The translations under genes were made by a program, and so were the position numbers. The notes under the pieces were generated by a model. That model worked only from the letters and a program-made list of their open reading frames with translations, was not told the DNA's origin and ran no database searches. From the NCBI GenBank assembly GCA_021769135.1, contig JAETTM010000034.1, positions 1 to 64,000 on the forward strand: DNA of 64,000 bases, written 5' to 3'. This document shows positions 1 to 64,000 of the stretch, piece after piece. Source of the DNA: Lachnospiraceae bacterium. Its GTDB lineage: Bacteria; Bacillota; Clostridia; Lachnospirales; Lachnospiraceae. Each line of letters starts with the position of its first letter. Position 1 is the first letter of the stretch.

Positions 1-1178
1 ATTTTGAGGACCTCCGCCTCGCTGTAGGCAAAAAGCATTTTTGCCCCATGGCGGATAATCCCTCCCTGCTCCTGCTCCTTTCCCGGATAAAAGCCGGACA
101 CATCCACCAGGTTTAGCAGCGGAATATTAAAGCTGTCGCAGACCCGGATAAACCCGGCCGCCTTATCCGCCGCATTGATATCTATGCACCCCGCCATCTG
201 CGATGACTGATTGGCCACAATCCCCACCGGATAACCGCCTACCCTGGCCAACATGGTAATAATGTTGGAGGCAAATTTCTCCTTGATTTCCAGCCCGCTC
301 CCTTCATCAATGAGGCAATCTATCACCTTATGCATATCGTAAGCATGCCGCTTGGATTCCGGCATCAGGGAGGCAATCATTTTCCCCCTCTCCTCATGAA
401 AAGCAAAATTCTTTACCCGGATGGGCATTTCATGGTAATTATCCGGCAAATATCCCAGAAGCTTTTTGATATATCGGATGCAATCCTCATCGTCCGCCGC
501 CACATGATCCGCCATGCCGCTGATTCTCGCATGGACTTCGGCTCCGCCAAGTTCATCCATAGTCACTGTCTGGCCAATAGCCGCCTTTACCACTTTGGGC
601 CCTGTGATAAACATATTGCTCGTTTCGTCCACCATAATAATAAAATCCGTCAGCGCCGGGGAATAGGAAGCCCCTCCTGCACAGGTTCCCATAATCGCAG
701 ATATCTGAGGGATTTTCCCGGAGGCTTTCACATTGTTATAAAAAATATTGCCATGGCCCGACAGCCCCAGTATCCCCTCCTGAACCCTTGCTCCGCCCGA
801 GTCGAAAAGCCCCACAATGGGAACCTCCATCTGCAGCGCCTTATTTTGGATATTGGATATTTTTCTGGCATTCATCTCGCTGATGGAGCCGCCGAACACC
901 GTGAAATCCTGGGCATACACGCAGACTGTCCGCCCGTTCACCTTTCCGTAGCCCGCAATCACTCCGTCGCCCTCCACTTTGTTTTTATCCATTCCAAAAT
1001 AGGAACAGCGGTGCTCCAGATACACATCCGTCTCCACAAAAGTATCCTCATCCATCAAAAGCATAATCCGCTCCCAGGCCAAAAGCTTGCCCGCCGCATG
1101 CTGCTTCTTTTCCTGCTCCCTGCCATGAACCTTTTCTTTCCTGGTTTCCAGGCTCCCTGTTTCTTTGTCCACTGCCAT
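1..1178 (-). CDS. Acyl-CoA carboxyltransferase (MmdA/PccB type), partial
   Basis: About 392 residues are readable from ATG at 1178, preceded by a purine-rich AAGGAAGGGGAG site; the C-terminus lies beyond the left edge. It is the carboxyltransferase subunit family of biotin-dependent propionyl-CoA carboxylase and methylmalonyl-CoA or related decarboxylases, which move carboxyl groups between biotin and acyl-CoA in the cytoplasm. Visible family signatures are the N-terminal GKLLAWERI stretch, the oxyanion-hole segments FGGSISEMNARKI and GTCAGGASYSPALTDF, and in the second half a VANQSSQMAGCIDINAADK segment followed by DVSGFYPGKEQEQGGIIRHG. It follows two CitE-type lyases with short spacing, so one transcript is likely. 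Which acyl-CoA is used cannot be read from the sequence, because no biotin-carrier or membrane beta subunit is inside the window. Confidence 0.9.
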   Translation of the reverse strand, partial: MAVDKETGSLETRKEKVHGREQEKKQHAAGKLLAWERIMLLMDEDTFVETDVYLEHRCSYFGMDKNKVEGDGVIAGYGKVNGRTVCVYAQDFTVFGGSISEMNARKISNIQNKALQMEVPIVGLFDSGGARVQEGILGLSGHGNIFYNNVKASGKIPQISAIMGTCAGGASYSPALTDFIIMVDETSNMFITGPKVVKAAIGQTVTMDELGGAEVHARISGMADHVAADDEDCIRYIKKLLGYLPDNYHEMPIRVKNFAFHEERGKMIASLMPESKRHAYDMHKVIDCLIDEGSGLEIKEKFASNIITMLARVGGYPVGIVANQSSQMAGCIDINAADKAAGFIRVCDSFNIPLLNLVDVSGFYPGKEQEQGGIIRHGAKMLFAYSEAEVLK

Positions 1179-1202
1179 TTACTACTCCCCTTCCTTCTTA
1201 GC

Positions 1203-2003
1203 TCATTGCTTCGTTTCCAGTTCCAGTAAATATTTTTTTATCTTCTCAATATGGGGCTTCTCGTACCATTTCCCGTCAATGCGCAAAATCCCGTCGGAGC
1301 ATTTTTCAAAAGCCTCCACAATCCCCCTTAAATATTCCCCGTCATTTTGCCTGTAATAATCCTTCACCGCTCCGGCCTGCGCCGGATGTATCAGGAGTTT
1401 TCCGGAGAAACCCAGCTTTTTGCTCCCACGGTAATCCTCCATAAATTTCTCCATATCCCTTATTTCCATACTCACCGTATCCAATGAATATTTCCGGTAA
1501 CAGGAAGCATATAAAACAAGCTGGCCCCTTGCAAAAAAGGCCGCTTCCTCCCCCGCTTCAAATCCCAGTTCCTTCCGGTAATCCTCCCCGCCGAAAGCAA
1601 GGCCCCCTATCAGGGGATGGGCCGCAATTTCCGGAAGGCTTATGATTCCCTTCGGGCTTTCTATCAGCGCTATTACCGATTTTTCTTTCAGCTGCTCCCG
1701 ATATTTTTCGCAAAGTGCCGCGTCCTCAAATTTGGGAATCATAACGCCTGTAAATTTGATATCCTTAAGGGCATTCAACTCCCCGTCAAATCTTTCGCCG
1801 GAATTCAAACGTACATACAGTTCCCGGCTTTCCCCATACCTTTCCAGCACCTCCGCCGCAATTCTCAGTCCGTCCTCCTTCTGGGATGGGGAAAGGGAAT
1901 CTTCCAAATCCAATATAATAGCATCCGCTTCTATTTGGGGGATACGCTTTGCATACTTCTCCTTTGCCGGAACAAAAAGCCATGTTTTGCCTATCTGTGC
2001 CAT
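1203..2003 (-). CDS. CitE/HpcH-family CoA-ester lyase, second paralogue
   Basis: This 266-residue TIM-barrel protein belongs to the CitE (citrate lyase beta, malyl/citramalyl-CoA lyase) family, which cleaves 3-hydroxyacyl-CoA or ACP thioesters. It opens with KTWLFVPAKEKY and keeps DAIILDLEDS, the substrate arginine in YVRLN, the acidic metal ligand in ALIESPKG and the FGGEDY motif. It is shorter and more divergent than the neighbouring paralogue (2058-2951). It lies 55 bp after that gene and 25 bp before the carboxyltransferase, all on the minus strand. No citD acyl carrier or citF transferase is visible, so this is not a standard citrate lyase operon. The pairing with a carboxyltransferase suggests CoA-linked hydroxy-acid catabolism, but the substrate is unknown. 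Confidence 0.85.
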   Translation of the reverse strand: MAQIGKTWLFVPAKEKYAKRIPQIEADAIILDLEDSLSPSQKEDGLRIAAEVLERYGESRELYVRLNSGERFDGELNALKDIKFTGVMIPKFEDAALCEKYREQLKEKSVIALIESPKGIISLPEIAAHPLIGGLAFGGEDYRKELGFEAGEEAAFFARGQLVLYASCYRKYSLDTVSMEIRDMEKFMEDYRGSKKLGFSGKLLIHPAQAGAVKDYYRQNDGEYLRGIVEAFEKCSDGILRIDGKWYEKPHIEKIKKYLLELETKQ

Positions 2004-2057
2004 TTTTCCTCCGTTTTTACCACCTGCCCTTTTCGGCCCCTGCCATAATATTTGAAC

Positions 2058-2951
2058 TCATTTAGCGCCATTTCGTTCATGCCTGGCAATTTCCTCCGCC
2101 CATTCCATCACTTTATTTGCCCGTTTCAGCATGGGAGGCCCTACCAGCTTTCCCTCCAGAGTGGCCACACTGCGTCCCTCTTCCTTTGCCTTTTCCACAG
2201 TTTCCAGCACCGCACGGGCATGGGCCACCTCTTCCTCCGAAGGCCCAAAGCATCTGTTCGCCCATGGAATCTGTATGGGATTTACCACCAGGGCGCCTGC
2301 AAACCCCATGGAATAAGCCATCCTCTCCTCTGCCATGAATCCCTCTTCATTTTTCAAATCCAGATAAGGGGTATCGATGGGCAGAAGGCCGTTCATCCTT
2401 GCCGCCATCACCACCATCGCCCTGGGCATCTCGAATGCCTTCGCCGAATATTCATGGGTTCCCCATATGCTGTCCAGATAATCCTCCCCGCCGAATAAAA
2501 GGGCAATGATTCTCCCGCTGCTCCCGGCGATACCCTGCACGTTGGCGACAGCGCCCGCCGTCTCAATCATCGGCAAAAGCTTAATCGTTCCCTCTTTTAA
2601 GCCGTCTCTCTCCTCGCATTTTTTCAGCAGGCCGGAAATTTCCTGAATCTGGGAAACCTCCTTAATCTTGGGCGGCACCACCCCCAGAATCCTGTTGCCG
2701 TCAATCAATTCCAAATCTCTCATCAGGTCCCTGGAGCCAAGCTCATTGATACGGACAAACAACTGCCTGCCATCAAAAACCCCCTCGGCCAGATATCTGC
2801 CCAGAATCTCCCGCGCCGCTTCTCTTTTCTCCGGCGGCACAGCATCCTCTAAATCGAAAATAATCGCATCCGCTTCGCTCCCCGCCGCCTTATCCAGAAA
2901 TTTTTCATTGTATGCGGGAACAAACAGCATACTTCTTAAAAGGTATTTCAT
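2058..2951 (-). CDS. CitE/HpcH-family CoA-ester lyase, first paralogue
   Basis: This 297-residue protein has near-canonical CitE family length. Motifs in order are LRSMLFVPAYNEKFL near the N-terminus, DAIIFDLEDAVPPEKR, the substrate-binding arginine in LFVRINE, the metal-binding glutamate in LPMIETAGAV, and LLFGGEDYLDSI. These are the residues that bind the acyl-CoA carboxylate and the magnesium ion in this family. It is the promoter-proximal gene of the three-gene minus-strand group that continues through the second CitE paralogue into the carboxyltransferase. Two CitE paralogues side by side may form a heteromer or handle two steps; that is inference. Confidence 0.88.
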   Translation of the reverse strand: MKYLLRSMLFVPAYNEKFLDKAAGSEADAIIFDLEDAVPPEKREAAREILGRYLAEGVFDGRQLFVRINELGSRDLMRDLELIDGNRILGVVPPKIKEVSQIQEISGLLKKCEERDGLKEGTIKLLPMIETAGAVANVQGIAGSSGRIIALLFGGEDYLDSIWGTHEYSAKAFEMPRAMVVMAARMNGLLPIDTPYLDLKNEEGFMAEERMAYSMGFAGALVVNPIQIPWANRCFGPSEEEVAHARAVLETVEKAKEEGRSVATLEGKLVGPPMLKRANKVMEWAEEIARHERNGAK

Positions 2952-3058
2952 ACATTTTCCTCCTGCTTTATTTTTCCTTATCCGCTATATTGCTTTCAGA
3001 TGCACAGGACATATCCCCGGCCGCCCTGCTTTCCCATATCCCTGCTTCTTATTGTTGG

Positions 3059-3109
3059 CCGTTTCTTGCCGCCAATACCTTCTTGTGCTGCCGACCGTTT
3101 CTTGCCGCC
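3059..3109. repeat. Short direct repeat, 15 bp, period 36
   Basis: The 15-mer CCGTTTCTTGCCGCC occurs at 3059-3073 and again at 3095-3109 within the 244-bp gap between glmS and the first CitE gene. The surrounding gap (2952-3195) holds no convincing ORF. It is probably a local duplication with no assigned function. Confidence 0.6.
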
Positions 3110-3195
3110 GATTCCTTCTTACTATCGATGGATTCCCGCTGTTGACCATTTCGTACCGATGGCCATTTCGTATCGACAGCTGCCCGCCAGTCAGT

Positions 3196-5028
3196 TTACT
3201 CCACGGTAACCACTTTCGCCAGGTTCCTCGGTTTATCCACGTCCAGCCCTTTATCCAGGGAAACATAATAGGCCAGAAGCTGCAATGCCGCCGAAGCGGG
3301 CATTACCATAAAGCCGTCTTCCATGGCGGGCAGCGTAAATACGCTTGTAAATACGTTTTCCCAGGAGGCTTCTTTCTCCGGGCCGAAAGTTTCCTTTATA
3401 AACAGTATAACCCCTGCGCCCCTGGACTGCACCTCTTTTATGTTAGAAAATTCTTTAGATTTCACTTTTTCCTGCGTCACCACCGCCACCACCGGCGTAT
3501 CCTCCGTAATAAGCGCAATCGTGCCGTGCTTCAATTCCCCCGATGCATAAGCCTCCGAATGGATGTAAGAAATCTCCTTCAGCTTCAGCGAACCCTCCAA
3601 AAGGATAGCGTGGTCCAGTCCCCTCCCCATCATGAAAACATCCTGGGCATTCAAAATAGACCGGGCAATATAGTGGATTTCTTCCTTCCTGTCCAGTACC
3701 TTCTGCATGACCTCCGGCACGCGCATCAGTTCTTTGGCAAAAGCTTTTGCCTCTTCCGCCCCGAAGATTCCCCTTACATAAGCCATCCTCCCGGTAAGCA
3801 GATAAAGCACCGCCAGCTGGGTGGTATAGGCTTTCGTGCTGGCCACCGCGATTTCCGGCCCCGCGTTGGTATAAATCACATAATCGCTGGCCCGTGCTAC
3901 CGAAGCGCCCCTTACATTGACGATGGCCAACGTCTTCGCCCCGTTTTTCTTCGCATGCTTTACCGCTTCAAGCGTATCGATAGTTTCACCTGACTGGGAA
4001 ATGGCGATTACCAACGTATCCTCATCCACAATCACATCCGTATACATAAATTCGCTGGCCAGCTCCACATCCATATGAATGCGCACCAAAGACTGCATCA
4101 GCGCCTTGCCCACCAGCCCGGCGTGCATGGCCGTTCCGCAGGCAACCACGCAGATGCGTTTGCAGTCCGCAAGCAGGCCATCCGGTATGCCGTCTTCGCT
4201 CAAATCCGGTATTCCGCCCTGAATCCTGGGTATCACGGTTTCCCGAATTACCTGAGGCTGCTCCATAATTTCCTTTTCCATATAAAAGGGATAGCCGCCC
4301 TTGCTGCTCCTGTCCACATCCCAGTTCACCGCCTGCCATTCCGGCTCCGCCGTTTCCCCTGCCATGTCATACAGTTCCACGCCGTCTTCTTTCAATACGG
4401 CCACATAGAATTCAGGCAGCACAAAATATTCCCTGGAATACTGCCCCAGCACCGTAACATCCGAAGCCAGCATGCTTCCGCTCCGCGCCCTGGCGATAAC
4501 AATAGGGCTTACATTCCGCACCGCAAAAATAACTCCCGGAATGTCATCAAACATAATGCTTAAGGCAAACGTTCCTTTCAGCTTCAGCACCGTTTTTCGA
4601 ATCGCCGCCAGAGGGTCCGTGCCGTAAAAATGGTCCAGCACCGCCGCTGCCACCTCGCTGTCCGTCTGCGACTTAAGTTTCTCTTCCAAATGATACCGCT
4701 GAACCAAATCCTGGTAATTCTCCACAATGCCGTTATGGGTCACCGTAACCCTGCCAAACTTATGGGGATGGGCATTGGCATCGCTGACCCCTCCATGGGT
4801 CGCCCATCTCGTATGACCGATACCGCATGTGCCCTGAATCCCGTCCTTTTCACATAAAAGGCGCAAATCCTTCACCCGTCCTGCACATTTGCGTATCCTC
4901 ACACAGCCATCCCTTCCGCACACCGCTAAGCCGGCGCTGTCATAGCCCCGATATTCCAGTATTTCCAGCGCATCCAGCATTATTTCCTGCGCTTCCTTTA
5001 CTCCTGTATAACCAATAATTCCACACAT
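3196..5028 (-). CDS. glmS: Glutamine-fructose-6-phosphate aminotransferase (isomerizing)
   Basis: The 610-residue enzyme makes glucosamine-6-phosphate from fructose-6-phosphate and glutamine, the first committed step to UDP-GlcNAc. The N-terminal nucleophile is Cys2 in MCGIIGYTG. The glutaminase domain continues with EYRGYDSAG, HTRWATHG and THNGIVENY. Two SIS sugar-isomerase domains follow, with CGTAMHAGLVGK, SQSGETIDTLEA and STKAYTTQ, and the C-terminus ends DKPRNLAKVVTVE as expected for GlmS. The start is set by an AGGAGAATCT ribosome site. The gene stands alone behind a strong promoter and a self-cleaving glmS ribozyme at about 5115-5264, so expression should fall when glucosamine-6-phosphate accumulates. 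Confidence 0.98.
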   Translation of the reverse strand: MCGIIGYTGVKEAQEIMLDALEILEYRGYDSAGLAVCGRDGCVRIRKCAGRVKDLRLLCEKDGIQGTCGIGHTRWATHGGVSDANAHPHKFGRVTVTHNGIVENYQDLVQRYHLEEKLKSQTDSEVAAAVLDHFYGTDPLAAIRKTVLKLKGTFALSIMFDDIPGVIFAVRNVSPIVIARARSGSMLASDVTVLGQYSREYFVLPEFYVAVLKEDGVELYDMAGETAEPEWQAVNWDVDRSSKGGYPFYMEKEIMEQPQVIRETVIPRIQGGIPDLSEDGIPDGLLADCKRICVVACGTAMHAGLVGKALMQSLVRIHMDVELASEFMYTDVIVDEDTLVIAISQSGETIDTLEAVKHAKKNGAKTLAIVNVRGASVARASDYVIYTNAGPEIAVASTKAYTTQLAVLYLLTGRMAYVRGIFGAEEAKAFAKELMRVPEVMQKVLDRKEEIHYIARSILNAQDVFMMGRGLDHAILLEGSLKLKEISYIHSEAYASGELKHGTIALITEDTPVVAVVTQEKVKSKEFSNIKEVQSRGAGVILFIKETFGPEKEASWENVFTSVFTLPAMEDGFMVMPASAALQLLAYYVSLDKGLDVDKPRNLAKVVTVE

Positions 5029-5114
5029 AGATTCTCCTCATCTTTCCTCTCCGCGTCTTTCCCGCGAAGCTCTTATCTATTTTTCATTATACTATCATAC
5101 TATTCCATTACCTT

Positions 5115-5264
5115 CCGTTATGCCGTCTTTGTTTTGCAGTTGCCCGCATATTTTTCCAGCATATCACGCATCGGAAGCCATACGGGAAGGCACCCGCCGA
5201 ATTTTCGATAACCTTCCTCCTCGTCAACCTCATCCTGCCTGCCGCAGAACAGGTACATGGCGCT
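5115..5264 (-). ncRNA. glmS ribozyme
   Basis: Read on the minus strand, the glmS leader contains the conserved ribozyme core. The self-cleavage site A|GCGCC falls between 5264 and 5263. It is followed by CTGCGGCAG, the diagnostic GTTGACGAGG block (5218-5227), TTATCGAAAATTCGGCGG, and a GTGCC/TTCCCG segment that closes the core pseudoknot. The distal helices are less conserved and the 3' limit is approximate. In this class glucosamine-6-phosphate is the catalytic cofactor, cleavage destabilises the mRNA, and the product of GlmS shuts off its own synthesis. The position, about 90 nt before the glmS start, fits. Confidence 0.93.
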
Positions 5265-5325
5265 AAATGGGATACTATGGGAAATCATTGGCTATAGCCG
5301 AAGCACGTCCTGTACATCTGAAATC

Positions 5326-5354
5326 AATACATGTAAACACTATTTTTTTGTCAA
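5326..5354 (-). promoter_or_regulatory. Promoter of glmS
   Basis: Read on the minus strand, there is a perfect -35 TTGACA (5349-5354), a 17-bp spacer and a -10 TGTATT (5326-5331). Transcription would begin about 55 nt before the ribozyme cleavage site. The galE promoter in this window has the same -35 and -10 boxes and spacing. Confidence 0.8.
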
Positions 5355-5439
5355 GGTTCCATCCTTGGCTACAAGACCAAGTTACTTGGGAATTATAGCA
5401 TAATGCGGCGGTTGTGTAAATATTTTTACGCAGAGTTAC

Positions 5440-5511
5440 GGACTTCACAGCAAAGTGCTCCACCGTCCATGAAAATTGATTTCCGTGAAGTCTTGGGCTG
5501 AACTATTGCAA
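5440..5511. repeat. Imperfect hairpin repeat ending in GGGCTGAACTATT
   Basis: An inverted pair GACTTCAC...GTGAAGTC (5442-5494) is followed by the terminus GGGCTGAACTATTGCA that also ends the MITE-like elements at 17388-17645 and 63045-63182. Its last bases would supply a TTGCAA -35 box (5506-5511) for the downstream RpiR gene, with -10 TACAAT at 5530-5535 and an 18-bp spacer. Confidence 0.5.
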
Positions 5512-5638
5512 TCCCTTACCTTTTTTTGGTACAATGATTGAGTAGATAATTATCCGCTACAGTTTCAATTTTGAAGAACTACAAAAATATTTTCATAAGC
5601 ACAAATTAACAGAATCATTTCAAGCGAGGTATCTGTCC

Positions 5639-6430
5639 ATGGGATTTAAATTAGATGTAGCTATTAATGAAAATTATTCAAAACTGAATTCCGTGGATAT
5701 TTATATTCTGACCTATATACAGAATAATCTGCATGAATGTACTTCCCTCAGCATTGCGGAACTGGCAAAAAGGTGCAGCGTTTCCACCGCTACCATTTTG
5801 AGGATGGCCCAAAAGCTTAATTTCAGCGGATACAGCGAGTTCAAATATTTCCTGAAAGATGACGAGAAAAAGAACAGCCCGGAAAATATCAATATGATAG
5901 ATATTCTAAATAAAGATATTTCCCAGACGATGAAATTCTTTCAGCAGAATAAGCATATCCAGGAAATCTGCCAGATTATCAACACTGCAAATACCATCTA
6001 TGCCTATGGCACAGGGCAGGGGCAGAATTTAATGCTGCAGGAAGCAGCCAGATGTTTTTTTAATGTAAATAAAAAATTTATTATGGTTCCCTCATCCACG
6101 GAATTAAAAATCCTGAAGAAGTTTATGAGCACCCACGATTTGCTTTTCATTGCCTCCTGGTCGGGAAATATTGATAAATACAGGGACACTTTAATCAATC
6201 TGAGCATATTGGATATTCCAATTGTATCTATCACCAGTTTTAACAACAACGAATTGTCTTCTCTTTCCAAATATAACCTTTACTTCCAGAGCACCCATGT
6301 GGATGTGGATATGAACGTAAACCGTTCTTCCTATCTTACCCTTCACCTGGTCCTCCATCTGCTCTATGATGCTTATGTGGATTATATGGAGCGTTTGGAA
6401 CAGGATATCCGACATTTTTCAGGGGATTAA
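5639..6430 (+). CDS. RpiR/MurR-family sugar-phosphate-responsive regulator
   Basis: This 263-residue protein has the RpiR architecture. An N-terminal helix-turn-helix at about residues 30-75 reads LSIAELAKRCSVSTATILR then MAQKLNFSGYSEFK, and a C-terminal SIS sugar-isomerase-like domain at about residues 95-235 contains IYAYGTGQGQNLMLQEA and FIASWSGNIDKYRDTL. SIS domains in this family bind phosphosugars and switch DNA binding. It stands directly upstream of the remnant of a BglG/LicT antiterminator and a phospho-beta-glucosidase, and faces the PTS operon at 9-14 kb, so control of one of these PTS systems is likely. No cognate operator was identified with confidence. Confidence 0.9.
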   Translation: MGFKLDVAINENYSKLNSVDIYILTYIQNNLHECTSLSIAELAKRCSVSTATILRMAQKLNFSGYSEFKYFLKDDEKKNSPENINMIDILNKDISQTMKFFQQNKHIQEICQIINTANTIYAYGTGQGQNLMLQEAARCFFNVNKKFIMVPSSTELKILKKFMSTHDLLFIASWSGNIDKYRDTLINLSILDIPIVSITSFNNNELSSLSKYNLYFQSTHVDVDMNVNRSSYLTLHLVLHLLYDAYVDYMERLEQDIRHFSGD

Positions 6431-6497
6431 TATATTTTCATAACATTACTAAGTAACAGTTAACGAATTTTAAATTGAAATATAAGAAGGAACTGTC

Positions 6498-6710
6498 ATG
6501 AAAGTAATAAAAAATATCAACAACAATGTTTCCGTATGTATAACGAGTTCCGGCGCTGAAGTCATCGCCTTTGGAAAAGGAATCGGTTTTAAAAAGCCTC
6601 TTTATGAAATTAAACTAAGCCAAATTGAACGCACATTCTATGACGTGGATGCTATGTATATCCGCATGGCACACAAAAAGTATCGAAATCATATTTATTC
6701 TTCCTCCTGA
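6498..6710 (+). pseudogene. Truncated licT/bglG antiterminator: CAT RNA-binding domain only
   Basis: The ORF starts behind AAGGAACTGTC and its first 55 residues form a CAT RNA-binding domain: MKVIKNINNNVSV, then GAEVIAFGKGIGFKKP and IERTFYDVDAMYI. Family members run to about 280 residues with two PRDs. Here the homology breaks after about codon 55 (near 6661) and a short unrelated tail follows. The missing PRD1 reappears in matching order at 8404, beyond an insertion carrying a toxin-antitoxin pair. The isolated CAT domain could still bind RNA, because CAT domains alone are constitutive antiterminators in this family. I treat it as the 5' part of a broken gene. Confidence 0.85.
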
Positions 6711-7002
6711 AATGCTCTGATTTGCCTTGTTTTGGCACGATTTGCGAGGTTTGGATTTTTCGTGGAAATTGTTAAATATGTAACGAAATTGGCAAATTGA
6801 GGCAAAACGGGGCAAGATGATGCCGTCAAAAGTAGTAAAAACGTAGTAGGAATCGAGGGTTTTACTACTCTACTGTTTTGATAAACTCATATCAAAACAA
6901 TCCAAAATTATAACATTAATTTTCTACTATATCAACTTGAACAATGGAAATACGAAAAATTGCGCTTTAGGCAAACTATTTTACACAATGTTATCCGTTA
7001 TG

Positions 7003-7353
7003 TCACTCTCCATTCCCTTTTAGAATTCTATTTATTTCTGTTTTAAGTTCCGGAAGATCATACTGTATAGTATCCCATGCTGACTGACAGTCCAGATTTG
7101 AATACTGATGGGCAAAAACATCTCTGATTCCACACCATTCTTTCCACGGAACAACTTTTTCCTGCATTTTCAATTCCTCTGATACTACTTTGCATAACTC
7201 CCCTATCTGCAAAATACACATACAGCAAGCATTTTGAAAAATCGAATTTCCTACAAAGTTATTGTAATCATTATCAAACATATCACATGCTTCATCTAAT
7301 TGCCTGCCGTAGTCCAAAATCTTGTTGAGGATAATTACATCTTTACTCTTCAT
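7003..7353 (-). CDS. HEPN-domain toxin of an MNT/HEPN toxin-antitoxin system
   Basis: This 116-residue alpha-helical protein of the HEPN (DUF86-like) family carries the RX4HXY ribonuclease motif as R77-DVFA-H82-Q-Y84. HEPN toxins cleave RNA; in characterised pairs the partner nucleotidyltransferase modifies the tyrosine of this motif. It overlaps the upstream MNT gene by 11 bp, so the two are translationally coupled. The pair lies inside the insertion that broke the antiterminator gene, which fits its role as mobile or defence cargo. Confidence 0.87.
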   Translation of the reverse strand: MKSKDVIILNKILDYGRQLDEACDMFDNDYNNFVGNSIFQNACCMCILQIGELCKVVSEELKMQEKVVPWKEWCGIRDVFAHQYSNLDCQSAWDTIQYDLPELKTEINRILKGNGE

Positions 7354-7633
7354 ACAATAATATCTCCGTTCCAGCTATTTCTTTACGAAATTCATCCGCA
7401 ATGCCCGCCGTGGTGACTAAATCAACCGAGAGATTCAGCGCTTCCTGAAACATCTGACGCATCCCGGAGAGTTTAAGCAAGGACATTGGCTTACCTTTTT
7501 CCACAAGTAAATCTACATCACTTTTCTCACTTGCCGTACCTTTTGCATATGAACCAAACAAATATAATCTTTTTACCCCATACGAATATGCGATAGGAAC
7601 AACTATTTTCTTAATTTCACTAATATCTGGCAT
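7343..7633 (-). CDS. MNT-domain nucleotidyltransferase antitoxin
   Basis: This 96-residue minimal nucleotidyltransferase has the signature GSYAKG at residues 27-32 and the catalytic pair D39/D41 in SDVDLLV, as in the polymerase-beta superfamily. In MNT/HEPN pairs this protein neutralises the HEPN RNase by transferring AMP to its active-site tyrosine. It precedes and overlaps the HEPN gene by 11 bp. A GGAGG site lies just before the ATG at 7633. The leader at 7679-7701 contains the hairpin CGGGGAATTTCCCCG, which might attenuate the operon. Confidence 0.88.
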   Translation of the reverse strand: MPDISEIKKIVVPIAYSYGVKRLYLFGSYAKGTASEKSDVDLLVEKGKPMSLLKLSGMRQMFQEALNLSVDLVTTAGIADEFRKEIAGTEILLYEE

Positions 7634-7942
7634 ACCAAATTACCTCCATGACTTAGTGTTGATGTAATATAAAAATAACGGGGAAATTCCCCGCCGTTCG
7701 GTGAACCAGAGTCTTTCGACCAGCCCAATCAGTGATACTACTGACTTATTTATATGTTAATATTAATGGAAATGTCCCTTACTGTCAATGTTGTTCAGAA
7801 AAATTTATAAATAACTTTGCGTGTTATTTCTCATAATATACCAGAAATTGTCAGATTCTACAAGATAGTTTCTAGCTTTTTCTTTTCCCACTTGCTAATC
7901 CTCCAAAACAGAGTTAAGATACGACACCAAGGAGGGAATGGA

Positions 7943-8241
7943 TTGGAAAAGGATTCTGCACTATACCAGCTCATGGGCATACGCATGAATGGAGTCATGA
8001 ACGGCATCACAAACGGGGAATACCAGGCGATTCTCCGAAAATCTGACGAATATTCTGGCAAGCTGGAAAGGGTGGGCTGCCGGTGGATGTCCGGCAGTTG
8101 ATCGACCGCTACGTCAGCGAACAGAACGCGCTCGGCTTGCGGTATGGGATGCTCGCCTACCTATTCGGCTTTTCCGACTGCAAGGCAATATTTTTAGGGA
8201 AATACCTGCCAGCAGAAGTAAAAGAAATGATTACAAAGTAA
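7943..8241 (+). pseudogene. Small mobile-element-associated protein, frameshifted
   Basis: Translation probably starts at TTG 7943 behind GGAGGG. The first frame reads KDSALYQLMGIRMNGV and NGEYQAILRKSDEYSGKLE. After a G-rich stretch near 8065-8080 the sense continues in another frame as LPVDVRQLIDRYVSEQ, LGLRYGMLAYLFGFSDCKA and YLPAEVKEMITK, ending at 8241. The two halves read as one helical protein of about 98 residues. I recall similar small proteins next to integrases in Lachnospiraceae but assign no function. A one-base frameshift makes it a likely pseudogene within the insertion. Confidence 0.55.
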
Positions 8242-8403
8242 GGTCACAGTATGCCTCGTTACGGAAAAAGGGCTTAAAATAAAGGCTCTTTTTTCGTTCC
8301 CTCACTCGTAGTAAAACCGTAGTCTCCTGCTTTCTCCAATACCGTGATTTGCCCCGTTTTACCCCACAACTTCCTCCAATTCCCGGCTATCCGCCGTGCT
8401 GCC

Positions 8404-8871
8404 ATGATAAATGATATCCTGGAACAAGTGCTGGAAATTTCAGCACAAATCGTGGATTATGCAAAAAGTATTTTGGATTACCCGGTAGGAGCTAATATGG
8501 TTTTTACTCTGGCTGACCATATCAATTTTGCCATACAGCGAGCCAAAAATAATCTTCAAATCCAACTGCCGATTTTGTATGATGTGGAGCACCTGTTTGA
8601 AAAGGAAATGCAAATAGGAAAAAATGCACGGGAACTGATACACAAAAAGGCCATTGCCGATGCCATAGGAGACGGCTGCCAGGTTATGGGCTATACCCCA
8701 TGGGGATGTATTGATTTGGTGAGCTGCGGCGACTGCCAGATGACCAAGCGCTACGGTTTTGTTTATGTAGATGCGGACGATGAAGGAAATGGCACCTATG
8801 ACCGATACCGCAAGGACAGTTTTTACTGGTACCAGAAAGTGATTCAAAGCAACGGAGAGGATTTGGAGTAA
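8404..8871 (+). pseudogene. Fusion relic: licT PRD1 joined to 6-phospho-beta-glucosidase C-terminus
   Basis: The open frame runs from within 8344 to 8871, but homology starts at the Met codon 8404. About 80 residues are a LicT/BglG PRD1, including [14 protein letters not shown], the phosphorylatable histidine in [11 protein letters not shown] and [14 protein letters not shown]. Near 8645-8655 the sequence switches without a stop to the last 70 or so residues of a GH1 6-phospho-beta-glucosidase: [39 protein letters not shown] and SNGEDLE. A deletion therefore removed PRD2, any bgl PTS gene and most of the glycosidase. The product cannot be catalytic. It is followed by a hairpin terminator at 8907. 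Confidence 0.85.
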
Positions 8872-8906
8872 AAGCTGACGGCAGCTCATAGCTGTTTCCA
8901 AAGCCA

Positions 8907-8948
8907 AGCAGCCGATAACTATATTCTACCTGAATGTTATCGGCTGCT
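8907..8948 (+). terminator. Hairpin after the GH1 relic
   Basis: A 13-bp perfect stem, AGCAGCCGATAAC (8907-8919) with GTTATCGGCTGCT (8936-8948), is followed by a weak T-rich tract. It is probably the original terminator of the beta-glucoside operon. Confidence 0.65.
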
Positions 8949-8965
8949 CTTTGTTCATTAAGCCA

Positions 8966-8998
8966 ACAACCCCGCCGCACAGGCAGCGGGGTATCAAA
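8966..8998. repeat. CCCCGCCGC hairpin repeat, copy 1
   Basis: CCCCGCCGC at 8970-8978 pairs with GCGGGG at 8986-8991 and is followed by TATCAAACT. Related copies occur at 37425, 37984, 51641 and, truncated, 57367. Here it lies between convergent genes and may act as a terminator for EIIA on the minus strand. Confidence 0.55.
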
Positions 8999-9038
8999 CT
9001 ATAGAAATATTTTAAATCTAAAACTCACTTCCCGCCTG

Positions 9039-9527
9039 TTATGACACCGTACAAACAAGCTGCCCCTTCTTCACTTCCCCTATCGCTTCGAAGGTTACCT
9101 TTTTTCCATTATCGTCCGATAAAATCAACATGGTGGACATGTCAAACTTCTCCTGGAGCTTCTTTAAATCCGCTTCGATGACCGGTTCTCCTGCCTTCAC
9201 TTTATCGCCCTGGGATTTTCCCAATACCTGGAATCCATCCCCTTTGGCAGATACCGTATCAATGCCGATGTGAATCAAAAGTTCAACTCCATTTTCCATC
9301 GTAATCCCAAAGGCATGCCCTGTAGGGAAGACTGCAGATAAAGTTCCGTCTGCAGGTGCACATATGGTGACAGAATCCCCTTCATAGCGGAAGGCTACGC
9401 CATCCCCCAGGACCTTTTGGGAAAAAACCGCATCCTTCACATCTTCAATTGCGAACATCGTTCCGTCAGCAGGAGCCACTATCTCCCACTTTTCCGCTTC
9501 CGATGATTTTTTAAAAAAATGGAACAT
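9039..9527 (-). CDS. PTS sugar transporter subunit IIA, glucose type
   Basis: This 162-residue free-standing EIIA of the Glc family accepts phosphate from HPr and passes it to the EIIB domain. The active-site histidine is H86 in LLIHIGIDTV; the second conserved histidine is H71 in PTGHAFGI. The fold signature EIVAPADGTM opens the protein. It is the last gene of the minus-strand cluster at 9-14 kb, whose EIIBC protein (12477-14054) lacks an EIIA domain, so the two should form one transporter. The 233-bp gap before it contains a conserved 44-nt hairpin repeat. A CTCC-complement (GGAG) site precedes the ATG. Confidence 0.95.
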   Translation of the reverse strand: MFHFFKKSSEAEKWEIVAPADGTMFAIEDVKDAVFSQKVLGDGVAFRYEGDSVTICAPADGTLSAVFPTGHAFGITMENGVELLIHIGIDTVSAKGDGFQVLGKSQGDKVKAGEPVIEADLKKLQEKFDMSTMLILSDDNGKKVTFEAIGEVKKGQLVCTVS

Positions 9528-9576
9528 CTGTTAATCTCCTTTCATTCCTCTTTGTGAAAAGCCCTTTTGTGCATTT

Positions 9577-9620
9577 GTCCTAAGGGGGTATCAGGCGAAG
9601 CCTGGTGGATTCCTTAGGAC
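9577..9620. repeat. GTCCTAAGG hairpin repeat, copy 1
   Basis: The outer stem is GTCCTAAGG with CCTTAGGAC and the inner stem ATCAGGC with GCCTGGT around a short loop. A second copy with only two obvious base changes lies at 19862-19905, before the TauE gene. Both sit in gaps upstream of minus-strand genes. Confidence 0.75.
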
Positions 9621-9760
9621 TATGAGTCAAGACCATAAATCATGGAGATGCTATCACCAACATGATTTGCTCTACTGGACTTGATGGAATGCCCGGCACA
9701 TTGGGATTTGAATAAACTATATTGTCAGAATATTCCCACAACTTAAAGTTTCACAATTAC

Positions 9761-11182
9761 TTACTCTTCCAAAAGCCCCATCGCCATCCCCTTATTCAAC
9801 AATAATGGACGCAGGTAAGCCACGGTAGAACACATGGGCAGCACATCCGGGTTCAGGCGAATATGGAGTTCCGTTTCGATATATTTTCTCCTATCCTCAA
9901 TCCGTTTCCATAATGCAGGTGCCTTTTCCCTGATTTCCTCCCGCAGTGCCTCATCTGCCAAAGCCACTGTGCTTTCCGCGCTGGTTCCCCCATATCCCGG
10001 CACCGACGGGATAATATCAATCTGGAACAGCATACCGCTTTCCAGTATTTCTTCGCTCCCATCATAAACCGGCGAGGACATCCATTCCTCGTCCGCGGTC
10101 AGATGCCCCGGGCATAATGACCAATGGTACTTGGATTTTGGCAAAACCTGCTCCACTATCTGGTATAAATCATTCCCTTTCATGCCACAGTGGATTTCTT
10201 CCAGCCATGTGGCATATGCGCCGAAATAAGGCTTTACCACCGCATCCACATAATCTTTTACCCCTTCCGGCAATTGTTCAGCTTCCTTTACCGCATAACC
10301 CGCCCTGGAGGAAAGCCCTCCTTTGTATCCTATGGTCAGGCTGATGGCATCTCCTGTCTTTACTTTATTATCTGTCGGATATAAATTGGCTTTTATGAAC
10401 CGTTTTCCCGATGAGGCAATCGTCACCACGCTGTTTTTCTGCCCATAAGCATTCAGCATACCGCCCAGCTCCATCTCGCTGACGCCCTCTTCCAGCCCAT
10501 CCATAGCCTTTAACATACAATCGGAAGCCAGTGCCGCCCCGAATTCATAATGCTCCAGTTCATTCACATTATTGCGGCAGCGCACACCTTTATTCCCTAT
10601 GAAAATATAAGTGGCGTTAAAAACTTCCCCTCCTTCTCCGGCCAGTTCCCGAATCCGTTCCACAATATAAGAAGGAATATCGAACAGCTGCCTGTTATCT
10701 TCGCGGCTGCTTGTAAAGTTCTTCCATCCCACAATTCCTATCCTGGAATTCCCACTTATTTGCGCCTCTTCCAGGATTTCCACGAAGCTTTTAGGGTTCT
10801 CCATGGGCTGGTTGGGAAGGGAAAAATAAGGCGCGTGTACCGGAACCGCTTTCACTCTGGAAAAAGGAACCTTATTCAGATTCTCATTCCCCATCACCAT
10901 ATAATTTTGGCCGTTGGAATGCAGGACGAGCAAAGCTTCCTCAAACCTGGGCAGGAAACCGGTCAGATATTCAAAGTTATTGCCATGCTCCAAATCCCCA
11001 TAGATTACCAACGTATCAATTTCCTCTTCCTTCATCCGTGCCAGAACATTTTCATACCGTTCCTTCATGGTCGCATCGCTCAGCAGAACCGGAATCCTGC
11101 TACAGTCCTTATCCGGAGCCGGAATCTGCCGGCAAACAACGTTCTCGAATGTATTAATCAAATCTCCAAACTCCTTTCTCAT
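9761..11182 (-). CDS. M24-fold (creatinase/aminopeptidase P-like) hydrolase lacking key metal ligands
   Basis: This 473-residue protein has a creatinase-N-like domain (about residues 40-200, with LVIYGDLEHGNNFEYLTGF) and a C-terminal pita-bread domain. The usual first metal motif, two aspartates in a DxGaxxxGYxSDxTR-type stretch, is replaced here by SLTIGYKGGLSSRAGYAV. A histidine in LCPGHLTADEEW and a glutamate in GTSAESTVAL are kept. This resembles metal-free members such as creatinase more than true aminopeptidases. It starts 7 bp after the M20 hydrolase in the PTS operon, which argues for a joint catabolic job on an imported amide or ureido compound. The substrate is unknown. Confidence 0.8.
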   Translation of the reverse strand: MRKEFGDLINTFENVVCRQIPAPDKDCSRIPVLLSDATMKERYENVLARMKEEEIDTLVIYGDLEHGNNFEYLTGFLPRFEEALLVLHSNGQNYMVMGNENLNKVPFSRVKAVPVHAPYFSLPNQPMENPKSFVEILEEAQISGNSRIGIVGWKNFTSSREDNRQLFDIPSYIVERIRELAGEGGEVFNATYIFIGNKGVRCRNNVNELEHYEFGAALASDCMLKAMDGLEEGVSEMELGGMLNAYGQKNSVVTIASSGKRFIKANLYPTDNKVKTGDAISLTIGYKGGLSSRAGYAVKEAEQLPEGVKDYVDAVVKPYFGAYATWLEEIHCGMKGNDLYQIVEQVLPKSKYHWSLCPGHLTADEEWMSSPVYDGSEEILESGMLFQIDIIPSVPGYGGTSAESTVALADEALREEIREKAPALWKRIEDRRKYIETELHIRLNPDVLPMCSTVAYLRPLLLNKGMAMGLLEE

Positions 11183-11188
11183 AAAAAT

Positions 11189-12457
11189 TTATTCGCCCTT
11201 CTTGCTCAGATCCATCACAAGATGAAGCAGCACATCGGCCCCTTTCTTAATGCTTTCATAATCCGTCCATTCCTCCGGGCAATGGGATACCCCGCCGTTC
11301 CTGCTGGGTACATAGAGCATATTGGTATCCACGAAATCGGTCATAATCATAGAATCATGGCCAGTTCCGTTATTAATCAGCAAATAGCTGTACCCCAGCT
11401 CCTCACAGATTCGCTGCATTTTCTCCACATTATCCCCGTTCATGATGCTCGGCCCTGTGGGGTTGGGATAATTGATTCTGCGTATTTCTTCCAGCTCCGT
11501 GCGAATCCCCAGTTTTTCCCCTGCTTTTTGCAGAAGAGACTCTATCATCTCTTTAAAATCAATTTTTTCCACAATTTCCTTGCTGAATGTCCGGATTTCA
11601 ATTTTCCCTTCCACGTACTCGGGCACAAACTGGTTGGAATTCGGGGTAATGTCCAATTTACCTACCATTCCCGTAACATCCGGCCCTAATTCTTTGATTT
11701 TTTCATCAAACTGGGCGATAAAATTGGCCGCTGCCACCAGGGCATCCTTTCTCGATGCCATCGGCGCGGTGGAATCTGCGGTTGAACCGTAGAAGCGGAT
11801 GGTATACCGGCCAATGCCCGCCAAATACTGAATCAGTCCAATTTCCACATTTTCCCTGTCCAGAACTGGCCCCTGCTCAATATGCATTTCTATGAAATTT
11901 TTAATTGTTTTAGGGTCTCTTGCCGCCTCTTCCAAGTCCGGCTCCAGCCCATATTCCCTTATAGCCTCCGCTTTCGTCTGCCCGAAACGGTTTTTTACCG
12001 TATCCAGCTCATACTGGGTCATAGTGCCCATCATTGCCCTGGAATTGGTCACGCCGGTGCTGGGGCCAAAAGTTTCCCCCTCTTCTGCATTCATTACAAT
12101 CAGCTCCAGGGGATAATCATTGGCATAGCCATTTTCTGTTAACACACGCATCACTTCCAACGCTGCCACAGTTCCTGCTACCCCATCAAAGGCACCGCCA
12201 TTCACTACCGAATCATAATGAGAGCCGAACATAACCGCCGGGGCATCTTTCAGAGTTCCTTCCCTGCGCCCAAATAAGGTGCCGAAGCTGTCTTCATGAA
12301 TCGTAAGATTTAATTTTTTCATTTCCCCAAGAAAATAATCTTTTGACAAACGGTCTTCTTTTGTATAAGAAGACCGTGTCACGCCATTTCCCGGGGTAGA
12401 AGTAAATTTAGCCAAAGTTTCAATATCAGTTTGAATTCGATTTACTTTTGTTTCCAT
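11189..12457 (-). CDS. M20-family amidohydrolase, hydantoinase/carbamoylase type
   Basis: This 422-residue zinc hydrolase belongs to the N-carbamoyl-amino-acid amidohydrolase/allantoate amidohydrolase group. Metal-binding and catalytic motifs are all present: GSHYDSVVNGGAFDGVAG, MNAEEGETFG, EMHIEQGPVLDRENVEIG, and a late histidine in GGVSHCPEEWTD. These enzymes remove carbamoyl or acyl groups from amino-acid-like substrates in the cytoplasm. It lies between PTS EIIBC (20 bp upstream) and the M24-like hydrolase (7 bp downstream), a gene order I do not recognise as a known pathway. Exact substrate prediction is not possible from motifs. Confidence 0.88.
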   Translation of the reverse strand: METKVNRIQTDIETLAKFTSTPGNGVTRSSYTKEDRLSKDYFLGEMKKLNLTIHEDSFGTLFGRREGTLKDAPAVMFGSHYDSVVNGGAFDGVAGTVAALEVMRVLTENGYANDYPLELIVMNAEEGETFGPSTGVTNSRAMMGTMTQYELDTVKNRFGQTKAEAIREYGLEPDLEEAARDPKTIKNFIEMHIEQGPVLDRENVEIGLIQYLAGIGRYTIRFYGSTADSTAPMASRKDALVAAANFIAQFDEKIKELGPDVTGMVGKLDITPNSNQFVPEYVEGKIEIRTFSKEIVEKIDFKEMIESLLQKAGEKLGIRTELEEIRRINYPNPTGPSIMNGDNVEKMQRICEELGYSYLLINNGTGHDSMIMTDFVDTNMLYVPSRNGGVSHCPEEWTDYESIKKGADVLLHLVMDLSKKGE

Positions 12458-12476
12458 TTCCTTCTTCCCTTCAATA

Positions 12477-14054
12477 TTAATTTGATTTTACAGCCCGTTT
12501 TAATTCCGATGCCGCCTTTTCCACTTTTGCCCCATAAACAACCTGGAGATTCTTTTCATTTATTCTAATAATGCCTAAAGAACCTGTTTTTTTCAAGCCA
12601 TTTTCATTAATTGCCGATGTATCTTTCAATACCAGACGAAGCCTGGAAATGCAATTATCGATTTCTTCTATATTTTCTTTTCCGCCCAAAGCTTCCATAA
12701 TGGATTTGCCCAGCTCTGTTACTTCTTCTTCGTAGCTTACTTCATCGGACTCATCTTCCCTGCCGGGGGTCTTGATATTAAACTTCACAATCGCCCATTT
12801 GAATACCAGGTAGTAAATCACTGCATAAATCAAGCCGATTACCACATTCAGTATCCATTTCGTCTCAGTACCGCGCAGAACGCCAAAGATAACTAAGTCG
12901 ATTAAACCGCCGCCCGCATTACCGATGCATACGCCCAGCAGCGTATTAATTAAGAAGGACAACCCTGCCATGCATGCATGGAACAGCCACAGCAACGGGG
13001 AAATAAAGAAGAAGGAAAATTCAATCGGCTCTGTAATACCGGTGAAAAAGCTGGTCAACCCTGCCGCCAGCAGCACACCTTTCACTTTCTTCTTATTCTT
13101 AGGAAGCGCTGTCTGATACATTGCATAGCATGCTGCCGGTAAACCGAATACCATGAACGGATGCGTTCCCTGTGTCAGGAAGCGGGTAGCCTGGCGCATC
13201 AAATCCATATCCGCGTTGGGGTCCATAAGCAATGTATTGAAAATGTTCAAAGCACCGGATACCTGCTCACCATTAATCATAGCAGCTCCGCCAATCGGTG
13301 TAAACCTGATTAACTGATTTAAAATATGATGCAAGCCTGTAGGAATCAGCAGCCTCTCCAGGAATCCATAGATAAAGGTTCCGAAAGCCCCTGCCTGAGA
13401 CAGCAGATTGCCAAATCCGTTAATCAGCATATTGAACAACGGCCAAATCAGGAACATGGCTACGCCTAAGAAAGGAATGGTCACTACCATCATAATCGGT
13501 ACAAAACGTTTGCCGCTGAAAAAGCTGAACGCGGTAGGCAGCTGGGTGGTATGGAATTTGTTATGGATCATTGCGCTCCAAAGGCCCACAATAATACCGC
13601 CGAAAATGCTCATCCTATATGTAAAAATACCCATCACCGTATCATAAGCAGCGTTCTGCTGGGTTGCCTCCAGAACCGATGCCCCCTGAGATACCAGGTA
13701 GTCCACGCTGGCCGTTTCTGCTGTAATCCCCTTTAACTGGAGAAGGAAACGAATGGTAGTGTGGAACAACACAAAACCGATGATTGATGCGAAGGTGGCA
13801 ATTTCTTTATCTTCCTTCGACATGCCCTGTGCTACGGACATACAGAACAGAATCGGCAACAGCCCAAACAGCCCGCCTGCCAATGAGTTAACCAGGCTGA
13901 CAAAATTATTTACCAGCGTTACATTCGCCAATGCATCCCCAAATACATTCGGGTTCTGCAATGTAGATGCCAAACCCAATAACAAGCCTGCTGCGACAAT
14001 AATTGATAACGGCCCCATTAATGACTTGCCCAGCTTTTGAATAAAAGTTTTCAT
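12477..14054 (-). CDS. PTS sugar transporter subunit IIBC, glucose/N-acetylglucosamine superfamily
   Basis: This 525-residue membrane protein has an N-terminal EIIC with about ten hydrophobic segments, including LLIPTGLHHILNQLIRFTPIG and the ITEPIEFSFFFISPLLW loop typical of the Glc family. The C-terminal EIIB domain starts near residue 440 and carries its phosphocysteine in IDNCISRLRL. No EIIA is fused; the separate EIIA at 9039-9527 should serve. The start follows GAGGTAAAACG, which is part of a conserved pseudoknot-like leader. The substrate could be an amino sugar, a glucoside or a conjugate; the two hydrolases downstream suggest something other than plain glucose. Confidence 0.93.
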   Translation of the reverse strand: MKTFIQKLGKSLMGPLSIIVAAGLLLGLASTLQNPNVFGDALANVTLVNNFVSLVNSLAGGLFGLLPILFCMSVAQGMSKEDKEIATFASIIGFVLFHTTIRFLLQLKGITAETASVDYLVSQGASVLEATQQNAAYDTVMGIFTYRMSIFGGIIVGLWSAMIHNKFHTTQLPTAFSFFSGKRFVPIMMVVTIPFLGVAMFLIWPLFNMLINGFGNLLSQAGAFGTFIYGFLERLLIPTGLHHILNQLIRFTPIGGAAMINGEQVSGALNIFNTLLMDPNADMDLMRQATRFLTQGTHPFMVFGLPAACYAMYQTALPKNKKKVKGVLLAAGLTSFFTGITEPIEFSFFFISPLLWLFHACMAGLSFLINTLLGVCIGNAGGGLIDLVIFGVLRGTETKWILNVVIGLIYAVIYYLVFKWAIVKFNIKTPGREDESDEVSYEEEVTELGKSIMEALGGKENIEEIDNCISRLRLVLKDTSAINENGLKKTGSLGIIRINEKNLQVVYGAKVEKAASELKRAVKSN

Positions 14055-14061
14055 CGTTTTA

Positions 14062-14125
14062 CCTCATTTCTGCACGGTCTTTTGTGCATACCAGGTTTGC
14101 GGATACCGTGCGGACACAAACTTGG
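14062..14125 (-). promoter_or_regulatory. Pseudoknot leader motif, copy 1 (PTS EIIBC)
   Basis: Sense strand: stem A pairs GTTTGTG (14115-14121) with CGCAAAC (14095-14101). Stem B pairs GCACGGT from the loop of A (14105-14111) with ACCGTGC (14072-14078), giving an H-type pseudoknot. AGAAATGAGG with the ribosome site follows at once. The same fold with different stem sequences precedes metK, galE, the UDP-sugar pyrophosphorylase and two ABC operons. Confidence 0.75.
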
Positions 14126-14225
14126 TGATTGAAATACATTCTTTCAATCTTACACTCCTTGCGTTTTCGGGTTTTTAAAATTTTCCACTTTCATCATGCG
14201 CGCAATCCGATTTATTGGTATGCCC

Positions 14226-14253
14226 ATTATATCATTCAGAATAATTTTGTAAA
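14226..14253 (-). promoter_or_regulatory. Promoter of the PTS/hydrolase operon
   Basis: Minus-strand -35 TTTACA (14248-14253), 16-bp spacer, -10 TATAAT (14226-14231). The leader of about 165 nt contains the pseudoknot motif at 14062-14125. The rest of the gap 14055-14479 is AT-rich, and apart from a small ORF fragment at 14362 I see nothing else in it. Confidence 0.75.
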
Positions 14254-14361
14254 TATTTATAAAGTTTTTAGAAAGTTTATTATTTATTTAAAAAAAATTA
14301 CATTTTGTGAAATTTTTTACAGACGTGGAATGGCCGGACTTAAGGCTGGATAACGGATGAA

Positions 14362-14454
14362 ATGGCAGAAAAAACGGAGAGCCAGAGGATAAAGCGGATT
14401 CATGAACAGGTGAAAAGAATCAAGCTGTCAGAGAAGATGGGGGTGAAATTCGTG
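14362..14454 (+). pseudogene. Possible gene fragment (unrecognised)
   Basis: The frame begins MAEKTESQRIKRIHEQVKR and continues IKLSEKMGVKF, a charged amphipathic stretch that looks protein-like. After about 31 codons it runs into sequence antisense to the YqeG gene. It resembles the tail region of Rpn-type nuclease genes as I remember them, but this is weak. Treat it as a remnant or chance ORF. Confidence 0.25.
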
Positions 14455-14479
14455 AAGCAAAACATATATTGTCTCAATG

Positions 14480-14986
14480 CTAATTGGAAAGGACTTCCCT
14501 GCGAAATGGTTTTTCGAACCAGCGTTTCACTACTACCTGTATTTCATCGGTGGACGGGTCAATGGGCTCTGTCAATACGGAATCTATCCCTGCCCGATTT
14601 GCCCCCCACACGTCGGAAAAAATCTGGTCTCCAATACACAAAGTATTTCCCGGCATAGTTCCCATTTTTCTCATAGCCCAAAGATAACCGCTTTTTCTGG
14701 GCTTGCCCGATTTATATAAATACCCGGTTCCCACCTTATCCGCAAAGGCTTTCACCCTGGCTTCTTTATTGTTTGATAACAGCATCGTTTTCATTCCCAG
14801 CCCGTGGACAACCCGAAAAAGCCCCACTGCCCTGTCATCTGCCGGCGCATCCTGGGGCACCAACGTATTATCAATATCGAATATCACCCCGGCATAACGG
14901 GCCGAGAGCTCTGTCCAGTCTAGTTCATAGACAGATGCGATTACTTTTTTTGGATATAGCTGTTTCAAAAACATATTAATGTCCAT
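14480..14986 (-). CDS. yqeG: YqeG-family HAD phosphatase
   Basis: This 168-residue HAD-superfamily class IIIA phosphatase has nucleophile motif I GVIFDIDNTLVPQD, motif II in MLLSNNKEARV, a lysine near SGKPRKSGYLWA and motif III/IV in CIGDQIFSDVWGANRAG. This architecture and length match YqeG (GEP4/phosphatidylglycerophosphatase-related), which in Firmicutes is often linked to ribosome or cell-envelope genes. It stands alone here between the PTS operon promoter region and a flavoprotein gene. The substrate is not established from the sequence. Confidence 0.9.
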   Translation of the reverse strand: MDINMFLKQLYPKKVIASVYELDWTELSARYAGVIFDIDNTLVPQDAPADDRAVGLFRVVHGLGMKTMLLSNNKEARVKAFADKVGTGYLYKSGKPRKSGYLWAMRKMGTMPGNTLCIGDQIFSDVWGANRAGIDSVLTEPIDPSTDEIQVVVKRWFEKPFRREVLSN

Positions 14987-15040
14987 ACCCTTTCTGTATA
15001 TATTATACTTTTGTACAGAAGAATTTTCCGAATCTCAGGT

Positions 15041-15457
15041 CTAAAACTCATATCTTGTTCCATGTGAAAGTAACAGTCCGTCCGTTAATTCTACACATAA
15101 AATTATAGTGTTTTCATCGTTAAAATTATTATGTCCGTTATCAATCCAGTCAGCAAAGGCATTTTTCAGTTTCCCGGCAATTAAATGATTTTCTTCTTTT
15201 CCCCAATAACCTAAGTTGACACCCTTTCCATGTGCTGTAAACCATTCACCAGCTATTGCAATAGTAGGGTTGCTTTCCATATGTTTCATTTTATTTGAGA
15301 GCGCATATGTAATAATATAAAATGCACCCTTCTCATAATAGGCATTAACATATCGCACATAGGGTACTTCATTTTCTACTGTTGCCAACGCAATAACCGT
15401 GTCTTTTCCAAAACGTTCCATCATTATTTTTTCAGCTTCTGGGCTTAATTTTTTCAT
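15041..15457 (-). CDS. Pyridoxamine 5'-phosphate oxidase-family flavoprotein
   Basis: This 138-residue split-barrel protein of the PNPOx-like/nitroreductase-related superfamily binds FMN or F420-like cofactors. It reads KDTVIALATVENEVPYVRYV then AFYIITYALSNKMKHMESNP and AIAGEWFTAHGKGVNLGYWG, the usual order of beta strands and the Asn-Pro turn in this family. An AGGAGATAACC site precedes the ATG. It is a single gene with no functional partner nearby. The physiological substrate is unknown. Confidence 0.8.
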   Translation of the reverse strand: MKKLSPEAEKIMMERFGKDTVIALATVENEVPYVRYVNAYYEKGAFYIITYALSNKMKHMESNPTIAIAGEWFTAHGKGVNLGYWGKEENHLIAGKLKNAFADWIDNGHNNFNDENTIILCVELTDGLLLSHGTRYEF

Positions 15458-15566
15458 AGGGTTATCTCCTTTACAAATTCAATATCAATTTGTTAGGGTA
15501 ATTATAATTTATTTTTAACGGGTATACAATTCCGAAAATGAACTAAATATATCATTATATATAGAA

Positions 15567-15593
15567 AACGCCATAAGTTTTCCTTATGGCGTT
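15567..15593 (-). terminator. Hairpin after metK
   Basis: AACGCCATAAG (15567-15577) and CTTATGGCGTT (15583-15593) form an 11-bp stem with a 5-nt loop. On the minus strand it is followed by TTTCTATATA, a weak U-tract, about 100 nt beyond the metK stop. Confidence 0.7.
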
Positions 15594-15692
15594 CCACACG
15601 CCGGTTTCCCTCATGCAAAAACAGAATCCATCTTGCAAAAATTGTCCTCCTCCCGGAGGATTATGGCAACCGGCAAATTTATTCATGTCCTA

Positions 15693-16892
15693 CTATAAAT
15701 ATTTTTTCAGTACATCTACTTTATCCAGCTTCTCCCATGGCAAATCCAAATCATTCCTGCCAAAATGCCCATAAGCCGCCGTCTGTTTGTATATCGGCCT
15801 GCGCAAATCCAGCATCTTGATAATGCCCGCCGGACGCAAATCAAAGTTTTCTCGTATGATTTCTACCAGCTTATCGTCTTCCACTTTTCCTGTACCGAAA
15901 GTATCCACCATAATAGAAGTAGGCTGTGCCACTCCGATAGCATAGGACAGCTGGATTTCACATTTTTCCGCAATTCCTGCCGCTACAATGTTTTTCGCTA
16001 CATAGCGAGCCGCATAGGCTGCGGAACGGTCCACCTTTGTGCAGTCCTTGCCGGAGAATGCGCCACCGCCGTGACGGGCATAGCCGCCATAGGTGTCCAC
16101 GATAATCTTACGGCCCGTCAGCCCTGCATCTCCGTGAGGGCCTCCGATTACAAATCGGCCTGTAGGATTAATGAAGAATTTCGTATTTCCATCAATTAAT
16201 TCTGTAGGAAGCACCGGATCAAATACATATTTTTTAATATCCTCGTGAATCTGCTCCTGGGTAACATCATCATCATGCTGGGTGGAGAGCACTACAGCTT
16301 CCAGGCGCAGCGGCTTGCCCTGCGCATCGTATTCTACGGATACCTGGCTCTTTCCATCGGGCCTTAAATATTTCAATGTACCATCCTTGCGCACCTTTGT
16401 CAGCTGACGAACTAATTTATGAGCCAAAGCTATGGAATAAGGCATATACTCTTCCGTTTCATTAGTGGCATAGCCGAACATCATACCCTGGTCTCCAGCG
16501 CCAATCGCCTCGATTTCTTCATCCGTCATCTTCTTCTCAGCGCTTTCCTGTTTTGCTTCCAGCGCCTTGTCAACACCCATTGCAATATCGGAAGACTGCT
16601 CGTCAATCGCTACCAAAACAGCACAGGTATTGCCGTCAAATCCGTATTCCGACTTTGTGTAACCGATTTCCTTAATCGTTTCCCTTGCAATCTTAGGGAT
16701 GTCCACATAAGCATTCGTAGTAATCTCGCCTGTTACGAGCACGAAGCCCGTACATGTAGCCACTTCGCATGCCACACGGCTCATGGGGTCTTCCGCCATC
16801 AGCGCATCCAGTACCGCATCGGAAATGGCATCGCAGACTTTATCGGGATGCCCTTCTGTCACTGATTCCGAAGTAAATAAAAATTTTTCCAT
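15693..16892 (-). CDS. metK: S-adenosylmethionine synthetase
   Basis: The 399-residue enzyme makes SAM from methionine and ATP. The start at 16892 gives the canonical [18 protein letters not shown]; a longer in-frame ORF to 16952 merely reads through the leader. Other signatures are [16 protein letters not shown], the P-loop-like [32 protein letters not shown] and [19 protein letters not shown]. Expression is controlled by a SAM-I riboswitch with terminator about 240 nt upstream. A pseudoknot-like leader lies between that terminator and the ribosome site, so a second control layer is possible. Confidence 0.98.
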
Positions 16893-16898
16893 TTCTTC

Positions 16899-16960
16899 CT
16901 CTTTTCTGCGCGGCTTTTGCCAAACAAGTTTGCGATAGCCGCGCTGACGCAAACTTGCGG
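16899..16960 (-). promoter_or_regulatory. Pseudoknot leader motif, copy 2 (metK)
   Basis: Stem A is GTTTGCG (16948-16954) with CGCAAAC (16928-16934). Stem B is GCGCGGC (16938-16944) with GCCGCGC (16908-16914). Compared with copy 1, stem B changes A-U to G-C and U-A to C-G on both strands, which preserves pairing. AGAAAAGAGG follows. Confidence 0.75.
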
Positions 16961-17115
16961 ATAAAGGAATCCTTTCCTTTTACCCGTTTCTCTTTCGGTT
17001 GGTTCCATAGAAACGCTTTTCTATGGAAATCGAGCGAGAGACGTCCTTCTTCCCTGCTCGTGCGCCGGGCACCCGTCAGCTTTGCTGACATTCTTCCTTT
17101 GGCTGCCGTGCGCAT

Positions 17116-17143
17116 AAAAAAATCCGCTTTCATAAGCGGACTC
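17116..17143 (-). terminator. Riboswitch-controlled terminator of metK
   Basis: Minus strand: TCCGCTT/AAGCGGA hairpin followed by seven U. It directly follows the SAM-I aptamer, so SAM binding is expected to favour termination before metK. Confidence 0.88.
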
Positions 17144-17161
17144 GATAATCGATAATCAAAT

Positions 17162-17295
17162 CCTCTTATTGTTCGATTCATCACAGCAGATACTATCCGC
17201 TGCCAATCATTACTCGCTCAGGTAGGCACCTTCCTCATCAGGGGTTGCCGTGGCTTCATAGGTCCTATGTACCTCCACCACTCTGAATAAGAGAT
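17162..17295 (-). ncRNA. SAM-I (S-box) riboswitch
   Basis: Minus strand: the aptamer begins TCTTATTCAGAGTGGTGGAG, continues with the P2 internal-loop/kink-turn region, then GAAGCCACGGCAACC. It ends with a P4 hairpin and the P1 3' strand AATAAGAG (17162-17169). These are the S-box consensus blocks in order: CTTATCnAGAGnGGnGGAG, then CCnnnGAnnCCnnGCAACC. It lies between a strong promoter and an intrinsic terminator upstream of metK, the classical target. Confidence 0.95.
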
Positions 17296-17329
17296 TCTGC
17301 ACAATATTGAATTTTCATATCTGTGGACT

Positions 17330-17358
17330 AGCATACACTATATTTTGAGCCTTGTCAA
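17330..17358 (-). promoter_or_regulatory. Promoter of the metK riboswitch transcript
   Basis: Minus-strand -35 TTGACA (17353-17358), 17-bp spacer, -10 TATGCT (17330-17335). Transcription would start about 25-30 nt before the riboswitch. Confidence 0.85.
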
Positions 17359-17387
17359 TATATCCCGAAAATATTTTTGCCATGAAA

Positions 17388-17645
17388 GGCAACAATTCAG
17401 CCTTTTCAACAAAATGCAAAGCCCTGGGCTGAACCAATGTCATTTCGTTAACACCTTAGCCAGCTGCGAGAATGATAAAATCCTCAAGAAGCCCTTTGAA
17501 AAACGCCGGCACTTAGGCGCTGTGTTTTAGCGCCTTATGTGTCCGCTGCGTTTTTCCCAGAGCGAGAGCGTGGCGACGGAGGATTTTATCATTCTCACAG
17601 CGTCCGATGCCATTAACTTAGTGACATTGGAACTGAACTGTTACC
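17388..17645. repeat. MITE-like palindromic element, copy 1
   Basis: The element of about 258 bp is bounded by CAACAATTCAGCC at one side and CTGAACTGTTACC at the other. Inside are perfect 18-bp inverted repeats, GAGAATGATAAAATCCTC (17468-17485) and its complement (17579-17596), enclosing nested GGCGCT/AGCGCC hairpins. About 100 bp of the core recurs in inverse orientation at 43682-43783, and outer parts recur at 63045-63182. It has no coding content. It lies between metK's promoter and the sdpI-like gene. Confidence 0.8.
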
Positions 17646-17676
17646 CATGAAAGTTTCCATTTCTTTTTTATATTTT

Positions 17677-18330
17677 TTATGGAATAGACGCAACTTTATA
17701 TGTCAAGAAAACATCAATAACTATTAGAATTACCCATACTCCTAAAACAGATAATAAGCAAAGAGTGCCTTTCATAGCTAAACATATGCCTATTATAATA
17801 ATACCTCCAATAATAAATGAAATTCCTCCTATATGCTGGCATTTTTTCCATGTTGCTTCATTTTTCATGCTCCAATGCGTCCTTAGTCCTATCATAGAGT
17901 TCATCCGCAACTTAGGCATGACATTTCCTGTAATAATCATTAACACGCCGATAATACCAAAAACAAGCTGGGCAATATCCAACGAAATAGATGATAAATT
18001 TTCAACTTTATTAAAGCTTGTGTAAAGGGAATAGACGTTCAAAGCGTTAAACAATACCAGCACTAAAATACCCATAATAATAGTAACGTTTTTATTGTTT
18101 TCCCCATGTTCTTCCTTTTTCGCCGCCAGCTTTGCCATTCCAAGCAGAAAATATCCCATTAAAATACTTACTACCGGAAATAACAAAGACTCATATTTAC
18201 TCCCCCAACGGTCAACCTGATTATCAAACCCATAATGTGCAGGGATTTTTTCGGGAAGATATGGCAATGCAATTAAGGCAACCACTAACGGAAGATACAT
18301 CAAAATATATACTATTTTCTTTTTTTTCAT
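17677..18330 (-). CDS. SdpI/DUF1648-family membrane protein
   Basis: This 217-residue protein has six or so hydrophobic segments. The N-terminal DUF1648 part reads LPEKIPAHYGFDNQVDRWG and the C-terminal SdpI part contains the signature MIGLRTHWSMKNEATWKK. In Bacillus, SdpI is the immunity protein against the SDP toxin and also sequesters its ArsR-type repressor SdpR at the membrane. Here the gene overlaps the upstream ArsR gene by 4 bp, reproducing the sdpRI pair. No sdpABC toxin genes are present, so its role may be signalling or general envelope defence. Confidence 0.88.
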   Translation of the reverse strand: MKKKKIVYILMYLPLVVALIALPYLPEKIPAHYGFDNQVDRWGSKYESLLFPVVSILMGYFLLGMAKLAAKKEEHGENNKNVTIIMGILVLVLFNALNVYSLYTSFNKVENLSSISLDIAQLVFGIIGVLMIITGNVMPKLRMNSMIGLRTHWSMKNEATWKKCQHIGGISFIIGGIIIIGICLAMKGTLCLLSVLGVWVILIVIDVFLTYKVASIP

Positions 18331-18596
18331 TTCTGACCTCCTCGCAGTTCACTAATCCACATGATAGTTTCATCAAGTACTGATAAATTCAATTCATAAT
18401 AAATAAAATTCTTATATTTTGTTTCATAAATCAAATCTGCCTTTTTTAGTTTTGATAAGTGATATGACAGGGCTTGTGGCGTCATGCTTAGAGCATTTGC
18501 CAAATCACCTGAACTTATTTTTCCCTCCTTTAATTTCTGCAAAACTTTTCTTCGATTTTCATCTGCCAACGCCGCAAGTATCTCATTTACCGCCAA
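18327..18596 (-). CDS. ArsR-family autorepressor (SdpR-like)
   Basis: This 89-residue winged-helix regulator uses TTG as start at 18596 behind GGGAGGTGG. The fold reads LAALADENRRKVLQKLKEG, ISSGDLANALSMTPQALSYH as the recognition helix region, and LSKLKKADLIYETKYKNF. It has no cysteine metal-binding pattern, unlike ArsR/SmtB metal sensors. Translational overlap with the SdpI-like gene suggests the SdpR mode, in which the repressor controls its own operon and is titrated by the membrane partner. Confidence 0.88.
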   Translation of the reverse strand: MAVNEILAALADENRRKVLQKLKEGKISSGDLANALSMTPQALSYHLSKLKKADLIYETKYKNFIYYELNLSVLDETIMWISELRGGQK

Positions 18597-18632
18597 TATA
18601 CCACCTCCCTATTTCAATAAATCTTTAAATAG

Positions 18633-18661
18633 ATTATACAAAATATATATGGGGTTGACAA
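18633..18661 (-). promoter_or_regulatory. Promoter of the sdpRI-like operon
   Basis: Minus-strand -35 TTGTCA (18656-18661), 17-bp spacer, -10 TATAAT (18633-18638). AT-rich near-palindromic TTTAAA/TATTTAAA stretches on both sides are candidate repressor sites. Confidence 0.7.
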
Positions 18662-18728
18662 GAGCTATTTAAAAATATTTTTAAACAGTTTCATGCTCTA
18701 ATTATCTGATAATATTTTCCTATAAAGC

Positions 18729-18770
18729 AAAAAAACTGGCATAGCATAATCCTACCTTATGCTATGCCAG
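18729..18770 (-). terminator. Intrinsic terminator of the TauE-family gene
   Basis: A perfect 14-bp stem, CTGGCATAGCATAA (18736-18749) with TTATGCTATGCCAG (18757-18770), is followed on the minus strand by seven U. It sits about 160 nt after the exporter stop codon. The rest of the gap 18597-18927 contains only the sdpRI promoter. Confidence 0.88.
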
Positions 18771-18927
18771 GTCTTGCCTTCCAAAAAGTAACAATCCCGT
18801 TTATACATCTCTTTTATTTTGTATAGATTCCATAACACAATTCATAAAACTGTCAATCCATATTTTTCACAGTTATGGCAATCCCTTTTTGTTCATCTTG
18901 TCCAAAACTTCTCTGCCAAGATGCCTC

Positions 18928-19716
18928 CTATATGGCAAGAAACCGGTACATATTATAGATATTGATAAAGATGATAACCGCCATCAGCCCCATGAACAGC
19001 ATATCCACTTTATGGTCATCAATTTTCTTATTGATTTTCCTGCCGCAGAAACCTCCAAGAATCCCTCCCCCTGCCATCAGCACTAGAAGAAATACCGAAA
19101 AAGCCGGTACTGTAGCCGTAAAAATCGAATTCAGCAAACTGGTAATCTGGGAAAATAATATAATATAGAGGGAATTCTGGGCCGCCGTCTTCGTAGGCAT
19201 GGAAAAGAAGAAAAACAGCACCACCAAATTGATAGGCCCTCCGCCAATTCCCAGGAAAGAGGACATCACTCCCAGTACCAGCCCTACCAGAAGGCATACG
19301 ACAAGGCTTGTTACATGAAGGGTTTTTATTTTTTCTTTATAAATAGTATAAATCAGCGTGCCTAAAGTCACCGCCAGCAGGCAGCCCGCCTGCATAGCCC
19401 CCACATAATTTTGATCAAAAGACTGGACCAACGCCTGAAACAGACTCTTCCCAAGCACGCCGCCTGCCGCAGCCCCTATTGCAAGAGGAGTTCCTATCCG
19501 CATATCCACCAGGGATTCCTTTTTCATCTTGGATACCGCAAAGGAATATGTACTCATGGCAAGGACTGTACAGCCTGACAGAAAACTTATGGTTTTTACA
19601 TCCATCAAGCCAAAGGAATCCAGCAGCGGTTTAATAATCACACCGCCCCCTATGCCGCAGATAGCCCCCGCAATGGATGCCAGAAAACTAATCACAAAAA
19701 ACAAAACATAAACCAT
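18928..19716 (-). CDS. TauE/SafE-family membrane exporter
   Basis: This 262-residue protein of about eight transmembrane segments carries the duplicated glycine-rich motif of the family: ICGIGGGVIIKPLLDSFG in the first half and FLGIGGGPINLVVLFFFF in the second. Members export sulfite, sulfonates or other organosulfur anions. A GAGGAGG site precedes the ATG; the upstream gap is filled by two repeat families. It has no sulfur-metabolism neighbours, so the substrate stays open. Confidence 0.88.
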   Translation of the reverse strand: MVYVLFFVISFLASIAGAICGIGGGVIIKPLLDSFGLMDVKTISFLSGCTVLAMSTYSFAVSKMKKESLVDMRIGTPLAIGAAAGGVLGKSLFQALVQSFDQNYVGAMQAGCLLAVTLGTLIYTIYKEKIKTLHVTSLVVCLLVGLVLGVMSSFLGIGGGPINLVVLFFFFSMPTKTAAQNSLYIILFSQITSLLNSIFTATVPAFSVFLLVLMAGGGILGGFCGRKINKKIDDHKVDMLFMGLMAVIIFINIYNMYRFLAI

Positions 19717-19736
19717 AATGAAAACCTCCTCTTTCT

Positions 19737-19858
19737 ATTCCAGTTCCGCAAGTGCCCCTTCCATGCCCTTTTTCTCGCGGAGTAATTTCCGGCTGCTTTA
19801 CATCCGCAAATTCTCCGGGGCATTCCTCGGGCTCTTGCTGTTTTCCAGTTCCGCAAGC
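19737..19858 (-). repeat. GGAACTGGAATA intergenic repeat, copy before the exporter gene
   Basis: Sense strand: the unit starts CTTGCGGAACTGG with CTG/CAG and CTTG/CAAG pairings, passes through CCCCGGAGAATTT, GTAAAGC and CCGGAAATT blocks, and ends TTGCGGAACTGGAATAG just before the ribosome site. The same blocks in the same order form the 107/108-bp tandem repeat between hflK and hflC, and the terminal block also precedes the DUF1538 gene at about 35010. Confidence 0.65.
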
Positions 19859-19861
19859 TTT

Positions 19862-19905
19862 GTCCTAAGGGGGAATCAGGCGCAGCCTGGTGGATTCCTT
19901 AGGAC
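19862..19905. repeat. GTCCTAAGG hairpin repeat, copy 2
   Basis: Same 44-nt double-stem hairpin as at 9577-9620, with the differences confined to the loop and one unpaired position. It lies directly against the GGAACTGGAATA repeat. Confidence 0.75.
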
Positions 19906-19929
19906 TTTGCCCCTTCCATAATATTTAAC

Positions 19930-19973
19930 CAAAAACCCCTTACCGCAAGGAACGCTCCTAACAGTAAGGGGTT
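19930..19973 (-). terminator. Intrinsic terminator of murA
   Basis: AACCCCTTAC (19934-19943) pairs with GTAAGGGGTT (19964-19973); the minus strand then reads into a U-rich tract. It begins 5 nt beyond the murA stop codon. Confidence 0.88.
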
Positions 19974-19977
19974 ATTT

Positions 19978-21270
19978 TTATCCAACCTTCAGCTTAAATT
20001 TCTGCAACTCCCTCTCCGTATTCACCATCTCTATCTGTGCCCCAAGCATCTTCAGCTTTAGGTGAAAATCTTCATAACCTCTCTGTATAAATTTAATGTC
20101 ATCCACTACCGTAACGCCTTCCGCTGCCAAGCCGGCGATTACCAACGCAGCCCCGGCCCGCAAATCCGGAACGGTGATACTTGCTCCGGTATATTTTTTC
20201 ACGCCGTCTATAATGGCCGTATTGCCTTCCACTTTAATATTCGCACCCATCCTCGTTAACTCATCCACGTATTTAAAACGGTTTTCAAATATGCTTTCCG
20301 TTACAATACTGGTTCCCATGGACAGCCCCAGAGTCACCGCAATCTGTGGCTGCATATCCGTAGGAAATCCCGGATAAGGAAGGGTTTTTACATGGGTATG
20401 CCCTAATGGTTTGGAAGCCACCACCCGGACCGCATCATCCGATTCTTCCACTTCGCATCCGATTTCCAAAAGCTTTGCGCTAATCGACTCCAAATGTTTA
20501 GGAATCACGTTTTTTACCGTTACGTCCCCTTTCGTTGCCGCTGCAGCAAACATAAAGGTTCCTGCCTCGATTTGGTCGGGGATAATGGTATATTCGCTCC
20601 CATGGAGCCTGGACACGCCTTTGATACGGATTACATCCGTTCCCGCCCCCTTTATGTCCGCACCCATGCTGTTAAGGAAATTGGCCAAATCTACTACATG
20701 GGGTTCTTTCGCCGCATTTTCAATGGTAGTCTTCCCTTCCGCCATAGCCGCCGCCATCATCACATTGATAGTTGCGCCTACGGACACCACATCCAGATAT
20801 ACATGGCTGCCATGAAGATATTCCGTATCTGTAATAATCATTCCATGTTCAATGCGAACATCCGCCCCAAGGGCGCGAAATCCTTTGATATGCTGGTCAA
20901 TCGGACGCAAACCAATATTGCAGCCCCCCGGCAGGGATACCTCCGCCCTTTTATATTTTCCAAGCAAAGCCCCCAACAAATAATAGGAAGCCCGAATCTT
21001 CTTAATGAAATCGTCCTCTATCACCACATCATAAACATTGGATGCATTAATCTTTACAGTATGTCTGTCCAGCCTTTGCACCACGACGCCGATGCTTTCC
21101 ATTGCCTGAATCAGCACATTGGTATCACGGACATCCGGTACATTCTCTATTAATACGGTTTCATCCGTCATAATAGCTGCCGCAAGAATAGCAAGCGCCG
21201 CATTTTTAGCGCCCCCTATCTCCACTTCCCCTACTAACGGATTACCACCTTTTATTGCAAATTGTTCCAT
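19978..21270 (-). CDS. murA: UDP-N-acetylglucosamine 1-carboxyvinyltransferase
   Basis: This 430-residue EPSP-synthase-fold enzyme adds enolpyruvate to UDP-GlcNAc in the first committed step of peptidoglycan synthesis. The catalytic lysine lies in GGAKNAALAILAAA and the fosfomycin-target cysteine in SLPGGCNIGLRPIDQHIKG, so it is the fosfomycin-sensitive type by motif. DLRAGAALVIAGLAAEG near the C-terminus is typical. The start is set by GAGGGTACACC. It forms a single-gene unit with its own terminator. Confidence 0.96.
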   Translation of the reverse strand: MEQFAIKGGNPLVGEVEIGGAKNAALAILAAAIMTDETVLIENVPDVRDTNVLIQAMESIGVVVQRLDRHTVKINASNVYDVVIEDDFIKKIRASYYLLGALLGKYKRAEVSLPGGCNIGLRPIDQHIKGFRALGADVRIEHGMIITDTEYLHGSHVYLDVVSVGATINVMMAAAMAEGKTTIENAAKEPHVVDLANFLNSMGADIKGAGTDVIRIKGVSRLHGSEYTIIPDQIEAGTFMFAAAATKGDVTVKNVIPKHLESISAKLLEIGCEVEESDDAVRVVASKPLGHTHVKTLPYPGFPTDMQPQIAVTLGLSMGTSIVTESIFENRFKYVDELTRMGANIKVEGNTAIIDGVKKYTGASITVPDLRAGAALVIAGLAAEGVTVVDDIKFIQRGYEDFHLKLKMLGAQIEMVNTERELQKFKLKVG

Positions 21271-21552
21271 GGTGTACCCTCTATTATACTGCCCCGGAAA
21301 AATAATCCGGCTGCCATTTACTCTATATTATAACCACTGTCCGGTAAAAACCCTCCCAGCATTATACTTTCTGCCTATAAACTTTTACCGCAGCAAACGA
21401 TACAGTCTAACTTCAAAACTAAATCAAAATACGTTCTTCTGTTTCAACATTATACCATAAAAATGTCATTTGTAAATGGTGCTTTTCAATACTGTTGATT
21501 TCGCAACCGGGAGTATGCCCTGCCGGACACCACTATTATGCATTTTGCATAA

Positions 21553-23133
21553 TTAGTTCAAATACTTTAACGGATTAACCTGGGAACCATTAATCAATAT
21601 CTCAAAATGGACGTGGGGCCCGGAGCTGACGCCGGTATTGCCGCTCAAAGCAATCTTCTGCCCCTGGGATACCGTCTGCCCCTGGGACACCAGTATTTTG
21701 CTCAAGTGGCCATATCTGGTCTGCCGTCCATCCGCATGGTCGATATAAATTACATAGCCATAGCCCCTTCCCCATCCGGCCCTGGACACCGTTCCGCCGG
21801 AAGATGCCATAACCGCCGTGCCTACCGGAGTGGCCCAGTCGATTCCCTTATGGTATGTGCTGGCCCCCCTGGTAGGCCTGCTCCTTCTTCCAAAACCGGA
21901 AGAAAGCCGTCCTCCGGAAATAGGTTTGATATAAGTGGGCGGAATCTTCGTTCCCCTTTCCACAATCTTTGGCACCGCCTCGTAAGTTACCTCTTCCTTT
22001 ATGATTTCACGGGCTGTTTCCAGGTCATTGCGGTAAGATACCGTTGCCACTACCTTCCTATGGCCTGCGGAAGGTTCCTGCAGCGTTTTCGATTCGGTAG
22101 TGTACCAATTATCATTATCCACATAAATGATTTCCGCCTCGTAGTCCTCTTCATAATAAACTTCTTCCCGCCGTTCTACCGAAAGCTCCGGTTCCGGCAC
22201 GGTTATAATAATTTCATCGCCGGCCCGTATCGTGGAATTTTCATCTTCTATGGATTCATTCATTTCTATCAGCTTTTCAACGGTCAAATCATTCTCTACC
22301 GCTATCTTAGACAGGGAATCCCCCTCCTTAATTTCGTATATCTGGTTTTTCTCCTGATCCTTCGTCACTTCATTAATAGCTTTCTCCACAGGCGTCAATT
22401 CCTCTTCCGCCAAATAGGATTCCACCACTTCAATTTCATCCCCGAATTCCAAAGAAACAAGGCCCAACTCATAGTCCGAGAAATCCTTTTCCACCGCCGG
22501 TTCCACGTCATCGAACATTTCGTCCAACGCCTGGAAAATCCCTGCCGAAGCCAATACCTCCGTTTCCCCTTCTTCCTCCCGGCGCTCTTCCCTGGATAAA
22601 ATATTGGTTGTGAGCACATTTAGTTCCCTGGCGCCGTCCAGCACCAGCTCCACGTCATATTCGCCCTTAGTATCATATTTTCTGATAGAGGAACGCAGCA
22701 ATTGAAGAACCTCATCTTTGCTGGCCAGGTTTACAGTATAATCGTTTACTTTCACCGTGTAAGAGCGGTGCAGCGTCTGCTTAACGTTGTCCTTTAAAAC
22801 CTGAACCATGTTCGCCACAATAGTTTCTTCATCATCGATATGCCCCCAGAAAACCTCTTCGCCGATGCACTCTAAATTACTATCAATCAGCACCAGCTCC
22901 TCGCCGTCTCCGGCCGTTGCCCTGCGGGCCATTTTCAGGCATTCCTCCGCTTTCGAACTATCGCCTACCGTTCCCACATAAGTTCCGTTCAAAAGCACCG
23001 TAAACATATTGTTTCCCGTATTCTCGATATTAATATACCCTGGCATCAAAAATAAAAAGGTAATAATTGCCAGCATGGCTATCCGAATTTCCTGTATCTG
23101 TAAACGTTTATAATTTTTTGTAATTTTTTTCAT
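21553..23133 (-). CDS. LysM/G5/M23 peptidoglycan endopeptidase
   Basis: This 526-residue envelope protein has an N-terminal membrane anchor (about residues 18-34), then a long acidic linker region. A LysM domain follows at about 265-310 (IYEIKEGDSLSKIAVENDL). Next is a G5-like segment around 365-400 ending VPKIVERGTKIPPTY, and a C-terminal M23 peptidase from about 410. Zinc ligands are visible as H and D in YHKGIDWA and as the HVH pair in SGPHVHFEI. Such proteins cut peptide cross-links during growth, division or sporulation. It stands alone between murA and the Y-family polymerase. Confidence 0.93.
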   Translation of the reverse strand: MKKITKNYKRLQIQEIRIAMLAIITFLFLMPGYINIENTGNNMFTVLLNGTYVGTVGDSSKAEECLKMARRATAGDGEELVLIDSNLECIGEEVFWGHIDDEETIVANMVQVLKDNVKQTLHRSYTVKVNDYTVNLASKDEVLQLLRSSIRKYDTKGEYDVELVLDGARELNVLTTNILSREERREEEGETEVLASAGIFQALDEMFDDVEPAVEKDFSDYELGLVSLEFGDEIEVVESYLAEEELTPVEKAINEVTKDQEKNQIYEIKEGDSLSKIAVENDLTVEKLIEMNESIEDENSTIRAGDEIIITVPEPELSVERREEVYYEEDYEAEIIYVDNDNWYTTESKTLQEPSAGHRKVVATVSYRNDLETAREIIKEEVTYEAVPKIVERGTKIPPTYIKPISGGRLSSGFGRRSRPTRGASTYHKGIDWATPVGTAVMASSGGTVSRAGWGRGYGYVIYIDHADGRQTRYGHLSKILVSQGQTVSQGQKIALSGNTGVSSGPHVHFEILINGSQVNPLKYLN

Positions 23134-23361
23134 CTTTTATCCTTTTTTGCACGTTATGGCCATTCCTGCAGCAGCTGCGCCTATCCAGGCCCGTCCGTTT
23201 TTCTCTTATCGTCCTTATTCTTTCCAATTTTGCGCAAAAATTGTAACAGACTTATTTTATCAGCATTTATTGGGGTTGTAAAGAACTGTTGACATATGCC
23301 ATAATGAATTGTAACAGTGCGGAGCAATAAATATATCCGGTTTATGGAGGGAGGGGTTCCT

Positions 23362-24594
23362 ATGGAGAAAATTATTTTTCATATTGATGTCAATTCCGCT
23401 TATTTGAGCTGGAGCGCCCTGGAACGTCTGGCGCAGGGAGAAAGTACGGATTTGCGGAGCATTCCGTCCATTATAGGCGGGGATATGGAAAAGCGGCATG
23501 GGGTAGTGCTGGCTAAGTCCATCCCGGCTAAAGCTTTCGGCGTAAAAACAGGGGAGCCCATTGTAAATGCGATGCGCAAATGCCCTCGCCTGCTTCTCCA
23601 TCCCCCGAACCACGCCCTTTATCACCGACGCTCCCGCGAATTAATGGAATTCCTCTCCCATATTTCCCCCGATATAGAACAGGTCAGCGTGGACGAGTGT
23701 TATATGGACTATAGCTCCGTTGCGGGAAAATATGGCAACCCTTATTCCGCCGCTACCCAAATCAAAGACAATATTTATGAAAAATTTGGCTATACAGTAA
23801 ATATCGGGATTTCCAACCGGAAAGTATTGGCCAAAATGGCGTCGGATTTTAAAAAACCTAATCTGGTACATACCTTATATCTGGATGAAATACAGGAAAA
23901 AATGTGGCCGCTTCCTGTTTCCTCCCTCTATATGTGCGGCCAGTCCAGCGTAGAAGCGCTGCGGAAGTTGGAAATACTTACCATAGGGGATTTGGCTGCA
24001 GCCGACAAGTCCGTTATCGCTTCCCACTTGAAAAGCCATGGTGTTATGCTATGGGAATACGCCAACGGAATTGACGATTCCGAGGTAATTACAGAGCATA
24101 TGGATTTGAAGGGAATCGGCAACTCCATTACCCTGAAAGAAGATGCCCTCACCAAGGAAGATTCTTATCGGACCCTCTTAAGCCTTGCGGAAACTGTTGC
24201 CGGAAGGCTTCGGGATTCCCACCAGCTGGCCGGGATGATCAGCACCGAAATCAAATACAATACCTTCCGCAGGGTTTCCCACCAGGCAACCCTCCCTTCC
24301 CCTGTCCACAGTACCGATGTAATATATGCAAAGGCCTGCTCTTTATTCGATGAGTTATGGGACGGCACCCCTGTGCGGCTTCTAGGCATCCGCACTTCCA
24401 AACTGGCGCCGGAGGACGAGCCAGTACAATTAAGCCTTTTCGATATGGGGCAGCCCCTTACATCCTCCTGTCCGGCATCTGGAAAAACTTTCTCCGCCTC
24501 CAAACAGCAGAAGTTGGACAAAGCATTGGATTCCATCCGTAAAAAATATGGAGCAGACTCCGTTGTCAGGGGAAGTCTCCTCCATAAAAAATAA
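23362..24594 (+). CDS. Y-family DNA polymerase (Pol IV/DinB type)
   Basis: The start at 23362 (MEKIIFHIDVNSAYLSW) is preferred over 23317 because a GGAGGGAGGGG site precedes it; this gives 410 residues. The palm acidic residues are D8 in FHIDVNSAY and D/E in QVSVDECYMDYS. The finger and HhH regions (NIGISNRKVLAKMASDFKKP; LRKLEILTIGDLAAADKS) and the little-finger domain follow in order. It performs translesion synthesis. It is monocistronic with a TTGACA-type promoter at about 23288. No SOS box could be assigned by eye. Confidence 0.92.
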   Translation: MEKIIFHIDVNSAYLSWSALERLAQGESTDLRSIPSIIGGDMEKRHGVVLAKSIPAKAFGVKTGEPIVNAMRKCPRLLLHPPNHALYHRRSRELMEFLSHISPDIEQVSVDECYMDYSSVAGKYGNPYSAATQIKDNIYEKFGYTVNIGISNRKVLAKMASDFKKPNLVHTLYLDEIQEKMWPLPVSSLYMCGQSSVEALRKLEILTIGDLAAADKSVIASHLKSHGVMLWEYANGIDDSEVITEHMDLKGIGNSITLKEDALTKEDSYRTLLSLAETVAGRLRDSHQLAGMISTEIKYNTFRRVSHQATLPSPVHSTDVIYAKACSLFDELWDGTPVRLLGIRTSKLAPEDEPVQLSLFDMGQPLTSSCPASGKTFSASKQQKLDKALDSIRKKYGADSVVRGSLLHKK

Positions 24595-24601
24595 CCGTAT
24601 T

Positions 24602-25222
24602 TTATTTCCTGTCTTTCCTGAAATCCCGCCTCTTCCTGACGCTGTAGCCAAATGTTCCGATTTTTCTGCCCAGCGACATATAAGTGCCATGGGTATACAC
24701 GATAGGATGCGCATCCTCCAGATGGAATTTATTTTTTCCGTCCATGTATTTTTCATCCGCATGCACAGCGGCAACCTGAGCGATGAACATATCATGGCTC
24801 CCCAGGCTTTTTACCTCTTTTACAATACACTCGATGTTTACTGGGCTTTCTTTAATCAGCGGGGCTTTTACAATATCCGCCTTAACCGGCGTCAAATGCA
24901 TATTTTTAAATTTGTCCGTATCGCGTCCGCTGGCCACACCGCAGTAATCCGTGGCATAGGCCAACTCTTCTGTGGTCAGATTAATTACAAATTCTCCTGT
25001 CTCTCTTATCATTTGGTAAGAATATCGCTCCGGCCGCACGGAAATAGAAACCATTGGCGGGTCGCTGCATATAGTTCCTGCCCACGCTACCGTAAGCACA
25101 TTTATCTTCCCTCCCCTATCCGCCGTACTTACCAAGACAACCGGCAGGGGATAAAGCATGTTTCCCGGCTTCCAGCTTTGTTTTCCCATTTTTTCCCTCG
25201 CTTCTGCGTTATTTCCCCTCAA
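24602..25222 (-). CDS. Flavin reductase-like domain protein
   Basis: This FMN-binding split-barrel protein of up to 206 residues reads GNMLYPLPVVLVSTADRGG, VAWAGTICSDPPMVSISVRP and EFVINLTTEELAYATDYCGV. The family includes flavin reductases and the flavoprotein subunits of multicomponent oxidases. The annotated ATG at 25222 overlaps the stop of the preceding gene (ATGA), but MGKQSWKPGNM at 25189, behind GCGAGGGAAAA, fits family length better. It is convergent with the polymerase gene. Confidence 0.85.
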   Translation of the reverse strand: MRGNNAEAREKMGKQSWKPGNMLYPLPVVLVSTADRGGKINVLTVAWAGTICSDPPMVSISVRPERYSYQMIRETGEFVINLTTEELAYATDYCGVASGRDTDKFKNMHLTPVKADIVKAPLIKESPVNIECIVKEVKSLGSHDMFIAQVAAVHADEKYMDGKNKFHLEDAHPIVYTHGTYMSLGRKIGTFGYSVRKRRDFRKDRK

Positions 25223-25965
25223 AACACCCCGGCTAAATGGAGAATCAACATGGCTAAATTCACAATTGCCACTATCAGCGTCAAAATACTTACAGCCTTG
25301 GTTCCTTTGCCTTTCCCGGCAAGGTCCTGCTGCCCTCCAAGCACTGCCTGTATCTGTTTCCCTAATTCTTCTGTGGTAGCCGCCTGCACATTCCGGTAAA
25401 CCTTTACGTTTTCTCTGTGCACAAAATCATCGGACTGACGGAACAAATCCTCCAGCCTTTTCATATTCTCCGCAGATATCGCCTTCAATTCTTCCAGCAT
25501 CCTCTGTGCGCTTTCATCCTCTCCGTCATCCAGCGAATTGTCCTCTGTTTCCTTCAGCTTGGCTATACATTCTTCCGTCATCCGGTTTAACTGTACATTG
25601 CCTTCTTCCGCCGTCCGTTTCAACTGGGCACTGCCTTCTTCCGCCAGCCGCTCCAGCTGCACGCCCCCTTTTTCTGTCAGCTGCTCTATCTTCCCGCTGC
25701 CTGTTTCCACCAGCTGTCCGATTTGCCTGCCGTTTTCCTCCAGAGATAATTTTAGCTGTTCATTTACTGCCTCTATCAATTCCTTCAGTTTCTGTTCATT
25801 CTCCGCATTCCGCAAATTCAGCTTGCGCATCTCCTTAATGCAGGCGTTATATTCCGCCGCTTGAGCTTCCAGCCTTTCTATTTGCGCCGCATCCGCGGCC
25901 GCATTTGCACGTATTGCTTCCTGCGCCCCCAATTTCTGCGCAATTTTATCCATAAAATTATCCAT
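25219..25965 (-). CDS. Coiled-coil protein with C-terminal membrane anchor
   Basis: This 248-residue protein is not recognised as a named family. Residues 15-150 are rich in heptads and contain a degenerate repeat of about 12 residues (EKGGVQLERLAEEGSAQLKR and similar, four or five units). The last 25 residues, SILTLIVAIVNLAMLILHLA, form one membrane helix. Such tail-anchored coiled-coil proteins often organise envelope complexes. It overlaps the flavin reductase gene by 4 bp. Its leader carries a degenerate AAAAGTGCAGAAATGAGGAG block related to the pseudoknot leaders. Confidence 0.7.
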   Translation of the reverse strand: MDNFMDKIAQKLGAQEAIRANAAADAAQIERLEAQAAEYNACIKEMRKLNLRNAENEQKLKELIEAVNEQLKLSLEENGRQIGQLVETGSGKIEQLTEKGGVQLERLAEEGSAQLKRTAEEGNVQLNRMTEECIAKLKETEDNSLDDGEDESAQRMLEELKAISAENMKRLEDLFRQSDDFVHRENVKVYRNVQAATTEELGKQIQAVLGGQQDLAGKGKGTKAVSILTLIVAIVNLAMLILHLAGVF

Positions 25966-26199
25966 CTGTCCTCCTCATTTCTGCACTTTTCGCCAACACC
26001 TTTGCCAGTTGCATATCCCAGCAGCTATTCCTGGCAGACTACTATTAACCATCTTATCATCTTTCCCTCCGTTTTACAACTGTTCCCAACTTTTTGTGCA
26101 ATTTGACGTTTTTTTAATTGACGTATTCTCGTTTTTTGTAAATATTAACGTTATCTTTACATCTTGTTCACAATTTGTTCATATTTGATTGCTATACTA

Positions 26200-26440
26200 A
26201 ATTTATCGAAAACGAGAGATAACGTAATGTTTTTCATTACACATATAGATAAATTTTTTCATAATAGCCCAGATGCCGAAAGGTGTCTGGGCACTCCTCA
26301 TTGCGGATTGCGCCAGAAGAATTTTTGTGCAATATGCCAAGGGCTTTTGATATGACGGGAAAGCTTTTGCCATCCGGATTCTATAAGGAAACAAAAAACC
26401 GGTACGCCAACCCGTAGGTTTTTATACCGGCTTTTTCATT
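26200..26440 (+). ncRNA. Candidate structured RNA (unassigned)
   Basis: The gap 25966-26461 contains no gene. On the plus strand a -10-like TATACT (26193-26198) is followed by an 11-bp stem capped by GAAA: GCCCAGATGCC (26268-26278) with GGTGTCTGGGC (26283-26293). Further possible pairings, CATTGC with GCAAT, and a purine-rich region follow, and the segment ends in a hairpin terminator at 26398-26431. I cannot match it to a known RNA class. The -35 is poor and the terminator also serves the opposite gene. Confidence 0.35.
26391..26431. terminator. Bidirectional terminator after the alarmone synthetase gene
   Basis: CCGGTA (26399-26404) and TACCGG (26425-26430) with internal pairings form a hairpin flanked by A6 on one side and T5 on the other. 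It can therefore stop transcription from either strand. Confidence 0.75.
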
Positions 26441-26461
26441 TTAATTTTGCTGGCGGACTCC

Positions 26462-27106
26462 CTATGTCCGTATTCCTTCGCTGGAGCTATGTACTTCCCT
26501 GTTCAAGGAAAGCATTCTTTCATCCAGTTCCGATGACATCCTGGCGCATTCAATCAATTCTTCCCTGATATGATCGGGCGCATTGCCTTCGAATTTATAA
26601 TGGATTTTGTGTTCCAGGCTGGCCCAAAAATCCATCGCTACTGTCCTTATCTGTATTTCCACCTTGGTATCCACGATTCTGTCCGACAGATACACCGGTA
26701 CGGTTACCAGCATATGATAACTCCTGTATCCGCTCGCTTTGGGGCTGACAATGTAATCCTTTACCGAAATAACCCTGATATCGCTTTGATCCCGTATCAT
26801 TTCCGCTATTTCGTATATGTCAGAGGTAAACGAACATATTACCCTAATGCCAGCTATATCGTTCACATATTTTACCATATTCTCTATGGTGGATTCATAG
26901 CCGTTCCTCTTCAGCTTCTTTACAATACTTTCCGATGTCTTAATCCTCGACTTAATATGCTCAATAGGGTTATATTGATGCACATGTTGGAATTCATCAT
27001 TTAAAATTTCCAGTTTGGTAGAGATTTGCTTTAATGCCGAATTATAAATCAGTATGACCTCTTTCCAATTATCCACATCACTGTCACGTTCTATTTTCAA
27101 TTCCAT
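26462..27106 (-). CDS. Small alarmone synthetase (RelP/RelQ-like GTP pyrophosphokinase)
   Basis: This single-domain (p)ppGpp synthetase has 214 residues from MELKIERDSDV at 27106, chosen because GGGGCAGGAAG lies just upstream; an ORF extension to 27208 has no ribosome site. Synthetase motifs are IKTSESIVKKLKRNG, DIAGIRVICSFTSDIY, the GTP-binding KASGYRSYHMLVTVP and VEIQIRTVAMDFWASLEHK. No hydrolase, TGS or ACT domain is present. It makes pppGpp/ppGpp from GTP/GDP and ATP under envelope or other stress. Confidence 0.92.
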   Translation of the reverse strand: MELKIERDSDVDNWKEVILIYNSALKQISTKLEILNDEFQHVHQYNPIEHIKSRIKTSESIVKKLKRNGYESTIENMVKYVNDIAGIRVICSFTSDIYEIAEMIRDQSDIRVISVKDYIVSPKASGYRSYHMLVTVPVYLSDRIVDTKVEIQIRTVAMDFWASLEHKIHYKFEGNAPDHIREELIECARMSSELDERMLSLNREVHSSSEGIRT

Positions 27107-27450
27107 ATACTTCCTGCCCCTTATCCATCGCTCACAGCATTCCCCGTTCACCCCTTCACCTTTTTTGAAATGCCGCCATCGATGTAATATAATGTCTTTT
27201 GGCATCAATCTTCTTGAGAAAATCGATAGCTTTCTATGCTTTGGTGTAATGCATAACTTTATGCCATCAATTCCCGAATAAATTGATGACTTGTTATATC
27301 GTATATTATATCATACTTTTCCTGAAATGTGCATTATTCACAAATCTTTTATTATTTTTTAATCAGCTTTCCAGACACGCGCCTTACATGTATATGCACA
27401 GGGAAAAATAATATGCTATAATATATAAAAACAAAAAGGAGTTCTTATAT
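27107..27450. other. Intergenic region between divergent genes
   Basis: This gap lies between the alarmone synthetase and the 88-residue plus-strand gene. It contains several related ATTGATGNCA words, for example at about 27180-27290, and a minus-strand TATAAT-type box near 27305. I see no further gene or clear RNA element. Confidence 0.5.
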
Positions 27451-27717
27451 ATGTTTCGGCTATGGGCAAAAATCATAAAGGATAACCGTTTAATAAAAGA
27501 TACTGTCATTTGTGACAGCAGCGATGACACCAGGACGCATAAAGTATTCCATGCCCTGGATGAAATCGTCTATCAGTTCGACTTGGGAAAACCTATTTGG
27601 CTGGATGCCACCATTAATGAATTCAAAAAACATGACAAGGCGCGGTTCTTTCAGGACAATTTCATGGAAACAATAGATTTTGATTTTCTGGAAATTCACG
27701 TGATTGAAGAGGACTAG
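27451..27717 (+). CDS. Small conserved-looking hypothetical protein
   Basis: The 88-residue acidic protein starts MFRLWAKIIKDNRLIKD and continues TRTHKVFHALDEIVYQFD, PIWLDATINEFKKHDKARF and DFDFLEIHVIEED. No family is recognised. The AAAAAGGAGTTC ribosome site, the promoter-like TATGCTATAATATA upstream and the protein-like composition support it as real. It has no membrane segment or signal peptide. It is monocistronic, diverging from the alarmone synthetase and followed by the hemolysin III gene 200 bp later. Confidence 0.75.
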   Translation: MFRLWAKIIKDNRLIKDTVICDSSDDTRTHKVFHALDEIVYQFDLGKPIWLDATINEFKKHDKARFFQDNFMETIDFDFLEIHVIEED

Positions 27718-27917
27718 CCATTCCTTCCATTCATCTTAAACAGGCAATCGCAAAATCCACGGGAAAATTCATTCCTATGCAAATCTGCATATTTTTATTG
27801 ACACGCCATACACTATAGTGTAGTATTATAACATATAATATGTAGTTTTCATTACTATATGTAATAGCTTATGTATACACGTTATGCATTGTTGGATGTT
27901 ATAAATGGAGGTAGAAT

Positions 27918-28568
27918 ATGCAGATTACAATTCGTGAACCCGGAAGTGCGATTACACATTTTATCGGTATGATGATGGCCCTTATCGCAGCCATTCCTTT
28001 ATTGGTGAAAACGGCTATGGAAGCCGATGCGGTCAGCTTAGCTTCCATGGCAGTCTTCATACTCAGTATGGTTTTGCTTTATGGTGCCAGTGCCGCCTAT
28101 CATTCCATCAACGTTTCCCAAAAAATAATAACCGTTTTCCGCAAGATTGACCATATGATGATTTTCGTCCTCATCGCCGGCTCCTACACGCCGGTATGTC
28201 TCATCGTATTGGGAGGGGAGTTAGGCTATACTCTATTGACTGTAGTATGGGGTATCGCCATCGCCGGAATGGCCATCAAAGCTTTTTGGATTACATGCCC
28301 TAAATGGTTCTCTTCCGTCATTTATATCGCTATGGGGTGGGTATGCCTGGCGGTCTTCGGCCCTTTATGGCACACTTTGCCTGCCACCGCCTTTTTATGG
28401 CTTCTGGCCGGAGGAATCATTTACACCGCAGGAGGCATCATCTATGCCCTGAAGCTCCCCCTTTTCAACTCCAGGCATGCCAACTTCGGCTCCCACGAAA
28501 TTTTCCACCTCTTTGTCATGGGAGGAAGCATCTGCCACTTCATTTTTATGTACTTATATGTGGCATAG
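27918..28568 (+). CDS. Hemolysin III/PAQR-family membrane protein
   Basis: This 216-residue seven-helix protein reads EPGSAITHFIGMMMALIAA, then SAAYHSINV, FRKIDHMMIFVLIAGSYTPV and SHEIFHLFVMGGSICHF. These hold the conserved Ser/His/Asp/His residues that bind zinc in the PAQR/alkaline ceramidase superfamily. Bacterial members are called hemolysin III but mostly act in membrane or lipid homeostasis. The start is supported by GGAGGTAGAAT. It is followed by a repeat-derived sequence at 28567. Confidence 0.9.
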   Translation: MQITIREPGSAITHFIGMMMALIAAIPLLVKTAMEADAVSLASMAVFILSMVLLYGASAAYHSINVSQKIITVFRKIDHMMIFVLIAGSYTPVCLIVLGGELGYTLLTVVWGIAIAGMAIKAFWITCPKWFSSVIYIAMGWVCLAVFGPLWHTLPATAFLWLLAGGIIYTAGGIIYALKLPLFNSRHANFGSHEIFHLFVMGGSICHFIFMYLYVA

Positions 28569-28611
28569 TCCAAGGCCCCGCCTTTGGAACATCGGACTTG
28601 AAGCGCCCCAG
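28567..28611. repeat. Repeat related to the CCCCGCC family
   Basis: AGTCCAAGGCCCCGCC followed by CTTGAAGCGCCCCA matches the layout of the repeat at 37984-38034 but lacks its GCGGGG arm. It begins at the hemolysin III stop codon. Confidence 0.4.
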
Positions 28612-28732
28612 GAACAGGGTATTCCTGCCCGCGAAAAAATTGAAACGGAAGAATAGCTATGATGCTCCCGGCTTCACGCTATTCCTCCGCCCGATTTAAT
28701 TCTATCCTGAAACTTGCCAAAACGCCTCAGCC

Positions 28733-29749
28733 CTACTCTTCATATCCATTCGGGTTATTGCTCTGCCATCTCCAGGAATCCTCGCACATTTCTTTAATCC
28801 CGTTTTCGGCCACCCAGCCCAGCTCTTCTTTTGCCTTAGACGCATCGGAATAGCAGGCAGCGATATCGCCCGGCCTTCTGGGCTTAATCGTATAGGGGAT
28901 CTTCACCCCGGTAGCCGCTTCAAAATTCTTTACAATATCCAATACGCTATATCCTGTGCCTGTACCCAAGTTATAGATGCAAAGCCCTGCTTTTTCTTCA
29001 ATCTTCTTCAGCGCCTTCACATGGCCTTTGGCCAAATCCACCACATGGATATAATCCCTTACGCCCGTTCCGTCCGGCGTATCATAATCATTCCCGAACA
29101 CGCCCAACTCTTTTAGCTTGCCCACTGCCACCTGGGTAATATAAGGCATCAGGTTATTGGGAATGCCGTTGGGATTCTCCCCGATAGTTCCGCTTTTATG
29201 TGCGCCAATGGGATTGAAATAGCGCAAAAGAATTACATTCCATTCCGGATCTGCCTTTTGCATATCCATCAGAATCTGTTCCAGCATGGATTTCGTCCAG
29301 CCATAAGGGTTCGTGCATTGTCCTTTCGGGCATTCCTCCGTAATCGGAATAACCGCCGGATCGCCATATACCGTTGCCGAGGAAGAGAATATAATGTTCT
29401 TTGCCCCGTGTTTCCTCATCACATCCACCAGAGTCAACGTTCCTGCTATATTATTTTCATAGTATTCCCAAGGCTTTGCAACCGATTCCCCCACTGCCTT
29501 CAGCCCTGCGAAATGGATGCAGGAATCAATCTTTTCTTTTGCAAAAATATCTTCCAACGCTTCCCTGTCCAAAATATCCGTTTTGTAGAACGGAACCGTT
29601 TTGCCGGTAATCTTCTCCACCCGCTCCAAAGACTTCTCGCTGGAATTGCTCAAATTGTCCAGAACAACCACATCGTATCCTGCATTCTGTAACTCCACCA
29701 CCGTATGGCTTCCAATATATCCTGCTCCTCCTGTTACTAAAATCGCCAT
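28733..29749 (-). CDS. galE: UDP-glucose 4-epimerase
   Basis: This 338-residue SDR-family enzyme interconverts UDP-glucose and UDP-galactose. The NAD Rossmann motif is [11 protein letters not shown] at the N-terminus, and the catalytic pair lies in [14 protein letters not shown] with the upstream serine in [12 protein letters not shown]. The start MAILVTGG at 29749 is supported by GAGGAGAAAA; the ATG 12 nt earlier sits inside the leader motif. It is transcribed from its own promoter through a pseudoknot-like leader. The next gene upstream also makes a UDP-sugar and has the same leader type. Confidence 0.96.
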
Positions 29750-29755
29750 TTTTCT

Positions 29756-29832
29756 CCTCATTTCTGCGCTGCTTTTTCCTGAAGCTTTTTAAGCTTATCC
29801 GGTTTGTGGATACAGCGCCGACACAAACCTGG
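29756..29832 (-). promoter_or_regulatory. Pseudoknot leader motif, copy 3 (galE)
   Basis: Stem A pairs GGTTTGTG with CACAAACC. Stem B pairs GCGCTGT in the loop with GCAGCGC just before AGAAATGAGG. Between them is an extra AAGCTT/AAGCTT hairpin. Stem B differs from copies 1 and 2 at several positions on both strands yet stays paired. Confidence 0.75.
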
Positions 29833-29891
29833 AAATCATGTTTCAGTTACCCTTTTTCATTCATTAGTCTACTCCAGTACCACAATTTTTC

Positions 29892-29920
29892 AATACAATA
29901 ATGTTGCACATGGCTGTCAA
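29892..29920 (-). promoter_or_regulatory. Promoter of galE
   Basis: Minus-strand -35 TTGACA (29915-29920), 17-bp spacer, -10 TGTATT (29892-29897). Confidence 0.8.
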
Positions 29921-29934
29921 AATGTTAACTGCTG

Positions 29935-31158
29935 TCACAGCTCTATCCCATTTTTCTTGCAGAGTTCGCGGGCAGTCTCTACGGAATCGATTCCGGTTGC
30001 ATTTTTGATAGGGGCAAATTCCCTGTTCCTGTCCACTTCGTATGCGAGACAGTTGTCCACCTGATGGATCATGTCCAGCACCAGGGTTTCATATTTATAT
30101 CCGTTTGGCGTTTCCGGCTCCACATATTTCCCTTCGCCATCCATATAGGGAATCTGCTTTTCCACTACATGGAGCGGCAGCTGCCTGTCCATAATTTCTT
30201 CCAGTTCCTGCGTCTTAAAAATATAATTCAGGATTACGCCAAAATCATAGGCAGGGCTTCCATCCGCATTTTTTGCCTCTTTCATTTCATCCGTCAATTC
30301 ATAATACTCCACAATGGACGGCCTGCCATCTTCCAGGCAGAGAGCCCCCACCCTTTCATCCGGACTGTTTTTCTTCACCACTTTAGCCCCTGCCACACAC
30401 CCATTGGCCACGGTAGCACCGATGAAGCAGGGATCGGCAATGCGCTGGAGCACGTTATCCACAGCAAAAACGTTCAGCCATTCGATGTCTCCGTTCCTTA
30501 CAATATCCAAGAGCCCGCACTTGTTCATTGAAGAAAACCATCCCCCGTTTCCGTTAGGGGATGTGGAAACCTTCCACTTTTCTTCCATGTATACTTTCCC
30601 GTCATAATCCGAAGCGGGTACCACATCCTGGATAAAAAAACTCACATAGTCCTTGCTGTAGCCGAAATAATCCTTTTCTTCAAAAAATTTTACCGTCATA
30701 TCGTGATTTTTATCGCTTGTCATGATGAATAAATGCACCCATGCCCCGGCCTGCCTTACCACATCCAGCATATTTTCTATAATTCTTTGGAAAATATAGA
30801 CCGGCCTGGTAATCCCGATATCAAACATTCCCTTCGGGCACTCCGAACCCAGCCGGGTTCCCATCCCTCCTGCCAAAAGGACGGCGCCGATTCTTCCCTT
30901 ACGTATCTCTTCGATTCCCACCTCCGTGTACTCTTTCCTGTGCTTTTCGATTTCCGGCATCTGCATAGCTGCCAGAGGGGCGATTTTGCCTTTTTGATTA
31001 GTCGTATTTTCCTTGCAGTATTGCAATACCCCGAAATCCAGCTCCGCTATCTGTTCCAGCAGCGCTTCCTTCTTTTCCTCCGGCAATTCCTCATAATACT
31101 TCAGCACATGCAGCTGGCCGTACTTCTCCAGCTTCCCATACGCTTCCTCGTAGTTCAT
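29935..31158 (-). CDS. UDP-N-acetylhexosamine/UDP-glucose pyrophosphorylase, UAP1-like
   Basis: This 407-residue UDPGP-family (eukaryotic-type) uridylyltransferase has the nucleotide-binding loop AVLLAGGMGTRLG then SECPKGMFDIG. Other signatures are FIMTSDKNHDMTVKFFEE, NGNGGWFSSM, LNVFAVDNVLQRIADP and the substrate-contact region near the C-terminus. It joins UTP with a sugar-1-phosphate, most likely GlcNAc-1-P or GalNAc-1-P, to form the UDP-sugar. The start MNYEEAYGK at 31158 follows GAGGGTAAAA. It lies directly upstream of galE, which has its own promoter. Confidence 0.88.
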   Translation of the reverse strand: MNYEEAYGKLEKYGQLHVLKYYEELPEEKKEALLEQIAELDFGVLQYCKENTTNQKGKIAPLAAMQMPEIEKHRKEYTEVGIEEIRKGRIGAVLLAGGMGTRLGSECPKGMFDIGITRPVYIFQRIIENMLDVVRQAGAWVHLFIMTSDKNHDMTVKFFEEKDYFGYSKDYVSFFIQDVVPASDYDGKVYMEEKWKVSTSPNGNGGWFSSMNKCGLLDIVRNGDIEWLNVFAVDNVLQRIADPCFIGATVANGCVAGAKVVKKNSPDERVGALCLEDGRPSIVEYYELTDEMKEAKNADGSPAYDFGVILNYIFKTQELEEIMDRQLPLHVVEKQIPYMDGEGKYVEPETPNGYKYETLVLDMIHQVDNCLAYEVDRNREFAPIKNATGIDSVETARELCKKNGIEL

Positions 31159-31164
31159 TTTTAC

Positions 31165-31250
31165 CCTCATTTCTGCACGGCTTTTCTATTGTAGCTTTTC
31201 CGGGGCATGCCCTCATGCCCTGTCTGCGGATGCCGTGCGGACACAAACTC
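31165..31250 (-). promoter_or_regulatory. Pseudoknot leader motif, copy 4 (UAP1-like gene)
   Basis: Stem A pairs GTTTGTG with CGCAGAC (one wobble added). Stem B pairs GCACGGC with GCCGTGC. The connecting segment carries an extra GGGCATG/CATGCCC hairpin. AGAAATGAGG follows. Confidence 0.75.
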
Positions 31251-31449
31251 AAGACTGAAAATTTTAATCTTCAATCTTTCACTTCAAAATATATTTTTTC
31301 ATCCGAAAACTATACTATCTGTATCATAGCAAATTATTGGGTAAAATGCAATCAAATAACAGGGCTGGCGCATACAATAATATACGTAATATTAAAAAAC
31401 CTTATTGCCCGCAATTCCGGGCTGATTCGGCAAAGGAGCAAAGAATTAT

Positions 31450-32610
31450 ATGATAATATATGTGGTACGGCCAGGGGATACCATCGATTCGATTGCCTCT
31501 TCCTATGGCATCGGTACAGATTCCATTATTTACAATAACCAGCTGTCCTATCCCTATCGGCTGGCGATAGGACAGGCGCTGCTGCTTACGGCAAATGAAT
31601 ATAATGGGGAAGGCCAGGAAGAAAAAAGGACTATTGTATCCGGAGGCTATGCCTATCCTTTCATCCGGCGCTTCACTCTTACGGAAACGCTCCCCTATCT
31701 TACGGATTTATTCGTTTTTTCCTATGGCTTTACTACGGAAGGCGAATTGATTCCGCCAGCCCTGGACGACACATGGATGATAGATTTGGCCCTAGCAAAC
31801 GATACGCGGCCTATCCTTACCCTGACCCCCTTCGGGGAAGATGGGAAATTCAGCAATTATTTAATCAACGTCCTCGTCAATAATCTTTCCGTACAGGAAA
31901 ACCTCATCAGCAATCTGCTGGAAACTGTGGCGGGGAAAAATTACGGCGGTATCGATATCGATTTTGAATATATCCTGGCGGAGGACAGAATATCTTTTGC
32001 CCAATTCGTCACCCGGGTGCGCATAGCCGCCAATGAAGCGGGGTATCCCGTATCGGTAGCCCTGGCCCCGAAAACCTCCGATAACCAGCCTGGGCTTCTC
32101 TATGGCGGAAAAGACTACCGTCTCCTGGGAGAAGCCGCCAACCATGTTCTGCTCATGACCTATGAATGGGGGTATACCTATGGGCCGCCCATGGCTGTAG
32201 CCCCTATCAATAAAGTACGGGAAGTGGTGGAATATGCCCTCACCCGCATCCCGGCAGAAAAAATCAACCTGGGAATTCCAAATTACGGCTACGACTGGCC
32301 CCTCCCTTATGAAAAGGGCGTTACTGCCGCAAGCACTATCAGCAATACCCAGGCCATAGAAATTGCCATTGCCCACAGCGCCGTTATAGAATTCGACCAG
32401 GTGTCCATGTCTCCCCATTTCACCTATGATCAGGACGGCGTCCTGCATGAAGTATGGTTTGAAGATGTGCGCAGCTTGAACGAAAAATTTTCCCTAATTC
32501 AAGAATATGGGCTGCGGGGGGCCGGATATTGGCAGATTATGAATCTGTTCCGGGCCAACTGGCTTCTTTTAGCTGACAGATTTTACATTTCCCCGCCAGA
32601 CTATATCTAG
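31450..32610 (+). CDS. LysM-GH18 glycosidase (SleL/YaaH-like)
   Basis: This 386-residue protein has one LysM domain at residues 1-47 (IYVVRPGDTIDSIASSYGI) and a GH18 barrel from about 60. The catalytic DxxDxE motif is intact in NYGGIDIDFEY. YGG, ALAPK and HVLLMTYEWGYTYGPP are also typical. There is no signal peptide, as in spore cortex-fragment N-acetylglucosaminidase SleL/YaaH. That enzyme cleaves cortical peptidoglycan during germination, so a spore role is likely. It diverges from the UDP-sugar pyrophosphorylase gene. Confidence 0.9.
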   Translation: MIIYVVRPGDTIDSIASSYGIGTDSIIYNNQLSYPYRLAIGQALLLTANEYNGEGQEEKRTIVSGGYAYPFIRRFTLTETLPYLTDLFVFSYGFTTEGELIPPALDDTWMIDLALANDTRPILTLTPFGEDGKFSNYLINVLVNNLSVQENLISNLLETVAGKNYGGIDIDFEYILAEDRISFAQFVTRVRIAANEAGYPVSVALAPKTSDNQPGLLYGGKDYRLLGEAANHVLLMTYEWGYTYGPPMAVAPINKVREVVEYALTRIPAEKINLGIPNYGYDWPLPYEKGVTAASTISNTQAIEIAIAHSAVIEFDQVSMSPHFTYDQDGVLHEVWFEDVRSLNEKFSLIQEYGLRGAGYWQIMNLFRANWLLLADRFYISPPDYI

Positions 32611-32671
32611 TACGGAGTACTAGCCGGTACCTTTTGCCCCTTTCCAGCCGCCATATCCCGGCCAGCCCCTG

Positions 32672-33367
32672 CTATATCTCTTCAGCGGGTTCTTCCTCCT
32701 GGAGCCTCAAGCCCGCTGTACTTGTCACCGGAAGGGAAAAAACAATGGATTTAGCCTTGCTGTTCATACCGGCCTGCTCCATAATCGCTTTCATAATTTC
32801 ATTTTTTCCTTTTGATTTGGTAACGATAAATATCATTTCCTTCTCCGCAGCAATGGATACGCCCAAAAACTGTTCCGCCTTTTCCATTCCCGTGCCCTTG
32901 GCATGGATTACCGTACCGCCTCCCGCACCTTTTTCCCTCGCCGCATCCATCACGATATTGCTATAGCCCTGGTTCAAGATAACTATAATTAATTCGTACT
33001 CCGTTTCCTTCAATACGGTTTCCTCCTCTTTTTCAAAATTCTGCCCGTCTGTAAGGAACTGAAGGGCTTTCTTTCCCCCGATGCTGGAAAACGGGATGAT
33101 AAATGCGATTCCCGTTCCCGGCACATCAATATGCATTTTTTTCTGCAGCCCCCGCTTCAGGCGGCGCCACGTTTCCCTTGTCACCGCAGCCGCCATAACC
33201 GCCTTTTCCGTGGCCTCAAGCCCAAAATAGTCCAGCATATCGCTGTTGGCCGTTCCCTCCCCCAAAGTGCTCAAAATAATCGACAAATCGTTTCCTTTAT
33301 AAAATGACAGCATTTTAGAACCGATGCTTCTGTTGGTAATCGTTATCATCATATATATTTTACTCAT
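32672..33367 (-). CDS. PII-like regulatory protein paired with DUF1538
   Basis: This 231-residue protein appears to consist of two PII-like ferredoxin-fold halves. The second half reads YELIIVILNQGYSNIVMDAA, GAGGGTVIHAKGT and AEKEMIFIVTKSKGKNEIMKAI, which matches the P-II pattern (T-loop region after GGGTV). P-II proteins bind nucleotides and 2-oxoglutarate and regulate transporters or enzymes. It follows the DUF1538 membrane protein by 74 bp in the citrate synthase operon, so it probably gates that membrane protein. Confidence 0.82.
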   Translation of the reverse strand: MSKIYMMITITNRSIGSKMLSFYKGNDLSIILSTLGEGTANSDMLDYFGLEATEKAVMAAAVTRETWRRLKRGLQKKMHIDVPGTGIAFIIPFSSIGGKKALQFLTDGQNFEKEEETVLKETEYELIIVILNQGYSNIVMDAAREKGAGGGTVIHAKGTGMEKAEQFLGVSIAAEKEMIFIVTKSKGKNEIMKAIMEQAGMNSKAKSIVFSLPVTSTAGLRLQEEEPAEEI

Positions 33368-33440
33368 ACTAACCTCCTTGTTTACCGCATCCCTGGCATA
33401 TTGGGCCCCTGGCTCAAATTACCTTTCTCGCATGCCTTCC

Positions 33441-34985
33441 CTACAATTCTATAATCGCGTTGTCCTCAAGCAAATCGAAAGCTTCCTGGCATCCTGCCAT
33501 AGCGGGCTGCAATACGGGAACGGCTTTTGCCGAACGGAGCCGGTACACAAGGCCCAATATCTGTATGGTAATCAGCGGAGTCATGGCCACCATAGCTACC
33601 ACCCCGAAAGCATCCGTTACGATATTCCCTCCCACACTGTCGCATGCCCCCATGGCAAAAGGTAAAAGAAAGGTGGCTGTCATCGGCCCGGAGGCCACAC
33701 CGCCGGAGTCGAAAGCAATAGCCGTAAATATTTTCGGCACAATAAAGGATAAGATAAGCGCTATCCCATATCCAGGGATAATAAACCACATGATCGAAAT
33801 CCCTGTCAGCACACGTATCATGGCCAAACCCAAAGATACGGACACGCTGATAGACAGGCTCATGCTCATGGATTTCGCCGACACCGCCCCGGAAGTAATC
33901 TCTTCTACCTGCTTCGTCAGCACATAAACTGCCGGTTCTGCCAACACGATAAAGTAACCGATGAGCATGCCGATGGGAACGATAACCCACCGGAAAGCAT
34001 TGGACACAATTACCTGGCCCAAATAATTGCCCGCCGGCATAAAGCCAACATTTACTCCTGTCAGAAAAAGAAACAGCCCTATGTAAGTGTAAACCAGGCC
34101 GATTCCGATTTTAATCAGCGTACGTTTCTGCATCCCCTTGAAAATCAGCTGGAAGATGCCAAAAAAAGCCAGTATAGGGAAAAGAGAAACCGCCATTTCC
34201 CACATATATTTCGGAAACCCTTCCGCAAACATCCCCCAAAGTTCCACCGAGTTGCTGATATCCGGAATCCGTTCCGGCACATAGGATGCCCCTTCCGGAT
34301 GGTAAATCAGGCCCAGCACAAGGACAGACAGAATAGGGCCGATAGAACAAAGCGACACCAGGCCAAAGCTGTCATCCGAGGCATGCTTATCGTTTCGGAT
34401 TGCCGCAATACCAACGCCAAGGGCGATAATGAACGGAACCGTCATAGGCCCTGTAGTCACGCCTCCCGCATCGAAAGCCACCGCCAAAAAATCCTTTGGA
34501 ACCAGAAAAGCCAGCACAATGGCAATCCCATAGAAAAAGATAAGCATATAGGATAAAGGAATCCCAAAAAGCATACGCAGCACCGCTACTACCAAGAAAA
34601 CCCCCACCCCGAAGGCCACTGCAAAAATAAGCACCAGGTTCGGTATGGAAGGAACCTGCTCTGCCAGAACCTGTAAATCCGGTTCCGAAATAGTGATTAC
34701 AAAGCCTAAAATTAAACTTAGGAAAACAATAACCAAAAGCTTCTTCGACTGGGTCATACAGGTTCCCACCCTTTCCCCCATAGGGGTCATGGAAAGTTCC
34801 ACACCCAGTGTAAAAAACATCATTCCTGCTACTAAAAGCACTGCCCCGAGCAGAAACGCCATCAGTATACTGGGGGAAATCGGAGCTATGGTAAAACAAA
34901 GCACAAGCACAATACCGATAATAGGGATGACGGCCTTTAGGGCTTCCATCAATTTTTCCTGCAGTTTCGTTCTATACAACCTCAA
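33441..34985 (-). CDS. DUF1538-family membrane protein, tandem duplicated
   Basis: This 514-residue protein has twelve or more hydrophobic segments. It is an internal duplication: FDAGGVTTGPMTVPFIIALG around residue 170 recurs as FDSGGVASGPMTATFLLPF around residue 420, and ITISEPDLQVL recurs as VLAEPAVYVL. The start codon is TTG at 34985 behind GGGAGGAAATAAA. The family is annotated only as DUF1538; the internal repeat and pairing with a PII-like protein suggest a regulated transporter or channel. It lies 51 bp after the citrate synthase gene, and a GGAACTGGAATAA repeat block occupies that gap. Confidence 0.85.
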   Translation of the reverse strand: MRLYRTKLQEKLMEALKAVIPIIGIVLVLCFTIAPISPSILMAFLLGAVLLVAGMMFFTLGVELSMTPMGERVGTCMTQSKKLLVIVFLSLILGFVITISEPDLQVLAEQVPSIPNLVLIFAVAFGVGVFLVVAVLRMLFGIPLSYMLIFFYGIAIVLAFLVPKDFLAVAFDAGGVTTGPMTVPFIIALGVGIAAIRNDKHASDDSFGLVSLCSIGPILSVLVLGLIYHPEGASYVPERIPDISNSVELWGMFAEGFPKYMWEMAVSLFPILAFFGIFQLIFKGMQKRTLIKIGIGLVYTYIGLFLFLTGVNVGFMPAGNYLGQVIVSNAFRWVIVPIGMLIGYFIVLAEPAVYVLTKQVEEITSGAVSAKSMSMSLSISVSVSLGLAMIRVLTGISIMWFIIPGYGIALILSFIVPKIFTAIAFDSGGVASGPMTATFLLPFAMGACDSVGGNIVTDAFGVVAMVAMTPLITIQILGLVYRLRSAKAVPVLQPAMAGCQEAFDLLEDNAIIEL

Positions 34986-35035
34986 TTTATTTCCTCCCTT
35001 TTATTCCAGTTCCGCAAGAGCCCGTTCCCGTCTCA

Positions 35036-36406
35036 TCATTTCCTTCCCTCCATATCAGTATAAGCCCGTTCCATCATTACGCTTTTATAGGCAGGGCGGA
35101 TAATTTTATCCGCATTAATCAATTCTTCCAAACGGTGTGCGCTCCATCCCACAATTCTCGCCATGGCGAAAATGGGAGTATAAAGTTCCAACGGTATATC
35201 CAGCATGCTGTATACAAAGCCGCTGTAAAAGTCCACATTCGCGCTTACACCTTTATAAATATTCCGCCTTTCCGCAATCACCTGGGGGGCGAGGCGTTCA
35301 ATCATGGAATATAGTTTAAAATCCTCTTTGCGCCCTTTATCCAGTGCCAGCCTTTCCACGAAACTTTTAAAAATCGTGGCCCTGGGATCGGAAATGGAAT
35401 ACACTGCATGGCCCATCCCATAAATCAGCCCGCTTTTGTCAAACACCTCTTTATTCAACATCCGGGCGAGGTAATCCTTCACTTTTTCCTCATCGTTCAC
35501 ATCTTTCACATTCTTTTTGATGTTCGCCATCATTTCCACTACTTTGATGTTGGCCCCGCCGTGCTTGGGACCTTTCAGGGAAGACAGGGCCGCCGCAATC
35601 ACCGAATATGTATCCGAGCCGGAAGAAGTGACTACGCGGGTAGTAAAAGTGGAATTATTGCCGCCTCCATGCTCCATATGAAGAACCAAGGCAATGTCCA
35701 ATACCTTTGCCTCCAATTCCGAATATTTCATATCCGGGCGCAGCAGCCGAAGGATGTTTTCCGCCGTAGACAGACTGGCATCCGGCCTGTGGATATAAAG
35801 GCTGTCATTTTGTTCATAATGGTTATACGCCTGATAGCCATATACAGCGAGCATGGGAAACACGCTAATCAGCATCATACACTGCCTTAGCACATTAGGA
35901 ATGCTCAAATCCGCCGCCTGTTTATCATAGGAGGCCAGAGTAAGCACGCTTCGCGTCAAAGAGCTCATGATATCCTTGCTGGACGCTTTCATAATCACGT
36001 CCCGGGTAAAATTAGTGGGAAGCGTCCGCATCATCGCCAGCATCCCTTTAAATTCTTTCAGCTGATCCTTATCCGGCAAATCCCCAAACAGCAAAAGATA
36101 AGCAATTTCCTCAAATCCAAATCTGGCGCTGTGCTCGAATCCCCTAACCAGGTCAATAATATCATAACCCCGGTATAGCAATCTGCCTTCGCAGGGAACC
36201 CTTTTGCCATCGATAATTTCCTGGGATTTAATAACGGAGATATTGGTAAGGCCTGCCAGAACCCCTTCCCCGTTTTTATCCCTAAGCCCCCTTTTGACAC
36301 CGTATTCCTCATATAAATTGGTTTCTATATGGTTATTTTTTTTGCACATATCCCCATATTTCACCGTATAGTTTTCCAGTTGCTCTCTTTTGCTGCTTTT
36401 CGTCAT
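35036..36406 (-). CDS. Citrate (2-methylcitrate) synthase
   Basis: This 456-residue enzyme condenses acetyl-CoA with oxaloacetate (or propionyl-CoA in methylcitrate synthases). Family blocks are GRLLYRGYDIIDLV, LVLHMEHGGGNNSTFTTR, SSGSDTYSVIAAAL, GPKHGGANIKV, IYGMGHAVYSISDPRA and VNVDFYSGFVYSML as read from the frame. The first catalytic histidine lies in HGGGNNST and a second in GMGHAVY. The start is behind GGAGGATTGCA. It leads an operon with the DUF1538 and PII-like genes, a link between carbon flow into citrate and a membrane process. Confidence 0.92.
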   Translation of the reverse strand: MTKSSKREQLENYTVKYGDMCKKNNHIETNLYEEYGVKRGLRDKNGEGVLAGLTNISVIKSQEIIDGKRVPCEGRLLYRGYDIIDLVRGFEHSARFGFEEIAYLLLFGDLPDKDQLKEFKGMLAMMRTLPTNFTRDVIMKASSKDIMSSLTRSVLTLASYDKQAADLSIPNVLRQCMMLISVFPMLAVYGYQAYNHYEQNDSLYIHRPDASLSTAENILRLLRPDMKYSELEAKVLDIALVLHMEHGGGNNSTFTTRVVTSSGSDTYSVIAAALSSLKGPKHGGANIKVVEMMANIKKNVKDVNDEEKVKDYLARMLNKEVFDKSGLIYGMGHAVYSISDPRATIFKSFVERLALDKGRKEDFKLYSMIERLAPQVIAERRNIYKGVSANVDFYSGFVYSMLDIPLELYTPIFAMARIVGWSAHRLEELINADKIIRPAYKSVMMERAYTDMEGRK

Positions 36407-36503
36407 TGCAATCCTCCATTTCTTTCCGCTCGACTTCGTTTCTTTCTACTTTCTGCTCAATGACTCCCCCGCCATTAATCAAAACTTAATTTTTTTGCAA
36501 ATA

Positions 36504-36953
36504 TTATGACTTCTCCCAATCATGTATCAGTTCTTCATTAATATTACGCGCAATTTTTTTCGCTATCTGCCGCATCATCTGTCTTTCTTCCGCCGTGATA
36601 TCCTTGCAGACTGTATCCATCAACTTTTCCCTCATCTTAAAAAGTTCCTCGCATACAGGCTCCGATGCCTCTGTTAAAGTCAAATGGATGCATCTCCTAT
36701 CCTGCCCATCCGGTATGCCTACCAAATATCCGCGCTCCGCCAAATGCTCGATTGCATGGGAAATATGGGCTTTGGAGAAAAACTTGTTTTCCGCAATATC
36801 CCGAGCCGTATCCCCTCTCCCCTTTTTTAAAAAAAGGAGCACTTCTATTTCCACCTTATGAAGCCCGTATTTTTCCGTAATCAAATTGCTGGCCTTTTCA
36901 TAAAGTTTCTTAAATTGCTGACCATATAATAATGTTTCAAACTCGGTATCCAC
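36504..36953 (-). CDS. MarR-family transcriptional regulator
   Basis: This 149-residue winged-helix protein reads LHKVEIEVLLFLKKGRGDTA, DIAENKFFSKAHISHAIEHL as the recognition helix region, and RGYLVGIPDGQDRRCIHLTL as the wing with its conserved D-x-R-R. It is the only regulator adjacent to the citrate synthase operon, which lies 98 bp downstream on the same strand. A double dyad 60-110 bp upstream is its likely operator, so autoregulation and control of the citrate synthase operon are plausible. Confidence 0.9.
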   Translation of the reverse strand: MDTEFETLLYGQQFKKLYEKASNLITEKYGLHKVEIEVLLFLKKGRGDTARDIAENKFFSKAHISHAIEHLAERGYLVGIPDGQDRRCIHLTLTEASEPVCEELFKMREKLMDTVCKDITAEERQMMRQIAKKIARNINEELIHDWEKS

Positions 36954-37012
36954 TTTTTGACCCTCTTATTTGTTTATGCTAGAAAAGTTTCGTTTTGAGT
37001 TGTTGGATTAGA

Positions 37013-37062
37013 ATAGTTTGGTAATAAACTGTTTTGTCATGAACAGTTCATTATTAAACTAT
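37013..37062. promoter_or_regulatory. Putative MarR operator, 21-bp inverted repeat
   Basis: ATAGTTTGGTAATAAACTGT plus T (37013-37033) is mirrored by 37042-37062 with 3 mismatches and an 8-bp spacer. Each half is itself a dyad of the form AGTTY-N6-RAACT. It lies directly upstream of the MarR gene. Confidence 0.7.
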
Positions 37063-37227
37063 ATTCTCACAAAAATGGGGTTATGTCAAGAACGAAGAAC
37101 AGAAATGACGTTAAGATTGCGCTAAGAAACCCTCCCATCGCTTCCCCTGTGTTCATTCTCCTACTATACTATAATACATAGGCAATCGCCTAATATTGAT
37201 ATTATACACGATAGGGAGGTTTTCACT

Positions 37228-37371
37228 ATGAACATCGGGATTTTATTAATTGCTGTTATCGGAGGTATTGTCGGTATTGCTTCTACCTTATATTTGCTTT
37301 TCAGCTTTCCTGCTATCATTATTTGGAAAATATATCGAAAAATCACAAAGGGGATTCCCTTAACGAAATGA
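37228..37371 (+). CDS. 47-residue single-pass membrane peptide
   Basis: This small gene has an excellent GATAGGGAGG ribosome site 8 nt before ATG 37228 and promoter-like TACTATAATA upstream. The product begins MNIGILLIAVIGGIVGIAST, continues with a second hydrophobic stretch around LYLLFSFPAIIIW, and ends in a basic tail KIYRKITKGIPLTK. Hydrophobic core plus basic tail is a layout shared by type I toxins and small membrane regulators, but no family is recognised and no antisense RNA was identified. Confidence 0.6.
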   Translation: MNIGILLIAVIGGIVGIASTLYLLFSFPAIIIWKIYRKITKGIPLTK

Positions 37372-37424
37372 TTCGGACCTTTAGAATAGCCAGGCACTAA
37401 GTAAAAAGGCCAGTGGAACCGAAT

Positions 37425-37470
37425 CAAAGGCTCCGCTGCAAACAACGGGGTATCTATCAAGCTTGTGGCG
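37425..37470. repeat. CCCCGCCGC hairpin repeat, copy 2
   Basis: AGGCTCCGCTGCAAACAACG then GGGTATC and CAAGCTTG, a diverged version of the repeat at 37984. Confidence 0.45.
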
Positions 37471-37567
37471 CCGCAAAACGCAGCCCATCTTCCATATGCA
37501 TGATATTTATCCCTGGCAACAGCCATCAAATATATGCTATAACTACCTTTTCCTGCCACACAGCCGC

Positions 37568-37963
37568 CTATGCCGTACCGCCATGCAATTTCTTCCAGTA
37601 AGCCGACAGGCGTTCCAGCCTTTCCTTTAAAAATCCTTGCTGGCCTTGCTTTTTCCCATATTTTGCCTTTATATCATCATAGGGCACCTCGCGGTTTTTT
37701 TCCGTCTCTTGTATCGGCCCATCTATTTCCAATACAAGCAGTTCTTCCATATGAACGTGAAGTATTCGGCTCAACATCAATAAATGGTCCAAAGAAGGAA
37801 GTACTTTTCCTTTAAACCACCGGTAAATCGGCTGCGGGCAGGACAGCCCCAGATATCTCTGAATATCCTTCACTGTATATCCCTGCTCCGATACCTTATC
37901 CCTTAAGAGAAGTCCGGTTTTTTCCATATTAATGTTGGGATATGTGCGGTTCGCATAATTCAT
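37568..37963 (-). CDS. XRE-family helix-turn-helix regulator
   Basis: This 131-residue protein has a helix-turn-helix at about residues 15-70: TGLLLRDKVSEQGYTVKDIQ, RYLGLSCPQPIYRWFKGK and LPSLDHLLMLSRILHVHMEE. The C-terminal tail is charged (KYGKKQGQQGFLKERLERL) and has no known sensor domain. It is flanked by copies of the CCCCGCCGC repeat, suggesting an unstable neighbourhood. Its target is unknown. Confidence 0.85.
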   Translation of the reverse strand: MNYANRTYPNINMEKTGLLLRDKVSEQGYTVKDIQRYLGLSCPQPIYRWFKGKVLPSLDHLLMLSRILHVHMEELLVLEIDGPIQETEKNREVPYDDIKAKYGKKQGQQGFLKERLERLSAYWKKLHGGTA

Positions 37964-37983
37964 AAGTATTTCTTCCTCTCCTA

Positions 37984-38034
37984 GTCAAAGGCCCCGCCGC
38001 AAGCAGCGGGGCATCAAGCTTGAAACGCCCCAAG
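37984..38034. repeat. CCCCGCCGC hairpin repeat, copy 3
   Basis: GCCCCGCCGCAAGCAGCGGG plus G at 37991-38011 forms a hairpin, followed by CATCAAGCTTGAAACGCCCC. It lies just upstream of the XRE gene. Confidence 0.6.
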
Positions 38035-38391
38035 AGGCAACACATCTTCGATGTGTGGGTATTTGACCCACGCAATAAAAGCGCCTATAATGCAGCCATG
38101 GGGTAAACCTCCGGCCAATCGATTTAATGCCAAACCATCTTCATGGATTTCAGCGTGTCTCCACGCCTGCAAAACAAGTAATCGACAAGCTATTATCATT
38201 CATACAAAGAAGTTTATTGACTACCATTCACAAAAAGTTTCCCACCAAAAAACAATTCATGCAACGTATTTTTACTTATATCAATATAACCCCATTGCAG
38301 GGAAACCGAGTTTGAGGTTTTCGCATTACAGGCACTGCATTTCCGCAACAGTTCAGCTTTCCGGCTTCCCTGTTACGCTTTTTCTGTCTCA
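38035..38391. other. Intergenic region, no supported gene
   Basis: Several short frames cross this stretch. One plus-strand frame from 38127 begins MPNHLHGFQR, which recalls IS200-type transposases, but the following residues do not fit that family. I see no gene, promoter or RNA that I can support. Confidence 0.4.
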
Positions 38392-39051
38392 TCAGCCTAT
38401 TTCAATATGGGTAGTGGCATTGGATACTTTAATCTGGGTATCCAGCTCCGCAATCAGCTTCTCCCTGCGTTCCTTCAGCTGCTGCATCTTCTCCACAATA
38501 TTCAAAGGGTCCACCAATTCTGCTTTGTTTTCCTTTACATACGCCTCTACCACAGCCAAAGGCTTTGTCTCCTTTGTCCTCGCGTCCTTTCCCAGGATGC
38601 TCATCCTCATGTTTTCCGCCGTATCGTCCAGATGCCGGTTTTTCGCATTCATGGACTGGATGCACCTTTCGTATTCTTCCTGCATCTTATCATACAGGCT
38701 GTTCTCAAAACATTTTTCTTCATAACCGTTCGCCGCCCTTAAACGGTTCCTCAATGAAATCGCCCCGGCCACCGTATATTCCCCATACGATGTTTGAATC
38801 TTAGTATTTGCATTGGAAGCCACAATGGCCGCATCAATCTTCTGATAGCGCTCTATCAAATCCATAATCTGCTGGAAAGCACTCTGGGCCTGCTTCGCGT
38901 ATTCCTCTCTGGACAGGCGCTTCCCGGCTGTCCGCTCTTCATTATGCTTCGCCATGTCCACAAAGCTGGCAGCTTTAATCTTATCCATAATCTTATGAAT
39001 CAGCAGTTCTCTTTCATCCAATGCCTGAGTTACCAATAACTGACCGCCCAT
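38392..39051 (-). CDS. Hypothetical alpha-helical protein (possibly DIP1984-like)
   Basis: This 219-residue largely helical, charged protein begins MGGQLLVTQALDERELLIHK and ends LIAELDTQIKVSNATTHIEI. A central SYGEYTVAGAISLRNRL is followed by two coiled-coil stretches. The terminal LD-x-Q-I-x-x-x-N layout and the N-terminal helix resemble DIP1984-family proteins, but the match is weak. A GAGGTCGGGAAT region precedes the ATG. It is a single gene with no functional neighbours. Confidence 0.65.
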   Translation of the reverse strand: MGGQLLVTQALDERELLIHKIMDKIKAASFVDMAKHNEERTAGKRLSREEYAKQAQSAFQQIMDLIERYQKIDAAIVASNANTKIQTSYGEYTVAGAISLRNRLRAANGYEEKCFENSLYDKMQEEYERCIQSMNAKNRHLDDTAENMRMSILGKDARTKETKPLAVVEAYVKENKAELVDPLNIVEKMQQLKERREKLIAELDTQIKVSNATTHIEIG

Positions 39052-39276
39052 ATTCCCGACCTCCTCGCTCTGTTTATAAGGATATCATACCCTATTTATC
39101 CCGGATTGTCATTGGACGGCTAGTCCAATCCAAAGGAACCGGCACCACTCTACAATCCACACTTGGCCTTGGCTCATAGCTCCCATAAATCCATTTTCAG
39201 GTAAAGCACAGGGCTTACTGCCGACGGAATCCGCTGCACAGACAAATGGACGGCAAACGCAGAAAAAACAGCAATT

Positions 39277-40272
39277 TTACATATCCCCATACTGCCTCAT
39301 CAGCCTGGCCGCCTCTTCCCTCATCTGCCCGATTACCTTTTCCGGCCCCGCAATCCTGGCCCCTTCCCCTAACCCAATCACCCAGGAAAGGAACTGGCGG
39401 CTGACCGCCACCTTCACATGAACGGTAAAATGTCCTTCATCCTTTTTCATAAAAATTACATCTTTGCCAAACCTGTCTATCATCACGCCTGCAAGGGAAT
39501 TTTCACATTCCAGCTTTACCGTTTCCTCCTCTCCGCCGAACATTCCGAACATCTTTCTGGCATATATGGCCATATCGAACTGTCGGAAACATTTTTCGCC
39601 TTCCCTTTTGCATCCTGTCATTTCGATATGAATCATTTTATCCACCCGGAAATGTTTAATCTTATCCTCTGCGGCATCGAATCCAATCAGATAATAATTC
39701 TCATCGCTCCAGGAGAGGGCCCAGGGGCTGATTTCGTAAAGCGCCCCTCCTTTCCGAAGCTCCATCTTTTTTTCCACGTTCCACTGATAATATTGAAATG
39801 TTATTTGGGAATTTGCCCCGATTGCGGCATGAATTCTATCGACATTATAATAAATGCTTTCGTTCATCGTCTTGACGCGTTCCGCCACATAGACCTGACG
39901 GTGAAGCTTGGAAGCTTCATGCTTGCTGGCCAGGCTTTCTATCTTTTTTATCAATTCGTTGGACTTTTTGGCCGTAATAAATTTTGCGGACTGGACAGAA
40001 TCCACCAATAGTTTCAGCTCAGCCAGCTCAAACTGACGCTTTCCTACCGAATAGTAATAAGTACGGTCCTTCTGCCTGCCGATAATGTCCATGCCATATT
40101 GACGCAGGCTTTCGATATCGCCATAAATGCTTTTCCGCTCCGCCTGCACTCCATAGGCTTGCAGCAAATCTATGATTTCCGACATCGTAATGCTATGCTC
40201 TTCGTCCGTTCTTTCCAGCAAAATCTTCATTAAATACAAAATTTTTAATTTCTGGTTTGCCCCTTTTGCCAT
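39277..40272 (-). CDS. WYL-domain transcriptional regulator
   Basis: This 331-residue regulator has an N-terminal winged HTH (KILYLMKILLERTDEEHSIT, SEIIDLLQAYGVQAERKSIY) and a WYL ligand-binding domain around residues 140-215 with ALSWSDENYYLIGFDAAEDK and IKHFRVDKMIHIEM. A C-terminal WCX segment follows. WYL domains bind nucleic acid or nucleotides and control defence, DNA repair or metabolism. It lies 35 bp after the porB stop on the same strand, so it may be co-transcribed with the por genes or simply adjacent. Confidence 0.9.
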   Translation of the reverse strand: MAKGANQKLKILYLMKILLERTDEEHSITMSEIIDLLQAYGVQAERKSIYGDIESLRQYGMDIIGRQKDRTYYYSVGKRQFELAELKLLVDSVQSAKFITAKKSNELIKKIESLASKHEASKLHRQVYVAERVKTMNESIYYNVDRIHAAIGANSQITFQYYQWNVEKKMELRKGGALYEISPWALSWSDENYYLIGFDAAEDKIKHFRVDKMIHIEMTGCKREGEKCFRQFDMAIYARKMFGMFGGEEETVKLECENSLAGVMIDRFGKDVIFMKKDEGHFTVHVKVAVSRQFLSWVIGLGEGARIAGPEKVIGQMREEAARLMRQYGDM

Positions 40273-40306
40273 TTTTCCTCATCCCCCGCCTGTTACCGTA
40301 ACAGAA

Positions 40307-41269
40307 TCACTCCCCATAGGTTTCGCACCGCTTTCTCAGTTCTTCCCATCTTCTGTCCACTTCCTCCTGGAATGCGCCGATATAGTGCTGGTTTTCCGGT
40401 TTGAACAAATGCTTGAACCGGCCCTGCCTTTTCAAAAAGTCTTCAATGGGAAGCTTTTTCTTCGGCTCGTAATTCAGAATCCATTTTCCGTCTATTACCT
40501 CAAACAATGGCCAATAGCATGTTTCCACCGCTGATTTACAGATATCCATCAGTTCCGGCGGGTCATACCTCCACCCCCTTGGACAGGGCGATAAGATATT
40601 AAGGAAAGCTGCCCCCTGGGTATAAATCGCCTTTTCCGATTTCACATACAAGTCCTTCATATTCCCGATAAAAGTTGTCTGCCCCACATAAGGGATATTA
40701 TGGGCCGCTATAATCGCCGCCAAATCCTTTCTCGCCTGGGGCTTTCCCGCCGACTCTTTCCCTGCGGGCGTAGTAGTGGTGTCCGCAAAAGAAGGCGTAG
40801 CCGAAGAACGCTGGGTGCCGGTGTTCATATAGGCCCCATTGTCATAGCAGACATATACCATATCATGCCCCCGCTCCATAGCGCCGGACAAAGACTGTAA
40901 GCCGATATCATAAGTTCCGCCATCGCCCCCAAACGTAATGAATTTATATTCCTCTTTTATTTTCCCCCTCTTTTTCAACGCCTTATATGCCGTCTCCGCC
41001 CCCGCCAGAGTTGCGCCCGCGTTTTCAAAGGCGCTGTGGATATAACTGTCTTCGTAAGCGGTATAAGGGTACATATATGTAGACACTTCCAAACACCCTG
41101 TGGCATTCCCTACTACCGCCCTATCCCCGGGATGCAGCGCTTTTAACACATTCCTCACCGCTATTGTACCGCCGCACCCGGCACACATTCGATGCCCCGG
41201 CGCCAAACGCTCCTCCCGCTCCTGTATCTGTTTAAAATCAAATTTCGCTTCCATATTTATGTTAAACAT
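40307..41269 (-). CDS. porB: Pyruvate:ferredoxin oxidoreductase, beta subunit (TPP-binding)
   Basis: The thiamine-diphosphate subunit of a 2-oxoacid:ferredoxin oxidoreductase contains the cluster-ligand motif RMCAGCGG, GDRAVVGNATGCLEVS, the TPP motif TFGGDGGTYDIGLQS then YDNGAYMNTGTQRS, and ILSPCPRGWRY. It catalyses 2-oxoacid decarboxylation and acetyl-CoA formation. The exact start is uncertain: 41338, 41269 and 41254 are in frame and none has ideal ribosome-site spacing. It is last in the order porG-porD-porA-porB. Specificity for pyruvate rather than a branched 2-oxoacid is inferred from gene order. Confidence 0.88.
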   Translation of the reverse strand: MFNINMEAKFDFKQIQEREERLAPGHRMCAGCGGTIAVRNVLKALHPGDRAVVGNATGCLEVSTYMYPYTAYEDSYIHSAFENAGATLAGAETAYKALKKRGKIKEEYKFITFGGDGGTYDIGLQSLSGAMERGHDMVYVCYDNGAYMNTGTQRSSATPSFADTTTTPAGKESAGKPQARKDLAAIIAAHNIPYVGQTTFIGNMKDLYVKSEKAIYTQGAAFLNILSPCPRGWRYDPPELMDICKSAVETCYWPLFEVIDGKWILNYEPKKKLPIEDFLKRQGRFKHLFKPENQHYIGAFQEEVDRRWEELRKRCETYGE

Positions 41270-41374
41270 ACTCCTTCCGTACATTCTCCCTTTACCCCAT
41301 CGAAATTCTTTTCCCAAATTTCCGATGAGGAATATCATTATTCCCGCGGCCCGCCGTTCTGCAATTCGATGCCA

Positions 41375-42556
41375 TCACTCCCGCAGCCCAAGATAGGGAT
41401 ACTGCTTAAATGTTTTTCCCTCTTCCGCCATTTCCCGCAAATCTCCGTATACCTTTTCCATATCTTCCACCCGGACATCCCGGCCGGAAAGCCCATAGAC
41501 AATATTCACCGTTTCCGCCGTCACCTTCGCCCGGTACATAGCCGCTGTCAGTTCGGCCCCCAAAGGCCCTCCCTGCCCACTATAGCTTTCGCATCGGTCC
41601 ATAATGGCAACCGCCTTGCAGCCGCGCAGCTCCTTCGCCAGTTCTTCCCCCGGGAAGGGGCGGAACACGCGAACCTTCAAAAATCCGGCTTTGACTCCTT
41701 TTTCCCGCAGCCTGTCCACCGCATCTTTGGCCGTTCCCGACACGGAGCCGATAGCGACCGCCGCATATTCCGCATCCTCCATCCGGTATGCCTCGAAGAA
41801 CCCGTAGCTTCTTCCCGACATGGCCGCAAATTCCTCCGCCACTTCCAAAATGACTTTTTTGGAGCGTATCATCGCTTCCGCCTGGGCCTTTTTCGCTTCC
41901 ATACAATAATTGGAGACCGCATAAGGCCCCACGGCCATCACTTCCTTTTCATTCAGCAGATAATGCTCCGGACAATATTCGCCCACAAATTTTTTTACCG
42001 GTTCATCTTCCAACAGACTGATATTTTCCACCGCATGGCTGGTAATGAACCCATCCTGGCATATCATAACGGGAAGGTGTACATCCTTATGCTCCGCAAT
42101 CCGATAAGCCTGCAGCATATTGTCATAAGCTTCCTGATTATTTTCCGCATAAATCTGTATCCAGCCCGAATCCCTTGCCCCCATGCTGTCGGAATGCTCC
42201 GCATTGATATTCAAAGGCCCTGTCAGCCCCCTGTTCACCACCGCCATGACGATTGGCAGGCGGCTGGACGCCGCTACATATACCACTTCCCACATCAGGG
42301 CCAGCCCAGCCGATGACGTGGCCGTCAGCGTCCTGGCTCCGGCTGCGCTGGCTCCGATGGCCGCGCTCATAGAACTGTGTTCGCTCTCCACCGGGATAAA
42401 TTCCGTGTCGATTTCCCCGTTTGCAATCATATTGGATACGAACTGGGGGATTTCCGTAGAAGGGGTAATGGGAAACGCGGGCATAACGTCCGGGTTAATC
42501 TGGCGTACCGCATATGCGGTCGCTTCGTTTCCTGACATGCTTGTTCTGATTGCCAT
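41375..42556 (-). CDS. porA: Pyruvate:ferredoxin oxidoreductase, alpha subunit
   Basis: This 393-residue subunit has SGNEATAYAVRQINPDVMPA, the AFPITPSTEIPQ motif and VESEHSSMSAAIGASAAGAR, followed by ATSSAGLALMWE and later MDRCESYSGQGGPLG. These are typical of the pyrimidine-binding and transketolase-C-like domains of POR-alpha. It starts one base after the porD stop codon. It works with PorB, PorD and PorG in the cytoplasm to oxidise pyruvate and reduce ferredoxin, a central energy step in anaerobes. Confidence 0.93.
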   Translation of the reverse strand: MAIRTSMSGNEATAYAVRQINPDVMPAFPITPSTEIPQFVSNMIANGEIDTEFIPVESEHSSMSAAIGASAAGARTLTATSSAGLALMWEVVYVAASSRLPIVMAVVNRGLTGPLNINAEHSDSMGARDSGWIQIYAENNQEAYDNMLQAYRIAEHKDVHLPVMICQDGFITSHAVENISLLEDEPVKKFVGEYCPEHYLLNEKEVMAVGPYAVSNYCMEAKKAQAEAMIRSKKVILEVAEEFAAMSGRSYGFFEAYRMEDAEYAAVAIGSVSGTAKDAVDRLREKGVKAGFLKVRVFRPFPGEELAKELRGCKAVAIMDRCESYSGQGGPLGAELTAAMYRAKVTAETVNIVYGLSGRDVRVEDMEKVYGDLREMAEEGKTFKQYPYLGLRE

Positions 42557-42859
42557 TTATTTTCCCTCCTTCATCGAAATCGCCCCGAAAGGGCACGCTT
42601 TTTCGCAAATTCCGCAGCCCTTGCAATGTATGAAATCAAAGTCTCCCCTTCTTTTATCCTTTACAGGAATGCAGCTATCCGGGCAATAGGGCACGCAAAA
42701 CAGGCATTGCCTGCACTTTTCTTCCTCCCATACCGGCGTCTGCGTCCGCCATTCCCCCGTCTCAAACAGGCGCGAAGTGGCGGGCTCGAAAATTTTCAGC
42801 CCCTCCGTCAAATCCTGCCATTTTGTTTCCTCATTTATCTGTTCCGCTTTTAACTCCAT
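42557..42859 (-). CDS. porD: Pyruvate:ferredoxin oxidoreductase, delta subunit (2x[4Fe-4S])
   Basis: This 100-residue ferredoxin-like subunit has two CxxCxxCxxxC clusters, CRQCLFCVPYCPDSC and CKGCGICEKACPFGA. These carry electrons from the TPP site to external ferredoxin. It overlaps porG by one base (stop and start share 42859) and abuts porA, consistent with tight stoichiometric translation. Confidence 0.95.
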   Translation of the reverse strand: MELKAEQINEETKWQDLTEGLKIFEPATSRLFETGEWRTQTPVWEEEKCRQCLFCVPYCPDSCIPVKDKRRGDFDFIHCKGCGICEKACPFGAISMKEGK

Positions 42860-43431
42860 TACTGCACCTCCGTCAAAGCAAGCTTCAGCGCCGCCATATT
42901 CCCTGCCAGCACTTCCGGCTTTTTTGCAAATTTATGGGCCAGCGATTTTTCCATTTCTCCTAAAAAGACATCCGCGCCGATAACGCCGGAAATCTTGACC
43001 ATCGCCGCCAGCATGGGTGTATTGGGGAAATATTTTCCCATGGTTTCCATACACACATGGTAGGCGTTCAGCAAATATATTTTCCCCCGATAGCCATTGA
43101 GCAAAGGGAGGATTTCCTTCCTTTCCATCCGGGTATTGATTAAGATTCCTCCCGATTCTTTCAGGCCTTTTGTTACATCCACTGTATGTAAAAGGGTGTC
43201 GTCCACTACCGCCACGTAATCCGGTTCATATATATTGGAATGTACGCGGATTTCATCATCGCTAATCCTGTCATATGCAGTAATAGGCGCGCCCATCCTT
43301 TCCGGGCCGTATTCCGGGAATCCCTGTACATGCTTCCCTATATTAAATGCCGCTTCCGCCAGCAGCAGGGCCGCCGTTTTCGCCCCCTGGCCTCCTCTGC
43401 CGTGCCAGCGTATTTCCGTTAGTGCTTCCAT
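42859..43431 (-). CDS. porG: Pyruvate:ferredoxin oxidoreductase, gamma subunit
   Basis: This 190-residue subunit begins EIRWHGRGGQGAKTAALLLA, the hallmark of the gamma domain, followed by QGFPEYGPERMGAPITAYDR. It is the first gene of the four-gene complex; the GGAGGAAACT site supports the ATG at 43431. It forms the scaffold domain that in one-polypeptide PFORs is fused to the others. A repeat-rich gap separates it from the GH32 gene upstream. Confidence 0.95.
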   Translation of the reverse strand: MEALTEIRWHGRGGQGAKTAALLLAEAAFNIGKHVQGFPEYGPERMGAPITAYDRISDDEIRVHSNIYEPDYVAVVDDTLLHTVDVTKGLKESGGILINTRMERKEILPLLNGYRGKIYLLNAYHVCMETMGKYFPNTPMLAAMVKISGVIGADVFLGEMEKSLAHKFAKKPEVLAGNMAALKLALTEVQ

Positions 43432-43479
43432 CAGTTTCCTCCATTCCTCAAGCGCTTTTTTATAACTTGTTAGATTTCC

Positions 43480-43500
43480 CGTAACAGTTTAGCCTTTGAG
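43480..43500. repeat. Repeat terminus GTAACAGTTTAGCC
   Basis: The terminus block shared with the MITE-like elements, here about 145 bp from copy 2. Together they suggest a composite or nested insertion in the porG-GH32 gap (43432-43864). Confidence 0.45.
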
Positions 43501-43634
43501 CTTCCCAGCTATGGTTTTCTCTTCTTTAGTCTTTTGTGCGAACACATTTGTCCGTATTGCGAAAACAATCTGGAATAGTATACGATAAAAATGGAGATTT
43601 GTAAAGATGGGAAATAGAAAAATAGAAATTACTG

Positions 43635-43881
43635 GCAACAGTTTAGCATGCAATGTGGTTAGGTTAATGGAGGCGGACGCCGCGAGAATGATAAAATCCT
43701 CCGTCGCCGCGCTCTCGCTCTGGGAAAAACGCAGCGGGCACATAAGGCGCTATAATACAGCGCCTAAGTGCCGGCGTTTTTTACCTTATAGGAAACTGCG
43801 TCGCAAGACGCATGAATTCACAAGTTCGCCCAGCGAACTTGCAGAGAATGCGAAGCATTCTTTTTCAAAGGGCTCCTTGAC
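43635..43881. repeat. MITE-like palindromic element, copy 2
   Basis: The element begins CAACAGTTTAGC and contains GAGAATGATAAAATCCTCCG at 43684. It then carries about 100 bp nearly identical to the inverse of 17485-17590, and ends TCAAAGGGCTCCTTGA at 43865-43880. It carries an extra segment of about 80 bp (43783-43861) with three small hairpins: GCGTCGCAAGACGC, AAGTTCGCCCAGCGAACTT and GAATGCGAAGCATTC. The right part of copy 1 is missing. Its end lies inside the GH32 coding frame. Confidence 0.8.
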
Positions 43882-45349
43882 GCCCATCCGCAAAGAACGA
43901 GATGCCCTCCGCGGAAAGGTCCGTATAAAAGGTCAGCGACAGCACATATTCCCCGTCATTGACAAATACTTCCGCGCTGTAATTATCCAGGATAATCCTG
44001 ATTTTAATTTCGCCCGGCCCCTTTTCGCTTTTTACAAGGCAGCGGCGCTGGTGGATAATCGCCCTTCTGGAGCCCGAGTGCTTTCTGTCCACTTTTATGA
44101 CGGACTCATAAGGTCTGTAGCTGACGGAGGTCTGATATTTGTCATTCTGGGCAAAGCGGACGGCAAATTTGCGGTATATATTTTGCTCGTCCTCCGGGCG
44201 GATGGTAAGTTCCATATCCAGTTTGCGGCCCTGTATGCCGTTCAGTTTTATAATATCCGTAAATGCGATATTTTCGTATTTGACTTCCTGCCCCCGCATG
44301 GCTTCCAATTCCCTGACCGGGCGCTGGAACAGCCTGCCGTTTTGGACAGAAAGTTCTCTGGGCAGGCTCATCTGGCCGAACCAGGACTGCCTTTCCGGGG
44401 CATGCAGATTGCAGGTATCCCAATTCTGCATCCACCCAATCATAATCCTTCGCCCGTCCGGTGCCAGGACCGTCTGAGGCGCATAAAAATCTATTCCGTA
44501 GTCGATGGACTGATTGCCTTCTTCCGCAAAAGTATCCGTCGCCTCATCATAGGAGCCAATCAGGCAAAGCGTGCCGTTCCCATTATGGTATTCGAACCCT
44601 TGGGGCATCATATCCTGGGGGCTTGTAAGCAAGACCTGTTTTCCATCCAGGGAAAAGAAATCGGGGCATTCCCACATTTTCCCAAAACGCTCGCAGTTTG
44701 CCGCCAGGATTTTCCCGTATTTCCACCGGAAGCCGTCCGGGCTGCTGTAAAGAAGAATCTGCCCGTCATGGGAGTCCGTGCAATTTCCAGCCACACATAA
44801 ATAGGAGCCGTCCTGCTTCCTCCATAGCTTAGGGTCACGGAAGTCATATTTGCTTCCGCCCTCGGGGAGGGCGCCCTTATCCAGCACCGGATTCCCCGCA
44901 TATTTTTCATAATCCACCCCATCCCCAACAGCAAGGCACTGGGTCTGTACATCTTTCATGCTTCCATCCGGCTGGGCTTCCCTGGAAACCCCCGTATACA
45001 TAAGCAAATGTCTCCCATCCGGCAGCACCACCGCACTTCCCGAAAAGCATCCATCCCTGTCATAATCCATATCCGGCGCCAACGCTGCCGGGAGATGCTC
45101 CCAATGCAGCAAATCCCTGCTCACCGCGTGCCCCCAATGCATCGGCCCCCAGCAAGTGCTGTACGGATGATATTGATAAAACAAATGGTATTCTCCTTTA
45201 TAAAATGAAAATCCGTTAGGGTCATTCATCCATCCCACACGGGCGGACAGATGAAATGCAGGCCTGTGCTCACCCGCTATTTTCCTTTCCATTTCCACTT
45301 CATATTTTCGCGCATCCCGTAAAATCTGGCTCGTCATATCAGTTCCCAT
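43865..45349 (-). CDS. Glycoside hydrolase family 32 (sucrose/fructan hydrolase)
   Basis: This 494-residue five-blade propeller plus beta-sandwich enzyme has nucleophile motif VGWMNDPNGFSFYKG, the transition-state Asp in YDFRDPKLWR and acid/base Glu in MWECPDFF. SGSAVVLPDGR is also conserved. It has no signal peptide, so it hydrolyses imported sucrose, sucrose-phosphate or fructo-oligosaccharides. It is last in the ABC operon at 45.4-49.2 kb under a divergent LacI regulator. The final codons and the stop come from the MITE-like element at 43635-43881, so the C-terminus may differ from relatives. Confidence 0.93.
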   Translation of the reverse strand: MGTDMTSQILRDARKYEVEMERKIAGEHRPAFHLSARVGWMNDPNGFSFYKGEYHLFYQYHPYSTCWGPMHWGHAVSRDLLHWEHLPAALAPDMDYDRDGCFSGSAVVLPDGRHLLMYTGVSREAQPDGSMKDVQTQCLAVGDGVDYEKYAGNPVLDKGALPEGGSKYDFRDPKLWRKQDGSYLCVAGNCTDSHDGQILLYSSPDGFRWKYGKILAANCERFGKMWECPDFFSLDGKQVLLTSPQDMMPQGFEYHNGNGTLCLIGSYDEATDTFAEEGNQSIDYGIDFYAPQTVLAPDGRRIMIGWMQNWDTCNLHAPERQSWFGQMSLPRELSVQNGRLFQRPVRELEAMRGQEVKYENIAFTDIIKLNGIQGRKLDMELTIRPEDEQNIYRKFAVRFAQNDKYQTSVSYRPYESVIKVDRKHSGSRRAIIHQRRCLVKSEKGPGEIKIRIILDNYSAEVFVNDGEYVLSLTFYTDLSAEGISFFADGRQGAL

Positions 45350-45397
45350 GCCTTTCTATCATTTCCATTTTTTTAGTTCCTTAAGTCTACCACCTAT

Positions 45398-45461
45398 TAC
45401 GCCAAATGGCAATCGGCCGCCCATTATCTGCCGCTTCGTTGGCCAAACGTCATTTGGCGTA
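45398..45461 (-). other. 11-bp perfect inverted repeat between binding protein and GH32 genes
   Basis: TACGCCAAATG (45398-45408) and CATTTGGCGTA (45451-45461) enclose smaller GGCC/CGGC pairings. It lies between the binding-protein stop and the GH32 start. It has no U-tract, so it looks like an RNA stabilising or processing hairpin that could set different levels of transporter and enzyme. Confidence 0.55.
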
Positions 45462-45470
45462 TATCCTGCC

Positions 45471-47207
45471 CTACTTCTCCACCTCTGCGTACCTGTCATA
45501 AGCTGACTGATATACCGTCAGCAGTTTATCCATGCCGCATTTTTCTTTTAAATAGTTGACATAAGTCGTCCATTCCTCATCTGTGGGCCCGCCGTCCCTC
45601 AGCCACAGGCCTTCCTGCTCCGCCACAGCACTTTCAAAATTCGCCTTATACCAGTCGATATCATCCAGTTCCCTGCTGGTAAATACACAATCCACCGGAT
45701 AAACCGCCGTGCTGTCCACATAAGGCATCCAGAATTCATACAAATCCGTCAAGCGCTCAATGGCCCGGTCTTCCATTTTAAATGTTGTCTGATAATAATT
45801 GCTGAGAATCAGTTTCGGCCCCGCAACTTCCTGCTCGCCCTTTAATTCTCCGGAGCCTTTCCCGTATTTTTCACGGCTTTCTTCATCGGAAATGCTCAGC
45901 CATACCCCGTTTTCATCCTGTCCTGTAAAATATACCCCAATCGGTCCGTACTGCAGCTGCATCACATTTTCGGGAGCATACCACATATCAAAAAATTTGA
46001 GCAGATTGGCCGGGCTCTTGCATGCTTTTGTTATATTCAGGCTTCCGCTGCTTATTCCGCCGCCGGTACGTATCGTTACGTTATGGGTACCGTCCGGCCC
46101 GTCCAAAACCGGCAGGAACACGTAATCTTTTGCATAATCGCCCATCAGTTCCTCAATATACCACCATGTGGAAACCCCTACATAGCCTTGGGAGCATTTG
46201 GAAATCAGCTGGGTATCGGACTGGCTGAACATTTCCGGGTCCATCAGCCCCTCCGCATACCAGTCATGGAAGTAAGTCACCGCTTCCCGGTATTCATCCG
46301 ATACGCATACGAAATCCACCGTTCCGTCATCCCTCAAAACCAAGTCCTTGCATACATCATTGGGCCAGTTGGTAAAGCCGAAGCCCGCATAGAAAATATT
46401 CTGCCCCCAGCACCACTCGTCAAACCCGGTGCTCATGGGGATGGTGCTTCCCGGGGAATTCCCATAATATTTCGCGCTCATATCGTTGTCCTTGAAAGCC
46501 TTTAACGCCGTATGCAGTTCGTCCAAGGTTGTGGGCACTTCCAGACCCAAATCATCCAGCCACGCCTTATTAATCATGGAAAACTGGGGAATGGAGTAAA
46601 TGCTGTAGTCTTCCGGTGCGCCGATACCGGCCGTTCCCATGCGCTCCCCTGAAGGAAGGCCGTAAATATATCCGTCATCCATCGTAATCGCGCTGCGGAT
46701 ATCCGGGTTTTCTTCTAATATTTTGCTTAAGTTGGGCATATATTCCTCGGTGAGATAAGGAGTTAGATCAATAAAAGTTCCATCATCCCCGTACCGGGAT
46801 ATATCATAGTTGCTAAAACCTACGCCCAAAAATGCGTCCGGCAGTTCATCCCCCGCGATGCGGATATTCACCTGCTCCGCCAGCGATTCGCTCATGGTGG
46901 TCCAATCGATGCGGATTCCTGCGTCTTCCTGCATCTTGTTCAGCACCACGTTATCCGTATAGCCGGGGCTCAAAGCGCCCTGCGCGCCCATAATATCGAA
47001 TTCCGTCTGGGAAGTATCGGGATTTGCAACCCCTTTTTCATGATGCCCGTAATCCTTATTTCCGCATGCCGTAAACGTCAATGCCAGGCCAAGGGCCAAT
47101 GCCGATACGGCCCGCCTTTCCCAACTTTTTGCAGGTTTACGCCAATTCCGCTTCCATGCCGCCCTCATTCCCATACCGAAATTTTCATTTTCTGATTTTT
47201 TCCACAT
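45471..47207 (-). CDS. Extracellular solute-binding lipoprotein (LplA-like)
   Basis: This 578-residue lipoprotein has signal region SALALGLALTFTACGN with the lipobox cysteine around residue 48. The mature part has the long periplasmic-type fold of family 1 binding proteins (ADELPDAFLGVGFSNYDISR, GYIYGLPSGERMG, WCWGQNIFYAGF). It delivers an oligosaccharide to the two permeases upstream. The neighbouring GH32 and LacI genes suggest a fructoside. No ATPase gene is present, so a shared MsmK-type ATPase elsewhere is expected. Confidence 0.9.
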   Translation of the reverse strand: MWKKSENENFGMGMRAAWKRNWRKPAKSWERRAVSALALGLALTFTACGNKDYGHHEKGVANPDTSQTEFDIMGAQGALSPGYTDNVVLNKMQEDAGIRIDWTTMSESLAEQVNIRIAGDELPDAFLGVGFSNYDISRYGDDGTFIDLTPYLTEEYMPNLSKILEENPDIRSAITMDDGYIYGLPSGERMGTAGIGAPEDYSIYSIPQFSMINKAWLDDLGLEVPTTLDELHTALKAFKDNDMSAKYYGNSPGSTIPMSTGFDEWCWGQNIFYAGFGFTNWPNDVCKDLVLRDDGTVDFVCVSDEYREAVTYFHDWYAEGLMDPEMFSQSDTQLISKCSQGYVGVSTWWYIEELMGDYAKDYVFLPVLDGPDGTHNVTIRTGGGISSGSLNITKACKSPANLLKFFDMWYAPENVMQLQYGPIGVYFTGQDENGVWLSISDEESREKYGKGSGELKGEQEVAGPKLILSNYYQTTFKMEDRAIERLTDLYEFWMPYVDSTAVYPVDCVFTSRELDDIDWYKANFESAVAEQEGLWLRDGGPTDEEWTTYVNYLKEKCGMDKLLTVYQSAYDRYAEVEK

Positions 47208-47332
47208 ATTACCTATGTCCTTTCTGCTTCCTCATGCTCTTTCTGCTTCCCATATCCTTACCGTTTCCCGCTTCCTTGTCTGCAATCGAATAAGGCAATG
47301 TTCTTTCCCACCATCTCATCTCCGTGCGGAGC

Positions 47333-48241
47333 TTAGCCCTTCACCGCGCCGGCCATAAAACCTTTTTCAAAATATTTCTGCACAAACGGATAAATAATCA
47401 ACATCGGCACTGCCGCGATGATAATGGATGAAAATTTAATCATTTCCGTCATTTTATTCAATTCGGCAAAACCGCCCGATATGGTGCTGGCCTGGCTTGC
47501 GCTGGCCGAACTCTTAATCAGTATATTCCGAAGCACCAACGGCAGCGGAGCCTTCGCCGGCGACGGCAGATAAATCATGGATGTAAACCAGTCATTCCAG
47601 TAGGCCACCATGCTGAACACAACCATAACCGCCATAATGGAACGGCTTAAAGGAACTACAATGCGCAGGAATGTGGTCCATTTCGACGCCCCGTCTATGG
47701 ACGCCGCTTCCACCATTTCCTTGGGGATGCTGTTTTCAAAAAAGTTCCTTACGATTATCATGTTCCCCACGGCTACGCCGCCCGGAAGGAAAAGCGCCCA
47801 CATATTATTGATAAGCCCCGTCTGCTTTACAATCAAATAGGTAGGAACCATCCCGCCGCCAAAATACATCGTTATTATAAAGAAGATACTCAATGCTTTC
47901 CTGCCGGGCAAATCCTTTACGCTTAAAGGGTATGCGGACAAATAAAGCACTACTACGGAAAATACCGTTCCGATAATGGTATATTTAAAGCTGTTAAAAA
48001 GCCCTGTGAGAATGCTGGGGTCGGCAAACACCGATTTATACCCATCCAGCGTAAACTGGCTCGGCAGCAAAAATGTTTTTCCCGCATATACGTCATACGG
48101 ATTGGATACCGATGCAATCAATACATAATATAAAGGATAAGCCACAATGAACAGGATAATTGCACAGATAACAACCAGGATGATATCGCTGCTTCTTTCC
48201 GAAAGCCCTGTCAGCTTCCCCGATTTCGAATTTTCTTTCAT
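47333..48241 (-). CDS. Carbohydrate ABC transporter permease (LplC/MalG type)
   Basis: This 302-residue permease has six membrane helices and the EAA loop EMVEAASIDGASKWTTFLRI then VVPLSRSIMAVM, which contacts the ATPase. The start at 48241 (MKENSKSGK) is more likely than the ORF start at 48253. It is the second permease of the fructoside importer and lies 34 bp after the first. Confidence 0.92.
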   Translation of the reverse strand: MKENSKSGKLTGLSERSSDIILVVICAIILFIVAYPLYYVLIASVSNPYDVYAGKTFLLPSQFTLDGYKSVFADPSILTGLFNSFKYTIIGTVFSVVVLYLSAYPLSVKDLPGRKALSIFFIITMYFGGGMVPTYLIVKQTGLINNMWALFLPGGVAVGNMIIVRNFFENSIPKEMVEAASIDGASKWTTFLRIVVPLSRSIMAVMVVFSMVAYWNDWFTSMIYLPSPAKAPLPLVLRNILIKSSASASQASTISGGFAELNKMTEMIKFSSIIIAAVPMLIIYPFVQKYFEKGFMAGAVKG

Positions 48242-48286
48242 AATTAAAACCATGCCCTTTCCATAATCTGTAAACTTCTGTCTCTT

Positions 48287-49228
48287 TTAGATAAAACTCG
48301 TATCCTCGGATATCTTACCCGCTATCTTATTCACCGCAATCAGGAGAATAATATTCACCGCAGTATTAAACAATCCTACTGCCGTGGAGTAACTGTATTT
48401 GGCATTTTCAATACCTTGCTGGTAAACATATACGGCAATGACATCGCTGGTGGCCTTGTTTAAGTCCGTCTGCAAAAGCCATACTTTCTCGAACCCTACA
48501 TTCATCAGCCCGCCCGCGCTCATAATCAGGTTCAGGACCATAATCGATGTGAGTTCCGGTATATCGATATGCCTGATTCTCTGGAACAGCGATGCGCCGT
48601 CCACCTTAGCCGCTTCATACAGGGATGTATCAATATTGGATAGCGTAGCCATATAAACGATAATCCCCCACCCTGCATCCTGCCAGATACCGGAAGCGAT
48701 ATATATGGTACGGAATGCGGAGGATTCCGTCAGGAAATCTATCGACGTTCCCGCAATCAGGTTAATCAAGCCGCCGGAAGGGCTTAAAAAGATACGAATC
48801 ATACCGCAGATAACCATGGTGGAGATAAAGTGCGGCGCATAGAGCACCGTCTGGGTAACCCTCTTAAAACGCTGGAACCTCATCTGGTTCAGCATCAGCG
48901 CAAGGATAATCGGAATCGGGAAACTCCACAGGAGGCTGAAAAAGCTCAGCAGCACGGTATTTTTAATCATCCTTGCGAATGTAGGTGCGCTAAAGAAACG
49001 TTGGAACCATTCCAGCCCGACCCACTCGCTTCCCATGAACCCGCGGCTTGCTTTATAATCCCTGAAAGCGATTTGTATCCCATACATGGGTATGTACTTA
49101 TAAATAACGGTCAATATTACCGGGATTAATAGCATTGCATATAGCTGCCAATTATCCAGTATGCGTTTTTTCAATGGCCTTTCCGTATGTATTCCCGGCT
49201 TTAAGGCGGCCAATTTGGTTTTGCTCAT
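48287..49228 (-). CDS. Carbohydrate ABC transporter permease (LplB/MalF type)
   Basis: This 313-residue permease carries the EAA loop SLYEAAKVDGASLFQRIRHI followed by DIPELTSIMVLN. The first hydrophobic segment WQLYAMLLIPVILTVIYKYI and the IQIAFRDYKASRGF stretch are typical of LplB. It is the first gene of the operon; its ribosome site CGAGGGAAAAT forms the end of a pseudoknot-like leader, and a LacI-type operator lies about 110 bp upstream of the ATG. Confidence 0.92.
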   Translation of the reverse strand: MSKTKLAALKPGIHTERPLKKRILDNWQLYAMLLIPVILTVIYKYIPMYGIQIAFRDYKASRGFMGSEWVGLEWFQRFFSAPTFARMIKNTVLLSFFSLLWSFPIPIILALMLNQMRFQRFKRVTQTVLYAPHFISTMVICGMIRIFLSPSGGLINLIAGTSIDFLTESSAFRTIYIASGIWQDAGWGIIVYMATLSNIDTSLYEAAKVDGASLFQRIRHIDIPELTSIMVLNLIMSAGGLMNVGFEKVWLLQTDLNKATSDVIAVYVYQQGIENAKYSYSTAVGLFNTAVNIILLIAVNKIAGKISEDTSFI

Positions 49229-49233
49229 ATTTT

Positions 49234-49294
49234 CCCTCGTTTCTGCGCTGCTTTTTGTTTATCATAGAGTCTGCGGACGCAGCACTGACACAGG
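49234..49294 (-). promoter_or_regulatory. Pseudoknot leader motif, copy 5 (fructoside ABC operon)
   Basis: Stem B pairs GTGCTGC with GCAGCGC (one wobble). Stem A is weaker here: CTGTG with CGCAG inside a longer imperfect helix. AGAAACGAGG follows. Confidence 0.65.
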
Positions 49295-49334
49295 CCCTAT
49301 TTTTTAGTCTTGCGTTTCTCGATGCGCGCTTTCG

Positions 49335-49344
49335 TGAAACGTTA
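49335..49344. promoter_or_regulatory. LacI-type operator half, site 1
   Basis: TGAAACGTTA within CGTGAAACGTTATATGG, between the ABC operon promoter and its start. The same 10-mer occurs inverted at site 2. Confidence 0.65.
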
Positions 49345-49487
49345 TATGGATTCTTTTTATTAAAATATCACTATATCTTAATAAAATCAATATTTTAATT
49401 ATATTTTTTTCAAAATTTTATTCATTTCGTTATTTTACCCAAATTTAATTATTTATTTTTGGCTAATAAGCACTATTTAATTTCATA

Positions 49488-49497
49488 TAACGTTTCA
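49488..49497. promoter_or_regulatory. LacI-type operator half, site 2
   Basis: TAACGTTTCA within CATATAACGTTTCATGAAA, the exact inverse of site 1. With site 3 it brackets the divergent intergenic region (49229-49756) and would allow looping. Confidence 0.65.
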
Positions 49498-49684
49498 TGA
49501 AATTTTTCTTTTTTAACCCTTTACAAATTAAACTCACAGCATTATAATAAATGAAAACAGTTCGTAACATGAATATTTGCTGTTCTATTTCATAAAAATA
49601 CGAAAAATTTAATTGTTTTTAATATTTTTACGTTTTAATTTATTATGATTAAGAGCTTTTACATGTTTTTTTCTTCTTTATTCA

Positions 49685-49694
49685 TGAAACGTTT
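49685..49694. promoter_or_regulatory. LacI-type operator half, site 3
   Basis: TGAAACGTTT within TTCATGAAACGTTTTG, about 65 bp before the regulator start, consistent with autoregulation. Confidence 0.6.
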
Positions 49695-49756
49695 TGTTTG
49701 CAGGATTCCACCGCAACGGATAATTTATAAATTATAGAAAGGAAAGAAATACCCAT

Positions 49757-50770
49757 ATGAAAAAAGAAAATTCCGCCCCTACTATGAAAGATGTTGCCAG
49801 AGAAGCCGGAGTTGCCCTTGGCACCGTTTCCAAAGTCGTCAACGGCATTCCCGTAGGGGATGCTTACAGAGTCCGGGTAGAGGAAGCTATCCGTAAACTG
49901 AATTATCAGATTAACAGTTATGCCCAGGGATTGAAATCAAACAAAACACATACCGTAGCCCTGTTAATCCCTAATACCCAGGAGCCCTTTTATGCCTCTT
50001 TGGTTTATCATATCAACATCGCTCTTTTAAAACGGAAATACCGTATGCTGCTCTGTTCCACGGATTATGACTCCGGCCTGGAGCAGGAATATATCGCCAT
50101 GGCGCAGCAGAACAAGGTGGACGGCATCATCGGGCTCACCTATAACCCCGGCCTGGTCATCGAAGAAAGCACCCCCTTTATCGCTATCGACCGCTCCATG
50201 AGGCCCAATATCCCCTGCGTCACAAGCGATAACTTTGCCGGCGGACAGTTGGCCGCAGAAAAGCTGGCCGATTTAGGCTGCAGGAATGTAGCGTTCCTGC
50301 GGACAGGCTCCTCCCTCTCCAATGAGCCCAACAAAAGGAAGGCCGGATTTGAGAACGGTTGCCTTTCCCGCGGGCTTCCTTATGAAATGAAAATTATAAG
50401 CGACGGAGACCCTTATTCCGAATTCGAAGAGTTTCTGGCCAGCCATATCCGTGAGGGCCGGTTATCTTTTGACGGCATATTCTGCGTCACGGACGGCCTG
50501 GCATATTCCATCATTAAAACATTGCGCAAACTAAACCAAAAAGTTCCCGATGACGTTCAGGTCATCGGCTTCGATGGCACAAGGCATTTCGGCAACAAGG
50601 ACTATACCTGCTCTACTATTGTTCAGCCCGTACCTGAAATCGCTGAAATGTGCGTGGAGCTTCTGCTTCAGGAAAATATGCCCTCCAAACCGCCCCTCGT
50701 ATGCCTTCCCGTCACATATGCCTATGGCGGAACCACATTGGAAGCAGCGCCGGAAAAAGAAGAGCGGTAA
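49757..50770 (+). CDS. LacI-family repressor of the fructoside operon
   Basis: This 337-residue regulator has HTH TMKDVAREAGVALGTVSKVV and hinge helix region NYQINSYAQGLKSNKTH. The periplasmic-binding-like sensor domain follows with TVALLIPNTQEPFYASLV, CVTSDNFAGGQLAAEKLADL and DVQVIGFDGTRHFG. It diverges from the ABC/GH32 operon, and three TGAAACGTTW sites lie in the shared intergenic region. A GAAAGGAAAG site supports the start. The inducer is probably the imported fructoside or a phosphorylated product. Confidence 0.94.
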   Translation: MKKENSAPTMKDVAREAGVALGTVSKVVNGIPVGDAYRVRVEEAIRKLNYQINSYAQGLKSNKTHTVALLIPNTQEPFYASLVYHINIALLKRKYRMLLCSTDYDSGLEQEYIAMAQQNKVDGIIGLTYNPGLVIEESTPFIAIDRSMRPNIPCVTSDNFAGGQLAAEKLADLGCRNVAFLRTGSSLSNEPNKRKAGFENGCLSRGLPYEMKIISDGDPYSEFEEFLASHIREGRLSFDGIFCVTDGLAYSIIKTLRKLNQKVPDDVQVIGFDGTRHFGNKDYTCSTIVQPVPEIAEMCVELLLQENMPSKPPLVCLPVTYAYGGTTLEAAPEKEER

Positions 50771-50779
50771 AAAGGATGA

Positions 50780-51574
50780 TTGGCCTATGGAAAGGACACG
50801 GTTATCGTTATGCGAATAGGTAATTTGGAAGATATGGAAAAGCAAAAACCAGCAAATCCTGCCAGCACAGAAGCGCCGGAGGCGCCATATGATGTCCGGG
50901 CAGATTCCCCGCGGCGAAAAAAATTTAAAAATTGGTGGTATTACTACAAATGGTATGTGATTGCCGGAATCGTACTATTGGCCATCCTCTGCCATATCGC
51001 CGGGAATGCTTTGGGCCTCTGGCAAAAAGCGCCCGATTTCCAGGTTGCCTATGTGGGGAAACAAATACTTCCGCAGGATACCATATCCGCTTTGGAACAA
51101 GCCTTCACGTCAGTCGCGGAAGACTTCAACAAGGACGGAGAAGTTATTGTCCAAATCAATCAATACATATATGGCACCCCAAACCCGGATGCCGAAACGG
51201 CATATTATGAATATGCTTCCGAGACCTCCCTGATTGGGGATATTTCATCCGCCGACAGTTATTTCTTCCTCATGGATGAGCCGGAACATTTTCAGCTGGA
51301 ATACCAGCTCCTCGCTTCCCCCGACGGAAGCTGCCCCGATGAATCCGACTTTTCTATTGACGGCAAAGCGATTGCATGGGCCGACTGTCCGGCCCTGTCC
51401 GGGATGGAACTTGGCACTTACTCGGCCACAATACTCGGCGTGGAAGAAACCGGCAGCAACCAGGAGCTCCTTTCCGGGCTCTACCTGGGAAGGCGCTGTT
51501 TCTATACAGACAAAACAACGGATTATGCCGATGAGTGCGGCCGCCTATGGGATTACCTGTTCCGCGGCCAATAA
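50780..51574 (+). CDS. Single-pass membrane protein with extracytoplasmic domain
   Basis: The protein of up to 264 residues is not recognised as a family. It has a basic juxtamembrane stretch SPRRKKFKNWWYYYKWYVI and one membrane helix (about residues 59-80), then an acidic outer domain (EDFNKDGEVIVQINQYIYG and LYLGRRCFYTDKTTDYADEC). The start is uncertain: TTG 50780 follows AAAGGATGA, while ATG 50810 and ATG 50834 are in frame. It begins 9 bp after the LacI stop, so co-transcription with the regulator is likely. The following gene encodes a lipoprotein. Confidence 0.75.
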   Translation: MAYGKDTVIVMRIGNLEDMEKQKPANPASTEAPEAPYDVRADSPRRKKFKNWWYYYKWYVIAGIVLLAILCHIAGNALGLWQKAPDFQVAYVGKQILPQDTISALEQAFTSVAEDFNKDGEVIVQINQYIYGTPNPDAETAYYEYASETSLIGDISSADSYFFLMDEPEHFQLEYQLLASPDGSCPDESDFSIDGKAIAWADCPALSGMELGTYSATILGVEETGSNQELLSGLYLGRRCFYTDKTTDYADECGRLWDYLFRGQ

Positions 51575-51640
51575 CCCTCAAACGCCGGGGGAAAGGCTCT
51601 CTGTCCGCAACGGTGCAGAGTGCTCTTTTATCATATAATC

Positions 51641-51670
51641 AAAGACCCCGCCGCAAGCTGCGGGATATTT
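51641..51670. repeat. CCCCGCCGC hairpin repeat, copy 4
   Basis: AAAGACCCCGCCGCAAGCTG followed by CGGGATATTT. It is followed by a CCAACCAAAGGTTGG hairpin before the lipoprotein gene. Confidence 0.5.
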
Positions 51671-51773
51671 GAACCTCGCGGCAGTCGCTAAATATCCAAT
51701 CCAACCAAAGGTTGGTTTAAGCACGGCTACTTGGCTCGTTGCTCGCGGGAATAAAGAAAGGTAGGAATCCAAC

Positions 51774-52382
51774 ATGAAAATAAATCGGTTAAAAATTTTA
51801 TTCTATACGATGCTTTGCTCCCTCACCCTTACCGGATGCTCCTATTTTCCATCGGCAGCGGAGAATACGCCGGAAGATACCTGGGCGGACTCAGGTTATG
51901 TTACAATCGGCAGCAGCCTGACCATCCAGAACACGGACAGCCGGCTGACATTACAGAATAACATCGACACATTAGCCTCCGACGGCCTCTATTATGCAGC
52001 CTGGACGATAGGAAATTCCATTCCTTTTGAAAACAGCGACGGCGATACCGTTGATTTATATGATGCCCAGCTCTACTTGCTTTCGGGGGAATTTCCCAGC
52101 GAGGAAAATGCACAGGCCTCGGCAGCGCAATGGCTTTCGGCCGGGAAGGCAAATTATGAGATACTGGAAGAAGAAGAAATCACATGCAATGGCCAGCCCT
52201 ATACAATGATTACCTACCGCTGCATCAGCGAAGACAACCCATATGACAGGGGGGTATCCGCTTTTGGCGTATGCGGCAGCAATGCCGTATGTGTGGAACT
52301 GACTTGCAGGGAAAATTTTAAAGAGGATTTAGAAGCTATACTCCTTCCATTTTTAAATAGCTTCCATTACAACGCCGGATAG
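51774..52382 (+). CDS. Putative lipoprotein
   Basis: This 202-residue protein has a typical lipoprotein signal: basic MKINRLKILFYTM, then CSLTLTGC with the lipobox LTGC and the lipidated cysteine at residue 22. The mature part is acidic with GYVTIGSSLTIQNTDSRLTL and FPSEENAQASAAQWLSAGK; two cysteines near the C-terminus (GVCGSNAVCVELTC) could form a disulfide. No family is recognised. It follows the 50780-51574 gene. Its own stop codon lies in the stem of an intrinsic terminator. Confidence 0.8.
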   Translation: MKINRLKILFYTMLCSLTLTGCSYFPSAAENTPEDTWADSGYVTIGSSLTIQNTDSRLTLQNNIDTLASDGLYYAAWTIGNSIPFENSDGDTVDLYDAQLYLLSGEFPSEENAQASAAQWLSAGKANYEILEEEEITCNGQPYTMITYRCISEDNPYDRGVSAFGVCGSNAVCVELTCRENFKEDLEAILLPFLNSFHYNAG

Positions 52383-52398
52383 CATTTCCGGCTTTTTT
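52374..52398 (+). terminator. Intrinsic terminator of the lipoprotein gene
   Basis: GCCGGA (52374-52379) pairs with TCCGGC (52387-52392) and is followed by six T. The lipoprotein stop codon TAG is part of the hairpin. Confidence 0.88.
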
Positions 52399-52601
52399 CT
52401 TTCCTTCAAGTTTTGTCTGCACATTCACAACAATTATTTGTTCTATCTTAATCTAATATTTTTAGCAAAAACTATTCATGTGGTACAATAAAATATTTAC
52501 ATAAAGATATAAATATGATAGAATTTAAACAAAATAAGACAATAAATTCATGTTGACACAAACGAAACTAATAGTGAATGCACGAAAGAATGAGGTGAAA
52601 C

Positions 52602-52994
52602 ATGGAAAAGAAGAAAAAAGACGTCCGTTTTAGCCCCCGCGAGGTAGATATCCTTTACATTTTATGGAATGCGGGCAAACCTATGCTGGCATCCGAGATT
52701 CTGGCGGTAGATAAGAAGCTAAAGCCAGCCACCGTAAATACGGCCTTGAAAAAAATGTTGGAGAAAGAATTGGTTGTTGTGGCGGATTTTGTAAAAAGCG
52801 GCAATGTATATGGGCGGCGTTATAAGCCCACCATCACATTAAAAGACTTTGAAATGCAAAAGTTTTCTACCACTGCCGCCGATTTAGTAAACGCATTATC
52901 CCGCAGCACCGATACGGAGTCTGTTTTGGAAGAATTGGACAACCTGGAACAGATTATCCAACAGCAACGAGAAAAAATCCTGCAGAAAAAATAA
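52602..52994 (+). CDS. BlaI/MecI/CopY-type winged-helix regulator
   Basis: This 130-residue protein has the BlaI-like fold RFSPREVDILYILWNAGKPM, LASEILAVDKKLKPATVNTA and LKKMLEKELVVVADFVKSGN, with a C-terminal helical dimerisation part (VLEELDNLEQIIQQQREKIL). Family members are dimeric repressors inactivated by proteolysis through a BlaR-type sensor. No blaR partner or beta-lactamase is present here. The start follows GAATGAGGTGAAAC. It is convergent with hflC, only 7 bp apart. Confidence 0.82.
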   Translation: MEKKKKDVRFSPREVDILYILWNAGKPMLASEILAVDKKLKPATVNTALKKMLEKELVVVADFVKSGNVYGRRYKPTITLKDFEMQKFSTTAADLVNALSRSTDTESVLEELDNLEQIIQQQREKILQKK

Positions 52995-53001
52995 ATGCAC
53001 A

Positions 53002-53880
53002 TCATTGCCCGTGGGAATAAAACACCTGGGCAATGGGGGATGTTTCATCCACAATCAATGTTTTATTATCGCCCGTCATTGTCGCCTTAGCCGCATCCAG
53101 CGAACGAAGGAATAGATAGAAGTCCGCTTTTTCCGGGTCATTATAAGCCTCGCTTAGGATTCTCATATATTCCGCTTCCCCTTTGGCGATAATTTCTGCT
53201 GCCTGTGCATCGGCCTGCGACTGCATAACAATAATCTCCGCGGTAGTATTATTGGAGATTTGTTTGGCTTCTTCCTGCCCTTCGGCTTGGTAGGTAGCCG
53301 CAATATTATTCCTTTCCGAAATCATGCGTTCATAAACCGCATTTTTATTTTCGTCCGGCAAATCCAGCGATTTCGTCTCCACAGCCAAAAGCTTAATCCC
53401 ATACTGTTCCAGCGTTCCGCCGATATTCTCCATAATTGCCTTCGTCAGCGCACCGTCCCGCCCGCTGATTACTTCCTCCTGGCTTAAGCTGCTGATTACA
53501 TTTTTTAAGCTGTTGTATACAATCGTGTCAATCCTGAATTCCGCATTGCTTTTCTGCGCGCTCAGCGTCTGGGTATATTTATAAGGGTCTTCTATCTTCC
53601 ACAGCACAAAGCAGTCGGCAATCATGGATTTCTTATCCTTTGTCATTACGTCACTGACTGCCAAATCATATAGGAGCATTTCATTTTGAATCTTTTCCAC
53701 CGTCTGGATAAATGGCAGTTTCAGGCTAAGCCCCGGCGTTTCCCGTATGCTTTCAATTTTCCCAAACTGTTTAATAATCGTGTATTCATTAGGATATGTG
53801 ACCACCACGCTGGCATTCGCCAGCGCCAGCAAAGCTATCACAATACAAATGGGTACTAAACGTCCAAATCTCTTTTTCAT
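53002..53880 (-). CDS. hflC: HflC-like SPFH/prohibitin protein
   Basis: This 292-residue protein has one N-terminal membrane helix (RLVPICIVIALLALANASVV) followed by the SPFH domain (NEYTIIKQFGKIESIRETPG, LSLKLPFIQTVEKI) and a coiled-coil tail with QEEAKQISNNTTAEIIVMQS. HflK/HflC assemble into a cage around FtsH and modulate membrane proteolysis. It follows hflK with a 235-bp gap made almost wholly of a tandem repeat, unusually long for this operon. Confidence 0.9.
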   Translation of the reverse strand: MKKRFGRLVPICIVIALLALANASVVVTYPNEYTIIKQFGKIESIRETPGLSLKLPFIQTVEKIQNEMLLYDLAVSDVMTKDKKSMIADCFVLWKIEDPYKYTQTLSAQKSNAEFRIDTIVYNSLKNVISSLSQEEVISGRDGALTKAIMENIGGTLEQYGIKLLAVETKSLDLPDENKNAVYERMISERNNIAATYQAEGQEEAKQISNNTTAEIIVMQSQADAQAAEIIAKGEAEYMRILSEAYNDPEKADFYLFLRSLDAAKATMTGDNKTLIVDETSPIAQVFYSHGQ

Positions 53881-53900
53881 TCTATTTCTCCTATTCCATC

Positions 53901-54120
53901 TTATTCCAGTTCCGCAAATCCTCTCTCAGCGCATCTTGTGCCGGAGCAATTTCCGGCCGCTTTGCGTCCTGAAATTCTCCGGGGGCGCTTCCCAGGGATT
54001 TGCTGTTTTTATTCCAGTTCCGCAAATCCCCTCTCAGCGCATCTTGTGCCGGAGCAATTTCCGGCCGCTTTGCGTCCTGAAATTCTCCGGGGGCGCTTCC
54101 CGGGGTTTTGCTGTTTTATT
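53901..54120 (-). repeat. Tandem intergenic repeat, two units of 107/108 bp plus a terminal block
   Basis: The block TTATTCCAGTTCCG begins at 53901, 54009 and 54116, giving unit lengths of 108 and 107 bp, nearly identical over their length. Sense strand: each unit holds a hairpin of the form (ATTTG/CAAAT) with inner CTG/CAG and an unpaired GCGGAA, then a GCCGGA/TCCGGC hairpin. The third, partial block contains the hflK stop codon (GAACTGGAATAA). Confidence 0.85.
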
Positions 54121-55192
54121 CCAGTTCCGAAACCCCGCCTTCAGCACTTTCTTCCTCGCTGCTTCCGACAACGATATTGCTTCCGGTCATATCGCTGCCG
54201 CTGTCACTGCTCTTTCCTGCCCCTGTAAAATCGGCAAAGGATTCCAATGGAAGCATGGTCTGGGTCGTGCCATCGCTTTTTTCTATAATCACTTTCATTG
54301 TAGGCAGTATCTCTTCCATCGCTTCATAAAACATCCTCTGCTTTGTAATCAGCGGATATTTTTGATATTCCGCGTAAAGCTCATTCAGCCTGGCCGTCTG
54401 CCCTTTTGCTTCGTTTATCCGTTCTTCCGCTTGAGCTTGAGCCGTCTTCACCGTTTCATCCGCCGTCGCCCTTGCCGCCGGGATATCTTCATTCCTTTTC
54501 TGATTCGCCCGGTTAATGGAGGTTTCTTTTCCCTGCTTTGCGTTCTCCACATTTTTAAATGCATTAATCACTTCCTGGGTCGGCGGCTCCGCATCCTGGA
54601 TGGTGATGTTTACCAGCTGTATGCCAATATCCTCTTCGTCCAGACGGGTAATGATTTTCTCCTTAATGGAAGCCTGTATTTCATTCTTGCCCGTCGTAAT
54701 TACACTGTCCACATCATACAGCCCAATGGTATCCCGAATATAGCTTTGCGTCAGATTCTTCAATATGGAAATCGGATTTTCCGATGCATACAAATATTTC
54801 ACCGGATCCGTCACGCGGTATTCCACGTAGAAATCCACATTCACGAAATTATAATCCCTTGTAATCATAAAGGATTCCTTATCCACAAAATCCCCTGTCT
54901 CCGATTCGTATCCGATGGGGAAACCATTGATCGTCTTGGGCACCTTGGCAAGCCTCTGAATATATGGCAGTTTTACGTGGATTCCCGATTCTTCCACCAC
55001 GCTTGGAACGCCAAAAGTCGTAATCACGGCATATTCATTTTCTTTCAGGGAATAAATGCTTCCCACCAGCAAATAAGCCGCTGCAAGGAACACTACCATT
55101 CCTCCGGCCACTTTCCCCATTTTAACGCCCGCTTTCCTAATATGGGATTCCTGCTGCTCATCCACAGTATCTTTTTTCTTTCTCCTGAACAT
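54116..55192 (-). CDS. hflK: HflK-like SPFH/prohibitin protein
   Basis: This 358-residue protein has a short cytoplasmic N-terminus (RRKKKDTVDEQQESHIRKAG) and one membrane helix (MGKVAGGMVVFLAAAYLLVG). The SPFH domain with EYAVITTFGVPSVVEESGIH and VKLPYIQRLAKVPKT is followed by a long helical region containing VENAKQGKETSINRANQKRN. It is the partner of HflC downstream. The gene is preceded by a repeat-rich region at 55258-55350. Its last codons SELE and stop are shared with an intergenic repeat family, so the extreme C-terminus may be repeat-derived. Confidence 0.9.
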   Translation of the reverse strand: MFRRKKKDTVDEQQESHIRKAGVKMGKVAGGMVVFLAAAYLLVGSIYSLKENEYAVITTFGVPSVVEESGIHVKLPYIQRLAKVPKTINGFPIGYESETGDFVDKESFMITRDYNFVNVDFYVEYRVTDPVKYLYASENPISILKNLTQSYIRDTIGLYDVDSVITTGKNEIQASIKEKIITRLDEEDIGIQLVNITIQDAEPPTQEVINAFKNVENAKQGKETSINRANQKRNEDIPAARATADETVKTAQAQAEERINEAKGQTARLNELYAEYQKYPLITKQRMFYEAMEEILPTMKVIIEKSDGTTQTMLPLESFADFTGAGKSSDSGSDMTGSNIVVGSSEEESAEGGVSELE

Positions 55193-55257
55193 ACTCTCTC
55201 CTTTTTTGATTCGCTTGAATATATGTTAATTGTACTACTCCTTCCTCTTTATATCAA

Positions 55258-55346
55258 TAGTAACAGTTCAGCCCTCGGATTCTTTGCCACATCTACACAT
55301 TCGTACGGACTTTGCAGCAAGTGCAAAGTCCTGAACCGAAATCTTA
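55258..55346. repeat. AACAGTTCAGCC-bounded element
   Basis: Begins TAGTAACAGTTCAGCCCTCG, contains the hairpin GACTTTGCAGCAAGTGCAAAGTC (55309-55330), and ends CCTGAACCGAAAT. It is similar in plan to the element at 5440-5511, which also has a GACTTxxC/GxxAAGTC stem. Confidence 0.55.
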
Positions 55347-55353
55347 TGATACC

Positions 55354-55389
55354 AAAAAATCCCGTACACAAACGGCCTCTGTGTACGGG
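55354..55389 (-). terminator. Intrinsic terminator of the second ABC operon
   Basis: CCCGTACAC (55361-55369) pairs with GTGTACGGG (55381-55389), followed on the minus strand by a run of U (55354-55359). It lies about 60 nt after the last permease stop. Confidence 0.88.
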
Positions 55390-55446
55390 TATGCTATAGA
55401 TAATTTTCCATTTTTCTCTTAAAATTTCATTCTGACTCCCTGCCCC

Positions 55447-56346
55447 TCAACTCTTCAATCCCGACATTACCACGCTCTGCAAAATATATTTCTGCCCAAA
55501 GACATATAAAACAGTCGGGATAATAATGGACAGCATAACCCCTGCCAATATCACGGATACGCTTCCCGTTCCCATTGCCCCGCTTAGCACTTTCAAACCA
55601 AGGGGCAATGTCATCCTGTCATATTTCGACAGAAAAATTAAAGGATTCAAAAAATCATTCCATGAAGCTAGGAAAGTCAGCAGGGAAGTCATAATAATCA
55701 CCGACTTGGACATAGGCAGAAAGATGCGCAGATAAATCCGGAACCGCCCGGCCCCGTCAATATATGCCGCTTCTTCGTAGCTGTCCGGTATCGTCAGCAT
55801 GTACTGCCGCACAAAAAAGATATTCAATGGGCTGATAATCGACGGTAAAATCAATGACATATGGGTACCTACCAGCCCCATCTTCGACATAACGATATAA
55901 GTGGGAATCAGCTTCGCCTGGCTGGGAATCATCATTCCCGCCAAAATAATCATAAAAACCACATCCCGGCCTTTAAAAGGGATTCGGGCAAAAGCATACC
56001 CCGCCATAGTGGTGATAAAAAGATTGGCAATTACCACCGTAACCGCAATTTTTAAGCTGTTAAAAATCACTTTTGCAAAAGGGAATGCATGGAATACCGC
56101 TATATAATTTTCAAAGTGAAAACTTGTAGGGAAAAAGGATGGCGGCAGCCGAAAGGATTCCTTCGGAAGTCGCAAGGATGTGGAAAAAATCCACGCAAAC
56201 GGCATCAACATCAGTATACAAAGCAAAAGGAGCCCTATAATAAGAATCATCTGGGGAATTTTAACCCTGCTTTTCATTCCGGCCTTTCTCTTTCTTCCCC
56301 TGTTTAACTTTATTTCTCCACTATTTTCCCATTTACTCATAATCAT
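55447..56346 (-). CDS. Carbohydrate ABC transporter permease (MalG type)
   Basis: This six-helix permease of up to 299 residues has the EAA loop DSYEEAAYIDGAGRFRIYLR then IFLPMSKSVIIM. Family segments MPFAWIFSTSLRLPKES and FFVRQYMLTIPDSYEEA are clear. The ORF overlaps the stop of the upstream permease by 14 bp; a start at 56277 (MKSRVKIPQM) is also possible. It forms the importer with the MalF-type permease and the binding protein; the ATPase must be encoded elsewhere. Confidence 0.9.
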   Translation of the reverse strand: MIMSKWENSGEIKLNRGRKRKAGMKSRVKIPQMILIIGLLLLCILMLMPFAWIFSTSLRLPKESFRLPPSFFPTSFHFENYIAVFHAFPFAKVIFNSLKIAVTVVIANLFITTMAGYAFARIPFKGRDVVFMIILAGMMIPSQAKLIPTYIVMSKMGLVGTHMSLILPSIISPLNIFFVRQYMLTIPDSYEEAAYIDGAGRFRIYLRIFLPMSKSVIIMTSLLTFLASWNDFLNPLIFLSKYDRMTLPLGLKVLSGAMGTGSVSVILAGVMLSIIIPTVLYVFGQKYILQSVVMSGLKS

Positions 56347-57250
56347 ACACCACCCACTTGTTTTGTCCGATATACTGAATCACTGTAATTGCCAAAATAA
56401 TGAGAAACAGCACAAAGGAAATCGTAGCGCCATACCCGATGTTCATCTCCTGAAAAGCCGTCTGATAAATTTCAAAAGCAATGGTCTTTGTGGATGAGCC
56501 AGGGCCGCCATTTGTCAAAAGATACGGTTCATCAAAAATCTGGAATACGCTGACAATATTTGTAATAAGTACAAAGAAAATGGTCGGGCTAAGCAGCGGC
56601 AAAGTAATATGGAAAAAGGTCTTTACGGTACTCGCCCCATCTATGGAAGCCGCCTCATAATATACATTCGGTATATTCTGCAGGCCAATAAAATAATACA
56701 AAAAGGTAGTTCCTATAAATTTCCAGAAGCTAAACAGCGCAATCGTCACATACACCATAGTCCTGTCCGTCAGCCAGGGGATATTGCTCCCTCCAAAGAG
56801 CCTTACAAAATAATTGATAACTCCCGTATCCGTGGAAAAAATATAGCCCCAGGCAATTGCCACCGATGCGGTAGTCACAATAGAAGGGAAGTAAATCACT
56901 GTCCGGAAGAAAAACTGAAACCTCGTTGCCTTATATACCAAAAATGCCAATATGAGGCCCAGGCCGCAATGAATTGGGCATAAGATTAGGAGAAATTTAA
57001 AAGTATTTCCAAATGCTACAAGAAGCCCCTTGTCGCTGAACATATGCCGGATATTATCCAGGCCTACAAACTGCGCCGGATTAATCAGATTATATTTAAA
57101 AAAAGACAGCACCGCCGATAAGCCCACGGGAAGCCCGATAAACAGAAAAAAACTGATTAAAGCGGGGGCAAGGAATAAATACCCCGATATATTGTCATGC
57201 ATCTTTTTCTTTTTCATAAAACGGCTCCTGGGTATTTCTTTTTCTTTCAT
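56333..57250 (-). CDS. Carbohydrate ABC transporter permease (MalF type)
   Basis: This 305-residue permease has the EAA loop VYYEAASIDGASTVKTFFHI then TLPLLSPTIFFV, and an N-terminal segment ISGYLFLAPALISFFLFIG typical of the UgpA/MalF branch. It lies between binding protein and second permease in the operon transcribed from 58.85 kb. Confidence 0.92.
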   Translation of the reverse strand: MKEKEIPRSRFMKKKKMHDNISGYLFLAPALISFFLFIGLPVGLSAVLSFFKYNLINPAQFVGLDNIRHMFSDKGLLVAFGNTFKFLLILCPIHCGLGLILAFLVYKATRFQFFFRTVIYFPSIVTTASVAIAWGYIFSTDTGVINYFVRLFGGSNIPWLTDRTMVYVTIALFSFWKFIGTTFLYYFIGLQNIPNVYYEAASIDGASTVKTFFHITLPLLSPTIFFVLITNIVSVFQIFDEPYLLTNGGPGSSTKTIAFEIYQTAFQEMNIGYGATISFVLFLIILAITVIQYIGQNKWVVYDYE

Positions 57251-57366
57251 TTATAACCATACTCCTTTCCATATCTCCCGACCTATCCACGGCCGGAGTT
57301 TTATGCAGCAGCCTGCCCCTCCTCGACATGGCAGGCTGCCGCATATTCCCCCATCCTCATATTCGT

Positions 57367-57388
57367 CAATGACCCCGCCGCAAACAGT
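57367..57388. repeat. CCCCGCCGC repeat, truncated copy 5
   Basis: AATGACCCCGCCGCAAACAG directly after the binding-protein stop; the GCGGGG arm is missing. Confidence 0.4.
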
Positions 57389-58762
57389 TTATTTATTTTC
57401 CGCAAGAACGCTGTTCATCTGTTCTGCCGCTTCATCCAAAGTCGCCTGTACATCCGCCTTATTCACACATATTTCTGATATTGCGGTGAGTACGATATTG
57501 GAGCACTCCGTAAACTGGGGCGGCGCGCTGACCGGTTTATAAATATCCGTATTGGAGTCCAAATAGAACAATTCACAGTTCTCCGGAATGCCCAGGCTGG
57601 AAATTTTATCTTCCGCCAGTGAGTGCAGCGCAGGAATATTTCCTGTTGACAAATATGCCCCTGCGAACTCTGCCTGAGACATCCAGGCTGCCAGTTCTTT
57701 CGCTTCTTCCAGGTGCTTGGAACTGTTAAAGGTGAAAATACCATCCACGCCGCCAATCTGCTGATTCTGGCTGAAGCTGGGAAGATACTGTACCGCAACG
57801 TCTTTAAAATCATTTGCCACATATTGTGCGGTAGGCCACCTTCCCCAGGAGCCCATGGCCACCTGGCCATTGATAATCTGGTCGATAGCGCCTACGTTTT
57901 CCTCAGGAACAGGAGCATAGCCGTATTTATAAATCAAATCCTGCCAAAGCTGGAAAATTTCCACAGATTCCGGCGAGTTTATCGTACTTTCCGTAAAGTC
58001 TTCGTTCATATAGGACGCGCCGTTGTTGTAAAGCCATGCCTCGGCGCAGAAGTACTCGCCATAGGGAACTGCGATTGCATATTGTTTGATGCCATCCTTT
58101 TCCGTAGTCAATGCTTCACAATAGGAGAGGAATTCCTCTTTCGTCCATGACTCCCCCGGGAGTTCCAAATTGGCTTCTTTCAACCTGTCCATGTTAAAAT
58201 GCATTACCACATTATTGAAGGAAAACGGGAAAGCATACGTATTGCCCGCATCGTCTTTAAAGATTTCCTGGAAAGCCGGGCTGGTATCCGCCAAAATGGC
58301 ATCCGCAATCTCCTGATTTGCCGCAATCCAATCATCAATAGGGGCTGCCACTCCCATGTCCAGGAATTTGGAAATTCCTTCTATGGCAACGATTGCGCAG
58401 TCCAGTTCATCTCCGCCCCCTATCATTGTCTGAATCTTCGTACAATACTCTCCCCACGAAGATGCTACAAAGATACTCTCTACCTTAATGCCCGTTTTTT
58501 CCGTATACATTTTCAGAAGATTATCCAGGGCTTCTTTCGTGGTGCCGTCGCCGCACATAGCCAGCGTCAGCGTAATATCCTCCTTCTTTCCCCCTGCATC
58601 TTCCGCGCCCCCTGCATCTTCCTCAGGTTTTGTTTCCGCCGCTGTCTCGCTGCTTTCCGCGGCTTCACTTCCCCCGCCATTCCCGGAATTGCCGCTTTGG
58701 CATCCGGTCAGCCCTATTACCATACAGGCCGCCATCAATAATGCTAAAAATCTCTTTTTCAT
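57389..58762 (-). CDS. Extracellular sugar-binding lipoprotein
   Basis: This 457-residue lipoprotein runs from MKKRFLALLMAACMVIGLTG, with lipobox LTGC. The start at 58762 follows GAGGGTAAACAT, and the longer frame to 58828 is leader. A Gly/Ser/Glu-rich linker precedes the MalE-like fold (ITLTLAMCGDGTTKEALDNL, YTEKTGIKVESIFVASSWGE, WGRWPTAQYVANDFKDVAVQ). It leads the operon with two permeases, and is divergent from a YesM/YesN pair that probably senses the same sugar. Confidence 0.93.
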   Translation of the reverse strand: MKKRFLALLMAACMVIGLTGCQSGNSGNGGGSEAAESSETAAETKPEEDAGGAEDAGGKKEDITLTLAMCGDGTTKEALDNLLKMYTEKTGIKVESIFVASSWGEYCTKIQTMIGGGDELDCAIVAIEGISKFLDMGVAAPIDDWIAANQEIADAILADTSPAFQEIFKDDAGNTYAFPFSFNNVVMHFNMDRLKEANLELPGESWTKEEFLSYCEALTTEKDGIKQYAIAVPYGEYFCAEAWLYNNGASYMNEDFTESTINSPESVEIFQLWQDLIYKYGYAPVPEENVGAIDQIINGQVAMGSWGRWPTAQYVANDFKDVAVQYLPSFSQNQQIGGVDGIFTFNSSKHLEEAKELAAWMSQAEFAGAYLSTGNIPALHSLAEDKISSLGIPENCELFYLDSNTDIYKPVSAPPQFTECSNIVLTAISEICVNKADVQATLDEAAEQMNSVLAENK

Positions 58763-58770
58763 ATGTTTAC

Positions 58771-58834
58771 CCTCATTTCTGCGCGGCTTTTTGTACATGC
58801 CAGATTTACAGGCGCCGCACAACCGCAAATCTGG
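58771..58834 (-). promoter_or_regulatory. Pseudoknot leader motif, copy 6 (second ABC operon)
   Basis: Stem A pairs CCAGATTT with AAATCTGG (8 bp, a sequence unlike the other copies). Stem B pairs GTGCGGC with GCCGCGC (one wobble). AGAAATGAGG follows. The promoter at 58851-58879 starts transcription roughly 10 nt before the motif, so it makes up nearly the whole 5' UTR. Confidence 0.78.
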
Positions 58835-58850
58835 CTGTTTTGTATGACTT

Positions 58851-58879
58851 ACTATACCATTCTCCTACTTTTCGGTAAA
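58851..58879 (-). promoter_or_regulatory. Promoter of the second ABC operon
   Basis: Minus-strand -35 TTTACC (58874-58879), 17-bp spacer, -10 TATAGT (58851-58856). Confidence 0.75.
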
Positions 58880-58998
58880 TGAACTATTGATTGGTGGTTG
58901 GTAATATTGTTGGCTCTTTCGTAAGAAACGTTTAAATTTTCTGCCACAATGCTATAATTACAATGTCGATATGCACTTTTCCCGGAAAGGAGGACGTT

Positions 58999-60762
58999 AT
59001 GAGCATAAACCGCCAGAAAAAATTTAACCCGAACTCCATTGCTGTAAAATACTTCGCTGTAACATGTATTTTCATCATTGTGCCTATATTGGTTTTCTTT
59101 ATACTGGCACAACGCTTTAATACCGATACTGTCCTTGACCAGAAACGCCGCTCCGACCTTTCCACTTTAAATGCATTCGCTTCTTCTATCAGCGCATACA
59201 TGGCTTCTATCGAGGCCATTGCCAGCCTTATCGTGCGCGACGAAGCTGTTCAGGATTTTATAAATGCTTCATCCTTGTCCTCCATGTCGCATGGGAAAGC
59301 CATATATAAAGAGCTGGATTCTTCCTTGTGCCTCGCTCCCTTTTCCGACATAGATGCATCCATCCTCGCCGCAGGGCTGACCGACTCCTCCGGCCTCTTT
59401 ATTGGTGAACACATGCTCAATCCTGACCGGCTTTCCTATTTCTTTCATAATTTCTTTACGAAGAAAGGGCCTATCCTGGAACCGGTATGGACCAATACGT
59501 TTTCCATCGAATTCCGGGATTCCGGCGAAGTAAAAAAGGTTCTCGCCCACTTGACTCCCGTTAAGGATAAGGAGGGAAACATATCCGGCTATCTGGTGCT
59601 GTTCCTGGATACCCATAAATTCAGCGAACTTCTCACCGCATATTCCGATGATATTTATGTACTGGAAAATGTATATATTATCGGAAGCAAACGGAAAGTT
59701 CCCGTCAATACCAGCCTCTACAGCTTCAGCCAGATTAACTATGGCCTGCTTTTAAATGACAACTGCGTCATCATAGACCAGGAAGATGACTCCTTAGTGG
59801 TCACCACCAAGGTTTTCCCCCAGCTTGACTTCCGCCTGCTTTTAATTTCCTCCTACCGGGAACTGCGGGAGAACTCTGTCATTGTCTATCCGAATTTGTT
59901 TACCGTTATGATTTGGGGCATCTTTTTTGCAGTGGTTTCTTCTCTTGTTATCGCCCGGTTCCAGGCAAGGCCTATCTTCTATTTAATAGGTATTATGGAA
60001 CATGTAAAGGAAGGAAATTTCAATATCCGTTTCCAATCCAAAGCGAAAGATGAAATCTCCGAACTGGGTTTTACTTTTAATTCCCTTTTGGACAAAGTAC
60101 AGGCTCTGATGGATGAGCAGAAAGAAAATCAGAAACGAAAGCAGAAAATGGAGATGCAAATGCTTCAGGAACAGGTCAAACCCCATTTCCTCTATAATGT
60201 GCTGGAAATGACCAGCAGCCTGATACGCTGTTCCCTGTATCAGGAAGCCATGGATACTTTGGAAAATCTGGCCAGTTTTTACCGTATTTCCTTAAATAAC
60301 GGTTCCAATATCATAACGGTAAAAAATGAAATCCAGTTGGTGGAAAACTATCTCCATCTCCAGAAAATGCGCTACATTGAATTTATGGATTACATGGTGG
60401 CTTTCAGCCCCAATATTTATGATTATTCCATCCCCAAGCTCACCCTCCAGCCCCTGGTGGAAAACGCAATCTATCACGGCATCAAGGAAAAAGGGGAGGC
60501 GGGCATCCTCTGTGTAACCGGCTATCTGGACGGTCAGCGGGTTGTATTTGAAATCTATGATACGGGAACGGGGATTGCACCGCAGAAAATCAAAGAATTG
60601 GAAGAAGCCGTCGCCGCCGAAACGGATATCAGCAACCATTTCGGCCTGGCCAGCGTGGTCAAACGGCTCAACATCCATTATAACAATCAGGCGAAACTGC
60701 TCATCGAAAGCAAACTATCTGAATATACTTGTGTCACCCTGTCCTTTCCGGCGGAAAAATAA
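58999..60762 (+). CDS. YesM-type sensor histidine kinase
   Basis: The 587-residue kinase starts at 58999 behind AAAGGAGGACGTT. Two membrane helices (about residues 18-40 and 300-325) flank an extracellular sensor. HAMP (ILIMEHVKEGNFNIRF region) is followed by a His_kinase domain with the phospho-acceptor in EQVKPHFLYNVLEM, then an HATPase domain with LTLQPLVENAIYHGI and DTGTGI. Its partner is the YesN-like regulator 82 bp downstream, and the divergent ABC operon is the likely target. Confidence 0.93.
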   Translation: MSINRQKKFNPNSIAVKYFAVTCIFIIVPILVFFILAQRFNTDTVLDQKRRSDLSTLNAFASSISAYMASIEAIASLIVRDEAVQDFINASSLSSMSHGKAIYKELDSSLCLAPFSDIDASILAAGLTDSSGLFIGEHMLNPDRLSYFFHNFFTKKGPILEPVWTNTFSIEFRDSGEVKKVLAHLTPVKDKEGNISGYLVLFLDTHKFSELLTAYSDDIYVLENVYIIGSKRKVPVNTSLYSFSQINYGLLLNDNCVIIDQEDDSLVVTTKVFPQLDFRLLLISSYRELRENSVIVYPNLFTVMIWGIFFAVVSSLVIARFQARPIFYLIGIMEHVKEGNFNIRFQSKAKDEISELGFTFNSLLDKVQALMDEQKENQKRKQKMEMQMLQEQVKPHFLYNVLEMTSSLIRCSLYQEAMDTLENLASFYRISLNNGSNIITVKNEIQLVENYLHLQKMRYIEFMDYMVAFSPNIYDYSIPKLTLQPLVENAIYHGIKEKGEAGILCVTGYLDGQRVVFEIYDTGTGIAPQKIKELEEAVAAETDISNHFGLASVVKRLNIHYNNQAKLLIESKLSEYTCVTLSFPAEK

Positions 60763-60794
60763 GCCAGAAGGGCATACAGCAAAATTTGTTCCTG

Positions 60795-60837
60795 CAGACA
60801 CGAACTTGATATACACAAAAAGCTGCACAGAAACGGA
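60795..60837 (+). promoter_or_regulatory. Possible pseudoknot leader motif, diverged copy 7 (yesN-like gene)
   Basis: Plus strand: GTTC and GAAC can form a short stem A around TGCAG, which can pair with CTGCA directly before CAGAAACGGAG and the start codon. The AAAAAGCTGCACAGAAACGG segment resembles the 3' half of the six stronger copies. Stems are short, so the assignment is tentative. Confidence 0.4.
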
Positions 60838-60844
60838 GTAAAAT

Positions 60845-62392
60845 ATGTTAAATGTATTTCTTGTAGATGATGAATATTTTGAACGAACAGCATTGAAAAA
60901 ACATGTTCCATGGTCGGAGAACGGCTTTCAGGTAGTGGGGGAAGCCAACAACGGGAAAACCGCTTATCAGATGATTTTGGAGCTTGCTCCCGACATCGCC
61001 ATCGTGGATATCAATATTCCCGGATATAACGGTCTGGAATTAATTGAAAAACTTTGCCAGGAACATATTTCCTGCCGATATATCATCCTGACCGGCTATG
61101 ATACCTTTTCCTATGCACAAAAGGCTTTGAAGCTGGGTGTCCATGACTATATATTAAAGCCGATTAACTACGGCCTGTTCGTGCAGTCCCTGAACGAACT
61201 TAAAGAGGAGATTAACAGGCAGCACATGTTGTCCGGAAAGCTCAGCCATCTTCAGAAGGAAAATGAAAACCTGTTTTTGGAAAGCTGTTATAATGACCTT
61301 GTCAACTGCAATTTTACCACCGGCAGCCTGTCCGGATATGACAGTTCCCTGGCCAGGCATTTCCAGCTTAACTATCCTGCTTATGGGGTAATTGTATTCG
61401 ATTTTCCAAGCCGCCCCGAGCCCGCTTCCCTGCGGCAACTTCAGGATAAGCTGAAAAAGCATTTTGCGAACCTCTCCTTCGTCTGCTTTCTGGATGTGAA
61501 AAAACGTATTTTTATTATCACCGATTCTTCCAATGAGGAAGTCTTTTCTTCGGCTGCTGAAAGCTTTCACCGCTTTTTGCAATCCGAAATCCCTGATGTA
61601 ATCGGCGGCGTCGGCCTGTCATATCCCATTTTAGACCAACTGTACCTGTCCTATAATGAAGCCTGCATTGCCTTGAAAAACCATTCTCTCCTGGGGGAAA
61701 ATTTAATTTTTTATAAAGATATCCCTTCATCGCCCGGGGCAGGCCTGGAATCCAAAGTGAGAAATCAGCTTCGTTTTTTGCTGCTAAACCGCTCTTATGA
61801 CAGAATCCGGCCTTTTTTGTCGGAGCTATACGATAACCTTATACAGCAAAAAACCACATTTGATTGTATCGCTTTGCAGACCATGGAGCTGACCGGCCTT
61901 TTGACCGAGATTTTAAGCGGACAGGCGGCTACGCCCATCTCTGTTCTGGATACCAACAGCAATATACTGGATACCCTTGGCTCCATGAAAGATATTGACG
62001 AAATTAAAGAGTGGATAATAACGCTTTACCTGAAATCGCTGGAAAAAGTTGCCGATAAGGCATCCGATTTTTCCGATACTACTATTTGTATCGAAAAGTA
62101 CATTGTGGAGCATCTTTCTGACCCGGAATTGTCCATCGCCAAGATTGCTTCCGAACTTTATTTGAATTACAGCTATATCTGCTACCGGTTCAAGCAGGAT
62201 AAAAATATGACCGTCAACGATTTTATCAACCAGGCACGCATCGAAAAGGCCGTAAGCATGTTTCACGAGCATATTGACAATATCGGCTATGTAGCGGAGC
62301 AAACCGGGTTTAATAATGCGGGGTATTTTAGCAAGAAATTTAAAAAGGCCACCGGACTGTCTCCAAGTGAATATATTAAAACCATATTTTAG
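60845..62392 (+). CDS. YesN-type response regulator with AraC DNA-binding domain
   Basis: The 515-residue regulator has a receiver domain with phospho-acceptor D55 in IAIVDINIPGYNGLE and conserved K in HDYILKPINYG. A long central linker is followed by a C-terminal AraC double HTH (SIAKIASELYLNYSYICYRF, IGYVAEQTGFNNAGYFSKKF, KKATGLSPSEYI). It pairs with the YesM-like kinase. Such pairs activate adjacent carbohydrate ABC importers. Confidence 0.94.
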   Translation: MLNVFLVDDEYFERTALKKHVPWSENGFQVVGEANNGKTAYQMILELAPDIAIVDINIPGYNGLELIEKLCQEHISCRYIILTGYDTFSYAQKALKLGVHDYILKPINYGLFVQSLNELKEEINRQHMLSGKLSHLQKENENLFLESCYNDLVNCNFTTGSLSGYDSSLARHFQLNYPAYGVIVFDFPSRPEPASLRQLQDKLKKHFANLSFVCFLDVKKRIFIITDSSNEEVFSSAAESFHRFLQSEIPDVIGGVGLSYPILDQLYLSYNEACIALKNHSLLGENLIFYKDIPSSPGAGLESKVRNQLRFLLLNRSYDRIRPFLSELYDNLIQQKTTFDCIALQTMELTGLLTEILSGQAATPISVLDTNSNILDTLGSMKDIDEIKEWIITLYLKSLEKVADKASDFSDTTICIEKYIVEHLSDPELSIAKIASELYLNYSYICYRFKQDKNMTVNDFINQARIEKAVSMFHEHIDNIGYVAEQTGFNNAGYFSKKFKKATGLSPSEYIKTIF

Positions 62393-62432
62393 CGGCAAGG
62401 GCAATGGCAAACCGTGCATCCCAATTCATGTA

Positions 62433-62699
62433 TCAATCGTCATAATGCCCTTTGCATGCGATTATCCATAGGTTTCCATATTCATCTATGTTATATACCA
62501 ATCTATTTTCTTTATCTATCCGTCTGCTCCAGGCCTTTCTGTGTTTCAAGGGTTCAGGCTTTCCTATTCCTTCAAATAAACCATTTCTTTCAATATCTTT
62601 CACCAACTCATTTATCTTTTTTAAGGTTTTTTTATCTTGCATCTGCCAATATAAATAATCATCCCATGCACGGTCTGACCATAATTTATTCATCGTCAT
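62433..62699 (-). CDS. yoeB: YoeB-family mRNA interferase toxin
   Basis: This 88-residue RelE-superfamily toxin reads WSDRAWDDYLYWQMQDKKTL, KIERNGLFEGIGKPEPLK as read in frame, and ends with the catalytic region RRIDKENRLVYNI and KGHYDD, where the terminal His-Tyr pair is characteristic. It cleaves mRNA at the ribosome. It overlaps the antitoxin gene by 14 bp; ATG 62693 is an alternative start. Confidence 0.94.
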   Translation of the reverse strand: MTMNKLWSDRAWDDYLYWQMQDKKTLKKINELVKDIERNGLFEGIGKPEPLKHRKAWSRRIDKENRLVYNIDEYGNLWIIACKGHYDD

Positions 62700-62943
62700 C
62701 CACCTCTATAAGTTCATGCTGCTGCCCTTTCCCAGAAGAAAGCTGAGCAATCCCTCTGTCAATCATTGCAAGATATTCTGCATTTTGTGCGGCTTTTATA
62801 ATCTGATTATATTTTTCTAAACTTAATATAACCACGTTCTTCTCATCCTTACGGGTAACAATAACCGTTTCACTATTATCTGTTGCTTCATCACAATATT
62901 TTTTCAAATTATTTCTAATAGTAGAATAGTTTACTGCCAACAT
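62686..62943 (-). CDS. yefM: YefM/Phd-family antitoxin
   Basis: The 85-residue antitoxin starts at 62943 with MLAVNYSTIRNNLKKYCDEA then TVIVTRKDEKNVVILSLEKY, the DNA-binding Phd/YefM fold, and has an acidic toxin-binding tail (LIEVDDDE). The GGGGGCGATATT leader supports this start over an upstream ATG at 62991. It precedes yoeB and should autorepress the operon through the palindrome at 62962-62977. Confidence 0.93.
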   Translation of the reverse strand: MLAVNYSTIRNNLKKYCDEATDNSETVIVTRKDEKNVVILSLEKYNQIIKAAQNAEYLAMIDRGIAQLSSGKGQQHELIEVDDDE

Positions 62944-62961
62944 AATATCGCCCCCTGTTCT

Positions 62962-63022
62962 GTACAAATAATTGTACGATTTATTGTGCAATTATTATAT
63001 ACTAATATTATGTACGTGTCAA
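62962..63022 (-). promoter_or_regulatory. Promoter and operator of the yefM-yoeB operon
   Basis: Minus-strand -35 TTGACA (63017-63022), exact 17-bp spacer, -10 TATAAT (62994-62999). Just downstream is the palindrome GTACAA-ATAA-TTGTAC (62962-62977) and a related TTGTGCAA half at about 62984, a likely YefM operator. Confidence 0.85.
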
Positions 63023-63044
63023 TAAAATTTATAACATTTCCATA

Positions 63045-63182
63045 CAAATCAGTTTAGCCCAGAGCGGCACAGCGAGCCATAGGTTTTGCATGTGCCGCTC
63101 TGGCTGAACCAATACCATTTAGATAATACCTTAACTAGTCGCCATTAACTAACTAACATTGGGGCTGAACTATTACGCATCC
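63045..63182. repeat. MITE-like element, short copy 3
   Basis: Begins ATCAGTTTAGCCCAGAGCGG, with the CAGAGCGGCAC/GTGCCGCTCTG hairpin (63060-63103). It continues GGCTGAACCAATACCATTTA, which matches copy 1 at 17418-17436, and ends ACATTGGGGCTGAACTATTA, which matches the end of copy 1. It lacks the 18-bp repeat core. Confidence 0.7.
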
Positions 63183-63183
63183 C

Positions 63184-64000
63184 TTAACGAATTACCAGGC
63201 TATCGCCTTCCTTTAATTCCTCTGCCTTCTCCAAAATAATTTCATTTTCCACTGTAAAGGCCAGTTTTTCCTCGTTTTTTGCTACCTCTTTTACTTCCTT
63301 TAACGCAAAATCCAAATACTGTACCGTTAGAGTTCCGTACAATACATTCAACTCTATTCCCTCTTTTGAAAAAACAACTTCTCCGAAGCCGGAATCTGCA
63401 GACCAGAAGTATCTGCCTTCCCCGCCGTGAAGGGGATGGAAGCCGATTCTATGATGATAAAGGTCGAAAACAAAACCGCTGTAAACAAGGAGAAGCGCAT
63501 AGCTGGCCATAGAACGGGCATAGTTGCTTCCGCATTCCATTTCATTCCATGGATTCCTCTTTTCTCCGTCATATCTATCCCGTACCGCCCTGACGCACCG
63601 CAGCCCTTCCTGCTCCAATCCGTGCATAATCATGTGACTTGCCGCCTGATATTCGAAGCCATGCATCGTCTCTTCCGCATAAGGTACGGAAATCCACGGT
63701 TTTTTCCTGCCTTCCGGGTAAGCACAGATAATAGTTCCCTGCTCGCCATTCATCCCGTATACTCTACATGGATTTACATGCTCCCGCATATTCGGCACGA
63801 AGTTGTTTTCATAAATGCAGCGGAGGGCGGAAGATACTTTTTCCTTATCAAAAATTTCACCCAGATTCAGCAAATCCGCATGCCATTGCCCTAGTACCTG
63901 GTCGATGGCGCACCCTTCGGCAATCTGGTATTTCATTTCCTGCGCCTCTTCGTTCCAATAGCTGTTCATGGCGCTGGCCCCGTGCATGCTTTGTCCGTTA
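63184..64000 (-). CDS. GH116/DUF608-like glycoside hydrolase, C-terminal part
   Basis: About 272 residues are visible; the frame is open through the right edge, so the N-terminus is missing. The stretch EGCAIDQVLGQWHADLLNLG and the later NPWNEMECGSNYARSMASYA are typical of the (alpha/alpha)6 catalytic domain of GH116 beta-glucosidase/glucosylceramidase-like enzymes. EIFDKEKVSSALRCIYENNF and HGFEYQAASHMIMHGL also fit. No signal sequence can be judged. A link to the sugar importer at 55-59 kb is possible but they are separated by yesMN and a toxin-antitoxin pair. Confidence 0.82.
   Translation of the reverse strand, partial: NGQSMHGASAMNSYWNEEAQEMKYQIAEGCAIDQVLGQWHADLLNLGEIFDKEKVSSALRCIYENNFVPNMREHVNPCRVYGMNGEQGTIICAYPEGRKKPWISVPYAEETMHGFEYQAASHMIMHGLEQEGLRCVRAVRDRYDGEKRNPWNEMECGSNYARSMASYALLLVYSGFVFDLYHHRIGFHPLHGGEGRYFWSADSGFGEVVFSKEGIELNVLYGTLTVQYLDFALKEVKEVAKNEEKLAFTVENEIILEKAEELKEGDSLVIR

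Follow-up and report, generated by a model that had tools for sequence, protein, structure and literature searches.

A candidate mobile pseudoknot leader that supplies its own ribosome-binding site to unrelated genes in gut Lachnospiraceae

Small interspersed repeats and miniature inverted-repeat elements (MITEs), such as pneumococcal BOX and enterobacterial ERIC, are short, non-coding, dispersed and present in many copies; repeats of the BOX/ERIC type form stem-loops and differ in presence or absence between relatives. Among structured leaders, the H-type pseudoknot riboswitches preQ1 and SAM-II close a loop with a second stem near the Shine-Dalgarno (SD) sequence, which is itself part of the fold. 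The pseudoknot of timP mRNA is essential for translation initiation, according to its authors (PMC11228461), and that of T4/T2 gene 32 lies 5' of the ribosome-binding site, 67 nt upstream of the start, where it has coaxially stacked stems and binds a repressor (PMC3014915). A term search of a MITE review (PMC10969869) found no occurrence of ‘ribosom’, ‘start codon’ or ‘Shine-Dalgarno’.

The leader described here differs from each of these. Unlike BOX and ERIC, it sits at start codons, carries its own SD and contains a covarying pseudoknot. Unlike preQ1 and SAM-II, its SD follows the fold, its second loop is variable and it has no Rfam match. It shares with timP the bacterial mRNA pseudoknot, although timP is a single enterobacterial toxin locus with an antitoxin RNA and is not dispersed, and the gene 32 leader likewise serves one gene only. 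Searches of open-licence literature listed no paper whose title or opening of the abstract describes the element, though it may have been published elsewhere; a structured-RNA survey (PMC6429828) was among the literature looked at.

The window, a 64-kb stretch of a Lachnospiraceae genome, contains six leaders on the minus strand and one weak copy on the plus strand (Table 1). Direct reading and alignment agree with the positions and stem B pairs given in an earlier sequence-only reading, and a covariance model, R1, recovers all seven copies. All six minus-strand leaders fit an H-type pseudoknot in which stem A spans 7–10 bp and stem B 7 bp, with an insert that varies between copies. A near-invariant box, AGAAAYGAGG, adjoins stem B and lies 5–8 nt 5' of the start codon; this consensus holds for most leaders, but the metK box reads AGAAAAGAGG and the plus-strand box AGAAACGGAG. 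In the second ABC leader, stem A (CCAGATTTGCG/TGTAAATCTGG) has another sequence but still pairs. The plus-strand copy is regarded as decayed because most of the stem B 5' arm is lost. Two features had escaped the sequence-only reading: the palindrome 5' of the PTS pseudoknot (14149–14127), and a AGAAATGAGG box before an ORF at 25973–25986(-), which has no pseudoknot and is a possible leader remnant. The complete cassette comprises a left-end palindrome, an H-type pseudoknot, and the extended SD box with its spacer, with an insert hairpin in many copies. Allowing ≤ 2 mismatches, the window contains 13 instances of the pattern GYRCAGAAAYGAGG where 2.3 would be expected, and none of 100 shuffles reached that count. 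Genome-wide, with ≤ 1 mismatch, 152 instances compare with 4 of a reversed control pattern.

Table 1 Leader copies and associated features in the 64-kb window
Feature	Position	Strand	Evidence and remarks
PTS EIIBC pseudoknot leader	14057..14129	-	sequence; R1 79.5 bits; start codon 14054
PTS EIIBC leader, stem A	14124-14115/14101-14092	-	sequence
PTS EIIBC leader, stem B GCACGGT/ACCGTGC	14111-14105/14078-14072	-	sequence
PTS EIIBC leader, SD box AGAAATGAGG	14071-14062	-	sequence
PTS copy, left-end palindrome GATTGAAAG...TTTCAATC, SD-like GGAG 5' of palindrome	14127..14149	-	sequence; left-end scan
metK pseudoknot leader, box AGAAAAGAGG, 23-nt insert	16893..16962	-	sequence; R1 69.2 bits; metK by TIGR01034
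Terminator-like stem upstream of metK leader	17120-17143	-	terminator scan
SAM-I riboswitch aptamer upstream of metK leader	17163-17293	-	Rfam RF00162, 67.9 bits
Box GTGCAGAAATGAGG without pseudoknot, before ORF 25219-25965	25973..25986	-	box scan
galE pseudoknot leader, 39-nt insert with own hairpin	29751..29836	-	sequence; R1 72.7 bits
UAP1-like gene pseudoknot leader, 50-nt insert	31160..31256	-	sequence; R1 64.6 bits; label from sequence-only reading
Empty site at ORF 35036-36406, start codon with plain SD (GGAGG)	36404..36417	-	upstream-region comparison
Pseudoknot leader, ABC sugar permease operon	49230..49303	-	sequence; R1 77.7 bits; permease label from weak NCBIfam matches, below their cut-offs
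Second ABC operon pseudoknot leader	58766..58838	-	sequence; R1 70.5 bits; label from sequence-only reading
Decayed copy before ORF 60845-62392	60776..60843	+	sequence; R1 32.3 bits

A first alignment of 18 copies, chosen with the pairing in view, had changes on both sides at 10 of 17 pairs, and its covariation score was reached in 0 of 500 shuffles. R1, trained on 18 copies, treats stem B as unpaired. In the 76 distinct rows from the own genome, R1's training copies included, stem B is paired in 96.6% of cells with 39 two-sided changes. Outside the own genus, 40 rows drawn from 24 genomes, taken among the strongest matches of the search across genera, have stem B paired in 98.9% of cells with 27 two-sided changes. 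Each of these two covariation scores was again reached in 0 of 500 shuffles. Strong stem B covariation among copies retrieved by a model that lacks this pairing supports an RNA structure under selection; the sequence-only reading had staked its proposal of a selected structure on such covariation, and covariation is what was found.

That reading had recognised no named riboswitch, and the Rfam comparison concurs: at the gathering score, the window scan found only glmS, SAM-I and DUF3800-XI, with no match at the leaders, and the UAP1 leader searched alone had no match at E values up to 10. As an alternative fold, a local hairpin between third-loop ATGCRC and the stem B 3' arm was considered. 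In the own genome it was paired in 66.2% of cells versus 65.1% in shuffled sequences, with 52 of 500 shuffles equally high; in other genomes the values were 69.0% versus 65.3%, with the covariation score reached in 0 of 500. The hairpin was not adopted, though it is less firmly set aside in the other genera, where it lies somewhat above shuffles.

The covariance-model search proposed with the sequence-only reading gave 143 R1 matches at E ≤ 0.1 in the own 4.4-Mb genome, where the element is short, dispersed and of high copy number, as small interspersed repeats are. Copies were also found in 50 of 334 sampled Lachnospiraceae genera (about one in seven) and hardly ever outside the family within the class as sampled; if the interpretation holds, this would be an RNA family absent from Rfam 15, as judged on the window copies. 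Strain 28-4 has 55 matches. Copy numbers in other genomes are lower bounds, with 11–131 candidates scored per genome, and several genomes were entered twice in the match count across relatives. Some gut Lachnospiraceae carry about 100 copies of one leader.

Position at start codons is the rule. An ORF start follows 113 of 116 distinct copies, 3–9 nt after the box in 112 of those 113; one orphan copy (L164, 12401-12485) is followed by a terminator-like hairpin, without an ORF. The suggestion that one leader is common to many unrelated genes was borne out by 70 downstream proteins, whose functions are unrelated and which share no single metabolic pathway of the kind expected for a metabolite riboswitch. 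They include enolase, PFK, metK, galE, CTP synthase, ThrRS-type, acetate kinase, UPRTase, PTS, ABC and antitoxin proteins, among others, and a regulon is not suggested. At an E value of 1e-8, NCBIfam gave no match for the UAP1-like protein or the second ABC operon protein.

The further proposal of a mobile leader cassette is well supported at the level of sequence comparison, because orthologous sites are found both filled and empty, copies lie nested within copies, SD-like sequences persist 5' of the left end, and the copies form within-genome subfamilies. Judged by eye on the upstream regions of orthologues, insertion polymorphism is present at ackA, thrS and two further genes. At ackA, the pseudoknot is absent in 526-35, single in IMSAGC_002 and present as two nested copies in the own genome. 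The thrS leader is found in the own genome and not in IMSAGC_002, the proteins being 98.7% identical over the 300 residues compared. Only in 526-35 does the orthologue of ORF 35036-36406 carry a leader insert, just 3' of GGAGG; the own genome and the other five relatives shown have none. Tandem copies precede ORF 32672-33367 only in IMSAGC_002, with none in the own genome or three other relatives shown. The galE leader is present in two close relatives with a changed stem B and absent in the others shown. A radical-SAM gene (of L037) was uninformative as an empty-site comparison, because 17 of 20 genomes lack a match to it at E ≤ 1e-40.

Of 145 copies, 58 have a left end of the form looked for, and in 40 of these an SD-like motif lies 5' of it, against 159 of 2280 control positions (7%). 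The remaining 87 copies, without a recognised left end, still keep both stems. The element's palindrome reads GATTGAAAATT or GTGAAAGAT. Fifteen perfect left palindromes occur in the genome, all adjoining an R1 match. Because this 145-copy set includes at least one chance match (window, plus strand, near 43616), totals are taken from later sets. Of 25 copies compared, 17 have their nearest neighbour within their own genome, versus 1.2 by permutation; where a paralogous gene (L241) was preceded by a copy twice, only one was used. Inspection of the ends by eye showed only the left-end palindrome and neither terminal inverted repeats nor target duplications.

Apart from a single kept mismatch, the box is the complement of the final ten 16S rRNA bases (5'-CCUCCUUUCU-3'), where we take the mature chain to end as it does in Bacillus subtilis. 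The box with perfect complementarity is AGAAAGGAGG; position 6 is T in 102 copies, A in 8, C in 6 and G in none (n = 116). A search of 20 genomes found the 16S tail GGATCACCTCCTTTCT in 5, of which four, 28-4 included, belong to the same genus; the exact pattern is absent in the other 15, among them the own draft and, from other genera, three genomes assembled as single contigs. Among 31 boxes without a pseudoknot, from loci fetched for a matching box or R1, G[CT][AG]C is kept before the box in 25. A helix of score ≥ 4 ends exactly at the box in 14 of these 31, versus 17% in shuffles; one base further off the number falls to 7, while the mean score is 3.23 at the box and 3.18 one base off.

On balance, these sequence patterns lead us to favour, with some reserve, a portable ribosome-loading leader: a dispersed cassette that would replace the native ribosome-binding site and stack stem B on the box–16S duplex. 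A small non-coding cassette would copy itself, or be copied by a moving enzyme, between the native SD and the start codon, its own ribosome-binding site taking the place of the gene's. In the mRNA, the pseudoknot would set GC-rich stem B directly against the box. Because stem B adjoins the box and the box is complementary to the 16S tail, we infer that stem B would stack end-to-end on the mRNA–16S duplex, where it may help the small subunit to load and keep the leader shielded, promoting translation or protecting the mRNA. The gene's translation would thereby become independent of its old leader.

A strongly conserved, covarying fold at the ribosome-binding site of nearly every copy, with a fairly conserved first loop (TCT) and A-run before stem B, could also indicate a global translational switch, in which the pseudoknot is recognised by a protein, a small RNA or a small molecule that turns the whole gene set up or down together. 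We consider this unlikely, if the most serious competitor: no pathway unites the target genes, the leader is missing from orthologues in close species, and the second loop is variable (commonest bases 53–68% across 40 copies), unlike a strict ligand pocket. Furthermore, the one competing local stem tested was unsupported in the own genome and only weakly above shuffles elsewhere. The sequence-only reading had the structure gating ribosome access, and this proposal found no backing here: SD-to-start accessibility in 110 leaders was 0.613 versus 0.610 in shuffled ones, in nested folds whose scope excludes the pseudoknot. SD sequestration was set aside on this comparison, while regulation keeps some probability.

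Dispersal, nested insertion, a left palindrome confined to the element in the own genome and the orphan copy would also suit a selfish repeat. Its stems would have no role beyond DNA transposition, perhaps as single-stranded ends, and its copies would persist before start codons because the carried SD makes them harmless. This reading is rather improbable, given that most copies keep both stems without a recognised left end and that galE stem B stays paired through in-place changes that are one-sided only between the own genome and 526-35. Nearly all copies also lie at start codons, whereas pneumococcal BOX is over-represented between convergent genes (PMC3049150). Sites such as galE, common to three close species, fit an ancient leader inherited vertically and frequently lost, an account rendered very improbable by the nesting of copies, by sites that a single species has filled and by nearest neighbours lying within one genome. 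Least credible is a leader peptide starting at the TTG or GTG of the left palindrome and coupled to the gene. The SD-like motif does stand at a suitable upstream distance in the 40 copies noted above, but the frame through the element varies (0, 1, 2), the position of the stop ranges from 5' of the start codon to far within the gene, and sequence changes follow base pairing; with no conserved frame or stop, this candidate was rejected.

The wider form of the portable-leader reading is plausible but more doubtful: a mobile ribosome-binding site that inserts at start codons and rewires the initiation of at least 100 genes through a stacked helix and a full-length 16S-tail duplex, and so a spreading, genome-wide layer of translation control in gut Lachnospiraceae. 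If true, ribosome-binding sites would spread as mobile cassettes, re-setting the translation of many genes at once. Filled and empty orthologues would then offer a natural experiment on structure beside the SD and initiation, and the copies would be ready-made, species-fitting leaders for anaerobe genetics.

Beyond cellular genomes, one 141-base query gave no match in 72,556 plasmid records. Matches were present in 17 of 50,697 phage records; the two inspected are UNVERIFIED human-faecal scaffolds without annotation, so nothing is inferred from them. Among viral contigs, the exact pattern occurs in one stretch.

When read and aligned, all six minus-strand leaders showed the architecture described in the sequence-only reading. 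Stem A is a hairpin forming the 5' half of the leader, stem B pairs seven bases of the stem A loop with seven bases directly 5' of the Shine-Dalgarno (SD) box, and the start codon follows the box after 5–8 nt. The proposed box AGAAAYGAGG holds for the leaders other than that of metK, which has AGAAAAGAGG. The plus-strand copy described as weak is present and has lost most of its stem B 5' arm, making it a decayed copy. Comparison with Rfam 15 likewise recognised no named riboswitch: no family reached its gathering score on any leader in the window, and a permissive scan of the UAP1-like leader gave no match up to E = 10. The only Rfam matches in the window were glmS, DUF3800-XI and a SAM-I riboswitch upstream of metK (Table). 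At metK, two RNA devices lie in series, the riboswitch with a terminator-like stem and then the pseudoknot leader; because it lies downstream of both, the leader would act there on read-through transcripts.

A covariance model (R1) was built from 18 aligned copies, with stem A as its sole paired part and the stem B arms as plain sequence. Since R1 did not model stem B pairing, that pairing provides a largely independent test. Across 76 distinct own-genome rows, which include the 18 training copies chosen with pairing in view, 96.6% of cells (stem B pair positions by rows) hold standard pairs, and 5 of 7 pairs show two-sided changes, 39 in all. The 40 rows from 24 other-genus genomes, none of them training copies, gave 98.9% and 27 two-sided changes, likewise in 5 of 7 pairs. 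The claim that stem B changes are matched on the other strand is supported. In both sets 0 of 500 shuffles, which leave relatedness in, reached the observed covariation score. Sliding the partner by 1–3 columns lowered pairing to 10–51% in both sets, and two-sided changes affect 13 of 17 pairs of the two stems together in the other genomes.

Two leaders were compared between relatives. The galE stem B reads GCGCTGT/GCAGCGC here. In 526-35 it is GCGCTGC/GCGGCGC, which differs by two one-sided changes with pairing retained; in IMSAGC_002 it is GCGCGGC/GCCGCGC, but this appears to be a separate, more recent copy. The UAP1-like stem B, GCACGGC/GCCGTGC here, differs by one-sided changes from GCACGGT/GCTGTGC in 526-35, where the stem A 5' arm is missing, and by two two-sided changes from GCGCAGT/GCTGCGC in IMSAGC_002, if this is the same copy.

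Searches of the leader's own genome (4.43-Mb draft) and of relatives, as the sequence-only reading had proposed, found many copies. The 14-base end GYRCAGAAAYGAGG occurs 152 times with at most one mismatch, versus 4 for a reversed control, and 143 of 150 candidates scored matched R1 at E ≤ 0.1, the low-scoring tail possibly being decayed or chance matches. At E ≤ 1e-6, in a search of 67 sources, the own genome gave 79 matches, 76 of them distinct; E-values are rough (short calibration), and large searches give minimum copy numbers. An ORF start follows the box in 113 of 116 distinct hits (76 own, 40 from other genomes), at 3–9 nt in 112 and 17 nt in one; two of the others are outer tandem copies, and the third precedes a short ORF only.

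The leader does stand before unrelated genes. Calling by pairing score gave 72 copies in the own genome, of which 70 had an ORF; the proteins of these 70 were scanned and share no common pathway. They include enolase, phosphofructokinase, methionine adenosyltransferase, UDP-glucose epimerase, CTP synthase, acetate kinase, uracil phosphoribosyltransferase and malic enzyme, together with threonyl-tRNA-synthetase-type and HisRS-like proteins, several PTS and ABC components, alcohol dehydrogenases, RelB and MazE antitoxins and uncharacterised proteins.

Across relatives, a family sample gave matches at E ≤ 1e-5 in 55 of 397 genomes, own included (50 of 334 genera), where no more than 11 candidates were scored in each genome. 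In a class sample, 2 of 391 genomes matched at E ≤ 1e-6, the own genome and a second member of its family. Among 61 relatives searched at E ≤ 0.01, two matches (best E 5.5e-14) came from one genome of another family in the order, and four further genomes of the order contributed a single weak match each (E 0.003–0.01). Within the genus, counts at E ≤ 1e-3 range from none in Kineothrix alysoides to at least 126–130 in 526-35 and IMSAGC_002. One genome (G255; loci L255, L256, L259 and L260) carries a subfamily whose loop is longer (GCGCGCTGCTTG or a similar sequence), and all 11 candidates scored there were matches. Copies also occur in unannotated 'Bacteriophage sp.' records from human faeces (L317 and L318, both marked UNVERIFIED, and 15 more), which are possibly bacterial DNA.

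The suggestion of a mobile leader cassette is supported by several observations. Judged on printed upstream regions, orthologous sites in close species are filled in some and empty in others. Upstream of ackA, 526-35 has no pseudoknot and only the box AGAAATGGAG, IMSAGC_002 has one copy, and the own genome has two, with the second fitted precisely between the first copy's SD plus spacer and the ATG. Both the own genome and UBA11962 carry the thrS leader, which is absent from IMSAGC_002 (protein identity 98.7% over 300 residues), 526-35 and 28-4. Orthologues of ORF 35036-36406 have a plain SD here and in IMSAGC_002, 28-4, S10_Bin3, K. alysoides and AS21ysBPME_273; that of 526-35 has an inserted leader, with stem A starting 4 nt after GGAGG. 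Tandem copies precede the orthologue of ORF 32672-33367 in IMSAGC_002 only, with none here or in 526-35, 28-4 or S10_Bin3. Many copies have a left-end palindrome, GATTGAAAATT...AATTTTCAATC or GAGTGAAAGATTT...AAATCTTTCACTC; the perfect GATTGAAAATT...AATTTTCAATC form occurs at 15 places in the own genome, all adjoining an R1 match. The left end was recognised in 58 of 145 copies, 40 of which have an SD-like motif at about start-codon spacing, versus 159 of 2280 control positions. For 39 copies from other genomes, 25 cases were testable, and in 17 of these the closest relative of a copy was another copy in its own genome, against 1.2 by permutation. This points to repeated amplification within genomes.

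Box base 6 is T in 102, A in 8, C in 6 and never G among the 116 hits; R1 itself had been trained on copies lacking G at this position. G would match the 16S tail perfectly. Of 20 genomes searched, the tail GGATCACCTCCTTTCT was found in 5: four belong to the same genus, among them 28-4 (55 R1 matches), and the fifth to the order. It was absent from the other 15, which include the own draft and three single-contig genomes from other genera. The box can pair with all ten bases but one of CCUCCUUUCU. If the 16S chain ends there, as in Bacillus subtilis, stem B would start where the chain stops, and could stack end-to-end on the box–16S duplex.

The leader had also been proposed to gate ribosome access. 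Nested-fold calculations lent this no support, indicating neither a hidden SD nor an unusually open one. Both stems are retained in diverged copies. Boxes lacking the pseudoknot have a short helix ending exactly at the box (score ≥ 4) in 14 of 31 cases, versus 17% in shuffles, and the count drops to 1–7 of 31 with the end point shifted by 1–6 bases; in this non-random sample the mean helix score falls only slightly at a shift of one, from 3.23 to 3.18. Given the kept stems, the box-abutting helices and an SD predicted to be neither hidden nor specially open, we favour a portable, constitutive ribosome-loading leader over a switch. A regulator could still bind the pseudoknot. The constitutive leader would perhaps also protect the mRNA.

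Another leader end, GAAAGGAGYATGG(TTAT), also recurs. Wherever it was read, it stands a few bases ahead of a start codon, at some sites preceded by a small hairpin, and it may represent a further dispersed leader in these bacteria.

Table. Coordinates of features in the window and at individual loci outside it (L-numbers)
Feature	Location	Strand	Remark
glmS ribozyme and DUF3800-XI RNA	window 5109-5275 and 7680-7727	minus	Rfam
SAM-I riboswitch and terminator-like stem, upstream of metK pseudoknot leader	window 17120-17293	minus	Rfam, terminator scan
Orphan decayed leader copy, stem B broken, no ORF, terminator-like hairpin next	L164 12401-12485		outside the 116-hit set
Second leader end	window 57257-57269	minus	before ORF 56333-57250
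Second leader end, further sites	L087 560; L152 7799; L171 2164 and 9992; L197 2394
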